This document shows, piece after piece, positions 1-64,000 of a DNA stretch of 64,000 bases. A program made the position numbers and the translations under genes. Within the stretch, counting starts at the first letter, position 1. Each line of letters opens with the position of its first letter. The notes under the pieces were generated by a model, which saw only the letters and a program-made list of their open reading frames with translations, had not been told where the DNA came from and ran no database searches. Origin of the DNA: Prorocentrum cordatum (taxonomy: Eukaryota; Sar; Dinophyceae; Prorocentrales; Prorocentraceae); the NCBI GenBank assembly GCA_963575745.1, contig CAUYUJ010017847.1, positions 62,001 through 126,000 of the forward strand, in the 5' to 3' direction.

Positions 1-494
1 AGGAGCTCCCTCACCCACTCGTGGTAGAAGATCTTCTCCTCCTCCGGGAGCTCTTCGCCGCTGTCCACCTTTCTGAGCACAGAGCCTTTCAATGCTGTTC
101 TCTGGAGAGCCTCCTGCGTGCGACGCTCTCCCCTAGGGCGCTGGCCGCGGCCCCTCTTCTTGGCCACGTAGCTGGCCGCCCCTGGCCGCACCACGGCCTG
201 CGAGGGGAACTGCTCCAAGATCCGCCTCTGCACCGCGAGGTTCCTCGAAGCCTGTCCGAAGCCCGGGCCGAAAGCCGAGAACTCCTCGGGTTCCTCCCGC
301 GGCGCTGGCGGCCGAGGCCGCCCCGCAGGGGGCACAGGCGGCGGCGGCGGCGGCGGCGGTGGCAACCTCGGCCGCGGGGCTGACCGCGACCAAGGTGGCG
401 GAGTTGGCGCCCGCTGCTGGCGCCAAGGTGGCGCCCGCGGGTCCGACCGCGAACTCGTTGCCGTGGATCGCAAAGCTGAGCTCTCAGAGCTCCG
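1..494 (-). CDS. Partial 3'-running exon of a Pro-rich hypothetical gene
   Basis: An open frame on the minus strand runs from an in-frame TAG (495-497) to the window edge with no ATG, so it is probably an internal exon. The (GGC)n stretch near 340-360 reads as eight prolines in this frame (PPPPPPPPVPPAG). It is followed by a charged, non-repetitive tail containing FGPGFGQASRNLAVQRRILEQ, YVAKKRGRGQRPRGERR and EEEKIFYHEWVREL, which looks like real protein. The other two minus frames over the same bases are Arg- or Ala-rich and look like shadows. A possible 3' splice site is the AG at 495-496, preceded by TTTTTCTTCATCATGGT in the sense direction. I do not recognise the family and cannot assign a function. 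Composition fits a dinoflagellate or other GC-rich protist nuclear gene. Confidence 0.5.
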
Positions 495-497
495 CTA

Positions 498-751
498 CCA
501 TGATGAAGAAAAATCCATTTTTCCTCGAAGCTGGAACGGCTATTGCGCAAAGCAAAGAGTGAGAGTAAGAGAAAGAAGATAGAATACAGAAGAGCAGAGA
601 GCATGATGGGGAGTAACTTCAACAAGGGGGGGCCGTTTGAGCAGGAGGACTTTCCCTGTCAAAAAAAAACCGGGTGCGAGCGTCGAGGGCACACTTTGAT
701 TGAGAAAAAATATGCAGCGGTGGGGGGATCAACCATAATTATTCTACAGAA
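498..751. other. Non-coding or upstream intron of the left gene
   Basis: A purine-rich stretch with an A-run at 661-669. On the minus strand 512-625 reads MLKLLPIMLSALLYSIFFLLLSLFAL, a hydrophobic start, but it runs into the Arg-rich shadow frame and I do not trust it as an exon. The GACTTTCCCTG plus A-run at 650-669 recurs near 3050-3069, in front of another CAA/CAG tract. Confidence 0.35.
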
Positions 752-756
752 ATGAA

Positions 757-761
757 AATTC

Positions 762-846
<85 letters not shown>

Positions 847-938
847 CCAACACCAAGAACAACAACAACACCAACAACAACAACAACAACAACAACAACA
901 GCTGCAACAACAACAAAAACAACAACACCAATCAGTTT
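757..938 (+). repeat. (CAA/CAG)n microsatellite, poly-Gln-like
   Basis: Nearly uninterrupted CAA and CAG triplets starting just after ATGAAAATT. They read as about 50 Gln with a few His, Glu, Leu and Lys and end at TTTAAGACTG. The same layout (ATG, two or three codons, then CAA/CAG) returns at 2041 and 3188, so this is one member of a dispersed set and probably not a gene. Confidence 0.85.
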
Positions 939-948
939 AAGACTGTTC

Positions 949-1060
949 GCTCTTATCTGCTCGAATGTCCGTTAATGCATATTTCCCAAACCTTCGATAC
1001 CCGCCCTCTTCGTCTTCGATCGTACCCCTTTTGGGGGGTATCATTTCGATCGGCGGCAAC
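949..1060 (+). repeat. Direct repeat copy 1 (GCTCTTATCTGCTCGA unit)
   Basis: This begins GCTCTTATCTGCTCGA and continues through CCCGCCCTCTTCGT and TTCGATCGTAC to about 1060. A diverged second copy lies at 2142-2235. Each copy directly follows a CAA/CAG tract, which shows that the tract and this segment were duplicated together. Confidence 0.7.
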
Positions 1061-1079
1061 CCGACCCCAACAGGGACGG

Positions 1080-1465
1080 ACAGGGGACCGACCACGGCAA
1101 CGACGGGGCCACTGAGGGTAGCAACTGGGCCACGTAGGACAGCGAGGGGGCCACGAAGGGCGACAGCGGGGCCACGAAGAGCATGCACACGGGGCCACGA
1201 AGGGGCGCGAACGAGCGGGGGCCACGAAGGGCATGCGCATACTGGGCCGCAGAGGACAAGGACGGGGCCACTGAGGGCAGCAACAAGGCCAAAGGACAAC
1301 GAGGGGGCCACAAAGGGCGACAGCGGGGCCGCGAAGGGCACGCACATGGAGCCACGACGGGCGCGAACGAGCGGGGGCCACGAAGGGCATGCATATAGGG
1401 GCCACGAAGGTCAGCGAGGGGGCCACGAACGGCTGCAACGGGGCCACGAAGCGCAGTCGTCTTCG
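1080..1465 (+). repeat. GGGGCCACGAAGG minisatellite
   Basis: A degenerate tandem array of roughly 20-30-nt units with core GGGGCCACGAAGGGC, alternating with GCGACAGC, GCATGCAC and GAACGAGC spacers. Units differ by substitutions and small indels. Because the units rarely contain stops, both strands show long open frames here, which are not evidence of a gene. Confidence 0.8.
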
Positions 1466-1530
1466 ATTGCGCCCTCTTTCGCGGGGGATATCTTCCTCGT
1501 CGGCCAATGACTGAAGTGCGAAGAAGTCTC

Positions 1531-2010
1531 GAGCGAGAGTGCCGCTTCTGATTTCGGGGGCCTCTCTGGCCAGGGGCTCTCGGAATACCGATTGGGGAAT
1601 ATCAGCCAGGAGACCTCGTCGCAGTAGTTGGCCCTCCACCGACTTGCCTGAATGACGCGACAGTATTGAGCGAGAGCGCCGTTCCTGAGTGCGGAGGCCC
1701 TCTTGGCCGAGAGCTCTCAGAATAAGCCGTGAGTAGGTATCGAACAGGGGCCCTTGTCGTCTCGGCTGGGCCTCCGCCAACTGAACTGAACTGCGAGGAG
1801 CTCTCGAGCGAGGGCGCCGCTCCGGAGTTCGGAGGCCTCTCCAACTAGGGTGCCTCGGGGTAAATGGTGAAGAGGCATCGGGCGGGAGCTGTTGTTGTCG
1901 TAGCTGGGCTTCCAAGGGCCCACATCTAGGCTCAAGCCGACGCTCGAGCGGGGGTCTCGCTTTCAGAGGGAATGTAGCCGGCGTCGAGGCGAGAGCGCGC
2001 GGGAACGTTT
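1531..2010 (+). repeat. 138-bp tandem repeat, about four copies
   Basis: The motif GAGCGAGAGYGCCG recurs at 1531, 1668, 1806 and (weaker) 1945, giving periods of 137, 138 and 139 nt. Each copy also carries GGCCTCT followed by a variant of AGGGGCTCTCGGAATA about 40-55 nt later. A similar motif, AGCAAGAGCGCGACTTCTGA, appears once more near 2920. Confidence 0.65.
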
Positions 2011-2040
2011 CTGGAGATAAACAATAAGTCTTATTTTGAA

Positions 2041-2128
2041 ATGAGTATTCAACAACACCGACAACAACAGCAGCAGCAACGACAGCAGCACCAAGAACAG
2101 CAGCAGCAACAACAACAACTACGCCAAC
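2041..2128 (+). repeat. (CAA/CAG)n tract, second copy
   Basis: ATGAGTATTCAACAACACCG followed by CAA and CAG triplets, then a segment homologous to that after the first tract. It lies 1,289 nt from the first and 1,147 nt before the third. Confidence 0.75.
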
Positions 2129-2141
2129 CATGTCAAGATTG

Positions 2142-2235
2142 GTGGCTCTTATCTGCTCGACTGTCATCCAACGTGCATTTTCCAAACCCTCGATACCCGC
2201 CCTCTTCGTATTCGATCGTACTCTTTTTGGGGTGA
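2142..2235 (+). repeat. Direct repeat copy 2 (GCTCTTATCTGCTCGA unit)
   Basis: A diverged copy of 949-1060, sharing GCTCTTATCTGCTCGA, CGATACCCGCCCTCTTCGT and TTCGATCGTAC. It ends at TTTTTGGGG, just before the LINE remnant. Confidence 0.65.
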
Positions 2236-2638
2236 GCGAGACAGATTGGACGCATTCCAAGCACGATGCTCGCGGAAACTGCCCGGCACCCCGCACTCCT
2301 ACATCAGCCGGGTGAGCAACGCTTCCGTGCGGCACACGCGCAGAAGCCATGCTTCAAGTTCTCTCTTGCCCTACCGCCAACTCGCACTCATAGATGACAT
2401 TGTCCAGCTCCCAGACGGCAGCCAAATCAGGAGGTGCATCTTTGAGCCCGGCACCGCCGATTTGGCCCGCCCGGGCGGGCGCTGCAGGCGTGGCAGACCA
2501 AGAAATACGTGGACGCGTTGTGTTTTTAGCATGGCGTGCGAATTAGCTGGCGGCAAAGACGCCCTGCGCCAGATATGGCAGGAGGGCCGGATGGCATGGC
2601 GCGCCTGCGCAAAGCGCTTCTGCCTTCAGCCACTATAG
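2231..2638 (+). pseudogene. C-terminal remnant of a LINE ORF2 (5'-truncated)
   Basis: The frame reads LDAFQARCSRKLPGTPHSY, then ISRVSNASVR, LLPYRQLALIDDIVQLPD, RCIFEPGT, GRPRNTW and WRACAKRFC before a stop at 2636-2638. The pattern LDAF-RC-R, ISRVSN, RQLALFG-like, FEPGT, GRPR, W...RFC is one I know from the region behind the reverse transcriptase in dinoflagellate LINEs. Here only the last 130 codons or so survive. No start codon is needed, since the true start is missing. It belongs to a different LINE group from the 55-61 kb element, whose C-terminus is RNase H-like. Downstream is a short tail and then a (TCC)n run. Family assignment is from memory and unverified. Confidence 0.7.
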
Positions 2639-2649
2639 CTGTTCAGTCC

Positions 2650-2704
2650 CCTCCCTCCTCCTCCTCCTCCTCCTCCTCCTTCTCCTCCTCCCCCTCCTCC
2701 TCCT
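2650..2704 (+). repeat. (TCC)n microsatellite
   Basis: CTCCTCCTCC-type triplets with one TTC and one CCC interruption, about 12 nt after the LINE remnant stop. It may derive from the remnant's 3' tail. Confidence 0.85.
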
Positions 2705-3147
2705 ATGCTTAGCACGCTTGCCGTTTCACCCAATTGTCTAGTAAATCTCACATCTTCAGCCAACGCACCTGTGTCGGGAGCGCGGCGCTTCAGCAAATTG
2801 CGGTGAATTCCGATGCAAGACCGCGATTCTCGGGTAATTGCAAGCAGGCCTCCGGAGAGAGCACGACTGCAGACCGCCGACAGAGCGACTCCTGAATATA
2901 TTGTAAAGAAAAAGTCCCAAGCAAGAGCGCGACTTCTGAATGAAATGCAATAAGGTCTCAGGCAGGAGCGGGCGTCCTGGCTGAACAGCGAGAGCGCATC
3001 AGGCAGTCGTCGTTCTAATCGAGGACCTACGATGCGATTTGAGCCGAGCGACTTTCCCTGGGAAAAAAAAAGCAAGAGCCCCCGGGGGAGTACTTTAGTT
3101 TGTTCTTTGTGTCAAAAAACGCAATAGTCACCGAATGGATCGTCAGC

Positions 3148-3149
<2 letters not shown>
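2705..3149. other. Intergenic DNA without recognisable gene
   Basis: No convincing open frame. It carries one diverged 138-type motif near 2920 and an A-run at 3062-3070 preceded by GACTTTCCCTG, matching the layout at 650-669. Confidence 0.4.

Positions 3150-3181
<32 letters not shown>
3150..3181. repeat. (AT)n microsatellite
   Basis: Sixteen consecutive AT dinucleotides immediately before the third CAA/CAG tract. Confidence 0.95.
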
Positions 3182-3182
<1 letters not shown>

Positions 3183-3187
3183 CAATA

Positions 3188-3272
3188 ATGAGAGTTCAAC
3201 GACAGCAACAACAACAACAGCAGCAGCAGCAGCAGCAACGAAAACCATAACAACCACCACAACAACATTTTC
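3188..3272 (+). repeat. (CAA/CAG)n tract, third copy; last bases before the repeat block
   Basis: ATGAGAGTTCAACGACAGCA, then CAA and CAG triplets and CCACCACAACAACATTTTCT. The first module of the nested block follows directly, so 3272/3273 is the left edge of the block. Confidence 0.75.
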
Positions 3273-3475
3273 TCGGAACCGGCGGTAAACCGTGAACCAG
3301 CTAGCGCCACCTCGTAAAGCTCTTTTGTTGCACAGCGCTCCTCAGAACACACGAAGGAAGCTTCCGAAGCGAGAGCCAAAAAACTTGCAAAATAACGATT
3401 TTTCATTTTTCATCCAAAGTCGGTTCCTCCAAGTGTTTTGATAGAAATACTGCACCTACGGACCTGAGACTTTAA
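3273..3475 (-). mobile_element. B1 module segment (outermost left)
   Basis: It carries the hairpin head and GCCACCTCGTAAAGCTC, but its terminus reads TCGGAACC in place of CTGGGAACC. It is cut after about 200 nt by the next module head. Its body resembles the B1 copy at 8125 (TTTTGTTGCACAGCGCTCCT). Confidence 0.7.
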
Positions 3476-4695
3476 CTGGGCGCCGGCGGTAAACCGTCAA
3501 CCTTTCTTACCGCCGGGGGCTCGTAGAGCTTCCTGACCATATATTATGTCAAAAAAATCGCAGAGAACGAATCGATTTTCAGCCCGAACTATTTCAGACC
3601 TCTCGATGCAACAGCCGAACGCCCCTGATGCTTCTGGATCGTTTTCTGTGCGCACAAGCTCTGTAGCTCTCCTACAACCCGAGTTCAATGCAGAAAAGGG
3701 ACAACATCTGCCAAGGTGACTTGAAGAATACGAATAATTTTGCGGACCTAGCCCGAGTAGCAAACCCAGTTCAGACCTCTGGATGCAACAGACGAACGCG
3801 CATGATGATTCCCATTCAATTTCTGTGAGTATCAGCTCTGTAGCTCTCCTACAGCCCGAGTTACGTGCGAAAACCGACAGCACCTCTCAAGATGACTCGA
3901 ACAATACGAATAGTTTCGCGAACCCACCTCGAGAAGCACATCGAATTCAGACCTCTGGATTAACAGACGAGCGCGCCTGATTATTCTGCATCGGTTTCTG
4001 TGCGTCTCTGCTCTGCGGCTACCCTAGAGCTCGAGTTAAGTACAGAAAACCGACAGTCCCTGTTGAGATGACTCGAGCGATAGAAGTAGTTTTGCGGACC
4101 TGGCTCGAGTAGGAGAGCGAGTTCAGACCTCTGCATGCGACAGGCGGACGCGGCTGATGTCGCAGAATCGGTTTCTGTGATTAACAGCCCTGTAGCCGCC
4201 CTACAGCCCGAATTAATTGCAGAAAACCGACAGCACCTCTCGAGATGACTCGAACAATACCAGTAGCTTCGCGGACCTAGCTCGAGCAGCAGAACGAGTT
4301 CAGACCTTTGGATTCAACAGAGACGCGGCTCATCATTCTGAATCGGTTTCTGTAAATATCAGCTCTGCAGCTGTCCTATTGCTCGAGTTAAGCACAAAAA
4401 CGGACAACACCTGTCGAGATGACTTGAAATGGCCGATCTTGCCCGTGTGCTTTTTGACAATAAAAGGTACCCGATCGAGCTGAGATCAAGACGGCGAGCG
4501 GATATGAGTTCGAATATAATGGGAAGAAATACTTGAGCTCAAACGAATTGAGGAATTTTGGGAATCCTCCAGACCTCTAGGAAAATTTCCCGTTCAGCTC
4601 GCCGGAAATAAATGAGCAAATATTTTTCAAATCAGAGCAAACTAACCCAAAGGTGACATAGGAGTTACTTTGTCTCGTAAGGCTGGGTCGGCCAA
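3476..4695 (-). mobile_element. A1 module segment
   Basis: Head CTGGGCGCCGGCGG, ACTCGTAGAGC-type inverted repeat (first base lost), then about six 177-bp monomers and the conserved AGATGGCGAGCGGG-type tail. The last 100 nt (4600-4695) are a B-like remnant, so an older nested piece is included. Confidence 0.75.
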
Positions 4696-4983
4696 CTGGG
4701 AACCGGCCGTAAACCGTCAATCAGGTTACCGCCAGCGCCTCGTAAAATTTATATTTTTCGGTGTCTCCATGATGTCGGTTCCTCCAAATGTTTCGATCGT
4801 AAAACTCTCTCTGGTAAGCTGCGCTGCTCGCAGGAGCAAGTTTAGATACAAATGCTCGGAGTAAAATTCCGCTTTCTCAAAATGAACTGTCAAATATCTT
4901 TCAAAAATTTGCAAAACCGACCCAAAGTTGTGACATTGTCCTTTCTGGTCGGGTGGGCCGACTAGCTCCAGCCCGCGCCGGAA
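4696..4983 (-). mobile_element. B module segment, divergent body
   Basis: The hairpin is mutated (ACCGGCCGTAAACC). The body contains CCATGATGTCGGTTCCTCC and GCTGCGCTGCTCGCAGGAGC, seen elsewhere only near 30060-30140. It is cut by the next A1 head inside AGCCCGCGCCGGAA. Confidence 0.65.
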
Positions 4984-5980
4984 CTGGGCGCCGGCGGTAA
5001 ACCGTCAACCTTTCTTACCGCCGGGGGACTCGTGGAGCTTCCTGACCATTTAAAATGTCGAAAAAAATGCAGATAACGAATAGTGTTTCAGGCCAAGCGA
5101 TTTCAGACCTCTCGATGGAACAGCCGAACGCTCCTGATGCTTCTGGATCGTTTTCTGTGCGTACGAGTTCTGTAGCTCTGCTACAGCCCGAGCTGCGTGC
5201 GAAAATCGAAAGCACCTCTCAAGATGACTCGAACAATACGAATAGTTTCGCGAACCTAGCTCGAGTATCAGACCGAGTTCAGACCTCTGAATGCGACAAG
5301 CGGACGCGCCTGATGTCTCCGAATCGATTCCTGTGATTACCAGCCCTGCAGCCACCCTACAGCCCGAGTTAAGTGCAGAAAACCGACAGCACCTCTCAAG
5401 ATGACTCGAACAATAGGAAAAGCTTCGTGGACCTAGCTCGGGCAGCAGACCGAGTTCCGAGCTCTGGATTCGACAGGCGGACGCGCTGATGTCTCCAAAT
5501 CGATTCGTGAGATTACCAGCCCTGTAGCTCCTCCATAGCCTGAGTTCAGTACAGAAAACTGACAGCACCTCACAAGATGACTCGAACAATACGAATAGTT
5601 TCGCGAACCTAGATCTGGCAGCAGACCGAGTTCAGAGCTCTGGATTCAACAGACGAACGCGCCTGATGATTCTCAATCGAGTTCTGTGACTATGAGCTCC
5701 GTAGCTTCCCTACAGCCCGAGTTAAGTACAAAATACCGACAACGCGAATCAAGATGACTCGAAACAGCCGATCCCGCCCGTGTGCTTTTTGGCAGTAAAA
5801 GGTACCCGATCGAGCTAAGATTAAGATGGCGAGCGGGAATAAGATCGAACATCACAGAAAGAAATACATGAGCTCTAACGGATGATTGAATTTTGAGAAC
5901 AAAATTTTGCACCGACCAAAAGTCAGCAAAAGATCCGTCGAGATTTGTCTTGCCAACTGCTCTCCAGCGCGCCGGAATTA
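4984..5980 (-). mobile_element. A1 module segment
   Basis: About four monomers then the tail to CGCCGGAATTA. The next module starts at the spot where intact A units continue CTCTTAAGCTTCC, marking a nested insertion. Confidence 0.75.
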
Positions 5981-6440
5981 CTGGGAGCCGGCGGTTAACC
6001 GTCAACCAGGTTACCGCCGGGATGCCTCGTGGAGCCCTTTCCTCGCGCGGTGCTGACATGGAAGGAGCTGCATCAAGCTTTCGCTGAAAACTCCAAGAAT
6101 TGTTTTTTTGGTTTTTATCGAAAGTCGGTTCCGCCAAGTGTTTTGATAGTAACAGTGCAGCTACGGCCCTGACATTGCACTGGCAGACGCGGCACAACCC
6201 ACTACGGGTGCGAAAAATACCTTTTCTCGAAACGAATGTTCAAATCTCTCACAATGTTCGCCCAATCGGCTCAAAGATCGCACATTGTCCGTCGGGGCCG
6301 GGCCGGCCAACTAGGTGCACCCCGCGCCGGAATTCCTCTAGCTCATCGATGCCGAAAAGCTCTACGAGGTATTCAGACGCAGAGGCCCTCAGAGTCGTTC
6401 ACAGGTGCGGAAAATCTGGTTTCTCAAAAGAGATTGGTAG
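5981..6440 (-). mobile_element. B1 module segment
   Basis: The head is CTGGGAGCCGGCGG with TTAACC in the stem. The far inverted repeat AAGCTCTACGAGGT is present near 6356, followed by a resumed B fragment (CAGACGCAGAGGCCCTCA) up to the next head. Confidence 0.7.
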
Positions 6441-6777
6441 CTGGAACCGGCGATAAACCGTCAACCAGGTTTCCGCCGGAGCCCTCGTAGAGCTCTTTTC
6501 ACACCGCGCTCCTCGGTAAGCATCAAGAAAGCGTCTAGAGCAAGACCTGAGAAACTCGAAAAATCACGTTTTTCTGTTTTTATCCAACGTCGGTTCCCCC
6601 AAGTGTTTTGATTGTAATACTATAGCTACGGACCTGCAAATTTTACTGGCAGACGCGCCTTAACCCACTACAGGTGCGAAAACTCTGCTTTCTCGAAATG
6701 AATGGTCAAATATCTTTCATTTGTTTGCAAAACCTGCCAAAAGTTGTCACATTGTCCGTTCTGGTCGGGTCAACCAA
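6441..6777 (-). mobile_element. B1 module segment
   Basis: Head CTGGAACCGGCGAT. The first hairpin arm is mutated (GCGATAA) while the second keeps a changed TTTCCGCCGG. The body continues to GGTCGGGTCAACCAA and is cut at the usual point. Confidence 0.7.
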
Positions 6778-8124
6778 CTGGGCGCCGGCGGTAAACCGTC
6801 AACCTTTCTTACCGCCGGGGACTCGTAGAGCTTCCGGACAATATATAACGTCGAAAAAATTGCAGAGAAGGAATAGTTTTTCAGCCCAAACGATTTCAGA
6901 CCTCTCGATGCAACAGCCGAACGCCCCCGATGCTTCTGGATTGTCTTCTGTACGAGCTCTGTAGCTCTCCTATAGCCCGAGTTACGTGCGTAATTCGACA
7001 GCACCTCTCAAGATGACTCGAACAAAACCAACAGTTTGGCAAACCCAGCTCGAGTATCAGACCGAGTTCATACCTCTGAATGCGACAGGCGGACGCGTCT
7101 GATGTCTCCGAATCGATTCCTGTCATACCAGCCCTGCAGCCCCCTTACACCCCGAGTTAAGTGCAGAAAACCGGCAGCACCTCTCAGGATGACTCGAACA
7201 ATACGAATAGTTTCGCGGACCTAGTTTGGGCAGCAGACCGAGTTCCGAGCTCTGGATTCGACAGGCGGACGCGCCTGATGTCTTCAAATCGATTCCTGTG
7301 ACCACCAGCAATAAAGCCCCCCAGAGCCCGAGTTAAGTGCAGAAAACCGACAGCACCTCTCAAGATGACTCGAACAATAAGAACAGTTTCGCGAACCTAG
7401 CTTGGGCAGCAGACCGAGTTCCGAGCTCTGGATTCGACAGGCGGACGCGCCTGATGTCTTCGAATCGATTCCTGTGACCACCAGCACTGTAGCCCCCCTA
7501 CAGTCCGAGTTAAGTGCAGACAACCGACAGCACCTCTCAAGATGACTCGAGCAATACGAATAGTTTCGCGATTCTAGATCGGACAGCAGACCGAGTTCAG
7601 AGCTCTGGATCCAATAGACACTTGCGACTGATGATTCTGAATCGGTTTCTGTAAGTATCAGCTCTGTAGCTGTCCTATAGCTCGAATTAAGTACAGAAGA
7701 CCGGGAACGCCTGTCAAGATGACTCGAATAATACGAATAGGTTTGCGGACCTAGCTCGGCTAGCAGACCGAGTTGAGACCTGTAGATGCAACAAAGGAAC
7801 GCGCCTTATCATTCTGAATCGATAAGGTGTGCATACCAGCTCTGTAGCTGTCCTGTATCTCGAGTTAAGTCCAATATACCGACAGCGCGTATCAACATGA
7901 CTCGAAACGGCCGATCCCGCCCGGACGCTTTTTGACAGTAAAAGGTACCCGATCGAGCTGAGATCAAGATGGCGAGCGGGAATAAGATCGAATATCACGG
8001 GAAAAAATACTAGAGCCCTAACGAATGGTTGAATTTCGAGAACAAAATATTCAACCGACCAAAAGTCACCAAAAGATCCGTCGAACATTTTCTTGCCAAC
8101 TAGCTCTCCAGCGCCCCAGAATTA
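6778..8124 (-). mobile_element. A1 module, one of the longest intact copies
   Basis: Head and hairpin intact. Monomers are spaced at about 177 nt between 6890 and 7870. The tail AGATCAAGATGGCGAGCGGG leads to CGCCCCAGAATTA, where a B1 module interrupts. Confidence 0.8.
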
Positions 8125-8465
8125 CTGGGAACCGGCGGTAAACCGTCAACCAGGCTACCACCGGGCACCTCGTAGAGCTCTTTTGTTGCACAGCGCTCCT
8201 CGGAACACATGAAGGAAGCTTCTGAAGCGAGAGCAGAAAAACTCGAAAAATCCTTATTTTTGGGTTTTCATACAAAGTCGGTTCCAGCAAGTCTTTTGAT
8301 AGTAATATTGCACCTACAGACCTGAGAATTTAACTGGCAAGCGCGGCATAACCCACTATACGTGGGAAAAATACCCGTTCTCGAAATGAATTGTCAAATA
8401 TCTTTGAAATATTCGCAAAACCGACCCAAAAGTGTCACATTGTCTCTTTTGGTCGGGTCGGCCAA
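8125..8465 (-). mobile_element. B1 module segment
   Basis: Interrupts an A1 copy at AGAATTA. It carries CTCGTAGAGCTCTTTTG and the AAGTCTTTTGATAGTAATA body, and is cut at GGTCGGCCAA by the next head. Confidence 0.75.
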
Positions 8466-9632
8466 CTGGGCGCCGGCGGTAAACCGTCAACCTTCCTTAC
8501 CGCCGGGGACTCGTAGAGCTTCCTGACAATATAGAATGTCGAAAAAATTGCATAGAACGAATAGTTTTTCAGCCCAAGCGATTTCAGACCTCTCGATGCA
8601 ACAGCCGAACGCCCCCGATGCTTCTGGATTGTCTTCTGTACGAGCTCTGCAGCTCTCCTACAGCCCGAGTTACGCGCGTAATTCGACAGCACCTCTCAAG
8701 ATGACTCGAACAAACGAATCGTTTGGCAAACCCAGCTCGAGTATCAGACCGAGTTCAGACCTCTGAATGCGACAGGCGGACGCGTCTGATGTCTCCGAAT
8801 CGATTCCTGTGATTACCAGCCCTGCAGCCCCCCTACAGCCCGAGTTAAGTGCAGAAAACCGACAGCACCTCTCATGATGACTCGAACAATACGAATAGTT
8901 TCGCGGACCAAGTTCGGGCAGCAGACCGAGTTCCGAGCTCTGGATTCGACAGGCGGACGCGCCTGATATCTTCAAGTCGATTCCTGTGACCACCAGCACT
9001 GTAGCCCCCCTGCAGCCCGAGTTTAGTGCAGAAAACCGACAGCACCTCTCAAGATGACTCGAACGATACAAACAGTTTCGCGATTCTAGATCGGGCAGCA
9101 GACCGAGTTCAGAGCTCTGGATTCGACAGACAAACGCGACTGGTGATTCTGAATCGGTTTCTGTAAGCATGAGCTCTGTAGCTGTCCTATAGCTCGAGTT
9201 CAGTTCAGAAAACAGAGAGCGCCTGTCGAGATGACTCGAATAATACGAATAGGTTTGCGGACCTAGCTCGGCTAGCAGACCGAGTTCAAACCTCTGGATT
9301 CAACAGACGAACGCGCCTGATCATTATGAATCGATAAGGTGTGCTTACCGGCTCTGTAGCTGTCCTGTATCTCGAGTTAAGTCCAATATACCGACAGCGC
9401 GTATCAAGATGACTCGAAACGGCCGATCCCGCCGGGATGCTTTTTAGCAGTAAAAGGTACCCGATCGAGCTGAGATCAAGATGGCGAGCGGGAATAAGAT
9501 CGAATACCACGGGAAAAATACTAGAGCTCTAACGAATGGTTGAAATTCGAAAACAAAATTTTCAAACGACCAAAAGTCACCAAAAGGTCCGTCGAGATTT
9601 TTCTTGCCAACTAGCTCTCCAGCGCCCCGGAA
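8466..9632 (-). mobile_element. A1 module segment
   Basis: The head sequence is nearly identical to that at 6778 (both have the TCTGGATTGTCTTCTGTACG stretch), so these two copies look closely related. It ends at GCGCCCCGGAA. Confidence 0.75.
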
Positions 9633-10778
9633 CTGGGCGCCGGCGGTAAACCGTCAACCTTTCTTACCGCCGGGGGACTCGTAGAGCTTCCTGACAATAT
9701 ATAATGTGGAAAAAATGCAGAGAACGAATAGTTTTTCAGCCCAAGCGATTTCAGATCTCTCGATGCAACAGCCGAACGCCCCCGATGCTTCTGGATTGTC
9801 TTCTTTACTCTGTAGCACTGCTACAGCACGAGTTACGTGCGTAAATCGACAGCACCTCTCAAGATGACTCTAACAAAACGAATCGTGTGGCAACCCAGCT
9901 CGAGTATCAAACCGATTTCAGACCTCTGAATGCGACAGGCGGACGCGTCTGATGTCTGCAAATCGACTCCTGTGATTACCAGCCCTGCAGCCCCCCTACA
10001 GCCCGAGGTAAGTGCAGAAAACCGACAGCACCTCTCAGGATGACTCGAACAATACAATAGTTTCGCGGACCTAGTTCGGGCAGCAGACCGAGTTCCGAGC
10101 TCTCGATTCGACAGGCGGACGCGCCTCATCTCTTCAAATCGATTCATGTGACCACCAGCACTGCAGCCCCCCCCCCCCCCAGCCCGAGTTAAGTGCAGAA
10201 AACCGACAGCACCTCTCAAGATGACTCGAACAATACGAATAGTTTCGCGATTCTAGATCGGGCAGCAGACCGAGTTCAGAGCTCTGGATTCAACAGACAA
10301 ATGCGACTGGTTATTCTGAATCGGTTTCTGTAAGTATCAGCTCTGTAGCTGTCCTATAGCTCGAGTTAAGTACAGAAAACCGAGAGCGTCTGTCAAGATG
10401 ACTCGAATAATACGAATAGGTTTGCGGACCTAGCTCAGCTAGCAGACCGATTTCAGACCTCTAGATTCAACAGGCGAACGCGCCTGATCATTCTGGATCG
10501 ATTAGCTGTGCCTACCAGCTCTGTAGCTGTCCTAAAGCTTGAGTTGTGTTCAGATAACCGTCATCGCGTGTCAAGATGACTTGAAACGGCCGATCCCGCC
10601 TGCCTGCTTTTTGGCAGTAAAAGGTACCCGATCGAGCTGAGATCAAGATGGCGAGCGGGAATAAGATCGAATATCATGGGAAAAAATACTAGAGCTCAAA
10701 CGAATTGTTGAATTTCGAGAACAAAATTTCCAACCGACCAAAAGTCAGCAAAAGGTCCGTCGAGATTTGTCTTGCCAA
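9633..10778 (-). mobile_element. A1 module segment; reference hairpin
   Basis: A clean example of the module terminus. Stem arms CCGGCGGTAA (9640-9649) and TTACCGCCGG (9664-9673) enclose a 14-nt loop, and ACTCGTAGAGCTTCC (9677-9691) follows. A C-run of 13 at 10168-10180 interrupts one monomer. Confidence 0.8.
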
Positions 10779-11947
10779 CTGGGCGCCGGCGGTAAACCGT
10801 CAACCTTTCTTACCGCCGGGGGACTCGTAGAGCTTCCTGACCATATATAATGTCGAAAAAATTGCAGAGAACGAATTGTTTTCAGCCTAAGCGATTTCAG
10901 ACCTCTCGATGCAACAGCCGAACGCCCCCCATGCTTCTGGATCGTTTTCTGTGCGCACGAGCTCCGTAGCTCTCCTACAGCCCAAGTTACGTGCGAAAAT
11001 CGACAATACAAATATTTTCGCGAATCTAGCTCGGGCAGCAGACCGAGTTCAGACCTCTGAATGCAACAGGCGGACGCGCCTGATGTCTCCGAATCGATTC
11101 CTGTAATTACCAGCCCTGCAGCCCCCTTACAGCCCGAGCTATGTGCAGAAAACCGGCACCACCTCTGAAGATGACTCGAACCATACCAATAATTTCGCGG
11201 ACCTAGCTCGGGCAGCAGACCGAGTTCAGAGCTCTGAATGCGACAGGCGGACGCGACTGATGTCTCCGAATCGATTCCTGTGATTACCAGCCCTGCAGCC
11301 CCCTTACAGCTCGAGTTAAGTGCAGAAAACGGACAGCACCTCTCAAGATGACTCGAAGAATACGAACAGTTTTGCGGACTTAGCTTGGGCAGCACACCGA
11401 GTTCTGAGCTCTGGATATGGCAGGCGGACGCGCCTGATGTCTCTGAATCAATTCCTGTGAGTACGAGCCCTGTGGCCCGCCTACAGCCCGAGTTAAGTGC
11501 AGAAAACGGACAGCACCTCTCAAGATGACTCGAACGATACGAACAGTTTCGCGAACCTAGTTCGGGCAGTAGACCGAGTTCAGACCTCTAGATGGAACAG
11601 ACGAACGCGCCAAATGATTCGCAATCGATTTCTGTAAGAATGAGCTCTGTAGCTGCCCTACAGCTCAAGTTAAGTACAAAATACCGACAACGCGTATCAA
11701 GATGACTCGAAACAGCCGATCCCGCCGCAACGCTTTTTTGCAGAAATATGTATCCGATCGAGCTGAGATTAAGAGGGCGAGCGGGGATAAGATCGAATAT
11801 GGTCAGAAAAAATACTAGAGCTCAAACGAATTGTTGAATTTCGAGAACAAGATTTTCAACCGACCGAAAGTCAGCAAAAGGTCCGTCGAGATTTTTCTTG
11901 CCAACTAGCCCTCCAGCGCGCCGGAATTACTCTTAAGCTTCCAGCAA
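10779..11947 (-). mobile_element. A1 module, 1,169 bp; duplicated downstream
   Basis: The monomer marker GACCGAGTTC (or CACCGAGTTC) occurs at 11041, 11218, 11396 and 11572, giving periods of 177, 178 and 176. The unit is copied almost unchanged in the next segment, with an offset of about 1,171 nt. Confidence 0.85.
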
Positions 11948-13023
11948 CTGGGCGCCGGCGTTAAACCGTCAACCTTTCTTACCGCCGGGGGACTCGTAGA
12001 GCTTCCTGACCATATATAATGTCGAAAAAAATTGCAGAGAACGAATTGTTTTTCAGCCTAAGCGATTTCAGACCTCTCGATGCAACAGCCGAACGCCCCT
12101 CATGCTTCTGGATCGTTTTCTGTGCGCACGAGCTCCGTAGCTCTCCTACAGCCCAAGTTACGTGCGAAAGTCGACAATACAAATATTTTCGCGAATCTAG
12201 CTCGGGCAGCAGACCGAGTTCAGACCTCTGAATGCAACAGGCGGACGCGCCTGATGTCTCCGAATCGATTCCTGTAGTTACCAGCCCTGCAGCCCCCTTA
12301 CAGCCCGAGCTAAGTGCAGAAAACCGACACCACTTCTGAAGATGACTCGAACCATACCAATAATTCCGCGGACCTAGCTCGGGCAGCAGACCGAGTTCAC
12401 AGCTCTGAATGCGAGAAGCAGACGCGACTGATGTCTCCGAATCGATTCCTGTGATTACCAGCCCTGCAGCCCCCTTACAGCTCGAGTTAAGTGCAGAAAA
12501 CGGACAGCACCTCTCAAGATGACTCGAAGAATACGAATAGTTTTGCGGACCTAGCTTGGGCAGCACACCAAGTTCTGAGCTCTGGATATGGCAGGCGGAC
12601 GCGTCTGATGTCTCTGAATCAATTCCTGTGAGTACGAGCCCTGTGGCCCGCCTACAGCCCGAGTTAAGTGCAGAAAACTGACAGCACCTCTCAAGATGAC
12701 TCGAACGATACGAATAGTTTCGCGAACCTAGTTCGGGCAGTAGACCGAGTTGAGACCTCTAGATGGAACAGACGAACGCGCCAAATGATTCGCAATCGAT
12801 TTCTGCGAGAATGAGCTCTGTAGCTGCCCTACAGCTCGAGTTAAGTACAAAATACCGACAACGCGTATCAAGATGACTCGAAACAGCCGATCCCGCCGCA
12901 ACGCTTTTTTGCAGGAATATGTATCCGATCGAGCTGAGATTAAGAGGGCGAGCGGGAATAAGATCGAATATGGTCAGAAAAAATACTAGAGCTCAAACGA
13001 ATTGTTGAACTTCGAAAGCAAAA
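11948..13023 (-). mobile_element. A1 module, near-identical tandem copy
   Basis: Matches 10779-11947 over its whole length with scattered substitutions (for example GTTAAACC in place of GGTAAACC in the hairpin), but is cut about 90 nt earlier at TTCGAAAGCAAAA. Confidence 0.85.
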
Positions 13024-13561
13024 CTGGGCGCCGGCGGTAAACCGTCAACCTTTCTTACCGCCGGGGGACTCGTAGAGCTTCCTGACAATATATAACGTCG
13101 AAAAAAAATGCACATAACGAATAGTTTTTCAGCCCAAGCGATTTCACACCTCTCGATGCAACAGCCGAACGCCCCCGATGCTTCTGGATTGTCTTCTGCA
13201 CGAGCTCTGTAGCTCTGCTACAGCCCGAGTTACGTGCGTAAATCGATAGCACCTCTCAAGATGACTCGAACAAAACAAACAGTTTGACAAACCCAGCTCG
13301 AGTATCAGACCGAGTTCAGACCTCTGAATGCGACAGGCGGACGCGTCTGATGTCTCAGAGTCGATTTCTCTGATTACCAGCCCTGCAGCGCACCTGCAGC
13401 CCGAGTTAAGTGCAGAAAACCAAGAGCACCTCTCAGGATGACTCGAACAATACGAATAGTTTTGCGGACCTAGTTCGGGCAGCAGACCGAGTTCCGAGCT
13501 CTGGATTCGACAGACGAACGCGCCGAGAGCAAAATTTTCAGCCGACCGAAAGTCAGCAAAA
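13024..13561 (-). mobile_element. A1 module, 3'-shortened by the next head
   Basis: Only about two monomers remain. The segment jumps from a monomer into CAAAATTTTCAGCCGACCGA near 13522, indicating an internal deletion as well as the usual cut at CAGCAAAA. Confidence 0.75.
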
Positions 13562-14975
13562 CTGGGCGCCGGCGGTAAACCGTCAACCTTTCTTACCGCC
13601 GGGGGACTCGTAGAGCTTCCTGACAATATATAATGTCGGAAAAATTACAGAACGAATAGTTTTTCAGCCCAAGCGATTGCAGACCTCTCGATGCAACAGC
13701 CGAACGCCCCCGATGCTTCTGGATTGTCTTCTGTACGAGCTCTGTAGCCCTCATACAGCCCGAGTTACGTGCGTAAATCGATAGCACCTCTCAAGATGAC
13801 TCGAACAAAACAAATAGTTTGGCAAACCCAGCTCGAGTATCAGACCGAGTTCAGACCTCTGAATGCGACAGGCGGACGCGTCTGATGTCTCCGAATCCAT
13901 TCCTGTGATTACCAGCCCTGCAGCCCCCCTGCAGCCCGAGTACAGTGTAGAAAACCGAGAGCACCTCTCAGGATGACTCGAACAATATGAATGGTTTGGC
14001 AAACCTAGCTCGAGTATCAGACCAAGTTCAGGCCTCTGAATGCGACAGGCGGACGCGTCTGATGTCTCCGAATCGATTTCTGTGATTACCAGCCCGGCAG
14101 CCCCCCTACAGCCCGAGTTAAATACAGAAAACCGACAGCATCTCAGGATGACTCAAACAATACAAATAGTTTCGCGGACCTAGTTCGGGCAGACCGAGTT
14201 CCGAGCTCTGGATTCGACAGGCGGATGCGCCTGATGTCTCCAAATCGATTCCTCTGACTACCAGCACTGTAGCCCCCCCACAACCCGAGTTAAGTACACA
14301 AAACCGACAGCACCTCTCAAGATGACTCGAACAATACGAATAGTTTCGCGATTCTAGAGCGGGCAGCAGACCGAGTTCAGAGCTCTGGATTCAACAGACA
14401 AACGCGACTGATGACTCTGAATGGGTTTCTGTAAGCATCCGCTCTGTAGCTGTCATATAGCTCGAGTGAAGTACAGGAAACCGACAGCACCTCTCAAGAT
14501 GACTCGAATAATACAAATAGGTTTGCCGACCTAGCTCGGCTAGCAGACCGAGTTCAGACCTCTGGATGCAACAGACGAACGCGCCTGACCATTCTGAATC
14601 GATAAGGTGTGCTTACCAGCTCTGTAGCTGTCCTATATCTCGAGTTAATTCCAATATACCGACAGCGCGTATCAAGATGACTCGAAACGGCCGATCCCGC
14701 CCGGACGCTTTTTGGCAGTAAAAGGTACCCGATCGAGCTGAGATCAAGATGGCGAGCGGGAATAAGATCGAATATCACGGGAAAAAATACTAGAGCTCTA
14801 ACGAACGGTTGGATTTCGAGGACAAAATTTACAACCGATCAAAAGTCACCAAAAGGTCCGTCGAGATTTTTCTTGCCAACTAGCTCTCCAGCGCCCCGGA
14901 ATGACTCTTAAGCTTCCAGCAATAACTTGCTAAGGAAAGCTCTACGAGTTAGGTCCGTCGAGATTTTTCTTGCCA
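13562..14975 (-). mobile_element. A1 module plus resumed outer tail
   Basis: A long copy that reaches its far inverted repeat (GGAAAGCTCTACGAGTTA near 14934). It is followed at once by GGTCCGTCGAGATT, the part of an A unit that follows CAGCAAAA. That is the cut point seen at 13561, so this looks like an insertion with its host resumed afterwards. Confidence 0.75.
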
Positions 14976-16049
14976 ACGGCAAACCGTCAACCTTTCTTAC
15001 CGCCGGGGGACTCGTAGAGCTTCCTGACAATATATAATGTGCAACAGCCGAACGCCCCCGATGCTTCTGGATTGCTTTCTGTACGAGCTCCGTAGCCCTC
15101 ATACAGCCCGAGTAACATGCGTAAATCGACAGCACCTCTCAAGATCAATCGAACAATGCGAATAGTTCGGCAAATCTAGCTCGAGTATCAGACCGATTTC
15201 AGACCTCTGAACGCGACAGGCGGACGCGTCTGATGTCTCCGAATCGATTCCTGTGATTACCAGCCCTGCAGCCCCTCTACAGCCCGAGTTGAATGCAGAA
15301 AACCGACGGCACCTTTGAGGATGACTCGAACAATACGAACAGTTTTGCGGACCTAGTTCGGGCAGCAGACCGAGTTCCGAGCTCTGGATTCGACTGGCGG
15401 ACGCGCCTGATGTCTTCAAATCGATTCCTCTGACTACCAGCACTGTAGCCTCCCTACAGCCCGGGTTGAGTACAGAGACCCGACACCACCTCTCAAGCTG
15501 ACTCGAACAATACGAATAGTTTCGCGAGACTAGATAGGGCAGCAGACCGAGTTCAGAGCTCTGGATTCAACAGACGAACGCGAATGATCATTCTGAATTG
15601 GTTTCTGTAATTATCAGCTCTGTAGCTCTTATATAGCTCGAGTTAAGTACAGAAAACCGAGAGCGTCTGTCAAGATGACTCGAATAATACGAATAGGTTT
15701 ACGGACCTAGCTCGACTAGCAGACCGAGTTCAGACCTCTGGATGCAACAGACGAACGCGCCTGATGATTCGGAATGAGATAGGTGCAGCTCGAGTTAAGT
15801 ACAAAATACCGAGAACGCGTATCAAGATGACTCGAAACAGCCGATCCCGCCAGTGTGCTTTTGGGCAGTAAAAGGTGCCCGATCGAGCTGAGATCAAGAC
15901 GGCGAGCGGGAATAAGATCGAATATCACGGGAAAAAAATAGAGCTCAAACGAATTGAAGAATTTCAAGAACAAAATGTTCAACCGACCAAAAGTCAGCAA
16001 AAGGTCCGTCGAGATTTTTCTTGCCAACTAGCTCTCCAGCGCCCCGGAA
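14976..16049 (-). mobile_element. A1 module with damaged terminus
   Basis: The first half of the hairpin is missing: CCAACGGCAAACCGTCAACC replaces the CTGGGCGCCGG arm. The inverted repeat and the monomers follow normally. Confidence 0.7.
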
Positions 16050-16997
16050 CTGGGCGCCGGCGGTAAACCGCCAACCTTTCTTCCGCCGGGGGACTCGTAG
16101 AGCTTCCTGACCATGTATAATGTCGAGAAAAATTGCAGAGAACGATTAGTTGTTCAGCCTTCGCGATTTCACCTCTCGATTCAACAGCCGCGCGCCACTC
16201 ATGCTTCTGCATCGTTTTCTCTGTGCACGAGCTCCGTAGCTCTCCTACAGCCGAGTTACGTGCGATAATCGACAGCACCTCTCAAGATCACGAACAATAC
16301 AAATAGTTTCGCGAATCTAGCTCGAGTATGAGACCGAGTTCAGAACTTTGACTGCAACAGGCGGACGCGCCTGTTGTCTCCGAATCGATTCCTGTGATTA
16401 CCAGCCCTGCAGCCCCTTTGCAGCCCAAGTTAAGTGCAGAAAACCGACAGCACCTCTGAAGATGACTCGAACAATACGAATAGTTTCGCGGACCTAGCGC
16501 GGGCAGCAGACCGAGTTCAGAGCTCTGAATGCGACAGACGAACGCGACTGATGTATCGATTTCTGTGATTACCAGCCCTGCAGCCCCCTTACAACAGCTC
16601 GAGGCTCGAGTTAAGTGCAGAAAACGGACAGCACCTCTCAAGATGACACGAAGAATACGAATAGTTTTGCGGACCTAGCTCAGGCAGCACACCGATTTCT
16701 CAGCTCTGGATTCGGCAGACGGACGCGCCTGATGTCTCCGAATCGATTCTTGTGAGAACGAGCCATGCAGCCCTGCTACAGCTCGAGTTAAGTGCAGAAA
16801 ACTGACAGCATCTCCCAAGATGACTCGAACGATACGAATAGTTTCGCAAACCTAGCTCGGGCAGCAGACCGAGTTCAGACCTCTAGATGAAACAGACGAA
16901 CGCGTCTGATGATTTGCAATCGATTTCTGTGAGGATGAGCACTGTAGCTGCCCTACAGCTCGAGCTCAGTAGAAAATACCGACAACGCGTATCAAGA
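16050..16997 (-). mobile_element. A1 module segment
   Basis: Hairpin with one lost base (TTTCTTCCGCC). The monomers resemble the 10.8-13.0 kb copies. It is cut inside a monomer after GCGTATCAAGA. Confidence 0.7.
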
Positions 16998-17076
16998 CTG
17001 GGCGCCGGCGGTAAACCGTCAACCTCTCTTACCGCCGGGGGACTCGTGGAGCTTCCTGACAATATATCATGTGGAA
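16998..17076 (-). mobile_element. A1 terminus stub, 79 bp
   Basis: Only the hairpin, the inverted repeat and GACAATATATCATGTGGAA are left before another full head starts, so two module termini stand side by side. Confidence 0.8.
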
Positions 17077-18182
17077 CTGGGCGCCGGCGGTAAACCGTCA
17101 ACCTTTCTTACCGCCGGGGGACTCGTAGAGCTTCCTGACAACATATAATGTCGAAAAAAATTACACCGAAAAAATAGTTTTTCAGCCCAAGCAATTTCAG
17201 ACCTCTCGGATGCAACAGCCGAACGCCCCCGATGCTTCTGAATTGTCTTCTGTACGAGCTCTGTAGCTCACCTACAGCCCGAGTTACGTGCGTAAATCGA
17301 CAGCACCTCTCAAGATCACTCGAACAATACGAACAGTTTGACAAACCTAGCTCGAGTATCAGACCCAGTTCAGACCTCTGCATGCAACAGGCGAACGCGT
17401 CTGATGTCTCTGAATCAATTCCTGTGATTACCAGCCCTGCAGCCCCCCCCTACAGCCCGAGTTAAGTGCAGGAAACCAACAGCACCTCTCAGGATGACTC
17501 GAACAATACGAATAGTTTCGCGCACCTAGTTCGGGCAGCAGACAGAGTTCGGAGCTCTGGATTCGAAAGGCGGACGCGCCTGATGTCTCCGAATCGATTC
17601 CAGTGATTACCAGCCATGCAGCCCCCTACAGCCCGAGTTAAGTGCAGAGAACCGACAGCATCTCTCAAGATGACTCGAACAATACGAATAGTTTCGCGAT
17701 TCTAGATCGGGCAGCAGACCGAGTTCAGAGCTCTGGATTCAACAGAGAACGGCCACTGGTGATTCTGAATCAGATTCTGTTCGTATCAGCTCTCTAGCTG
17801 TCCTGTAGCTCGAGTTAAGTACAGAAAACCGAGAGCGTCTGTCAAGATGACTCGAATAATACGAATAGGTTTGCGGACCTAGCTCGGCTAGCAGACCGAG
17901 TTCAGACCTCTGGGTTCAACAGCCGAACGCGCCTGATCATTCTGAATCGATTAGCTGTGCTTACCAGCTCTGTAGCTGTCCTAAAGCTCGAGTTATCTTG
18001 AGAAGACCGTCACCGCGTGACAAGATGACTCGAAACGGCTGGTCCCGCCCGTGTGCTTTTTGGCAGGAAAAGGTACCCGATCAAGCTGAGATCAAGATCG
18101 AATATCACGGGAAAAATACTAGAGCTCTAACGAATGGTTGAATTTCGAGAACAAAATTTTCAACCGACCAAAAGTCATCAAA
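17077..18182 (-). mobile_element. A1 module segment
   Basis: Five or so monomers and the usual tail to AAAAGTCATCAAA. Close in sequence to the copies at 18183, 20549 and 25988 (shared ACATATAATGTCG and GATTCGAAAGGCGGACG). Confidence 0.75.
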
Positions 18183-19547
18183 CTGGGCGCCGGCGATAAA
18201 CCGTCAACCTTTGTTTTTTGCGTCTTTGCTGGGACCGTCTTGGCCACTAAGGCCAGGTCCAACAAAGTATCAGGCGAAACAGAGCCTCTTATTTATCACG
18301 CAAGCAGTCAGCTCTTACACCACGCAGCGAAGCTGTTGGAATAAAGAGAATCACATGCCCGCAATGACACAATCAAACGCAAAGCACACAAAAGACAAAC
18401 AACCTTTGTTACCGCCGGGGGGGTCGTAGAGCTTCCTGACAACATATAATGTCGAAAAAAATAACACATAAAAAAATGTTTCAGCCCAAGCAATTTCAGA
18501 CCTCTCGGATGCAACAGGCGAACGCCCCCGATGCTTCTGGATTGTCCTGTACGAGCTCTGTAGCTCTCCTACAGCCCGAGTTACGTGCGCAAATCGACAG
18601 CACCTCTCAAGATGACTCGAACAATACAAATAGTTTGGCAAACCTAGCTGGAGTATCAGACCGAGGTCAGACCTCTGCATGCGACAGGCGACGCGTTTGA
18701 TGTCTCTGAATCGATTCCTGTGATTACCAGCCCTGCAGCCCCCCTACAGCCCGAGTTAAGTGCAGGAAACCGACAGCACCTCTCAGGATGACTCGAACAA
18801 TACGAATAGTTTCGCGGACCTAGTTCGGGCAGCAGACAGAGTTCGGAGCTCTGGATTCGAAAGGCGGACGCGCCTGATGTCTCCGAATCGATTCCAGTGA
18901 TTACCAGCCATGCAGCCCCCCTACAGCCCGAGTTAAGTGCAGAGAACCGACAGCATCTCTCAAGATGACTCGAAAAATACAAATAGTTTCGCGATTCCAG
19001 ATCGGGCAGCAGACCGAGTTCAGAGCTCTAGATTCACAGACAACAGCCACTGATGATTCTGAATCAGATTCTGTACGTGTCAGCTTTGTAGCTGTCCTGT
19101 AGCTCGAGTTAGGTACAGAAAACCGAGAGCGTCTGTCAAGATGACTCGAATAATACGAATAGGTTTGCGGACCTAGCTCGCCTAGCAGACCGAGTTCAGA
19201 CCTCTGGATTCAACAGGCGAACGTGCCTGATCATTCTGAATCGATTAGCTGTGCTTACCAGCTCTGTAGCTGTCCTGAAGCTCGAGTTATCTTGAGAAAA
19301 CCGACAGCGTGTGTCAAGATGACTCGAAACGGCCGATCCCGCCACAGTGCTTTTCGATAGTAATATTCACCCGATCGAACTGAGATCAAGATGGCGAGCG
19401 GGAATAAGATCGAATATCATGGGAAAAAATACTAAGAGCTCAAACGAATTGTTGAATTTTGAGAACAAAAGTTTCAACCGACCCAAAGTCAGCAAAAGTT
19501 CCGTCGAGATTTTTCTTGCCAACTAGCTCTCCAGTGCGCCGGAATTA
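18183..19547 (-). mobile_element. A1 module carrying a LINE fragment in its hairpin
   Basis: The module head is split: CTGGGCGCCGGCGATAAACC lies left of the insertion and TTACCGCCGGGG right of it. The remainder is a normal A1 unit ending at GCGCCGGAATTA. Confidence 0.8.
18216..18399 (-). mobile_element. LINE 3'-end fragment (tail type GACGCAAAA)
   Basis: A 184-bp insert, read in sense on the minus strand, ending GCAAAGACGCAAAA. It is flanked by 11-bp direct repeats CAACCTTTGTT at 18205-18215 and 18400-18410, a clear target duplication. A stem lies about 15 nt before the tail (GGACC/GGTCC and TGGCC/GGCCA arms, 18232-18260). It contains AACAGCTTCGCTG, a motif shared with the 62.3-63.5 kb element, so both probably belong to one family. 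No coding sequence. Confidence 0.8.
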
Positions 19548-20548
19548 CTGGGCGCCGGCGGTAAACCGTCACCTTGGTTACCGCCGGGAGACTCGTAGAG
19601 CTTCCTAGCTCGACTTAAGTTAAAGAAAACCGGCAGCACCTACCAACATTCCGACTCATAGTGAATTTGTTTTACCTCTGAATGCGACAGGCGGACGCGT
19701 CTGATGTCTGCGAATCGACTCCTGTCATTACCAGCCCTGCAGCCCCACTACAGCCCGAGTTAAGTGCAGAAAACCGACAGCACCTCTGAGGATGACTCGA
19801 ACAATACGAATAGTTTCGCGGACCTAATTCGGCAGCAGACCTAGTTCGGAGCTCTGGATTCGACAGGCCGACGCGCCTGATGTCTCCGAATCGATTCCTG
19901 TGACCACCAGCACTGTAGCCCCCCTCAGCGCGAAAGGAGTGAAGAAAACCGAGAGCACTTCTCAAGATGACTCGACCAATACGAATAGTTTCGCGTTTCT
20001 AGATCGGGCAGCAGACCGAGTTCAGAGCTCTGGATTCGACAGACAAACGCAACTGATGATTCTGAATCGGTTTCTGTAATTATCAGCTCTGTAGCTGTCC
20101 TACAGCTCGAGTTAAATACAAAAAACCGAGAGTTTCTGTCAAGATGACTCGAATAATACGAATAGGTTTGCGGACCTAGCTCGGCTAACAGACCGAGTTC
20201 AGACCTCTGGATTCAACAGGCGAACGCGCCTAATCATTCTACATCGATTAGCTGTGCTTACCAGCTCTGTAGCTGTCCTAAAGCTCGAGTTATGTTCAGA
20301 AAACCGTCAGCGCGTATCAAGATGACTCAAAACGGCCGATCCCGCCACAGTGCTTTTCGATAGTAATATTCACCCGATCGAGCTGAGATCAAGATGGCGA
20401 GCGGGAATAAGATCGAATATCACGGGAAAAAATACTAGAGCTCAACGAATTGTTGAATTTCGAGAACAAAATTTTCAACCGACCAAAAGTCACCAAAAGT
20501 TCCGTCGAGATTTTTCTTGCCAACTAGCTCTCCAGCGCGCCGGAATTA
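19548..20548 (-). mobile_element. A2 module segment
   Basis: First member of subfamily A2: after the inverted repeat it reads TAGCTCGACTTAAGTT and ACCAACATTCCGACTCATAG in place of the GACAATATATAATGTCG of A1. It then joins the common monomers. Confidence 0.8.
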
Positions 20549-21687
20549 CTGGGCGCCGGCGGTAAACCGTCAACCTTTGTTACCGCCGGGGGACTCGTAG
20601 AGCTTCCTGACAACATATAATGTCGAAACAAATTATACATAAAGAATAATTTTTCAGCCCAAGCAATTTCAGACCTCTCGGATGCAACAGCCGAACGCCC
20701 CCGATCCTTCTGGATTATCTTCTGTACGAGCTCTGTAGCTCTTCTACAGCGAGTTACGTGCGTAAATCGACACCTCTCAATATGACTCGAACAATACGAA
20801 TAATTTGGCAAACCTAGCTCGAGTATCAGACCGAGTTCAGACCTCTGCATGCGACAGGCGGACGCGTCTGATGTCTCTGAATCGATTCCTGTGAGTACCA
20901 GCCCTGCAGCCCCCCCTACAGCCCGAGTTCAGGAAACCGACAGCACCTCTCAGGATGACTCGAACAATACGAATAGTTTCGCGGACCTAGTTCGGGCAGC
21001 AGACAGAGTTCGGAGCTCTGGATTCGAAAGACGGACGCGCCTGATGTCTCCGAATCGATTCCAGTGATTACCAGCCATGCAGCCACCCTACAGACCGAGT
21101 TCAGTGCAGAGAACCGACAGCATCTCTCAAGATGACGAACAATACGAATAGTTTCGCGATTATAGATCGGGCAGCACACCGAGTTCAGTGCTCTGGATGC
21201 AACAGACAACGGCCACTGATGATTCTGAATCAGATTCTGTTCGTATCAGCTCTCTAGCTGTCCTGTAGCTCGAGTTAAGTACAGAAAACAGAGAGCGTTT
21301 GTCAAGATGACTCGAAAAATACGAATAGGTTTGCGGACCTAGCTCGGCTAGCAGACCGAGCTCAGACCTCTGGGTTCAACAGGCGAACGCGCCTGATCAT
21401 TCTGAATCGATTAGCTGTGCTTACCAGCTCTGTAGCTGCCCTGAAGCTCGAGTTATGTTCAGAAAACCGTCACCACGTATCAAGATGACTCGAAACGGCC
21501 GATCCCGCCCGTGTGCTTTTTGGCAGTAAAAGGTACCCGATCGAGCTGAGATCAAGATGGCGAGCGGGAATAAGATCGAATATCACGGGAAAAAATACTA
21601 GAGCTCTAACGAATGGTTGAATTTCGAGAACAAAATTTTCAACCGACCAAAAGTCACCAAAAGGTCCGTCGAGATTTGTCTTGCCAA
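20549..21687 (-). mobile_element. A1 module segment
   Basis: Hairpin intact (loop ACCGTCAACCTTTG). Small deletions occur in the monomers (for example at 20775). It is cut at TCTTGCCAA. Confidence 0.75.
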
Positions 21688-22100
21688 CTGGCGCCGGCGG
21701 TGAGCCGTCAACCTGGTCACCGCCGGGAACCTCGTAGAGCTCCTCTCACTGGTAAGAGTGCAGAGAATCGACACAGAGTGAAAAAAAACAGATTTTTCGA
21801 AAATCTTCAAATTCGATTTTTTCGATGTTCATATTCGCTCAGTTCCTGGAAGTCAACTCATGCAAAAATGCATCGAGAGAGCTGAGCTGCTGTCAGAGAG
21901 GAGTTTAATGCGACGCGCAAAAATCTGCTGTCTCGAAATAAATGGTCAAATATCTTTCAAATTTTCGCAAAACCACCCAAAAGTTGCCACATTGTCCGCC
22001 TCGGCCGGCTGGGCCAACTAGCTCCACCCCGCGCCGGAATTCCTCTAGCTCATCGATGCCGAAGAGCTCTACGAGGTACTAGCTCTCCAGCGCCCCGGAA
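21688..22100 (-). mobile_element. B2 module plus resumed outer tails
   Basis: The B2 head is CTGGCGCCGGCGGTGA with second arm TCACCGCCGGG: the stem has changed on both sides, TAA/TTA to TGA/TCA, a compensatory pair. The body has GCACTCTTAC-type and TCGATGTTCATATTCGCTC segments. Ends of B and A units follow (GCTCTACGAGGTACTAGCTC). Confidence 0.75.
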
Positions 22101-23000
22101 CTGGGCGCCGGCGGTAAACCGTCAACCTTTCTTACCGCCGGGGGACTCGTAGAGCTTCCTGACAATATATAATGTGGAAAAATGCAGAGAACGAATAGTT
22201 TTTCAGCCCAAGCGTTTTCAGATCTCTCGATGCAACAGCCGAACGCCCCCGATGCTTCTGCATTGTCTTCTTTACGATCTCTGTAGCTCTGCTACAGCTC
22301 GAGTAACGTGCGTAAACCGACAGCACCTCTCAAGATGACTCTAACAAACGAATAGTTTGGCAACCCTGACTGCGACAGACCACCAGCACTGTAGCCCCCC
22401 TCAGCCCAAGTTACGTGCAGAAAACCGAGAGCACTTCTCAAGATGACTCGAACAACACGAATAAGTCTGCGATTCTAGATCGGGTAGCAGACCGAGCTCA
22501 GAGCTCTAGATTCAACAGACAAATGGAACTGATGATTCTGAATCGGTTTCTGTAAGCATCAGCTCTGTAGCTGTCCTATAGCTCGAGTTAAGTACAGAAA
22601 ACCGATAGCGTCTGTCAAGATGACTCGAATAATACGAATAGCTTTGCGGACCTAGCTCGGCTAGAAGACCAAGTTCAGACCTCTAGGTTCGACAGGCGAA
22701 CGCGCCTGATCATTCTGAATCGATTAGCTGTGCTTACCAGCTCTGTAGTGGTCCTAAAAGCTCGAGTTATGGTGAGATAAGCGTCATCGCGTGTCAAGAT
22801 GACTTGAAACGGCTGATCCCGCCTGCCTGCTTTTTGGCAATAAAAGGTACCCGATCGAGCTGAGATCAAGATGGCGAGCGCGAATAAGATCGAATATCAT
22901 GGGAAAAAATACTAGAGCTCAAACGAATTGTTGAATTTCGAGAACCAAATTTTCAACCGACCAAAAGTCACCAAAGGTCCGTCGAGATTTGTTTTGCCAA
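22101..23000 (-). mobile_element. A1 module segment
   Basis: Related to the 9633 copy. It has an internal deletion near 22370 (GCAACCCTGACTGCGACAGA) that removes about two monomers. Confidence 0.7.
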
Positions 23001-24425
23001 CTGGGCGCCGGCGGTAAACCGTCAACCTTCCAAACCGCCGGGAGATTCGTAGAGCTTCTTGAGCATCTATAATGTCGAAAAGAATTGCAGAGAACAAACG
23101 ATTTCAGACCTCTCGATGCAACAGCCAAACACCTGTGCGCACGAGCTCCGTAGCTCTCCTACAGCCCGAGTTACGTGCGAAAATCGACAGCACCTCTCAA
23201 GATCACTCGAACAATACAAATAGTTTCGCGAATCTAGCTCGAGTATCTTTTAGTGCCAAAAAGCGTCCAGGCGGGATCCGCCGTTTCGAGTCATCTTGAC
23301 ACGCGATGATGGTTTTCTGAATATAGCTCGAGCTTTAGGGCTTACAGAGCTGGTAAATACAGCCAATCCATGTAGAATGATCAGGCGCGTTCGCCTGTTC
23401 AGACCGAGTTCAGACATCTGAATGCAACAGGCGGGCGCGCCTGATGTCTCCGGATCGATCCCTTTGATTACCAGCCCTGCAGCCCCCTTACATCCCGAGT
23501 TAAGTGCAGAAAATCGACAGCACCTCTGAAGATGACTCGAACAATACGAATAGTTTCGCGGACCTAGCTCGGGCAGCAGGCCGAGTTCAGGGCTCTGAAT
23601 CCGACAGGTGGACGCGACTGATGTCTCCAAATCGATTCCAGTGATTACCAACCCTGCAGCCCCCTTACAGCTCGAGTTAAGTACAGAAAACGGACAGCAC
23701 CTCTTAAGATGACTCGACGAATAGGAATACTTTTGTGAACCTAGCTCGGGCAGCACAACGAGTTCCGAGCTCTTGATTCGGCAGGCGGACGCGCCTGATG
23801 TCTCCGAATCGATTCCTGTGAGTACGAGCCCTGTGGCGCCCCTACAGCCCGAGTTCAGTGCAGAAAACTGTCAGCACGTCTCAAGATGACTCTAACAATA
23901 CGAATAGTTTTGCGGACCTAGCTCGGGCAGCAGACCGAGTTCAGACCTCTAGATGGAACAGACGAACGCGCCTGATGATTCGCAATCGATTTCTGTGAGA
24001 ATGGGCTCTGTAGCTGCCCTACAGCTCGAGTTAAGTACAAAATACCGACAACGCGTACCAAGATGACTCGAAACGGCCGATCCCGCCGCGATGCTTTTTC
24101 GCAGAAATATCTACCCGATCGAGCTGAGATTAAGATGGCGAGCGGGAATAAGATCGAATATGGTCAGAAAAAAGAATTGTTGAATTTCGAAAAAAATTCA
24201 AACGACCTAAAGTCAGCAAAAGGTCTGTCGAGATTTGTCTTGCCAACTAGCTCTCCGGCGCGCCGGAATTACTCAGAAGCTTCCAGCAACTAGCTAAGGG
24301 AAGCTCTACGATTTACTAGCTCTCCAGCGCCCCAGAATTACTCTTAAGCTTCCAGCAATAACTTGCTAAGGGAAGCTCTACGAGTTATTTTCAACCGACC
24401 AAAAGTCACCAAAAGTTCTGTCGAG
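23001..24425 (-). mobile_element. A1 module with internal inversion and resumed tails
   Basis: Contains a reversed A-tail piece at about 23248-23399. Its far end shows two successive A ends (GCTCTACGATTTACT near 24304 and GCTCTACGAGTTATT near 24374) and then a resumed host fragment up to GTCGAGA, where a C module is inserted. Confidence 0.7.
23248..23399 (+). repeat. Inverted piece of an A-module tail
   Basis: TGCCAAAAAGCGTCCAGGCG, GTTTCGAGTCATCTTGACAC and AGAATGATCAGGCGCGTTCG are the reverse complement of the tail found in normal orientation at, for example, 7850-7960. About 150 bp is flipped inside an otherwise minus-sense module. Confidence 0.8.
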
Positions 24426-24712
24426 ACTTGGTAGCGTCCAAAGCCCGGAGAGCGAAGAGAACGTCGGGAAGGGAAAATATTTCCTCGAGAGCGCTGGGGG
24501 GCTCCCCTGCAGCGCTGTCGAAGCGCTGCCGGGAAGCCTTCCACGCGTGCCTGCACGCGTGAAGGCACACGTGGACAGCGCCCCTGAACCCGCTGCCGGC
24601 TCGCCGGAGTTTCTGCGAGGCCTGTGGACCGCCGTGGAGAAGCTCCTGGCGGGCACCACCACCGTCCGGTTTCTAATCTTAAACCCTTTAGCTCTCAGCG
24701 AGCTCTCCGGGA
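24426..24712 (-). mobile_element. C module
   Basis: Bounded by CTTGGTAGCGTCCAAA on the left and GCGAGCTCTCCGGGAA on the right, with inverted CCCGGAGAGC/GCTCTCCGGG. The left copy lies about 18 nt inside the terminus, so the repeats are asymmetric as in A and B. The host A sequence GTCGAGA is interrupted and continues with TTTTTCTTGCC. Confidence 0.8.
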
Positions 24713-25013
24713 ATTTTTCTTGCCAACTAGCTCTCCAGCGCGTCCGAACTGGCGCCGGCGGTGAACCGTCAACATGGTCACCGCTGGAAACCTCGTAGAG
24801 CTCATTTCACGCGTAAGAGTGCTCGGAGTCGAAAGAGAGAGCTTCTGGAAGCATTTCTCGAAAAAAAAATGATTTTTTCGTGTCGACATGAAGATGGTTC
24901 CGCCAAGTGTTTTGATAGTAAAAGTGCGCCTACAGAGCTCATACTAAGACAGAGAGGCCCTCATAGTCGTTTACAGGTGCGAAAAATCTGCTTCCTCAAA
25001 ATGAATTGTCAAA
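24713..25013 (-). mobile_element. Resumed A tail, then B2 module (head at 24749)
   Basis: 24713-24748 is host A sequence continuing after the C insertion. The B2 head CTGGCGCCGGCGGTGA starts at 24749 and the body includes TTTTTTCGTGTCGACATGAA. It is cut at GAATTGTCAAA. Confidence 0.75.
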
Positions 25014-25536
25014 CTGGAACCGGCGGTAAACCGTCAACCTGGCTACCGCCGGGAACCTCGTTGAGCTCTTCTCTTGCACGGCGATCGTCGGAACACGGAG
25101 AGAAAGCTTCTGGAGCGAGAAAGAAAAAACTCAAAAAAACACGTTTTTCTGCTTTTACTCAACGTCGGTTCCCCCAAGTCTTTTGATAGTAATACTGCAC
25201 CTACAGACCTGAAAATTTTACTGGCAGACGCGGCAAAACCCACTACAGGTGCGAAAAATCTGGTTTCTTAAAACCAAATGTCAAATATCTTTCAAATCTT
25301 CGCAAAACTACCCAAAAGTTGTCACAGTCCGCCTCGGCCGGGTGGGCCAACTAGCTCCACCCCGCGCCGGAATTCCTCTAGCTCATCGATGCCGAAGAGC
25401 TCTACGAGGTATATTTTCCAAAAAATTGCAAAACCACCCAAAAGTTACCACTTTGTCCTTTCTGGCCGGGTCGACCAAGCTCCACCCCGCGCCGGAATTC
25501 CTCTAGCTCATCGCTGCCGAAGAGCTCTACGAGGCA
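25014..25536 (-). mobile_element. B1 module with nested B ends
   Basis: A full B1 body reaches GCTCTACGAGGTA near 25411. A 5'-shortened B piece follows (TTTTCCAAAAAATTGC) and reaches its own GCTCTACGAGGCA, giving two B ends in succession. Confidence 0.75.
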
Positions 25537-25654
25537 CTGGAACCGGCGGTAAACCGTGAACCTGGTTACCGCCGGGAACCTCGTAGAGCTCTTTTCTTGC
25601 ACGGCGATCGTCGGAACACGGAGAGAAAGCTTCTGGAGCGAGAAAGGAAAAACT

Positions 25655-25693
<39 letters not shown>

Positions 25694-25699
25694 AAGGAG

Positions 25700-25777
<78 letters not shown>

Positions 25778-25987
25778 GTTGTTCTGCTTTTACTCAACGT
25801 CGGTTCCCCCAAGTCTTTTGATAGAGATACTGCACCTACAGACCTTAAAATTTTACTGGCAGGCGCGGCAAAACCCACTACAGGTGCGAAAAATCTGGTT
25901 CCTCAGAATAAATTGTCAAATATCTTTCAAATATTCGCAAAGCCACCGAAAGGTTGTCACATTGTCCGCCTCGGCCGGGTGGGCCAC
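25537..25987 (-). mobile_element. B1 module with giant A tract
   Basis: Nearly identical to the 25014 copy (TTCTTGCACGGCGATCGTCG) but with the AACTCAAAAAAAC site expanded into a 121-nt A-rich tract. Confidence 0.8.
25656..25776 (+). repeat. A-rich homopolymer tract, 121 nt
   Basis: All A except a short AGAAAGGAG island at 25691-25699. It arose in place of a short A-run inside the B1 body, as comparison with 25122-25143 shows. Lys-rich frames over it are artefacts. Confidence 0.95.
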
Positions 25988-26234
25988 CTGGGCGCCGGCG
26001 GTAAACCGTCAACCTTCGTTACCGCCGGGGACTCGTAGAGCTTCCTGACAACATATAATGTCGAAAAATAATACACTGAAAAAATAGTTTTCCAGCCCAA
26101 GCAATTTCAGACCTCTCCGATGTAACAGCCGAACGCCCCCGATGCTTCTGGATTGTCTTCTGTACGAGCTCTGTAGCTCTCCTACAGCCCGAGTTACGTG
26201 CGTAAATCGACAGCACCTCTCAAGATGACTCGAA

Positions 26235-26280
<46 letters not shown>

Positions 26281-27166
26281 GCAAACCTAGCTCGAGTATC
26301 AAACCGAGTTCAGACCTCTGCATGCGACAGGCGGACGCGTCTGATGTCTCTGAATTGATTCCTGTGATTACCAGCCCTGCACCCCCCCTACAGCCCGAGT
26401 TAAGTGCAGGAAACCGACAGCACCTCTCAGGATGACTCGAACAATACGAATAGTTTTGCGGACCTAGTTCGGGCAGCAGACAGAGTTCGGAGCTCTGGAT
26501 TCGAAAGGCGGACGCACCTGATGTCTCCGAATATGCAGCCCCCCCACAGCCCGAGTTGAGTGCAGAGAACCGACAGCATCTCTCAAGATGACTCGAACAA
26601 TACGAACAGTTTCGCGATTCTAGATCGGGAGCAGACCGAGTTCAGAGCTCTGGATTCAACAGACAACGGCCATTGATGATTCTGAACCAGATTCTGTACG
26701 TATCAGCTCTGTAGCTGTCCTGTAGCTCGAGTTAAGTACAGAAAACCGAGAGCGCCTGTCAAGATGACTCGAATAATACGAATAGGTTTGCTAACCTAGC
26801 TCGGCTAGCAGACCGAGTTCAGACCTCTGGGTTCAACAGGCGAACGCGCCTAATCATTCTGAGTCGATTAGCTGTGCTTACCAGCTTTGTAGCTGTCCTG
26901 AAGGTCGAGTTATCTCGAGAAAACCGACACCGCGTATCAAGATGACTCGAAACGGCGGATCCCGCCGGGACGCTTTTTGGCAGTAAAAGGTACCCGATCG
27001 AGCTGAGATCAAGATGGCGAGCGGGAATAAGATCGAATATCACGGGAAAAAATACTAGAGCTCTAACGAATGGTTAAATTTTGAGAACAAAAGTTTCAAC
27101 CGACCAAAAGTCATCAAAAGGTCCGTCGAGATTTTTCTTGTCAACTAGCTCTGCAGCGCTCCGGAA
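25988..27166 (-). mobile_element. A1 module with A43 tract
   Basis: Close relative of the copies at 17077 and 20549. One monomer has GAACAAAAC expanded to 43 A at 26236-26278. Confidence 0.8.
26236..26278 (+). repeat. A43 homopolymer
   Basis: Pure A run replacing part of CGAACAATACGAATAGTTTG in one monomer. Confidence 0.95.
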
Positions 27167-28168
27167 CTGGGCGCCGGCGGTAAACCGTCAACCTTCCTTA
27201 CCGCCGGGGGACTCGTAGAGCTTCCTGAGCATATATAATGTCGAAAAAAATGCAGAGAACGAATATTTTTTCACCTCATGCTTCTGGATCCTTTTCTGTG
27301 TGCACGAGCTCCGTAGCTCTTCTACCTCTCAAGATCACTCAAACAATACGAATAGCTTCGCGAATCTAGCTCGAGTATCAGACTGAGTTCAGACATCTGA
27401 ATGCAACAGGCGGACGCGCCTGATGTCTCCGAATCGATTCCTGTGATGACCAGCCCTGCAGCCCCCTTACAGCCCGAGTTAAGTGCAGAAAATCGCAAGC
27501 ACCTCTGAAGATGACTCGAATAATACGAACAGTTTCGCGGACCTAGCCGAGTTCAGCGCTCTGAATGCGACAGCTCGACGCGACTGATATCTCCGAATCG
27601 ATTCCAGAGATTACCAGCCCTGCAGCCCCCTTACAGCTCGAGTCAAGTGCAGAACGACAGCATCTCTCAAGATGACTCCGAATACAAATAGTTTTCCGAG
27701 ACGGGCAGCACACCGAGTTCCGAGCTCTGGATTCGGCAGGCGGACGCGCCTGATGTCTCCGAACCGATTCCTGTGAATACGAGCCCTGTAGCCCCCCTAC
27801 AGCCCGAGTTAAGTGCAGAAAACGGTTAGCATCTCTCAAGACGACTCGAACAACACGGATAGTTTTGCGACCCTAGCTCGGGCAGCAGACCGAGTTCAGA
27901 CCTCTAGATGGAACAGACAAACACGCATGATGATTCGCAATCGATTTCTGTGAGAATCAGCTCTGTAGCTGCCCTTCAGCTCGAGTTAAGTACAAAATAC
28001 CGACAACGCGTATCAAGATGACTCGAAACAGGCGATCCCGCCGCGATGCTTTTTTGCAGAAATATTTACCCGATCGAGCTGAGATTAAAAAGGCGAGCGG
28101 GAATAAGATCGAATACGGTCAGAAAAAATACTAGAGCTCTAACGAATTGTTGAATTTCGAGAACAAAA
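27167..28168 (-). mobile_element. A1 module segment
   Basis: Several small deletions in the monomers (for example near 27265 and 27545). It is cut at GAGAACAAAA, the same A-tail point used at 35664, 40136 and 41105. Confidence 0.7.
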
Positions 28169-28606
28169 CTGGCGCCGGCGGTGAACCGTCAATCTGGTCA
28201 CCGCCGGGAACCTCGTAGAGCTCCTTTCACGCGTCAGAGTGCTCAGAGTCGAAAGAGAAAGCTTCTGGAGGCATTTCTCGAAAAAATCAACACTGATTTT
28301 TTTCATGTCGATACGAAGTTGGTTCCTCCAAGTGTTTCATATTAAAACTGCGCCTATATAGCTTATATGAAGACAGAGAGGTTTACAGGTGCGAAAAATC
28401 TGCTTTCTCAAAATGAATTGTCCAATATATCTTTCAAATATTAGCAAAACCACCCAAAAGTTGTCACTTTGTCCTTTCTCGCCGGGTCGGCCGACTAGCT
28501 CCACCCCGCGCCGGAATTCCTCTAGCTCATCGATGCCGAAGAGCTCTACGAAGTATTTTCAACCGACCAAAAGTCAGCAAAAGGTCCGTCGAGATTTTTC
28601 TTGCCA
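28169..28606 (-). mobile_element. B2 module nested in an A tail
   Basis: A B2 head, a body, then a B end GCTCTACGAAGTATT near 28545. The sequence returns to TTCAACCGACCAAAAGTCAG, which is exactly what follows GAGAACAAAATT in A units, so host A resumes after the guest. Confidence 0.8.
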
Positions 28607-29588
28607 CTGGGCGCCGGCGGTAACCGTCAACCTTGGTTACCGCCGGGAGACTCGTAGAGCGTCCTAGCTCGACTTAAGTTGAGAAAACCGACAGCACCTA
28701 CCAACATTCCGACTCATAGAGAACATGTTTTGACTCTGAATGCGACAGGCGGACGCGTCTGATGTCTGCGAATGACTCCTGTCATTACCAGCCCTGCAGC
28801 CCCCCTACAGCCCGAGTTAAGTGCAGAGAACCGACAGCACCTCTCAGGATGACTAGAACAATACAGTAGTTTCGCAGACCTAATTCGGGCAGCAGACCGA
28901 GTTCCGAGCTCTGGATTCGACAGGCGGACGCGCCTGATGTCTTCAAATCGATTCCTGTGACCACCAGCACTGTAGCCCCCCCTCACTGTGAAGAAAACCG
29001 AGAGCACTTCTCAAGATGACTCGACCAATACGAATAGTTTCGCGATTCTAGATCGGGCAGCAGAAGTTCAGAGCTCTGAATTCGACAGACAAACGCAACT
29101 GGTGATTCTGAATCGGTTTCTGTAAATATCAGCTCTGTAGCTGTCCAACAGCTCGAGTTAAGTACAGAAACCCGAGAGTTCCTGTCAAGATGACTCGAAT
29201 AATACAAATAGGTTTGCGGACCTAGCTCGGCTAACAGAGTTGAGACCTCTGGATTCAACAGGCGAACGCGCCTAATCATTCTACATCGATTAGCTGTGCT
29301 TACCAGCTCTGTAGCTGTCCTAAAGCTCGAGTTATGTTCAGAAAACCGTCAGCGCGTAACAAGATGACTCAAAACGGCCGATCCCGCCACAGTGCTTTGT
29401 GATAGTAATATTCATCCGATCGAGCTGAGATCAAGATGGCGAGCGGGAATAAGATCGAATATCACGGGAAAAAATACTAGAGCTCTAACGAATGTTCAAA
29501 TTTTGAGAACATAATTTTCAACTGAGCAAAAGTCACCAAAAGTTCCGTCGATATTTTTCGAGCCAACTAGCCCGCCAGTGCGTCCGAA
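28607..29588 (-). mobile_element. A2 module segment
   Basis: Hairpin arm with one missing A (GGTAACCGTC). A2 marker ACCAACATTCCGACTCATAG present. It is cut at GTGCGTCCGAA. Confidence 0.75.
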
Positions 29589-29928
29589 CTGGGAACCGGC
29601 GGTAAACCGTCAACCTGGTTACCGCCGGGGACCTCGTAGAGCTCTTTTCTTGCACAGCAATCGTCGGAACACATGAAGAAAGCTTCTGGAGCGAGCAACG
29701 AAAAACTCGAAAAATCACGTTTTTCTGTTTTTATCCAACGTCGGTTCCCCCAAGTGTTTCGATAGTAATACTGCACCTATGCGACTGAAAATTTTACTGG
29801 CGGACGCGGCATACCCCACTACAGGTGCGAAAAATCTGCTTTCTCAAAATGAATTGTCAAACATCCTTCACTGTGTCGCAAAACCACCCAAAAGTTACCA
29901 CTTTGTCCTTTCTGGCCGGGTCGACCAA
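29589..29928 (-). mobile_element. B1 module segment
   Basis: Intact hairpin with loop ACCGTCAACCTGG. Body as at 25014 but with ACATGAAGAAAGCTTCTGGA. It is cut at GGTCGACCAA. Confidence 0.75.
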
Positions 29929-30199
29929 CTGGCGCCGGCGGTAAACCGTCAACCTGGCCACCGCCGGGAACCTCGTAGAGCTCCTTGCACGCGTAAGAAT
30001 GCTCAGATTCAAAGCAGACCGCTTCTCAGAGCATTTCTAGAAAAACATCATATTTCCATTCCTCGGTCTCAACATGACGTCAGGTCCTCCAAATGTTTGG
30101 ATAGTAAAACTGTCTCGAAAGAGCTGAGCTGCTCGCAGAATAAAGTTAAGATGCCAATGCTCGGAGTGAAAATCTGCTTTCTCAAAATGAATTGTCAAA
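29929..30199 (-). mobile_element. B2-type module segment
   Basis: Head CTGGCGCCGGCGGTAA with the TGGCCACCGCC arm. The body has ACATGACGTCAGGTCCTCC and GAGCTGCTCGCAGAATAAAG, matching the divergent B at 4696. It is cut at GAATTGTCAAA by a C module. Confidence 0.7.
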
Positions 30200-30409
30200 C
30201 TTGGTAGCGTCCAAAACCCGGAGAGCGAAGAGACCGTCGGGAGGGGGAAATCTTTCCTCGAGAGCGTTGGGGGGCTCCCCTGCAGCGCTGTCGAAGCGCT
30301 GCCAGGAACGCTTCCACACGTGCCTGCACACGTGCAGGCACACGTGAACAGCGCCACCGAACCCGCTGCCGGCTCGCCGGAGTTTCTGTGAGGCCTGTGG
30401 AGCGACGGA
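30200..30409 (-). mobile_element. C module, right part lost
   Basis: Starts CTTGGTAGCGTCCAAAACCC, includes the ACACGTGCCTGCACACGTGC palindrome region, and stops at GGAGCGACGGA where a B1 head begins. Its missing right end may be the C piece at 30812-30891. Confidence 0.75.
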
Positions 30410-31075
30410 CTGGGAACTGGCGGTAAACCGTCAACCAGGTTACCGCCGGGGCCCTCGTAGAGCTCTTTTCTCACACGGCGCTTATCGGTAAGCATGAAGA
30501 AAGCGTCTAGATCAAGACCTGAGAAACTCGAAAAATCACGTTTTCTGTTTTTATCCGACGTCCGTTCCTCCAAGTGTTTTGATAGTAATACTACAGCTAC
30601 GGACCTGAAACTTTTACTGGCAGACGCGCCTCAACCCACTACAGGTGCGAAAAATCTGCTTTCTCAAAATGAATTGTCAAATATCTTTCAAATATTCGCA
30701 AAACCACCCAAAAGTTACCACTTTGTCCTTTCTGGCCGGGTCGACCAACTAGCTCCACCCCGCGCCGGAATTCCTCTAGCTCATCGACGACGAAGAGCTC
30801 CACAAGGTACAAGAGCTCCTGGCGGGCACCACCACCGTCCGGCTTCTAATCTTAAACCCTTTAGCTCTCAGCGAGCTCTCCGGGAATATCTTTCAAATAT
30901 TTCCAAAACCACCCAAAAGTTACCGCTTTGTCCTTTCTCGGCGGGGCGGCCAACTAGCTCCACCCCGCGCCGGAATTCCTCTAGCTCATCGATGTCGAAG
31001 AGCTCTACGAGGTACTAGCTCCATCCCGTGCCGGAATTCCTCTAGCTCATCGATGCCGAAGAGCTCTACGAGATA
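30410..31075 (-). mobile_element. B1 module, then C end piece and two B end pieces
   Basis: The B1 body reaches GAGCTCCACAAGGTACA near 30810. A C right end follows (CTCCTGGCGGGCACCACC to GCTCTCCGGGAA, about 30812-30891), then two shortened B pieces, each ending GAGCTCTACGAG. This fits successive insertions whose hosts resume in reverse order. Confidence 0.75.
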
Positions 31076-31854
31076 CTGGGAACCGGCGGTAAACCGTCAA
31101 CCTGGTTTTTGTTTGTTTGTTTGGACTCGCGTTCCCAGCTGGGTGCAGCTGGGCGAGGACCGGTCCCGCAGAAGCACACGGGCAGCGCTGAGCAGCGCTT
31201 CGGCTGCCGACAATTCACATTCTGTGACTGTAGCTCCTTCGAGGAGCCACGCGGCCTCGGCCACACCCCTCCAAACGAGGGGCACGGCACTAGAAACAGC
31301 AAACTCATGCCCAGCAGGGAAGGGGCCCACGGTTCTCGCGGAAGCGATGCCTATCTCACTGGGATTGCACTGAGTATTGATTAAGCCGATCTGAAGCCAG
31401 AAACCACATCCTGATCCTTGCTGGTCAACCCCTCCATCAAAGCCTCCCCTGATAGCGAATGGTAAGAGATAAGTTTCGAATGGATATAGATAACAATGAG
31501 TTCTGTAGAATGTGCGGCCACATCTGGCCTCATGCGTCAATTCATCCGCTCGTGTATTGTCCTCCCTGAATTCATGTCAACCTGGTTACCGCCGAGAACC
31601 TCGTAGAGCTCTTTTCAGGCACCGCGATCGTCGGAGCACATGAAGAAAGCTTCTGGAACGCGACAGAAAAAAACTCGAGAAATTACGTTTTTTTATGTAT
31701 CCAACGTCGGTTCCTGCAAGTCTTTTGATAGTAATATTGCAGCTACGGACCTGAAAATTTTACTGGCAGACGCGGCATAACCCACTACACGTGAGAAAAA
31801 TACCGGCTCTCAAAAAGAATTGTCAAATATCTTTCGAATATTAACTGGCGCCGG
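31076..31854 (-). mobile_element. B1 module carrying a LINE fragment in its hairpin
   Basis: Head CTGGGAACCGGCGGTAAACC is followed by the insert, and after it TTACCGCCGAGAACCTCG and a normal B1 body to ATCTTTCGAATATTAA. Confidence 0.85.
31108..31575 (-). pseudogene. 5'-truncated LINE copy: ORF2 C-terminus
   Basis: The minus-strand frame reads DELTHEARCGRTF-like sequence, then FAIRGGFDGGVDQQGSGCGF and VTECELSAAEALL, almost identical to the C-terminal part of the LINE at 55-61 kb, with only a few amino acid differences. The insert ends in three CAAA units plus A. It is flanked by the 12-bp direct repeat GTCAACCTGGTT at 31096-31107 and 31576-31587, a true target duplication from target-primed reverse transcription. 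In this copy the first stop after the tail is a TGA supplied by the target sequence (GGTTGAC). Recent insertion, given the near identity; not functional alone. Confidence 0.9.
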
Positions 31855-32043
31855 CGGTAAACCGTCAACCTGGTCACCGCCGGGAGCCTCGTAGAGCTCC
31901 TAGCACGCGTAAGTGCTCGGCATCGAAAGAGAGGGCTTCTCGAACCATTTCTCGAAAAAAAGAAAACATGTTTCTTTTCATGACGACATAAAATTGGTTC
32001 CGCCAAGTGTTTTGATAGTAAAAGTGCATCTAGAGAGCTCATA
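31855..32043 (-). mobile_element. B2 module, shortened
   Basis: Head with mixed arms (GGTAAACC with GTCACCGCC). Cut after TAGAGAGCTCATA by another B2 head, 189 nt in. Confidence 0.75.
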
Positions 32044-32403
32044 CTGGCGCCGGCGGTGAACCGTCAACCTGGTCACCGCCGGGAACCTCGTAGAGCTCCT
32101 AGCACGCGAAAGAGTGCTCAGCATCAAAAGAGAGGGCTTCTGGGAGTATTTCTCGAAAAAGAGAAAAAAAGTATTTTTTTCATGTCGACATAAAGATGGT
32201 GGGCCAACTAGCGCCATCCCGCGCCGGAATTCCTCTAGCTCATCGATGCCGAAGAGCTCTACGAGGTATTAAGACGGAGAGGCCCATATTCGTTTACAGG
32301 TGGGAAAAATCTGGTTTCTTAAAATAAATTGTCAAATATCTTTCAAATATTCGCAAAACCACCTAAAAGTTGTCACATTGTCCGCCTCAGCCGGGTGGGC
32401 CAA
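32044..32403 (-). mobile_element. B2 module plus resumed B tail
   Basis: B2 body, then GGGCCAACTAGCGCCATCCC and the end GCTCTACGAGGTATTAAGAC. The sequence continues as the part of B2 (GGAGAGGCCC) that follows the 32043 cut, so the outer B2 resumes here. Confidence 0.75.
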
Positions 32404-33347
32404 CTGGGCGCCGCCGGTAAACCGTCAACCTTTGTTACCGCCGGGGACTCGTAGAGCTTGCTGCCCATATATAATGTCGGGAAACATTGCAGAGAAGAAA
32501 TAGTAGTTCAGTCTAAGCGATTTCAGACCTCTCGATACAACATCCGAACGCCGCTCATGCTTCTGGATCGTTTTCTGTGCGCACGGGCTCCATAGCTCTC
32601 CTACAGCCCGACTTACGTGCGAAAAGCGACAGCACCTCTCAAGATGACTCGAAGAATACACATAGTTTCCTGAATCTAGCTAGAGTATCAGACCGAGTTC
32701 AGACCTTCAATGCGACAGGCGGACGCGCCTGATGTCTCCGAATCGATTACTGTGATTACCAGCCCTGCAGCCCCTTTACAGCCCGAGCTAAGTGCAGAAA
32801 ACGGACAGCAGCTCTCAAGATGACTCGAAGAATACGAATAGTTTTGCGGACCCAGCTCGGGCAGCAGAACGAGTTCAGAGCTCTTAATGCGACAGGCGGA
32901 CGCGACTGATTGCTCTGAATCGATCCCAGTGATTACCAGCCCTGCAGCCCCCTTACAGCTCGAGTTAAGTGCAGAAAACGGACAGCATCTCTCAAGATGA
33001 CTCGAAGAATACGAATAGTTTTGCGGACCTAGCTCGGGCAGCATACCGATTTCTGAGCTCTCGATTCGGCAGGCAGACGCGCCTGATGTCTCCCAATCGA
33101 TTCCCGTGATTACGAGCCCTGTAGCCCCCTAGAGTTAAGTGCAGAAAACTGACAGCAGCTCTGAAGATGACTCGAACAATACGAATAGTTTTGCGAACCT
33201 AGCTTGGGCAGCAGACCCAGTTCAGACCTCTGGATGGGACAAGCGAACGCGCCTGATGATTCCCAATCGATTGCTGTGATAATGAACTCTGTACCTGCCC
33301 TAGATCTCGAGATAAGTACAAAATACCGACAACGCGTATCACGATGA
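32404..33347 (-). mobile_element. A1 module segment
   Basis: First hairpin arm mutated (CGCCGCCGGTAA). Monomers of the 10.8-13.0 kb type. Cut inside a monomer at TCACGATGA. Confidence 0.75.
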
Positions 33348-34745
33348 CTGGGCGCCGGCGGTAAACTGTCAACCTTGGTTACCGCCTGGAGACTCGTAGA
33401 GCTTCCTAGCTCGACTCATGTTGAGAAAACCGACAGCACCTACCAACATTCCGACTTATAGTGAATATTTTTTGACCTCTGAATGCGACAGGCAGACGCG
33501 TTTGATGTCTGCGAATCGACTCCTGTCATTACCAGCCCTGCAGCCCCCCTACAGCCCGAGTTTTAAGTGCAGAAAACCGACAGCACCTCTCAGGATGACT
33601 CGAACAATACAATAGTTTCGCAGACCTAATTCGGGCAGCAGACCGAGTTCCGAGCTCTCGATTCGACAGACAGACGCGCCTGATGTCTTGCAATCGCTTC
33701 CTGTGACCACCAGCACTGTAGCCCCCCTCAGCGCGAGTTGAGTGAAGAAACCCGAGAGCACTTCTCAAGATGACTCGACCAATACAAATAGTTTCGCGAT
33801 TCTAGATCGGGCAGCAGACCGAGTTCAGAGCTCTGGATTCGACAGACAAACGCAACTGATGATTCTGAATCGGTTTCTGTAAATATCAGCTCTGTAGCTG
33901 TCCTACAGCTCGAGTTAAGAACACAAAACCAAGAGTTCCTGTCAAGATGACTCGAATAATACGAATAATTGTGCGGACCTAGCTCGTCTAACAGACCGAG
34001 TTCAGACCTCTGGATTCAACAGGCGAACGCGCCTAATCATTCTACATCGATTAGCTGTGCTTGCCAGCTCTGTAGCTGTCCTAAGGCTCGAGTTATGTTC
34101 AGAAAACCGTCAGCGCGTATCAAGATGACTCGAAACGGCCGATCCCGCCACCGTGCTTTTCGATAGTAATATTCACCCGATCAGGCTGAGATCAAGATGG
34201 CGAGCGGGAATAAGATCGAGTATCACGGGAAAAAATACTAGAGCTCTAACGAATTGTTGAATTTCGAGAACAAAATTTTCAACCAATCAAAAGTCATCAA
34301 AAGTTCCGTCGAGATGTTTCTTGCCAACTAGCTCTCCAGCGCGCCGGAATTACTCCTAAGCTTCCAGCAACTAGCTTAGAGAAGCTCTACGAGTCACTCG
34401 AAACAGCTCCCGCCGCGATGCTTTTTTGCAAAAATATTTACCCGATCGAGCTGACATTGAGATGGCGAGCGGGAATAAGATCGAATATGGTGAGAAAAAA
34501 TACTAGAGCTCGAACGAATTGTTGAATCTCGAGAACAAAATCTTCAACCGACGAAAAGACAGCAAAAGGTCCGTCGAGATTTTTCTTGCCAACTAGCTCT
34601 CCAGCGTGCCGGAATTACTCTTAAGCTTCCAGCAATAACTTGCTAAGGGAAGCTCTACGAGTTACTTGGTAGCGTTCAAAACCCGAAGAGCGAAGAGACT
34701 CTTTCGGGACGGAATATCTTTCCTGGAAAGCTAAGGGAAGCTCTA
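33348..34745 (-). mobile_element. A2 module, then A ends and a C left end
   Basis: The A2 unit reaches GCTCTACGAGTCACT near 34394. An A1 tail follows from CGAAACAGCTCCC to a second end GCTCTACGAGTTA near 34664, then a short C start (TTGGTAGCGTTCAAAACCC) to TTTCCTGGAAAG, then GCTAAGGGAAGCTCTA. It is a compact stack of broken ends. Confidence 0.7.
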
Positions 34746-35664
34746 CTGGGCGCCGGCGGTAAACCGTCAACCTTTGTTACCGCCGGGGGACTCGTAGAGC
34801 TTCCTGACAGCATATAATGTCGGAAAAATTATTTGGCAAATCTAGCTCGAGTATCAGACCGAGTTCAGACCTCTGCATGCGACAGGCGGGCACGTCTGAT
34901 GTCTCTGAATCGATTCCTGTGATTACCAGCCCTGCAGCCCCCCCTTACAGCCGAGTTAAGTGCAGGAAACCGACAGCACCTCTGAGGATGACTCGATCAA
35001 TACGAATAGTTTCGCGCACCCAGTTCGGGCAGCAGACAGAGTTCGGAGCTCTGGATTCGAAAGACGGACGCGCCTGATGTCTCCAAAAGGATTCCAGTGA
35101 TTACCAGCCATGCAGCCTCCCTACAGCCCGAGTTAAGTGCAGAAAACCGACAGCATCTCTCAAGATGACTCGAACAATACGAATAGTTTCCTAGATCGGG
35201 CAGCAGTACCGAGTTCAGAGCTCTCGATTCAGCAGACAACGGCCACTGATGATACTGAATCAGATTCTGTACGTATCAGCTCAGTAACTGTCCTGTAGCT
35301 CGAGTTAAGTACAGAAAACCGAGAGCGTCTGTCAAGAGGACTCGAATAATACGAATAGGTTCGCGGACCTAGCTCGGCTAGCAGACCGAGTTCAGACCTC
35401 TGGGTTCAACAGGCGAACGCGCCTGATCATTCTACATCGATTAGCTGTGCTTACGAGCTCTGTAGCTGTCCTGAAGCTCGAGTTATCTTGAGAAAACCGT
35501 CGCCGCGTGTCAAGATGACTCGAAACTGCCGATCCCGCCGGAACGCTTTTTGACAGTAAAAGGTACCAGATCGAGCTGAGATCAAGATGGCGAGCGGGAA
35601 TAAGATCGAATATCAAGGAAAAAATACTACAGCTCTAACGAATTGTTGAATTTCGAGAACAAAA
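34746..35664 (-). mobile_element. A1 module, host of the next B1
   Basis: Has a large deletion just after GTCGGAAAAATTATTTGGCA. Stops at GAGAACAAAA, where the B1 module at 35665 is inserted. Its tail resumes at about 36064. Confidence 0.8.
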
Positions 35665-36138
35665 CTGGGAACCGGCGGTAAACCGTCAACCAGGTTTCCG
35701 CCGGGACCCTCGTAGAGCTCTTTTCTCACACCGCGCTTCTCGTAACACATCAAGAAAGCTTCTGGAGCGAGAAACGAAAATATCGAAAAATCACGTTTTT
35801 CTGCTTTTACCCAACGTCGGTTCCCCCAAGTGTTTTGATAGTAATACTGTACCGACGGACCTGAAAATTTTACTGGTGAGCGCGGCATAACCCACTACAG
35901 GTGCGAAAAATCTGCTTTCTCAAAAAGAATTGTCAAATATCTTTCAAATGTTCGCAAAACCCCCAAAAGTTATCACTTTGTCCTTTCTGGTCGGGTCGAC
36001 CAACTAGCTCCACCCCGCGCCGGAATTCCTCTAGCTCATCGACGACGAAGAGCTCTACGAGGTATTTTCAACCGACCAAAAGTCAGCAAAAGGTCCGTCG
36101 AGATTTTTCTTGCCAACTAGCTCTGCAGCGCCCCGGAA
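35665..36138 (-). mobile_element. B1 module cleanly nested in an A tail
   Basis: The clearest nesting case. The host reads GAGAACAAAA before the guest and TTTTCAACCGACCAAAAGTC after it (from about 36064), where uninterrupted A units have GAACAAAATTTTCAACCGAC. The guest runs from CTGGGAACCGG to GCTCTACGAGGTA. Only one A/T base is ambiguous at the joins. Confidence 0.85.
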
Positions 36139-37286
36139 CTGGGCGCCGGCGGTAAACCGTCAACCTTTGTTACCGCCGGGGACTCGTAGAGCTTCCTGAC
36201 AACATATAATGCCGAAAAAAAATACACATAAAAAATAGTTTTCCAGCCCAGGCGATTTGAGACCTCTCCGATGCAACAGCCGAACGCCACCGATGCTTCT
36301 AGATTCTCTTCTGTACGAGCTCTGTAGCTCTCCTACAGCCCGAGTTGCGTGCGTAAATCGACAGCACCTCTCGAGATGACTCGAACAATACGAATAGTTT
36401 GGCAAACCTAGCTCGAGCATCAGACCGAGTTCAGACCTCTGCATGCGACAGGCGGACGCGTCTGATGTCTCTGAATCGATCCTGTGATCACCAGCCCTGC
36501 AGCCTCCCCCTGCAGCCGGGTCAAGTGCAGGAAACCGACAGCACCTCTCAGGATGACTCGAAAAATACGAACAGCTTCGCGGATCTAGTTCGGGCAACAG
36601 ACCGAGTTGGAAGCTCCGGATTCTGCAGGCGAACGCGCCTGATGTCTTCAATCGATTCCAGTGATTACCAGCCATGCATCCCCCCTACAGCCCGAGTTAT
36701 GTGCAGAGAACCGACAGTATCTCGAAAGCGACTCGAACAATACCAATAGTTTCGCGATTCTAGATCGGGCAGCAGACCGAGTTCAGAGCTCTGGATTCAA
36801 CAGACAACGGCCACTGATGATTGTGAATCAGATTCTGTACATATTAGCTCTTTAGCTGTCCTGTAGCTCGAGTTAAGTACAGAAAACCGAGAGTGTCTGT
36901 CAAGATGACTCGAATAATACGAATAGGCTTGCACACTTAGCTCGGCTAGCAGACCGAATTGAGACTCCTGGCTTCAACAAGCGAACGCGCCTGATCAATC
37001 TGAATCGATTAGCTGTGATTACCAGCTCTTTAGCTGTCCTGAAGCTCGAGTTATCTTGAGAAAACCGACACCGCGTGACAAGATGACTCGAAACGGCCGA
37101 TCCCGCCCGTGTGCTTTTTGGCAGTCAAAGATAACCGATCGAGCTCAGAACAAGATGTCGAGCGGGAATAAGATCGAATATCACGGGAAAAAATACTACA
37201 GCTCTAACGAATTGTTGAATTTCGAGAACCAAATTTTCAACCGACCAAAAGTCAGCAAAAGGTCCGTCGAGATTTTCCTTGCCAAA
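36139..37286 (-). mobile_element. A1 module segment
   Basis: Related to the 25988 copy. Monomer 2 has CAGCCTCCCCCTGCAGCCGG with losses. Cut at CTTGCCAAA; the head that follows lacks its first C. Confidence 0.75.
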
Positions 37287-38402
37287 TGGGCGCCGGCGGT
37301 AAACCGTTAACCTTGGTTACCGCCGGGAGACTCGTAGAGCTTCCTAGCTCGACTTAAGTTGAGAAAACCGACAGCACCTACCAACATTCCGACTCATAGT
37401 GAATATTTTTTGACCTCTGAATGCGACAGGCGAACGCGTCTGATGTCTGCGAATCGACTCCTGTCATTACCAGCCCTCCAGCCCCCCTACAGACCGAGTT
37501 AATTGCAGAAAACCGACAGCACCTCTCAGGATGACTCGAACAATACAATAGTTTCGCAGACCTAATTCGGGCAGCAGACCGAGTTCCGAGCTCTGGCTTC
37601 GACAGTCGAGCGCGCCTGATGTCTTCAAATCGATTCCTGCGACCACCAGCACTGTAGCCTCCCTCAGCGCGAGTTGAGTGGAGAAAACCGACAGCACCTC
37701 TCAAGATGACTCGACCAATACGAATAGTTTCGCATGTCTAGATCGGGCAGCAGACCGGTTCCAAAGCTCTGGATTCGACAGATAAACGCAACTGATGATT
37801 CTGAATCGGTTTCTGTGAATATCAGCTCTGTAGCTATCCTGTAGCTCGAGTTAAGCACAGAAAACGAGAGTTCCTGTCAAGATGACTCGAATAATACAAT
37901 AGGTTTGCAGACCTAGCTCGGCTAACAGACCGAGTTCAGATCTCTGGATTGAACAGGCGAACGCGCCTAATCATTCTGAATCGATTACCAGTGCTTACCA
38001 GCTCTGTAGCGTCTGATCATTCTGAATCGATTACCAGTGCTTACCAGCTCTGCAGCTGTCCTAAAGCTCGAGTTATGTTCAGAAAACCGTCAGCGCATAT
38101 CAAGATGGCTCAAAACGGCCGATCCCGCCACCGTGCTTTTCGATAGTAATATTCAACCGATCGATCTGAGATCAAGATGGCGAGCGGGAATAAGATCGAA
38201 TATCACGGGAAAAAATTTTAGAGCTCTAACGAATGTTCAAAGTTCGAGAACAAATTTTTCAACCGACCAAAAGTCACCAAAAGTTCCGTCGAGATTTTTC
38301 TTGCCAACTAGCTCTGCAGCGCGCCGGAATTACTCAAGCTTCCAGCAACTAGCTTAGGGAAGCTCTACGAGTCAAGTCGGCCCCTGGCTATGCTCGGAAG
38401 AA
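37287..38402 (-). mobile_element. A2 module reaching its far end
   Basis: A2 marker present. A 40-nt tandem duplication (TGAATCGATTACCAGTGCTT) occurs near 37977-38047. The far inverted repeat GGGAAGCTCTACGAGTCA is seen near 38355, then GTCGGCCCCTGGCTATGC, which I cannot place. Confidence 0.75.
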
Positions 38403-38688
38403 CTTGGTAGTGTCCAAAACCCGGAGAGCGAAGAGACCGTCGGGGAGGGACATCTTTCCTCGAGAGCGATGGGGAGCTCCCCTGCAGCGCTGTCGAAGCG
38501 CTGCCAGGAACGCTTCCACGCGTGCCTGCACGCGTGCAGGTACGCGTATACAGTGCCTCCGAACCCGCTGCCGGCTCGCCGGAGCTTCTGTAAGGCCTGT
38601 GGACCGCCGTGGAAGAGCTCCTGGCGGGCATCACCACCGTCCGGCTTCTAATCTTAAACCCTTTAGCTCTCAGCGAGCTCTCCGGGAA
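38403..38688 (-). mobile_element. C module, complete
   Basis: CTTGGTAGTGTCCAAAACCC to GCGAGCTCTCCGGGAA, 286 bp, including both asymmetric CCCGGAGAGC/GCTCTCCGGG repeats and the CACGCGTGCCTGCACGCGTG inner palindrome. Confidence 0.85.
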
Positions 38689-38845
38689 AGTTTCGACGGA
38701 ATGAACTAATAATTGGTGAGGTAACTTCTGTAATGCCAAGCTTCGTTCTGCGCAAATAGCAGCCCAAACGAATTGTTAGAACTGCACCATCGGCTGAGCC
38801 AGGCCGCGGAAGGTATGATCGCGTCCCTTTTTGACATTTCGCCAA
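38689..38845. other. Unplaced unique segment between modules
   Basis: About 157 nt (from AGTTTCGACGGAATGAAC to TTTTGACATTTCGCCAA) with no match that I can see elsewhere in the window. It may be the remains of another element. Confidence 0.4.
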
Positions 38846-39167
38846 CTGGGATCCGGCGGTAAACCGTCAACCAGGTTACCGCCGGGGCCCTCGTAGAGCT
38901 CTGAATAGACGAGTGAGATCTGAGATCACAGCAGGAAAGCGCTTCTCAATACCAGCTTCAAAATTGAGTCGTACACAATACTGGTTCCTCGCAGTCATTT
39001 GATCGATATAATGTAGCTGGAGCCCTAAGGATTGCACCATCCAAACCGCCATGATTCACTGCATAGAATAAAAATTCAAATTTGCAAAACGAATTTCAAA
39101 ATCTCTCGCTATCTTCCAAAAACCGACCCCAGGTCATCACATTGTCCGCCCGGGCCGGCTTGGCCAA
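38846..39167 (-). mobile_element. B-like module with a unique body
   Basis: Head CTGGGATCCGGCGG and normal hairpin, but after CTCGTAGAGCTC the body (TGAATAGACGAGTGAGATC, TTCAAAATTGAGTCGTACAC) differs from B1 and B2. It keeps GGTTCCTCGCAGTCATTTGA and the CCGGGCCGGCTTGGCCAA end. Confidence 0.65.
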
Positions 39168-40136
39168 CTGGGCGCCGACGGTAAACCGTCAACCTTTGTT
39201 ACCGCCGGGGGACTCGTAGAGCTTCCTGACAGTATAGAATGCGGAAAAGAATTCAAGAGAATTTCAGCCCAAGCCAGACCTCTCAAGATGACTCTGGCAA
39301 AAAAACGAACAGTTTGGAACCCAGCTCGAGTGTCAAACCGAGTTCAGACCTCTGAATGGGCGCGTCTGATGTCTGTGAATCGACTCCTGTTATTACCAGC
39401 CCTGAAGCCCCTCTACAGCCCGAGTTAAGTGCAGAAACTGACAGCAGCTCTCAGGATGACTTGAATAATACAAAAGCTTCGCGGAGCTAGTTCGAGCAGC
39501 AGACCGAGTTCTGAGCTCTCGGTTCGACAGACAGACGCGCCTGATGTTTCCAAATCGATTTCTGTGACCAGCAGCACTGTAGCCCTCCCCCAGCACGAGT
39601 TGGGTGCAGAAAACCGAGAGCGCTTCTCAAGATGACTCGAACAATACGAATAGCTTCGCGGACCTAGCTCGGGCAGCAGGCCGAGTTCAGAGCTCTGGAT
39701 TCAACTGACGAACGCGCCTGATAATTCCCAATCGATTTCTGTGACTATGAGCTCTGTAACTGTCCTACAGCTCGATTTAAGTACAGAAAACCGAGAGCGT
39801 CTGCTACGATGACTCGAATAATACGAATAGCTTTGCGGACCTAGCTCGGCTAGGAGACCGAGTTCAGACCTCTGGATTCAACAGGCGAACGCGCCTAATC
39901 ATTCTGAATCGATAAGCTGTGCTTACCAGCTCTGTAGCTGTCCTGAAACTCGAGTTATCTTGAGAAAACCGACAGCGCGTATCAAGACGACTCAAAACGG
40001 CCGATCCCGCCGGAGTGCTTTTTGGCAGTAAAAGGTACCCGATCGAGCTGTGATCAAGATGGCGAGCGGGAATAAGATCGAATATCACGGGAAAAAAAAT
40101 AGAGCTCAAACGAATTGTTGAATTTCGGGAACAAAA
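39168..40136 (-). mobile_element. A1 variant, tandem copy 1 (969 bp)
   Basis: Has CTGACAGTATAGAATGCGGA and a shortened first monomer. Repeated almost unchanged in the following 969 bp. The hairpin arm is GACGGTAAACC here. Confidence 0.85.
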
Positions 40137-41105
40137 CTGGGCGCCGGCGGTAAGCCGCCAACCTTTGTTACCGCCGGGGGACTCGTAGAGCTTCCTGACA
40201 GTATAGAATGTGGAAAAGAATTCAAGAGAATTTCAGCCCAAGCCAGACCTCTCAAGATGACTCTGGCAAAAAAACGAACAGTTTGGAACCCAGCTCGAGT
40301 GTCAAACCGAGTTCAGACCTCTGAATGGGCGCGTCTGATGTCTGTGAATCGACTCCTGTTATTACCAGCCCTGCAGCCCCTCTACAGCCCGAGATAAGTG
40401 CAGAAACTGACAGCAGCTCTCAGGATGACTTGAATAATACAAAAGCTTCGCGGAGCTAGTTCGAGCAGCAGACCGAGTTCTGAGCTCTCGGTTCGACAGA
40501 CAGACGCGCCTGATGTTTCCAAATCGATTTCTGTGACCAGCAGCACTGTAGCCCTCCCCCAGCACGATTTAAGTGCAGAAAACCGAGAGCGCTTCTCAAG
40601 ATGACTCGAACAATACGAATAGTTTCGCGGACCAAGCTCGGGCAGCAGGCCGAGTTCAGAGCTCTGGATTCAACTGACGAACGCGCCTGATAATTCCCAA
40701 TCGATTTCTGTGACTATGAGCTCTGTAACTGTCCTACAGCTCGAGTTAAGTACAGAAAACCGAGAGCGTCTGCTACGATGACTCGAATAATACGAATAGC
40801 TTTGCGGACCTAGCTCGGCTAGGAGACCGAGTTCAGACCTCTGGATTCAACAGGCGAACGCGCCTAATCATTCTGAATCGATAAGCTGTGCTTACCAGCT
40901 CTGTAGCTGTCCTGAAACTCGAGTTATCTTGAGAAAACCGACAGCGCGTATCAAGACGACTCAAAACGGCCGATCCCGCCAGAGTGCTTTTTGGCAGTAA
41001 AAGGTAACCGATCGAGCTGTGATCAAGATGGCGAGCGGGAATAAGATCAAATATCACGGGAAAAATAATAGAGCTCAAACGAATTATTGAATTTCGAGAA
41101 CAAAA
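40137..41105 (-). mobile_element. A1 variant, tandem copy 2 (969 bp)
   Basis: Same content as the previous unit at an offset of 969 nt, including the same end at ACAAAA. A recent duplication or unequal crossover is likely, since even private indels are shared. Confidence 0.85.
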
Positions 41106-42095
41106 CTGGGCGCCGGCGGTAAACCGTCAACCTTTGTTACCGCCGGGGGACTCGTAGAGCTTCCTGACAACATATAATGTCGAAAAAATTGCAGAGAACG
41201 AATAGTTTTTCAGCCCAACTCGAGTATCAGACCGAGTTCAGACCTCTGAATGCGACAGACGGACGCGTCTGATGTCTCCGAATCGATTCCTGTGATTACC
41301 CGCCCTGCAGCCTCCCTACAGCCCGAGTTAAGTGCAGAACGCCGACAGTAGCTCTCAAGATGACTGGAAGAATACGAACAGTTTCGTGATTCTGGATCGC
41401 GCAGCAGACCGAGTTCAGAGCTCTGGATTCGACAGACAAACGCGACTGATGATTCTGAATCGGTTTCTGTAACTATCAGCCCTGTAGCTGTCCTATAGCT
41501 CGAGTTAAGTACAGGAAACCGAGAGCGCCTATCAAGATGATTCGAATAATACGAATAGGTTTGCGGACCTGGCTCGGCTAGCAGACCGAGTTCAGACCTC
41601 TGGTTGGAACAGCCGAACGCGCCTGATGATTCTGAGTCGATGAGGCGTGCTTACCAGCTCTGTAGCTGTCCTATATCTCGAGTTAAGTTCAGAATACCGA
41701 CAGTGCGAATCAAGATGACTTGAATAATACGAATAGGTTTGCGGACCTAGCTCGGCTAGCAAACCGAGTTCAGAGCTCTGGATTCAACAGGCGAACGCAC
41801 CTAATCATTCTACATCGATTAGCTGTGCTTACCAGCTCTGTAGCTGTCCTACAGCTCGAGTTAAGTACAAAATACCGACAACGCGTATCAAGATGACTCG
41901 AAACGGCCGATCCCGCCAGTGTGCTTTTTGGCAGTAAAAGATACCCGATCGAGCTGAGATCAAGATGACGAGCGGGAATAAGATCGAATATCACGGGAAA
42001 AAATACTAGAGCACAAACGAATTGTTGAATTTCGAGAACAAAATTTTCAACCGACCAAAAGTTGTGAAAAGTTCAGTTCTTTTTTTTCGAGCCAA
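41106..42095 (-). mobile_element. A1 module, duplicated at 46124
   Basis: Shares with 46124-46858, at an offset of 5,018 nt, the deletion that joins TTTTTCAGCCCAACTCGAG and other private changes. The tail ends in GAGCCAA after a TTTTTTTT run. Confidence 0.8.
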
Positions 42096-42688
42096 TGGGA
42101 GCCGGCGGTAAACCGTCAACCAGGTTACCACCGGGAGCCTCGTAGAGCTTTCTTGCGCGGCGCTGCCACTACACTCGTCAATGAGATATCGCGAGTTGAG
42201 TACAGAAAACGGACAACACTCGTCAAAATGACTCGAAGAATGCAAACAAGTTTGCGGACCCAGCTCGAGCAGCAGTTATTGAATTTCGAGAACAAAATTT
42301 TCAACCGACCAAAAGTCAGCAAAAGGTCCGTCGAGATTTTTCTTGCCAACTAGCTCTTCAGCGCCCCGGAATTACTCTTAAGCTTCCAGCAATAAATTGC
42401 TAAGGGAATCTATACGAGTTATTTTCAACCGACCAAAAGTCAGCAAAAGGTCCGTCGAGATTTTTCTTGCCAACTAGCTCTTCAGCGCCCCGGAATTACT
42501 CTTAAGCTTCCAGCAATAAATTGCTAAGGGAATCTCTACGAGTTACTAGCTGCACCCCGCGCCGGAATTCCTCTAGCTCATCGATGCCGAAGAGCTCTAC
42601 GAGGAACTAGCTCCACCCTGTCGCCGAATTCCTCTAGCTCTTCTACCATCAGAGCTCTACGAGGCACTAGCTCTCCAGCGCCCCGGAA
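42096..42688 (-). mobile_element. Chimeric module plus stacked A and B ends
   Basis: Head TGGGAGCCGGCGG, B-like start CTCGTAGAGCTTTCTTGCGC, then A-like monomer sequence. Next come two tandem 122-nt A ends (each ending GCTAAGGGAATCTMTACGAGTTA) and two B ends (GCTCTACGAGGAA and GCTCTACGAGGCA). Confidence 0.65.
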
Positions 42689-43012
42689 CTGGCGCCGGCG
42701 GTACACCGTCAACCTGGGCTCCGCCGGGAACCTCGTATAGCTCCTAACACGCGTACGAGTGCTCAGTATCAAAAGAGAGGGCTTCTGGAAGCATTTCTTG
42801 GAAAAGAGAAAACATGATTTTTTTCATGTCGACATAGAGTTGGTTTCGCCAAGTGTTTTGATAGTAAAAGTGCATGCATAGAGCTCACATTAAGACGCTG
42901 AGGCCCTCATAATCGTCTACAGGTGCGAAAAATCTGCTTTCTGAAAATAAATGGTCAAATATCTTTCAAAAAATCTCAAAACCAACCCAAAGTTATCACT
43001 TGGTAGCGTCCA
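42689..43012 (-). mobile_element. B2 module segment
   Basis: Hairpin arms partly decayed (GGTACACC with GGGCTCCGCC). Body of the 31855 type. Followed by a C start fragment CTTGGTAGCGTCC just before the next head. Confidence 0.7.
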
Positions 43013-44053
43013 CTGGGCGCCAGCGGTAAACCGTCAACCTTGGTTACCGCCGGGAGACTCGTAGAGCTTCCTAGCTCGACTTAAGTTGAGGAAACCGACA
43101 GCACCTACCAACATTCCGACTCATAGTGAATATTTTTTGACCTCTGAATGCGACAGGCGGACGCGTCTGATGTCTGCGAATCGACTCCTGTCATTACCAG
43201 CCCTGCAGCCCCCCTACAGCCCGAGTTAAGTGCAGAAAACCGACAGCACCTCTCAGGATGACTCGAACAATACAGTAGTTTCGCAGACCTAATTCGGGCA
43301 GCAGACCGAGTTCCGAGCTCTGGATTCGACAGGCGGACGCGCCTGATGTCTTCAAATCGATTCCTGTGACACCAGCACTGTAGCCCCCCTGCAGCCCGAG
43401 TTAGTGAAGAAAACCAGCACTTCTCAAGATGACTCGACCAATACGAATAGTTTCGCGATTCTAGATCGGGCAGCAGACCGAGTTCAGAGCTCTGGATTCG
43501 ACAGACAAACGCAACTGATGATTCTGAATCAGTTTCTGTAAATATCAGCTCTGTAGCTGTCCTACAGCTCGAGTTAAGTACAGAAAACCGAGAGTTCCTG
43601 TCAAGATGACTCGAATAATACGAATAGGTTTGCGGACCTAGCTCGGCTAACAGACCGAGTTCAGACCTCTGGATTCAACAGGCGAACGCGCCTATCATTC
43701 TACATCGATTAGCTGTGCTCACCAGCTCTGTAGCTGTCCTACAGCTCGAGTTATTTCAGAAAACCGTCAGCGCGTATCAAGATGACTCGAAACGGCCGAT
43801 CCCGCCACAGTGCTTTTCGATAGTAATATTCACCCGATCGAGCTGAGATCAAGATGGCGAGCGGGAATAAGATCGAATATCACGGGAAAAAATACTAGAG
43901 CTCTAACGAATTGTCAAATTTCGAGAAAAAAATTTTCAACCGAGCAAAAGTTGTGAAAAGTTCAGTCGAGATTTTTCGAGCCAACTAGCCTGCCAGCGTT
44001 TTCGAATTACTCGTAAGCTTCGCCGCTGCGCTCTCAGGGAAGCTCTACGAGTC
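43013..44053 (-). mobile_element. A2 module reaching its far end
   Basis: Head CTGGGCGCCAGCGG. The A2 unit closes with the variant end AAGCTTCGCCGCTGCGCTCT and GGGAAGCTCTACGAGTCA. The next head starts directly. Confidence 0.8.
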
Positions 44054-45128
44054 ACTGGGCGCCGGCGGTAAACCGTCAACCTTGGTTACCGCCGGGGGAC
44101 TCGTAGAGCTTCCTGACAATATAGCCCGATGCTTGTGTAGTGTCTTCTGTCCGATCTCTGTAGCTCTCCTACATCCCGAGTTACGTGCGAAAATCGACAG
44201 CACCTCTCAAGATTACTCGAACAATACAAATAGTTTCGCGAATCCAACTCGAGTATCAGACCAAGTTCAGACATCTGAATGCAACAGGCGGACGCGCCTG
44301 TCTCCGAATCGATTCCTGTGATTACCAGCCCTGCAGCCCCCTTACAGCCCGAGTTAAGTGCAGAAAACCGACACCACCTCTGAAGATAACTCGAACAATA
44401 CGAATAGTTTTGCGGACCTAGCTCGGGCAGCAGGCCGAGTTCAGGGCTCTGAATGCAACAGGTGGACGCGACTGGTCTCTCCGAATCGATTCCAGTTATT
44501 ACCAGCCCTGCAGCCCCCTTACAGCCCGAAATCGACAGCATCTCTCAAGATGACTCGACGAATACGAATAGTTTTGCGAACCTAGCTCGGGCAGCACACC
44601 GAGTTCCGAGCTCTGGATTCGGCAGGCGGACGCGCCTGATGTCTCGGAATCGATTGCTGTGACTACGAGCCCTCTAGCCCCCCTACAGCCGGAGTTAAGT
44701 GCAGAAAACTGTCAGCACCTCTCAAGATGACTCCAACAACACGAATAGTTTCGCGAACCTAGCTCGGGCAGCAGACCGAGTTCAGACCTCTAGATGGAAC
44801 AGACGAACGCGCCTAATGATTCGCAATCGATTTCTGTGAGAATGAGCTCTCTAGCTGCCCTACAGCTCGAGTTAAGTACAAAATACCGACAACGCGTATG
44901 AAGATGACTCAAGACAGCCGATCCCGCCATAGTGCTTTTCGATAGTAAAATTCACCCGATCGAGCTGAGATCAAGATGGCGAGCGGGAGTAAGAGCATAG
45001 ATCACGGGAAAAAATACTAGAGCTCTAACGAATGGTCAGATTTCGAGAACATAATTTTCAACCGAGCCAAAGTTGTGAAAAGTTCAGTCGAGATTTTTCG
45101 AGCCAACTAGCCTGCCAGCGTTTTCGAA
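44054..45128 (-). mobile_element. A1 module segment
   Basis: Large deletion after GACAATATAGCCCGATGC. Monomers of the 27167 type. Cut at GCGTTTTCGAA. Confidence 0.75.
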
Positions 45129-46123
45129 CTGGGCACCGGCGGTAAACCGTCAACCTTCGTTACCGCCGGGGGACTCGTAGAGCTTCCTAGCTCGACTTAA
45201 GTTGAGAAAACCGACAGCACCCACCAACATTCCGACTCATAGTGAATATTTTTTGACCTCTCAATGCGACAGGCGACGCGTATGATGTCTGCGAATCGAC
45301 TCCTGTCATTACCAGCCCTGCAGCCCCCGATACAGAGTTGAGTGCAAAAAATCGACAGTTTCTCAGGATGACGAACAATACAATAGTTTCGCAGACCTAA
45401 TTCGGGCAGCAGACCGAGTTCGGAGCTCTAGATTCGACAGGCGGACGCACCTGATGTCTTCAAATCGATTCCTGTGAGCACCAGCACTGTAGCCACGCTC
45501 GGCGAGAGTTGAGTGAAGAAAGTCGAGAGCACTTCTCAAGATGACTCGATGAATACGAACAGTTTCGTGATTCTAGATCAGGCAGCAGACCGAGTTCAGA
45601 GCTCTGGATTCGACAGACAAACGCAACTGATGATTCTGAATCAGTGTCTGTAAATATCAGCTATGTAGCTGTCCTACAGCTCGAGTTAAGTACAGAAAAC
45701 CGAGAGCGCCTGTCAAGATGACTCGAATAATACGAATAGGTTTGTGGACCTAGCTCGGCTAGCAGACCGAGTCCAGACCTCTCGATTTAACAAGCGAACG
45801 CGCCTAACCATTCTACATCGATTAGCTGTGCTTACCAGCTCTGTGGCTGTCCTAAAGTTCGAGTTATGTTAAGAGAACTGCCAGCGCGTATCAAGGTCAC
45901 TCGAAACGGCCGATCCCGCCACAGTGCTTTTTGATAGTAATATTCACCCGATCGAGCTGAGATCAAGATGGCGAGCGGGAATAAGATCGAATATCACGGG
46001 AAAAAATACTAGAGCTCTAACGAATTGTTGAATTTCGAGAACAAAATTTTTAACCGACCAAAAGTCAGCAAAAGTTCCGTCGAGATTTTTCTTGCCAACT
46101 AGCTCTCGGGCGCGCCGGAATTA
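45129..46123 (-). mobile_element. A2 module segment
   Basis: Head CTGGGCACCGGCGG. Diverged A2 monomers (CCCCCGATACAGAGTTGAGT). Cut at GCGCCGGAATTA. Confidence 0.75.
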
Positions 46124-47388
46124 CTGGGCGCCGGCGGTAAGCCGTCAACCTTTGTTACCGCCGGGGGACTCGTAGAGCTTCCTGACAACATATAATGTCG
46201 AAAAAAATTGCAGAGAACGAATAGCTTTTCAGCCCAACTCGAGTATCAGACCGAGTTCAGACCTCTGAATGCGACAGGCGGACGCGTCTGATGTCTCCGA
46301 ATCGATTCCTGTGATTACCCGCCCTGCAGCCTCCCTACAGCCCGAGTTAAGTGCAGAAAGCCGACAGCAGCTCTCAAGATGACTGGAAGAATACGAAAAG
46401 TTTCGCGATTCTGGATCGGGCAGCAGACCGAGTTCAGAGCTCTGGATTCGACAGACAAACGCGACTGATGATTCTGAATCGGTTTCTGTAAGTATCAGCC
46501 CTGTAGCTGTCCTATAGCTCGAGTTAAGTACAGGGAACCGAGAGCGCCTGTCAAGATGATTCGAATAATACGAATAGGTTTGCGGACCTGGCTCGGCTAG
46601 CAGACCGAGTTCAGACCTCTGGTTGGAACAGCCAAACGCGCCTGATCATTCTGAGTCGATGAGGTGTGCTTACCAGCTCTGTAGCTGTCCTATATCTCGA
46701 GTTAAGTTCAGAATACCGACAGTGCGAATCAAGATGACTTGAATAATACGAATAGGTTTGCGGACCTAGCTCGGCTAGCAAACCAAGTTCAGAGCTCTGG
46801 ATTCAACAGGCGAACGCACCTAATCATTCTACATCGATTAGCTGTGCTTAAACCAAGCTCATGGAGCATGAGGCCTCAGAATGCACGAGGTGTCCTTGGG
46901 GAAAATCACGACAGCGCGTATCAGGAAGACTCGAAACGGCCGATCCCGCTTAGACGCCATTTCGACTAGTGACATACGCACAGAACGAAAAGCCATTCGG
47001 AGCTGAGCTCAAGATGGCGAGCGGGCTAATCAAAGATCCAATAATCACGAACAAAAACAAGGAGCTCTGCCGAAATTGTTGTTAAAAAAAATTTTTTGAG
47101 AACACAAATTTTCAACCGACCTGATCGAAAAGGCAATGGGAGTTGGGTGGGTGTGGTGGGGGTGGAGGTTGGGGTGAAAAAAAAAAGGTTGTGAGCGGAA
47201 AGTTCAGTCGAGATTTTTCGAGCCAACTATCCTGCCAGCGTTTTCGAATTACTCTTAAGCTTCGCCGCTGCGCTCTCAGGGAAGCTCTACGAGTCACTCT
47301 TAGCTTCCAGCAATGACTTGCTAGGGGAAGCTCTACGAGTTATTACTCTTAAGCTTCGCCGCTGCGCTCTGAGGGAAGCTCTACGAGT
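46124..47388 (-). mobile_element. A1 module, second copy of 41106, with foreign patch
   Basis: Matches 41106 onward to about 46850, then diverges (AAACCAAGCTCATGGAGCAT to about 46910) and shows many small changes up to 47200. Three A ends in a row follow (near 47290, 47340 and 47388). Confidence 0.7.
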
Positions 47389-48435
47389 CCGGCGGTAAAC
47401 CGTCAACCTTGGTTACCGCCGGGGAACTCGTAGAGCTTCCTACCTCGACTTAAGTTGAGAAAACCGACAGCATCCAACATTCCGACTTATAGTGAATATT
47501 TGTTGATCTCTGAATGCGACAGGCGGACGCGTCTGATGTCTGCGAATCGACTTCTGTCATTACCAGCCCTGCAGCCCCCCTACAGGCCCGAGTTAGGTGC
47601 AGAAAACCGACAGCACTTCTGATAATGACTCGAACAATCTAGAAGTTTTGCAGATCTGATTTGGGCAGCAGACCGAGTTCCGAGCTCTGGATTCAACAGG
47701 CGGACGCGCCTGATGTCTTCAAATCGATTCCTGTGACCACCAGCACTGTAGCCCCCTCAGCGCGAGTTGGGTGAAGAAAACCGAGAGCACTTCTCAAGAT
47801 GACTCGACCAATAGAAATTCTAGATCGGGCAAGAGACCGAGTTCAGAGCTCTGGATTCGACAGAAAGACGCAACTGAGGATTCTGAATCGGTTTCTGTAA
47901 ACATCAGCTCTGTAGCTGTCCTACAGCTCGAGTTAAGTGTAGAAAACCGATAGTTCCTGTCAAGATGACTCGAATAATACGAACAGGTTTGCGGACCTAG
48001 CTCGGCTGACAGACCGAGTTCAGACCTCTCGATTCAACAGCCGAACGCGCCTAATCACTCTACATCGATTAGCTGTGCTTACGAGCTCTGTAGCTGTCCT
48101 AAAGCTCGAGTTATGTTCAGAAAACCGTCAGCACGTATCAAGATGACTCAAAACAGCCGATCCCGCCATGACGAGCCCGATTGGTATAATTCAGCACCGA
48201 TCGAGCTGGAGACGTTAAAGAGTGCGGAGAGCGGGCGATGAGCGTGATCGATATTCACGGGTAGAAAATACGAGAGCCTCAACAACGAAAATTGTTGAAT
48301 TTCGAGAAACAAAATTTTCAACGAAGCAAAATTTCAACATTCAGTCGAGAATTTTTACGAGCGCGCAATCTAAGCTCTGGAGACGCCCGGAATCACGCAC
48401 TTGAAGCTTCCGAGCGCAGATACAACAGATGTGGC
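47389..48435 (-). mobile_element. A2 module, indel-rich far part
   Basis: The terminus lacks CTGGGCG and starts at CCGGCGG. From about 48165 the tail shows frequent single-base insertions (for example AACAACGAAAATTGTTGAAT). Confidence 0.65.
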
Positions 48436-48757
48436 AGCGGGGCCCGGTGACCGTCAACCTGGTCACTCTGTGCCGGGAAACCTCCGAAGAGCTCCTCTCC
48501 ACTAGGAGAAGAGTGCAGAGCAAATCGACAACAGAAATCAAACATGAGAGCGGCACACAATAGGGTTCGAAAAATCTTGAAATTCGATTTTTTTCGATGT
48601 TCATATTCGCTCAGTTCCCGGAAGTCAACTCATGCAAAAATGCATCGAGAGAGCTGAGCTGCTGTCAGAGAGGAGTTCATATGCCAATGCTCGGCGTAAA
48701 AATCTGCTTTTTCAAAATAAATGTCAAATATCTTTCAAATTTTCGCAAAACCACCCA
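48436..48757 (-). mobile_element. B2 module, indel-rich
   Basis: Recognisable by GGTGACCGTCAACCTGGTCA and GTTCATATTCGCTCAGTTCC, as in the B2 at 21688, but with inserted bases in the inverted repeat (CCTCCGAAGAGCTCC). Confidence 0.6.
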
Positions 48758-49949
48758 AATGGGCGCCGTCGGTAAACGCGCAACCTTTCTACCGCCGGGG
48801 GACTCCGTAAAGCTTCCTGACAGTGATATACGAGGTAAAAAAAACTCACACGAGGAACGACCAGTTATTCCAGCCAAAGCGATATCAAGACCTCTCCAAT
48901 TATTACGAGCTACACAACAAAAAACACACAGTTTCGCAACACCAAGAATCTAGTCGAGTATCAAACCGGATTCAGACGCCCCGAAAGCGAACAGGCGAAC
49001 GCGTCTGATGTCACCGTGCGCGCGTCGACTCAAAAAAAAAAAAAAAATGGATTACCAAAAGCCCAGTGCAGCCCCCCCTGCAGCCCCCCTGCAGCCGAGT
49101 TAAGTGCAGAGAACCGACAGCATCTCTGAGGATGACTCGAATGAGCAAATAGTTTCGCGGACCTTGTTCGCGCAGCAGACCGAGTTCCGAGCTCTGGAAT
49201 CGACCGACAGACGCGCCTGATGTGTGGAAATCGATTTATGTGACCCGCAGCACTGTAGCCCTCCCCCAGCACGAGTTTAGTGCAGAAAATTGAGAGCATT
49301 TCTCAAGATGATTCGGACAATAGGAATAGTTTCGCAAAACTAGCTCGGGCAGCAGGCCGAGTTTAGGATTTTCGATTCAACAGACGAACGCGCCTGATAA
49401 TGTCCAATTGATTTCTGTGACCATGAGCTCTGTAGCTGCCCTGGAGCTCGAGTTAAGTACAGAAAACCGAAAGCGTCTGTCAAGATAACTCGACTAATAC
49501 GAATAGGTTTGCGGACCTAGCTCGGCTAGCAGACCGAGTTCAGACCTCTGGATTCAACAGGCGAACGCGCCTGATAATTCTGAATGCAATAGGTGTGCTT
49601 ACCAGCTCTGTAGCTGCCCTACAGCTAGCGGAGTAAGTTCAAGATACCGACAACGCGTATCAAGAATGACAATCGAAACCTCGCGATTTCCCGCCTGCCT
49701 GTTCGATTTTCGCAGTAAAAGGCACACCCGATCTAGCTTAATCAAGATGCTGTATCGTGGGAATAAGATCGAATATCATGGGAAAAAATACTAGAGCTCA
49801 AACGAATTGTTAAATTTCGAGAACAAAATTTTCAACCGACCAAAAGTCACCAAAAGGTCCGTCGAGATTTTTCTTGCCAACTAGCTCTTCAAATTTTCGC
49901 AAAACCACCCAAAAGTTGTCACATTGTCCGCCTCTGCCGGCAAGGCCAA
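48758..49949 (-). mobile_element. A1 module, indel-rich at both ends
   Basis: Head TGGGCGCCGTCGG with GGTAAACGCGCAACC and ACTCCGTAAAGCTTCC. Contains A16 at 49032-49047. Regions 48830-49060 and 49620-49760 have many extra bases, while the middle part aligns well. Confidence 0.65.
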
Positions 49950-50232
49950 CTGGCACCGGCGGTGAACCGTCAACCTGGTCACCGGCGGGAACCTCGTAGA
50001 GCTCTTTTCACGCGTGAAAGTGCTAAGAGTCGAAGGAGAGAGCTTCTCGAGGCATTCCTCGAAACATTGAATCTTTAATTTTTTCATGTCGATAGAGAGT
50101 TAGTTGCGCCAAGTCTTTTGATAGTAAAAGTGCGCCTCCAGCGCTCATACTAAGACGCAGAGGCCCTGAAAGTTGTCTACAGGTGAGAAAAATCTGCTTT
50201 CTCAAAATGAATTGTCAAATATCTTTCAACTA
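49950..50232 (-). mobile_element. B2 module segment
   Basis: Hairpin with the compensated GGTGA/TCACC stem. The body has TTTTTTCATGTCGATAGAGA. Cut at TCTTTCAACTA. Confidence 0.75.
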
Positions 50233-51245
50233 CTGGGCGCCGGCGGTAAACCGTCAACCTTGGTTACCGCCGGGAAACTCGTAGAGCTTCCAAGCTCGAC
50301 TTTAGTTGAGAAAACCGACAGCACCTACCAACATTCTGACTCATAGTGAATATTTTTTGACCTCTGAATGCGATAAGCGGACGCGTCTGATGTCTGCGAA
50401 TCGACTCCTGTCATTACCAGCCCCGCAGCCCCCCTACAGCCCGAGGTCAGTGCAGAAAACCGACAGCATCTCTCAGGATGACTCGAACAATACAATAGTT
50501 TCGCGAACCTAGTTCGGGCAGCAGATCGAGTTCCGAGCTCTGGATTCGACAGGCGGACGCGCATGATCTCTTTAAATCGATTCATATGACAACCAGCACT
50601 GTAGCCCCCTCTCAGCGCAAGTTGAGTGAAAAAAACCGAGAGCACTTCTCAAGATGACTCGACCAATACGAATAATTTCGCGATTCTAGATCGGGCAGAA
50701 GACCGAGTTCAGAGCTCTGGATTCGACAGACAAACGCAACTGACGATTCTGAATCAGTTTCTGTAAATATCAGCTCTGTAGCTGTCTTACAGCTCGAGTT
50801 AAGTACAGAAAACCGAGAGTTTCTGCCAAGATGACTCGAATAATACGAACAGGTTTGCGGACCTAGCTCGGCTCACAGACCGAGTTCAGACCTCTGGGTT
50901 CAACAGGCGAACGCGCCTGATCATTCTGCATGCGTTAGCTGTGCTTACCAGCTCTGTAGCTGTCCTGAAGCTCGAGTTATGTTCAGAAAACCGTCAGTGC
51001 GTATCAAGATGACTCAAAACAGCCGATCCCGCCACAGTGCTTTTTGGCCTTCAAAGTTACCCGATCGAGCTCAGATCAAGATGGCGAGCGGGAATAAGAT
51101 CGAATATCACGGGAAAAAATACTAGAGCTCTAACGAATGGTCAAATTTCGAGAACAAAATTTTCAACCGACCAAAAGACACCAAAAGGTCCGTCGAGATT
51201 TTTCTTGCCAACTAGCTCTCCAGCGCTCCGGAATTACTCTTAAGC
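50233..51245 (-). mobile_element. A2 module segment, last full head of the left block
   Basis: A2 marker ACCAACATTCTGACTCATAG, normal monomers and tail, reaching CTCTTAAGCTTCCAGCAACT. Confidence 0.8.
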
Positions 51246-52016
51246 TTCCAGCAACTAGGCTTAGGGACTCTACAGTCACGGCCCAAGACGCTCGCCGAAG
51301 GCCTCCCGACAACACGCTGCCGTGTCACGACTGCTCGAGAATCAGGACCGCGGATATGGCTTGGGCTGCGGCACCACCACCGTCCGGCTTCTATTCTTAA
51401 GCCCTTTAGCTCTCAGCGAGCTCTCCGGGAAAAACCCGGAGAGCAAAGAAAATCTCGGCAAAGGGAAATCTTTCCTGCAGAGCTCTGGAAAGCTCTCCTG
51501 CAGCGCCGCCGAAGCGCTGGCAGAAACGCTTCCATGGGTGCCTGCACGCGTGCAGGCACGCGTGGAAGCTTGCCGAAAGCTCTCCTGGACCAGTTGCCGG
51601 GTCACCGGAGCCGCTGCGGGGAACCTGGACCGCCGTGGTAGAGCTCCTGACGGGCACCAGCATCGTCTGGCTTCTACTCTTAAACCCTTTAGCTCTCAGC
51701 GAGCTCTCCGGGAATTACTCTTAAGCTTCTAGCAATGACTTGCGCAGGGAAACTCTACGAGTTACTTGCCCAGGGAATCTGTACGAGTTACTACTCTTCA
51801 GCCTCCAGCAATAGCTTGCTCAGGGAATCCCTACGAGTTATTTTCAACCGACCAAAAGTCAACGAAAGGTCCGTCCAGATTCTCCTTGCCACGTTGCCAG
51901 GCCGCCGGAGCCGCTGCGAGGCCCGTCGACCGCCGTGGAGGAGCTCCTGGCAGGCACCACCACCGTCCGGCTTCTAATTTTAAACCCTTTAGCTCTCAGC
52001 GAGCTCTCCGGGAACA
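51246..52016 (-). mobile_element. Stack of C modules and A ends
   Basis: 51371-51428 is a C right end. A C left part starts ACCCGGAGAGC at 51434 and runs to GCTCTCCGGGAA near 51714, so two C units stand head to tail. Three short A ends and an A tail fragment (TTTTCAACCGACCAAAAGTC near 51841) follow, then another C right end to 52016. A 22-bp perfect palindrome, whose centre is GCACGCGTGC, lies in the C unit near 51538-51560. Confidence 0.7.
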
Positions 52017-52091
52017 GAAGAGAATTCAGAAGCGAAGCTCTACGAGTCCCTCGGCGGTAAGGAAGATTGACGATTTACCGCCGGCGCCCAG
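52017..52091 (+). mobile_element. Module terminus, first in the opposite orientation
   Basis: GCGAAGCTCTACGAGTCCC, hairpin CTCGGCGGTAA/TTTACCGCCGG and GCGCCCAG are now in sense on the plus strand. Orientation of the array switches between 52016 and this point. Confidence 0.8.
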
Positions 52092-52440
52092 TAACTCGTA
52101 GAGCTTCCCTGTGCAACTAGTTGCTGGGAGTTCAAGAGTAATTCCCGGAGCCCTTTTTAAAACCGCTGGCCGGTTTAATAGACTAAAGATTAAATACAAG
52201 CGGACGGTGTGGTCCCCCAGGAGCTTTTCCACGCGCTCCACTTTCCCCGGCGACAACCCGCCCTGAGACGTCCAGGGGAGCTTCCGCGCAACTCCACCGA
52301 AGGGCCATAACTCTGCAGGCACGCGTGGAAATTTCTGGCAGCGCTTCGGCAGCGCTTCAAGGGAGCTTCCCAGAGCTTTCCAGGAAAGATTTCCCGTCCC
52401 GAAAAGGTCTCTTCGCTCTCCGGGTTTTGGACGCTACCAA
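52092..52440 (+). mobile_element. A start, then divergent C module
   Basis: TAACTCGTAGAGCTTCCC is the sense start of an A unit, interrupted after GAGTAA by a C unit (TTCCCGGAGCCC to TTTTGGACGCTACCAA). This C is long and diverged in its first half (TTTAATAGACTAAAGATTAA). It shows where C inserts relative to A. Confidence 0.7.
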
Positions 52441-52762
52441 ATAACTCGTAGAGCTTCCCTTAGCAAGTTATTGCTGGAAGCTCAAGAGTATTACCTCGTA
52501 GAGCTCTTCGTTATCGATGAGCTAGAAGAATTCCGGCGCGGGGTGGAGCTAGTTGGCCGACCCGGCCTTAAGAGACAAAGTTCCCGGAGAGCTCTCTGAG
52601 AGCTAAAGGTTTTAGATTAGAAGCTTGTCGCATTCGCAGACATCAGACGCGTCCGCTTGTCGCATTCAGAGGTCAAAAAAATTTACTATGAGTCAGACTG
52701 TTGGTAGGTGCTGTCGGTTTTCTCAACTTAAGTCGAGCTTGGAAGCTCTACGAGTTCCCCGG
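52441..52762 (+). mobile_element. Stack of A, B and C starts, then A terminus
   Basis: In order: A start (TAACTCGTAGAGCTTCCC), B start (ACCTCGTAGAGCTCTTCG at 52494), C start (CCCGGAGAGCTCTCTGAG at 52583) and the last 135 nt of an A2 unit to GAAGCTCTACGAGTTCCCCGG. Each start is cut by the next insertion, which gives the order of events. Confidence 0.75.
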
Positions 52763-53096
52763 TCGTACATGGACCTGTGCCATATGCCTGCACCATCGGA
52801 GCTTATGGATTTCGACTGGCATCCATACGGCTGGACTTATGATGAGATGTGTGCCTTTTACTTTTATCCTGCGCCACATGAGTATTGTGTAGTAGGCTAC
52901 TCGTAATCTTCTTTCTGCTCTGCTTTCCCCTTAACTCCGATCGTTGAAACGTTGCCTGACCTTCAAAGGAGGTTCACTGTGTAGGTGTGCCGCCTGAACG
53001 CTTTGCGCGTTGCCCGTTCGCTGCGTTCGCTGCTTCGGGACTCGTTCTCCTCCAGCTGCTTTACAGCTGGTGCACAGGAGCGCAAACAAACAAAAA
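52763..53096 (+). mobile_element. Short LINE-type insert in a module hairpin
   Basis: A 334-bp insert between CCCCGG and ACCAAGGTTGACGG of an A2 hairpin, same point and orientation as the other LINE inserts. It ends with a CCAGCTG/CAGCTGG stem (53052-53070), then CGCAAACAAACAAAAA, the same 3' architecture as the 6-kb LINE. No target duplication is visible, and a few target bases are missing. Probably a second LINE family or a short non-autonomous derivative. Confidence 0.75.
52769..52906 (+). CDS. 45-codon open frame in the short LINE insert
   Basis: ATG lies six bases inside the insert, followed by 45 codons and TAA. The peptide is unusual in being full of aromatic and acidic residues (MDLCHMPAPSELMDFDWHPY, then GWTYDEMCAFYFYPAPHEYC), quite unlike the translations of the repeats. 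It could be the C-terminal end of a longer LINE protein left after 5' truncation, with the ATG internal, or a small protein of its own. I recognise no domain. Downstream about 190 nt of untranslated sequence leads to the hairpin and A-rich tail. Confidence 0.35.
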   Translation: MDLCHMPAPSELMDFDWHPYGWTYDEMCAFYFYPAPHEYCVVGYS

Positions 53097-53589
53097 ACCA
53101 AGGTTGACGGTTTACCGCCGGCGCCCAGTTGGCCGACCCGGCCAGAAAGGAGAAAGTGGTAACTTTTGGTAGGTTTTGCGAAAAATTGAAGAATATTCGA
53201 CAATTCATTTTGAGAAAGCAGATTTTTCGCACCTGTAGTGGGTTATGCGTCCGCCAGTAAAATTTTCAGGGCCATAGGTGCAGTATTACTATCAAAACAC
53301 TTGGAGGAACCGACGTTGGATAAAAATAGAAAAACGTGTTTTTTCGAGTTTGTCGTTTCTCGCTCCAGAAGCTTTCTCCAAAAGTTACGGGAACGAAGGA
53401 TACGAAGTTCCAAACAAGAAAAAGGAAGTTCCGGGACCCGACGGGGAATTCTGCGGAGAGAAAAAATGAGAAGAAGCCGAAATCCGAAGAAACGAATAAT
53501 CGAAAAAAAAAAAAACAGTCTAGTGCCAAGAAGTGGCATAGGAGGCTCCAGGCGTTGCAACAGGAGATGTGTAGAGATTTCGCGCCCAG
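53097..53589 (+). mobile_element. Rest of A2 hairpin, then B module with replaced terminus
   Basis: 53097-53128 completes the hairpin split by the LINE. A B1 body follows in plus sense (GGCCAGAAAGGAGAAAGTGG, TTTTTCGAGTTTGTCG). From about 53385 it changes into unfamiliar sequence (ACGGGAACGAAGGATACG, GGGACCCGACGGGGAATTC) and ends GCGCCCAG without any hairpin. Confidence 0.6.
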
Positions 53590-53658
53590 TTCCGGAGCTG
53601 GAGAGCTAGTTGCAAGAAAAATCCGACGGAACTTTTGCTACTTTTGGTCGTTTGATTT

Positions 53659-53702
<44 letters not shown>

Positions 53703-54670
53703 CAAAATTTGACAATTCGTTAAAGCTCTAGTATTTTTTCCCGTGATATTCGATCTTATTTCCGCTCGCCATCTTGATCTCAACTCGATCGGGTAACTTT
53801 GGAAGGCCAAAAAGCAGACAGGCGGGAACGGCCGTTTCGAGTCATCTTGATACGCGCTGTCGGTTTTCTCAAGATAACTCGAGCTTCAGGACAAATACAG
53901 AGCTGGTCAGCACAGCTAATGCATTCAGAATGATCAGGCGCGTTCGCCTGTTGAATCCAGAGGTCTGAACTCGGTCTGCTAGCCGAGCTAGGGTCGCAAA
54001 CCTATTCGTATTATTCGAGTCATTGTAGCAGACGCTCTCGGTTTTTCGTACTTAACTCGATCTGTAGGGCAGCCACAGAGCTGATAATCACATAAATCGA
54101 TTGAGAATTATCAGGCGCGTTCGTCTGTTGAATCAAGAGCTCTGAACTCGGCCTGCTCCCCGAGCTAGGTTCGCGAACCTATTGGTATTGTTCGAGTCAT
54201 CTTGAGAAGTGCTCTCGGTTTTCTGTACTTAAATCGTGCTGGAGCTACATGCTGCTGGTCACATAATCGATTTCAACATAGTTCCGATCCGTTCGCGAAC
54301 CGAGCGCTCGACTCGTCTGCTGCCCAACGGAACCCGAAACAGTTTATCATTCAGTCATCCTATATACTCTCGGTTTTCTGCACTTAACTCAGGCTGTATG
54401 GGGGGCTGCAGAGCTGGTAATCACAGGAATCGATCCGCAGACATCAGACGCGTCCGCCTGTCGCATTCAGAGGTCTGAATTCGGTTTCATACTCGAGCTC
54501 GATTCGAAAACTGTTCGTTTGTTTTGTTAGAGTCATCTTGAAAGGTCTATAATCGCTTGGGCTGAAAAACTAGTCGTTCTCTGGAATCCTTTTCCACATT
54601 ATATATTGTCAGGAAGCTCTACGAGTCCCCCGGCGGTAAGAAAGGTTGACGGTTTACCGCCGGCGCCCAG
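53590..54670 (+). mobile_element. A1 module, plus sense, with T43 tract
   Basis: Runs from GGAGAGCTAGTTGCAAGAAA through the tail and monomers to the complete end GGAAGCTCTACGAGTCCCCC, hairpin, GCGCCCAG at 54670. Carries a pure T43 at 53660-53702. Confidence 0.8.
53660..53702 (+). repeat. T43 homopolymer
   Basis: Pure T run in the A tail, replacing the short run in TTGAAAATTTTG. Confidence 0.95.
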
Positions 54671-54973
54671 TTGGCCGACCCGGGCAGAAAGGACAAAGTG
54701 GTAATTTTTGGGTGGTTTTGGAAACAATTGAAGGATATTTGACAATTCATTTTGAGAAAGCAGATTTTTCGCACCTGTAGTGGGTTATGGCGAGTCTGCC
54801 AGTAAAATTTTCATGTCGTAGCTTCAGTTTTACTATCAAAACACTTGGGGGAACCAGCGTTGGATAAAAACAAAAAAAATGATTTTTCGAGTTTCTCAGG
54901 TCTTGCTCTAGACGCTTCCTTCATGCTTACCGAGGAGCGCCGTGTGAGAAAAGAGCTCTACGAGGGCCCCGGC
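54671..54973 (+). mobile_element. B1 module, left part (host of the 6-kb LINE)
   Basis: B1 body in plus sense, reaching GAGCTCTACGAGGGCCCCGGC. The hairpin is then broken by the LINE. The missing part (AACCTGGTTGACGG and the second arm) lies at 60997-61025. Confidence 0.85.
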
Positions 54974-55107
54974 TCAAGACATCTCGGCTCTAGGGCTCCT
55001 GGACCCCACAGGAGCTCAGGGGGTGTCGGCGCCGCGGGGAAGCGGCGCGGCGGCCATCGCTGCCATCGACGAGTACGGCATCTTTCAGGCAAGCCAGGCC
55101 GCCTGCT

Positions 55108-56727
55108 TTGTGTACTGTATTTGTTGTTGTTTTTCTTGTCGTGTGTGCAACAACGGACGGGTACGACTTTTCAATACTTGCTAGACGTTTCCAGCTGGAG
55201 GATATTTCCCCGACTGTACCTTATTTGCAGGACTCACAGGATTACGCTGTTGAGGGACCAGATTCTGCTGTTGAGAGGGCGTCTCGGAAGAGGCAACTTC
55301 AGGATACCGAGCAAATTGTGCGTGACCTTCCACTGGACGGGAGATTGAATACTGCCGACTCCACACCAGATAGTGATTGTCATTGTGCTGTCCCATCTTC
55401 ATTTGTGAATATGAATACAGGGCTCATGAATATGATGCAGACTCCTTCCAACGCAGCTGTGGCGGGAAATACGATCAACGGAGGGCGTGTGGGAGGGGCT
55501 CCAGCAGGTCAGGTCAGTCCTGGAGGTCAAGGATCTGGAGGCGCTCCTGTTGTTCCTAGAGGCCCAGCTCCACAAGGTGCTCTAGGGGGACCCCCAGGTA
55601 TGCCCACGGAGGCACAACAAGCGGCGGCCCAAGCGGCTGTTGTCCCTGAAGGTGCTGGAGAGCGTCAGGGTATGCAGGGTGTTAGCGACGACGCCCAACG
55701 AAATGTTAAACATCGTGTCGACGGTCCTCAGGAGGCACTCTTGGGGGAACTCGAGGAGAAGCGAAAGAAACTCAGTGTGGTCTCGGACGAGGCCCCATCC
55801 TGGTTCAAGGCCTTCGCGGAGCTCAACGTACTCGAGAGCAAAGTTAGGCAACAAGAAAACGTCGAAATTAGGGCCGATATTCAGAGCATCTCGAACCGTC
55901 AGGAGGCCTCCGACATCAGGATGAGCAACTTGGAACGACAAATGCAGGATCTCAAGAAGAACCCCAGTGTGATATCAGGTGCTGCCTCGACCACGGCACC
56001 TTCCTATGGAGGAGGCCCACCAGGACTCTCGGGACCATCCAGCTTCAATCCCAGCTATGTGGAGCTCACAGGCTGGACTGACTGGAGCGGGACAGCGGTT
56101 ACACGTTCGGCCAGTATGATGAGAGACACGGACGCTGCACAATTTATCACTAATTTGAAGACGGCCATCGCTGCAGAGGATGAAGCTAGGATCGATTACG
56201 AGGGCACATTACGTATGAATGGAAGTAGAATGATGTTGAGTACGATCAAAATCAAATTCATTGTAGGAACCGACTCTTCGACACTATACAACGTGAAGCG
56301 TGCTTTTGATGATGCTTTAACTCCGAATCCCCAGAGGAATGCGGCTCAGGTTTCGAGGTCACCTCCAGACTATGACAGCATGTTCCAGGGCATGTTACAG
56401 CGACCCAGTCGGGTCCGAGTACGTATAGAAGCTCCACCATGGAAACGTGATCATATCGGAGCTGTGGGGCGTTTCTACGGGACATACCGCGAGTGCACCA
56501 ACGGTGAGGCTATGGAGATCAGGGGGGAGACAGGATCGGGACCCAACGGACGGAGCACAATGTGGACCAAACCGCAGGATCCTCAGCACCGACCTGTGGA
56601 ACTGGCATCCTTTCGTATCAATACGGGGTGGACAGTGGACCGCGAGATCTGGGAGGGTGTACTTATGCGCAGCGGTGTGACGACTACATACGACACATTT
56701 GTGGCGAGTCTTGCCGGCAGGGCGTGA
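55108..56727 (+). CDS. LINE ORF1, coiled-coil RNA-binding-type protein
   Basis: The open frame extends from at least 55108, but the first ATG is at 55411 (438 codons from there). The earlier part has no ATG, so either a non-AUG start is used or the 5' end is truncated. Order of regions: Gly/Pro/Ala-rich linker (about 55440-55680); a likely coiled coil (about 55720-55970, with LLGELEEKRKKL, NVLESKVRQQENVEIRADI and MSNLERQMQDLKK); a globular C-terminal part starting PSYVELTGWTDWSG (56056 onward) and ending FVASLAGRA. Coiled coil plus C-terminal nucleic-acid-binding domain is the usual plan of LINE ORF1 proteins, which coat the element RNA. The PSYVE-type motif recalls ORF1 proteins of dinoflagellate LINEs as I remember them. 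Ends in TGA, directly followed in the same frame by ORF2. Confidence 0.75.
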   Translation: MCTVFVVVFLVVCATTDGYDFSILARRFQLEDISPTVPYLQDSQDYAVEGPDSAVERASRKRQLQDTEQIVRDLPLDGRLNTADSTPDSDCHCAVPSSFVNMNTGLMNMMQTPSNAAVAGNTINGGRVGGAPAGQVSPGGQGSGGAPVVPRGPAPQGALGGPPGMPTEAQQAAAQAAVVPEGAGERQGMQGVSDDAQRNVKHRVDGPQEALLGELEEKRKKLSVVSDEAPSWFKAFAELNVLESKVRQQENVEIRADIQSISNRQEASDIRMSNLERQMQDLKKNPSVISGAASTTAPSYGGGPPGLSGPSSFNPSYVELTGWTDWSGTAVTRSASMMRDTDAAQFITNLKTAIAAEDEARIDYEGTLRMNGSRMMLSTIKIKFIVGTDSSTLYNVKRAFDDALTPNPQRNAAQVSRSPPDYDSMFQGMLQRPSRVRVRIEAPPWKRDHIGAVGRFYGTYRECTNGEAMEIRGETGSGPNGRSTMWTKPQDPQHRPVELASFRINTGWTVDREIWEGVLMRSGVTTTYDTFVASLAGRA

Positions 56728-57370
56728 CGGTGCAGAGGTGCCAGTCGGGCTGGTGGCCCCACAGCCCAGCATAGGCTAGGCACCCAGAATCTTATGAAAC
56801 AAGGGGCTACAGCAGATCGGGGATTTGCTTGCATGAGGGCACTTCTTTCTCACGGCTGTGAAGTGTTCTGTTTACAGGAGTGTGAACACTTACCGTCCAA
56901 TTCAATTCAGCTGCTTGGCTGGCACCTAGTTTACTCAAGTGACAGGAAGGCTTCCATAGCTTTGAGGGGGAAGTCTTGTCACAACATAGTTCGTTCTTGG
57001 AGTAATCATGCTCGTCTTGCTATTGTGTGCTTGCGTCATCCGTGTATCTTTCTTGTCTCTGCGTACTTTCCGAACAGATCGGAGAATCGTTCATTGGAGG
57101 TGGCTTTTGAGATGCTGAAAACAATCGAAACAACTTATCGGAGGTGGAAGGAGGAGTGCAGATACACATGTGAGCTTGTGATTGCAGGGGATTTTAATGT
57201 TGAGCTTGCGCCCGACATCACCTGTTCAGGAGGCACGGTGACTGGAGGTGCTGTGCAGATTCTCGACGGGAGGGGATATGGGAATGATACGGAGGATAGA
57301 CGGTGGGAGGAGGACATGTGGCGATCCCAGCTGCAGGAGTGGCTATGTCGGATGCGCTTGCTGGCAGTCA
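56728..57370 (+). CDS. LINE ORF2, N-terminal endonuclease part (frame 1)
   Basis: In the same frame as ORF1 and with no stop after its TGA. The first ATG (56794) lies two codons after the GTQN motif (56782-56793), whose Asn is the first catalytic residue of APE-type endonucleases. This suggests that translation enters from ORF1. Further motifs in order: FCLQECE (catalytic Glu near 56878), VSAYFPN, and VIAGDFN with GDFN at 57187-57198. The domain nicks target DNA to prime reverse transcription. The frame is lost around 57350-57375: the remaining endonuclease motifs (LDYLMVP, FSDHACVYAEF) are found one frame back in the next entry. Confidence 0.8.
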
Positions 57371-59140
57371 ATTCTCCGGCTCGCCGTACTCTCGGCAGCC
57401 GACCTTCGTGCATCGTGCGAACAATGCTCGACGCAAGTCTGGGGCGAAGACTATTGCGCCAAAAGTGCTTGACTATCTCATGGTCCCACAATCCTGGGAG
57501 GGTGACTTGGTTGAATGCCGAACGGATTGGATCCCAGAGACCCCGACTACCAACTTCTCGGATCACGCCTGTGTCTACGCCGAGTTCCAGATGCAGAACC
57601 CTCAGGTCACGAAATATCAAGGCCCCCCTAGCCACCACACAAGCCACAAAAAGTTCCAATCGTATCGGGAGGAGGCCCAATTCCAGGTCCTGGCGGACGT
57701 ACAGATCCCGACGGTGCCCCCACAACGTATTGCTGGAACGATCGCTGAACATGCGTTACCACTCCTCGCGGTGAGGGCCCCCAGGTACTCCAGAGGGCTC
57801 CCACCGAGTAGGACTCCTCAACATGCCGAGCTGGAGGTACAACTCAGAGAGGCACGTGCTAGGAAGGACAGAGCGTTGGCTCGAGACCTTCGACGTCGCA
57901 TCAGACCGCTGGCGCGGGAATATCGCCGACGGAAGGTGGAGTGGGAGGCACTACCATCTAGGAAGGGGAGGAGGACACGTGTGACGGAGTTGAGGGTGAC
58001 GGACACTGGGGGAGGGGATGTGGGTCCTACGACTATGATGACGGAGGACAGGGAACTATGGGCGGAGGAGGTGGAGCGATATGCTGTGCAGAGTATGACT
58101 TGTGATGACTCCAGAGCCCGCAATCGGGAGCTTGTGTCCACACTGCGTCGCCATGCATCTCAATCAACAGCCTCTTCGGACAACACACTCACGATCACAT
58201 ACTCTACTATTCTGCAGGCGCGGAGCAGACTCCGAACAGGACGGGCCTGTGGGCCCGATGGCATCTCGGTTGAACTTCTCAAGGCTCTTTCGTGGAGGTC
58301 AGTGCGTTCTATTGGTAAGGTTTTCTCTGATATATTCAACGGGCTTCGCCCGACGCCAAGGGAATGGCAGGAAGTATACCTAACACTTATGCCGAAAACG
58401 AGTAAACTGGAAACATTGCGACAAACAAGGAACCTGCTTGTTGGAAATACCTTGGCCAAGTGGTATCTCACGTGCGTGACGATTTTACTGGAAAGATGTG
58501 TGGAACCCTTCATGAGTGATATGGCGGTCTACGGTTTTACCAGCGGACGGCGTTGCTGGGAGATTTCATCGGCCATGAAATGTATTGCACAGCATGCTTC
58601 CACATGGGGGCGAGATCAAACGGCGTGGCTCCTCAGCTGTGACATCGAGCGGGCGTTCGATGCTGTGACGCTGCCGACAGTCTCGAGAGCGATGACGGCC
58701 CTGGGGATCAGTGCACGGTTACAGTATGCGTTATTGGAGCCTCTCTCATCTACCTCATGCACGGTGCTGTTTGAAGGAGTGACAATCCCAAATGTGCAAT
58801 GGGACAGGTCACTCCGCACTGGGGGTACCGAATCACCAATCGCGTTTACTATTGTCACTATTGCTATGTGGCGGGATGTGATTGCTCGCCTGGACCAGCG
58901 CGGTGTCGGAGTCGAGATGCCATGCCATGACGATCACTGCCGGTACGCACGGTGGAATCATGCTCTCTGGGCCGACAATATTTTTCTGGCCGCCAAGTCA
59001 GCATCGGAGGCGCAGGTAGCAGCCACTGCCTTCACTACTGCTCTCAGGGAGTGGGGGATGGAGTGGAAGGAGGAGAGTTTAGAAATGATGGTGTGTGGTA
59101 CTCAGTACACTGATACGGTCACGGTTCAGATTGGCTCGCG
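57345..59140 (+). CDS. LINE ORF2, endonuclease end and reverse transcriptase (frame 0)
   Basis: Starts with the end of the endonuclease: LDYLMVP and SDH (57558-57566). Reverse transcriptase blocks follow: GRACGPDGISVELLKAL, then WQEVYLTLMPKTSKLE, block A CDIERAFD (catalytic Asp near 58641), block B GGTESPIAF where most LINEs have QG.P.SP, and block C ALWADNIFLAA with WADN at 58968-58979. The second Asp of [FY]xDD is Asn. I recall WADN in other dinoflagellate LINE reverse transcriptases, so it may be normal for the group and not damage. Basic region RRIRPLAREYRRRKVEW precedes block 0. The frame ends in a TGA at 59169, but homology appears to leave it between about 59111 and 59150. The upstream limit is set by the frameshift, not by a start codon. 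Confidence 0.85.
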
Positions 59141-60996
59141 GATGTACCTTTCAAGCGTGTTGAGAGTTTGAATGTGCTGGGATATCAGATTCCCAGAAGT
59201 TTCACTGCTATCCACACGGATGTGCAGGAGCGCGTCCAGCAGGCCCGACGGGCGTTCTTTGCGCAGGTGCAGTATTTTACGTGCAGGGCGTTGCCTCTGG
59301 TGAAGAAGTTTCGTCGATATCAATCGACTGTGCAGAGCCGCCTTTTATATGCAGCAGAGGCCATCACGATTGACAGTGAGTGTGTGAGGGTTATCCATGC
59401 GTTCGAGGGTATGTGTCTTCTGAGAATGTCAGGGAGGAGGAAGCCAGGAGATGTGGGGTGGGAGGTATGGCGGCCAGCTGCACTGACACGAGTCAGGACA
59501 ATCTTCTGCGATGGGGGTTTCCCATCGGCTGTGCAGATGCTGTGCTGGAAGAGCTGGGGCATGATGCGCTCCACGAGGCAATATTTACTATCTTGGGAGG
59601 AGGACAGGACGGCAAGGACGGAGGTTGAGGTGGAGGGATCAACGACTCAACGTGCTAAACGTGTTCGCTTTACGGAGGGACGGGGGGAGGATATACCTGC
59701 TGCGACTGTGATGGAGGCGGAGGGGGGGAGTACGGACATGGAGAGGAGGCTGGAGGATCTCTGCTCGCAGGTCGCCTGTTCCATTGCCCGCTCACAGCCG
59801 ATGCCCTCTGGAGAGGGAGCTACCCACACTCTCAGAAACGAGCCGCTTGCCGTCTCAAAGGGGAGGAGGGCCTTTCGAGACTCCCGACGTGCGCTTATGA
59901 TGTACAATGTTGGCTGGGTCACGGCTCGCGACACAATAACAGAGGTTCTACGACAACACGGCAGCAGGGCCTTATCTAGTTCGGGCAAACGGCTTCGTGG
60001 AGGCCCTGTGTCTGTGGGCGGACGGTCTTGGCAGTTCCCATACATTCAGTTCTTTGGGGAAAAGTGGTGGGAGTCTGTACGGGGTGATTGGGTTCAATTC
60101 TTGGAGGTATGGAAGCAACTCCTTATACAATACAACAAATCTAAGGTCTATGATTACTTTGTGGTGTCTTGGAAGGGCTCTCCTAATGGACCTCGAGGCT
60201 CCCCTGAGGCTCGTGAGAAGGCCGATACTGAGATGGTCGATACCGCGACCAACCCTCTGCACCCCAAGTATGACCCCAAAGAGTCCGCCAAGCTTGCAAT
60301 ACGATATGCGATGATCCAGGAACGCGCGACTGTGTGGGACATATCGTCAGAGGGTTTTGCTGCTGAGTTCAAGGGTGACTCACTACTTATCTGCTCCTGG
60401 CTCCAGGGTAAATGGAGATGTGAGAATCGTGGCTACTGCAAGAGGACAGCTGCCATGATTGATTGTACCTTTGAGCTCGCCGCGTGTTTCAATCTGAGGC
60501 CTGCTGCCTTGGGACGTGAGATATGGAGACACGAATTCAGGGAGGACAATACACGAGCGGATGAATTGACGCATGAGGCCAGATATGGCCGCACATTCTA
60601 CAGAACTCATCGTTATCTATATCCATTCGAAACTTATCTCGTACCGTTCGCTATCAGGGGAGGCTTTGATGGCGGGGTTGACCAGCAAGGATCAGGATGT
60701 GGTTTCTGGCTTCAGATCGGCTTAATCAATACTCAGTGCAATCCCAGTGAGATAGGAATCGCTTCCGCGAGAACCGTGGGCCCCTTCCCTGCTGGGCATG
60801 AGTTTGCTGTTTCTAGTGCCGTGCCCCTCGTTTGGAGGGATGTGGCCGAGGCCGCGTGGCTCCTCGAAGGAGCTACAGTCACAGAATGTGAATTGTCGGC
60901 AGCCGAAGCGCTGCTTAGCGCTGCCCGTGTGCTTCTGCGGGACCGGTCCTCGCCCAGCTGCACCCAGCTGGGAACGCGAGTCCAAACAAACAAAAA
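59141..60996 (+). CDS. LINE ORF2, thumb and RNase H-like C-terminus (frame 2)
   Basis: Coding appears to resume with VPFKRVESLNVLGYQIP, the typical post-reverse-transcriptase segment of LINEs. After a Ser/Glu/Arg-rich linker come RNase H-like motifs: FKGDSLLICSWLQGKW (near 60370-60420) and REDNTRADELTHEA (near 60535-60580). Then come FAIRGGFDGGVDQQGSGCGF (near 60650-60705) and VTECELSAAEALL (near 60885-60925). By RNase H logic the first pair resembles strand 4 and the last helix, and the second pair strand 1 and helix A, so the order looks permuted. No stop codon occurs before the 3' tail; the frame reads through the hairpin and tail into the host repeat and stops at 61235. RNase H would remove the RNA strand during integration. 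Confidence 0.7.
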
Positions 60997-61025
60997 CCTG
61001 GTTGACGGTTTACCGCCGGTTCCCA
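60997..61025 (+). mobile_element. B1 module terminus, right half of split hairpin
   Basis: CCTGGTTGACGG, TTTACCGCCGG and TTCCC complete the B1 module interrupted at 54973. The terminus CAG is changed to CAT by the join to the next B piece. Confidence 0.8.
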
Positions 61026-61298
61026 TATTTGACAATTCATTTGGAGAAAGCAGATTTTTCGCACCTGTAATGGGTTATGACGCGTGCGCCTGTAAAATTT
61101 TCAGGCCCGTAGGTGCAGTATTACTACCAAAACACTTGAAGCAACCGACGTTAGATAAAAATCGAAAGACGTATTTTTTCGAGTTTTTCGGGCCTCGCCA
61201 GAAGCTTCCTTCATGTGTTCTGAGAAGCGCGGTGTGAGAAAAGAGCTCTACAAGGGTCCCGGCGGTAACCTGGTTGACGGTTTACCGCCGGTTCCTAG
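61026..61298 (+). mobile_element. B1 module, 5'-shortened
   Basis: Starts inside a B1 body (ATATTTGACAATTCATTTGG) and ends with GAGCTCTACAAGGGTCCCGG, an intact hairpin and GTTCCTAG. Confidence 0.8.
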
Positions 61299-61672
61299 TT
61301 ATCGACGAGCTAGAGGAATTCCGGCGCGGGGCGGAGCTAGTTGGTCGACCCGACCAGAAAAGAAGATTGACTTTGGGTCGGTTTTGCAAAGATTTGAAAG
61401 ATATTTGACAATTCATTTTCAGAAACCAGATTTTTCGCACTTGTAAACGACTATGAGAGCCTCTCTCTCTTAATATGAGCTCTGTAGGCACACTTTCACT
61501 ATCAAAACACTTGGCGGAACCAACTTCATAGACATGGAAAAAATCAGTTTTGACTTTTTCGAGAAATGCTTCCAGAAACTCTCTCTTTCGATTCTGAGCA
61601 CTCGTACGCGTGCAAGGAGCTCTACGAGGTGCCCGGCGGTGACCAGGTTGACGGTTCACCGCCTGCGCTAGT
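61299..61672 (+). mobile_element. B1/B2 module, right edge of the main block
   Basis: From TTATCGACGAGCTAGAGG (B start, missing its first bases) to GAGCTCTACGAGGTGCCCGG, a GGTGA/TCACC hairpin and CTGCGCTAG. Non-array sequence follows. Confidence 0.75.
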
Positions 61673-61895
61673 AATAGACAGTGCCAACACATTCACACAA
61701 GGGGTTAAGTAGAGCATACTGTAAGTACAGGGGCACACTCGCATGATCCAACCCACGCCTGACATTGGCCGTCGTGGAGTGATCGAACGCGTGGAGGACA
61801 TCAGCGTTCGCCAAGTGTGCCGTTTCCCTTTTTCCCCAGTGTGCAGCATGTTGACCTATATGTTTGATGCTAGCCGTGATTTCGTGTGTACGACG
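61673..61895. other. Non-array host segment
   Basis: About 223 nt (TAATAGACAGTGCCAACA to TGTGTACGACGATGT) without matches elsewhere in the window. It lies between two module insertions and is probably the original host DNA, continuing at 63523. No reliable coding frame. Confidence 0.5.
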
Positions 61896-62270
61896 ATGTA
61901 CCTTGTAGAGCTCTTCGTTATCGATGAGCTAGAGGAATTCCGGCGCGGGGTGGAGCTAGTTGGTCGACCCGACCAGAAAGGACAAAGTGGTGACTTTGGG
62001 TCGGTTTTGCTCAGATTTGAAAGATATTTGACAATTCATTTTGAGAAAGCAGATTTTTCGTACCTGTAAAAAGGTTCTGAGAGCCTCTGCGTCTTAATAT
62101 GAGCTCTCTGGGCGCTTTTATTACCGAAACACTTGGAGGAACGAACTTCATCTCAACATGAAAATTAACTAATGTTCAATTTTCGAGGAATGCCTCCAGA
62201 AGCTCTCTCTTTCGACTCTGAGCTCTCTTACGCGTGAAAGGAGCTCTACGAGGTTCCCGGCGGTGACCAG
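61896..62270 (+). mobile_element. B module inserted in host DNA, left part
   Basis: Begins ACCTTGTAGAGCTCTTCG, a near-perfect B start, and reaches GAGCTCTACGAGGTTCCCGG and CGGTGACCAG, where a LINE-type insert splits the hairpin. Its last 25 nt lie at 63498-63522. Confidence 0.8.
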
Positions 62271-62687
62271 GAGCTCTACGAGGTTCCCGTCGGGGGCTTC
62301 CTCAAGCCTGTCTCCTCAGGCTGCCCCCTGGGCGGCCGTGTGCGCGCGGGCGGGCCGTGCAATAAATTCGGGTAATTCGTCGGCTGCGACGACCATCTCT
62401 CCTTGGGCCTACAGATGATAGGTGCTGGAGGCCAGCTCTGTTTGGCATCAGAAGTGGGACTGACTTCAACGCATAGGCCGCTGTCGTCGCTTTGTACTTG
62501 TTTGTGCTGCCTGCTTGCGCTTTCTCCATTATTGCTCTTGCACGCGTGTGTATTCTTTGACATTGAGGTACTTTGACAGTTCTGTGACATTGGAGTATCT
62601 TGAGATTGAGGTTCTCTGCATTGTATCGGCGTGCCTGTTTTCATTCTTTCTTTCTTTGAATCGTATCGATCAGAATTCAAGATACTT

Positions 62688-62815
62688 GAGTGCGTTATCA
62701 GACACTCAGTTATGCAGGTGATTCAAGATACTGAGTGCGTTATCAGACATTCAGTTATCCGAGAGTTACTTCTTGAGTGCGTTATCAGACATTCAGTTAT
62801 CACACATTTGACGTG
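62688..62815 (+). repeat. Three tandem 42-45-nt repeats
   Basis: GAGTGCGTTATCAGACAYTC starts at 62688, 62733 and 62775, each time followed by AGTTAT. They lie inside the 1.2-kb LINE-type insert. Confidence 0.85.
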
Positions 62816-63068
62816 AGCATACGACTCTTGTCTTACCGCGGGTTGTTCCGACATATTTCGGACTTTGTGTTTGCGTTGACTCTTGCCATGCTGTGTGTAT
62901 GTGTGTCGGACATGCGCGCATGTTGGTATAAGAGCTCCGCGTGATCTTCACTTTGTTCGGAATAAGAGTTTTGCATTTGCCCACTCCCGCTCAAAGAGTG
63001 GTGGGTGTCTTGCCTGACTCTGTGCACAGTCGACCTCAAATTCGTTGTGTTTCACGTGCATGGTCTTT

Positions 63069-63295
63069 CAGTGGTGCTGAGGCGATAATCGCTATATGTG
63101 GTTACTGCATGGTCTCGCATTACTTTGAAGTGTACTCGTCATTCTAGTTGTTAGTTTTGTGTTTGTCTCAGTGGTGTTCAGACGGTAATCGCTGTATAAA
63201 CCAGTGGTTACTGTATGGTCTCACTGCTTCTATTCTCAGTGGTGCTGAGACGGTAATTGCTGTATGTGGTTACTGCATGGTCTCGCATTGCTTTT
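63069..63295 (+). repeat. Three diverged tandem repeats in the 1.2-kb insert
   Basis: CAGTGGTGYTSAGRCGRTAA starts at 63069, 63169 and 63237, followed in each case by GGTTACTGYATGGTCTC. Spacing is uneven (100 and 68 nt). Confidence 0.75.
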
Positions 63296-63497
63296 ACTCC
63301 CTCTTTATATTTTAGTTGTATTCTCGTGTATTGGCAGTCTTGTGCATATCTGTACAGCTTCGCTGTTTGATGCACCTCTGCTTCAATCTTTGCAGCTTCG
63401 CTGTCTTCCTGTACAGCTTCGCTGTTTAGGTTCTTTGTGTTTAGGCCTGCTCCCATGGGAGCTCGAACCGGCCTTCGCAAAAGACGCAAAAGACCAG

Positions 63498-63522
63498 GTT
63501 TACGGTTCACCGCCGGCGCCAG
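63498..63522 (+). mobile_element. B module terminus, right end of the last module
   Basis: GTTTACGG, TTCACCGCCGG and CGCCAG complete the module begun at 61896. The host resumes with TTCCTGGAAAAC. The host joins show T on both sides (GATGT before the module, TTCC after it). Confidence 0.75.
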
Positions 63523-63715
63523 TTCCTGGAAAACATACAACCCAATGTAACGAAACACTCCGCTTCTTTGAAGATGGCCCTCAACCAAGACGACAATACA
63601 GGAACTGAACTATCTCGAAACAGCATTCTGCATACACAGCAAACGACCGTCTTTAACTTAGTAATTCCTTGAATCTTGGGCATAAAAGAGACAAGGAACG
63701 ACTGAGGATGCGGAG
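63523..63715. other. Non-array host segment, possibly intron or 3' flank
   Basis: Single-copy-looking DNA between the last module and the stop codon of the minus-strand frame. No feature recognised. Confidence 0.4.
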
Positions 63716-64000
63716 TCATGAGCTGATTTGATCGAACAACTTCTTAATCGATCTGAGAGCACACCACGGCAAGCTCCTGAGAATCTCGCACGGCCCAGTA
63801 TGGGTCTTCAGCCGAGCCCGTGCTCTGAGAAGCAGCGCCAGACTAATTCCCACAACTAATGTGGATCGTACCTCATGTTCAGCTCTTATCCTGATTTCCT
63901 CCATCATAATGTTAGTGGAATTGCGTACCGCCTCGAACGACACTTTGAAACGAACGATCTTGTCGAGCTCCTCCTGCAACTCCTCACGGTCCTCCGTCTC
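63716..64000 (-). CDS. Partial hypothetical gene leaving the right edge
   Basis: An open frame on the minus strand enters at 64000 and ends in TGA at 63716-63718. It begins ETEDREELQEELDKIVRFK and continues VSFEAVRNSTNIMMEEIRIR, a charged, probably helical stretch typical of real protein. The second half (STLVVGISLALLLRARARLK) is different in character. A good 5' splice site, GAG|GTACGA, lies at 63872/63871, so the exon may end there and the rest be intron. If so, the repeat block to the left would sit in the intron or downstream of the gene. I do not recognise the protein. Confidence 0.45.
   Translation of the reverse strand, partial: ETEDREELQEELDKIVRFKVSFEAVRNSTNIMMEEIRIRAEHEVRSTLVVGISLALLLRARARLKTHTGPCEILRSLPWCALRSIKKLFDQISS

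Follow-up and report, generated by a model that had tools for sequence, protein, structure and literature searches.

The DNA analysed here (the window: 64,000 nucleotides of the dinoflagellate Prorocentrum cordatum, positions 62,001 to 126,000 of contig CAUYUJ010017847.1) raises the question of what inserts into the terminal hairpins of its repeat modules, and how the site is chosen. Five alien segments break module hairpins at GGCGGT|RAC, where the bar marks the bond, and all five lie in module sense (Table 1); the common hairpin base and the single orientation had been claimed in the first-pass annotation and are confirmed in the window. We consider it very probable that these segments are sequence-specific non-LTR retrotransposons and non-autonomous elements apparently using the same kind of machinery at a fixed hairpin bond, with leader-spliced RNAs among their templates.

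The module array occupies ~3.3 to 63.5 kb of the window, and most modules terminate in a hairpin of the form CCCGGCGGTRA-loop-GGTTGACGGTTYACCGCCGG. By pattern, the window holds 63 right hairpin halves, 56 on the minus and 7 on the plus strand. Between 3300 and 50300 the modules stand head to tail in a single orientation over 47 kb (the 56 minus halves), and from 52066 to 63500 they are flipped to plus. The point inside the next module at which a hairpin end joins it varies from junction to junction. With regard to a Helitron or Helentron identity, for which a 3' hairpin and defined termini are the marks, our reading of the hairpins and junctions in the window finds the hairpin followed by an AGT end in most modules. 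Apparent inverted repeats (ACTCGTAGAGCTTCC ... GGAAGCTCTACGAGT) also mark the module termini, for example at 13561-14964, and the hairpin lies beyond one of the two. The modules might be described as 5'-truncated head-to-tail chains; the junction list of the window contains at least one clear nested module insertion (13561-14964), however, and a model in which whole elements insert does at least equally well. Left of the module field lie GC-rich repeats and a run of 57 CAA units (761-931); GC content is 61.1% in the first 60 kb of the contig against 50.4% in the window. A search for host genes at the left end of the window gave no protein family above its cut-off, no tRNA or Rfam family at gathering score was found in the window, and the hairpin and the reverse transcriptase had no match in viral and prokaryote collections.

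Table 1. Inserts, flanking duplications, coding frames of Y and an uninterrupted hairpin, in window positions
Feature	Position	Strand	Description
Insert A	18216..18399	-	Member of a short family, truncated at its 5' end; no 150-codon frame; tail GACGCAAAA
Duplication at A	18205-18215 and 18400-18410		AACAAAGGTTG, 11 bp
Insert B	31108..31575	-	5'-truncated Y copy; tail (CAAA)4; 98% to Y over 467 bp
Duplication at B	31096-31107 and 31576-31587		AACCAGGTTGAC, 12 bp
Insert Z	52763..53095	+	Short element; Y-like 3' end; (CAAA)n tail; 5' junction minus four target bases
Insert Y	54974..60994	+	LINE, 6,021 bp; tail (CAAA)3; 5' junction CCCGGC|TCAAGACATC, GGT missing
ORF1-like frame of Y	54994..56727	+	577 codons; no family match
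ORF2 first frame of Y, endonuclease-like part	56728..57400	+	Broken near 57400; read-through matches PF03372 weakly
ORF2 second frame of Y, reverse transcriptase	57393..59133	+	Broken near 59130; RVT_1 E 1.9e-12
ORF2 third frame of Y, C-terminal part	59129..60994	+	No family match
Uninterrupted module hairpin	61254..61299	+	Example of an empty target; read in the window
Insert X	62271..63491	+	No 150-codon frame; tail GACGCAAAA; starts with 19-base module piece GAGCTCTACGAGGTTCCCG
Duplication at X	62265-62270 and 63492-63497		GACCAG

Insert Y combines a LINE-type reverse transcriptase with a fixed 3' end, variable 5' truncation and target duplications, and on reading its ends are not mutual repeats of the kind that LTRs form. 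Its ORF2 is split by two frame breaks (Table 1). In a sequence search against solved structures, the reverse transcriptase matched LINE-1 ORF2p (8uw3, E 8.2e-9) and 8c8j (E 4.7e-9), whose title reads RNA-directed DNA polymerase and nothing more specific. The match of the endonuclease read-through to PF03372 (E 0.004, 17.4 bits) lies below the cut-off of 24.5, and this part had no solved relative below E 0.4. The sole protein relative found, P0001, aligns to 62% of the query with 61% identity and has a longest contig of 2,037 bases; the 952-residue read-through query had no protein relative.

The other inserts are shorter. The 3' ends of Z and Y are 74% identical over 80 columns, and the truncation of A is apparent from 20 genomic copies that carry conserved sequence upstream of the start of the window copy. 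As to a SINE-like relationship, in which the 3' end is shared with a partner LINE, A and X have the tail GACGCAAAA in common, and no LINE with this tail was found among the copies examined here. A stem-loop is predicted before the tail in the last 80-90 bases of each of the five inserts, which would fit a reverse transcriptase that recognises the 3' end of the element.

If the hairpin is the target, copies elsewhere should run into it as well. The genome (4.13 Gb, 21,875 contigs) was searched with queries for Y, A and X that contained no hairpin sequence, and the best 40 of 500, 600 and 651 candidates, respectively, were scored; the copies examined are thus the top-scoring, recent ones. For Y (best 40 of 500), 33 of the 39 copies besides that of the window could be read, and 32 of these 33 run into the right half of the hairpin, the remaining one (L060) being a tandem in which the loop is followed by another, truncated Y. 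For A (best 40 of 600), 20 of 39 copies could be read and 19 of them are at the hairpin, 18 by pattern and L079, which has a small gap, by eye; L088 is off target. An earlier X set, collected with a query that included 31 bp of hairpin flank, gave 46 ends, with 33 at the hairpin (32 by pattern; L023 is incomplete), 10 with the loop and a second X (9 of them by pattern and L019 by eye) and 3 with the loop only. The flank-free X matches (best 40 of 651) comprise 33 that were already in this set and seven new ones, six at hairpins and one in tandem.

Overall, 94 of 116 3' ends of these recent copies are followed by the right half of the hairpin by pattern, as is expected of a sequence-specific LINE, most of whose copies lie at one sequence, and a further 12 by the loop and a second X. 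Ten ends missed by the pattern were sorted by eye. These include the tandems L019 (loop and X) and L060 (loop and Y), the defective hairpins L079 and L023, four ends that retain the loop alone (L021, L024, L027, L029) a Y tail (L118) downstream of which just AACC is recognisable, so that its placement at a hairpin is ambiguous, and the off-target A copy L088. At least the loop is retained in 114 of the 116. A further 147 kb of the contig, read beyond the borders of the window, contain four hairpin halves, each of the two insert copies detected in them adjoining one. The site-specific, target-primed integration proposed in the first-pass annotation is thus supported genome-wide for Y, X and A, and the flanks are not the mostly unrelated DNA that would have spoken against it. 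Further tail types occur at the same hairpin site, one copy each, in L014 (+, 187), L037 (-, 521) and the left flank of X in L027, and suggest more element families than those studied.

A half hairpin common to 94 of 116 ends could also be part of the elements' own 3' end, with the true target beyond it. We regard this as extremely improbable. Within a single family, the loop letters of the right flank follow the module subtype, rare target variants flank their inserts on both sides (GATCAGGTTG in L011, GACAGGTTG in L010), which already refutes this explanation, and 89 of 131 hairpin halves adjoin the left arm without any insert. The junctions show the 3' tail attached at a single bond of the left arm, GGCGGT|RAC, and the varying right flank to be host DNA. 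For Y this bond has an uncertainty of up to two bases, as the As of the tail overlap the host AA; for X, where the host contributes a G (GCAAAA|GACC), it is fixed exactly.

Another explanation is that the tandems and the many identical sites arose by duplication of modules that were already filled, and that independent insertions were few. Three flanks are each common to two ends, one contig carries both L086 and L087, and a tandem X could come from unequal exchange. Nevertheless, 91 distinct flanks follow the 94 hairpin halves, which contradicts this explanation for the single inserts. In L015, adjacent X copies show matches to the query of 98.5% and 77%, a divergence more readily explained by separate insertions than by local duplication, although unequal exchange could also have produced it. 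We therefore consider a prevalence of copied, filled modules very improbable.

The tandems also bear on what is recognised. The site forms a palindrome, and a preference for unusual DNA is reported to be possible for LINE endonucleases (PMC12809410); the endonuclease might then recognise a folded hairpin (an extruded cruciform) instead of a sequence. However, in 13 ends with the loop and an X and one with the loop and a Y the second insert sits with the right arm displaced, and the five inserts of the window all occupy the left arm, with none at the mirror position in the right arm. We think recognition of a cruciform unlikely. Left arm and loop seem to suffice, because the right arm is no longer adjacent at the second inserts, and the tandem inserts suggest that the hairpin need not fold.

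Recognition would thus be by the sequence of left arm and loop. In the mechanism that we propose for integration at this bond, the ORF2 endonuclease would nick the bottom strand at GGTT|ACCGCC, and the freed 3' end (bottom strand ending GGTT or GGTC) would prime reverse transcription from the tail. The top strand would be cut 10-12 bp downstream, giving a duplication, or ~3 bp upstream, giving a small loss. In the window, the duplications noted earlier stand at A, B and X and the losses at Y and Z (Table 1). Many copies have target duplications of ~10-12 bp. Among 22 X copies with both ends, some of which lie in tandems, the longest exact flank match is 10 bp in eight, 9 bp in four, 5-7 bp in six and none in four; these four, identified by script as full-length X without exact duplication, have one changed base (L006, L013), three (L003) or the loop only (L021). 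For Y, the 5' end was found at the expected distance in two of 20 regions (L118, L133), one region being all N. In both, as in the window, it follows CCCGGC, and the 3 bp missing are a shared junction of full-length Y; in L133 an additional 15-base repeat of the Y start precedes it. Many full-length X copies start CTGCTGTCCC directly after GGCGGTGACCAGGTTG. An HDV-like ribozyme at the X 5' end, for which stems looked suggestive by eye, was rejected: the second stem has no partner on visual inspection, no HDV family was among the matches, and full-length X starts ~40 bp further upstream.

Two X copies preserve a trace of their possible templates. The dinoflagellate spliced leader is given as DCCGUAGCCAUUUUGGCUCAAG in PMC6050394. 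Copy L021 reads GCGGTAGCCATTTTGGCTCAAG|GAGCTCTACGAGGTTCCCGGCGGTGACCAGGTTG and then X, matching the leader at 21 of 22 positions, and the final 16 leader bases are exact and stand directly before the module's GAGCTCTACGAG. Copy L009 reads GGTGACCAGGTTG, an 18-base filler, TCCGTCGCCATTTTGGCTTAAG and then X from an internal site; its leader (20 of 22) directly precedes this site, which in full-length X follows CTCAAG. The filler is similar to a segment within X (CCCCCTGGGCGGCC), as template switching would produce. The window X, after GACCAG, starts with GAGCTCTACGAGGTTCCCG, the same start (GAGCTC) as the module piece of L021, without the leader; no spliced leader was found in the window within 3 mismatches of its last 16 bases. 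On the same contig outside the window, two leader relics stand in tandem (L049 and 5181), as described for multiply retroposed genes.

The simplest reading of the two leader copies and the window X is that leader-spliced module RNAs may serve as templates. Some templates would be RNAs begun upstream in the module and trans-spliced to the leader at the module's AG|GAGCTCTACGAG (AG|GAGCTC), an acceptor that would lie ~30 nt before the target. That two copies alone carry the leader would also fit accidents, by chance match or unrelated insertion, which would say nothing of element expression. The exact 16 bases before GAGCTCTACGAG in L021, the position of the L009 leader at a site that follows CTCAAG in full-length X, and the GAGCTC start of the window X all argue against this, and we find accident rather doubtful as an explanation.

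Several known systems resemble the one described here. Tx1L of Xenopus laevis, of the Tx1 group of L1-like LINEs, targets the Tx1D element and makes a long duplication. R2 uses a restriction-like endonuclease and is expressed from its host repeat, and TRAS and SART are APE-type LINEs that home to telomeric repeats. With Tx1L our elements share a LINE, here putatively of APE type, that targets another mobile element; they differ in the host and in the target, the terminal hairpin of an array-forming module that is common to several families. With R2 and other rDNA LINEs they share one fixed site, a precise 3' junction and, by inference here, expression from the host repeat, whereas the weak endonuclease match of Y is to the APE family. 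The likeness to TRAS and SART lies in LINEs, here putatively of APE type, homing to an abundant repeat, which here is a module hairpin and not a telomeric repeat.

The first-pass annotation had supposed a LINE group homing to the hairpin of an abundant non-autonomous element to be, as far as its author knew, undescribed. For LINEs homing to another mobile element in general this is not supported by PMC8869645, whose account of LINE targets includes 'other TEs' and whose cited works include the Tx1L endonuclease paper; LINEs that target TEs are already in print there, and the kind is therefore known. The Tx group is likewise called target-specific in a passage of PMC3747384. The picture of a LINE group is refined by the presence of several tail types and non-autonomous families. 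Among the entries listed by the open-access literature searches, no sequence-specific LINE in dinoflagellates and no Helitron-hairpin case was found. New here are the host, the hairpin target, the leader trace, the further tails seen once each, and one site common to Y, X and A genome-wide and to Z in the window.

From the perspective of dinoflagellate genomes, leader relics in DNA mark retroposed RNAs, as in the spliced-leader-tagged retrogenes of these organisms (PMC6050394, in the sections on retrogenes). Those are host genes, whereas here mobile elements at a LINE target site carry the relics; the same sections state that the retroelement behind the retrogenes is unknown, and favour LTR elements. 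We tentatively entertain the possibility that a guild of LINEs and non-autonomous elements has settled at a single base just behind the module's trans-splicing acceptor, where read-through of the array would give leader-capped mRNA, and that the same machinery may make the leader-tagged retrogenes. Targeted insertion has both its models and its tools in sequence-specific LINEs, and where several families share one site, comparing them allows target choice to be tested. For the question of the retrogene machinery, mobile elements that carry leader relics where a LINE inserts supply a concrete candidate and a test.
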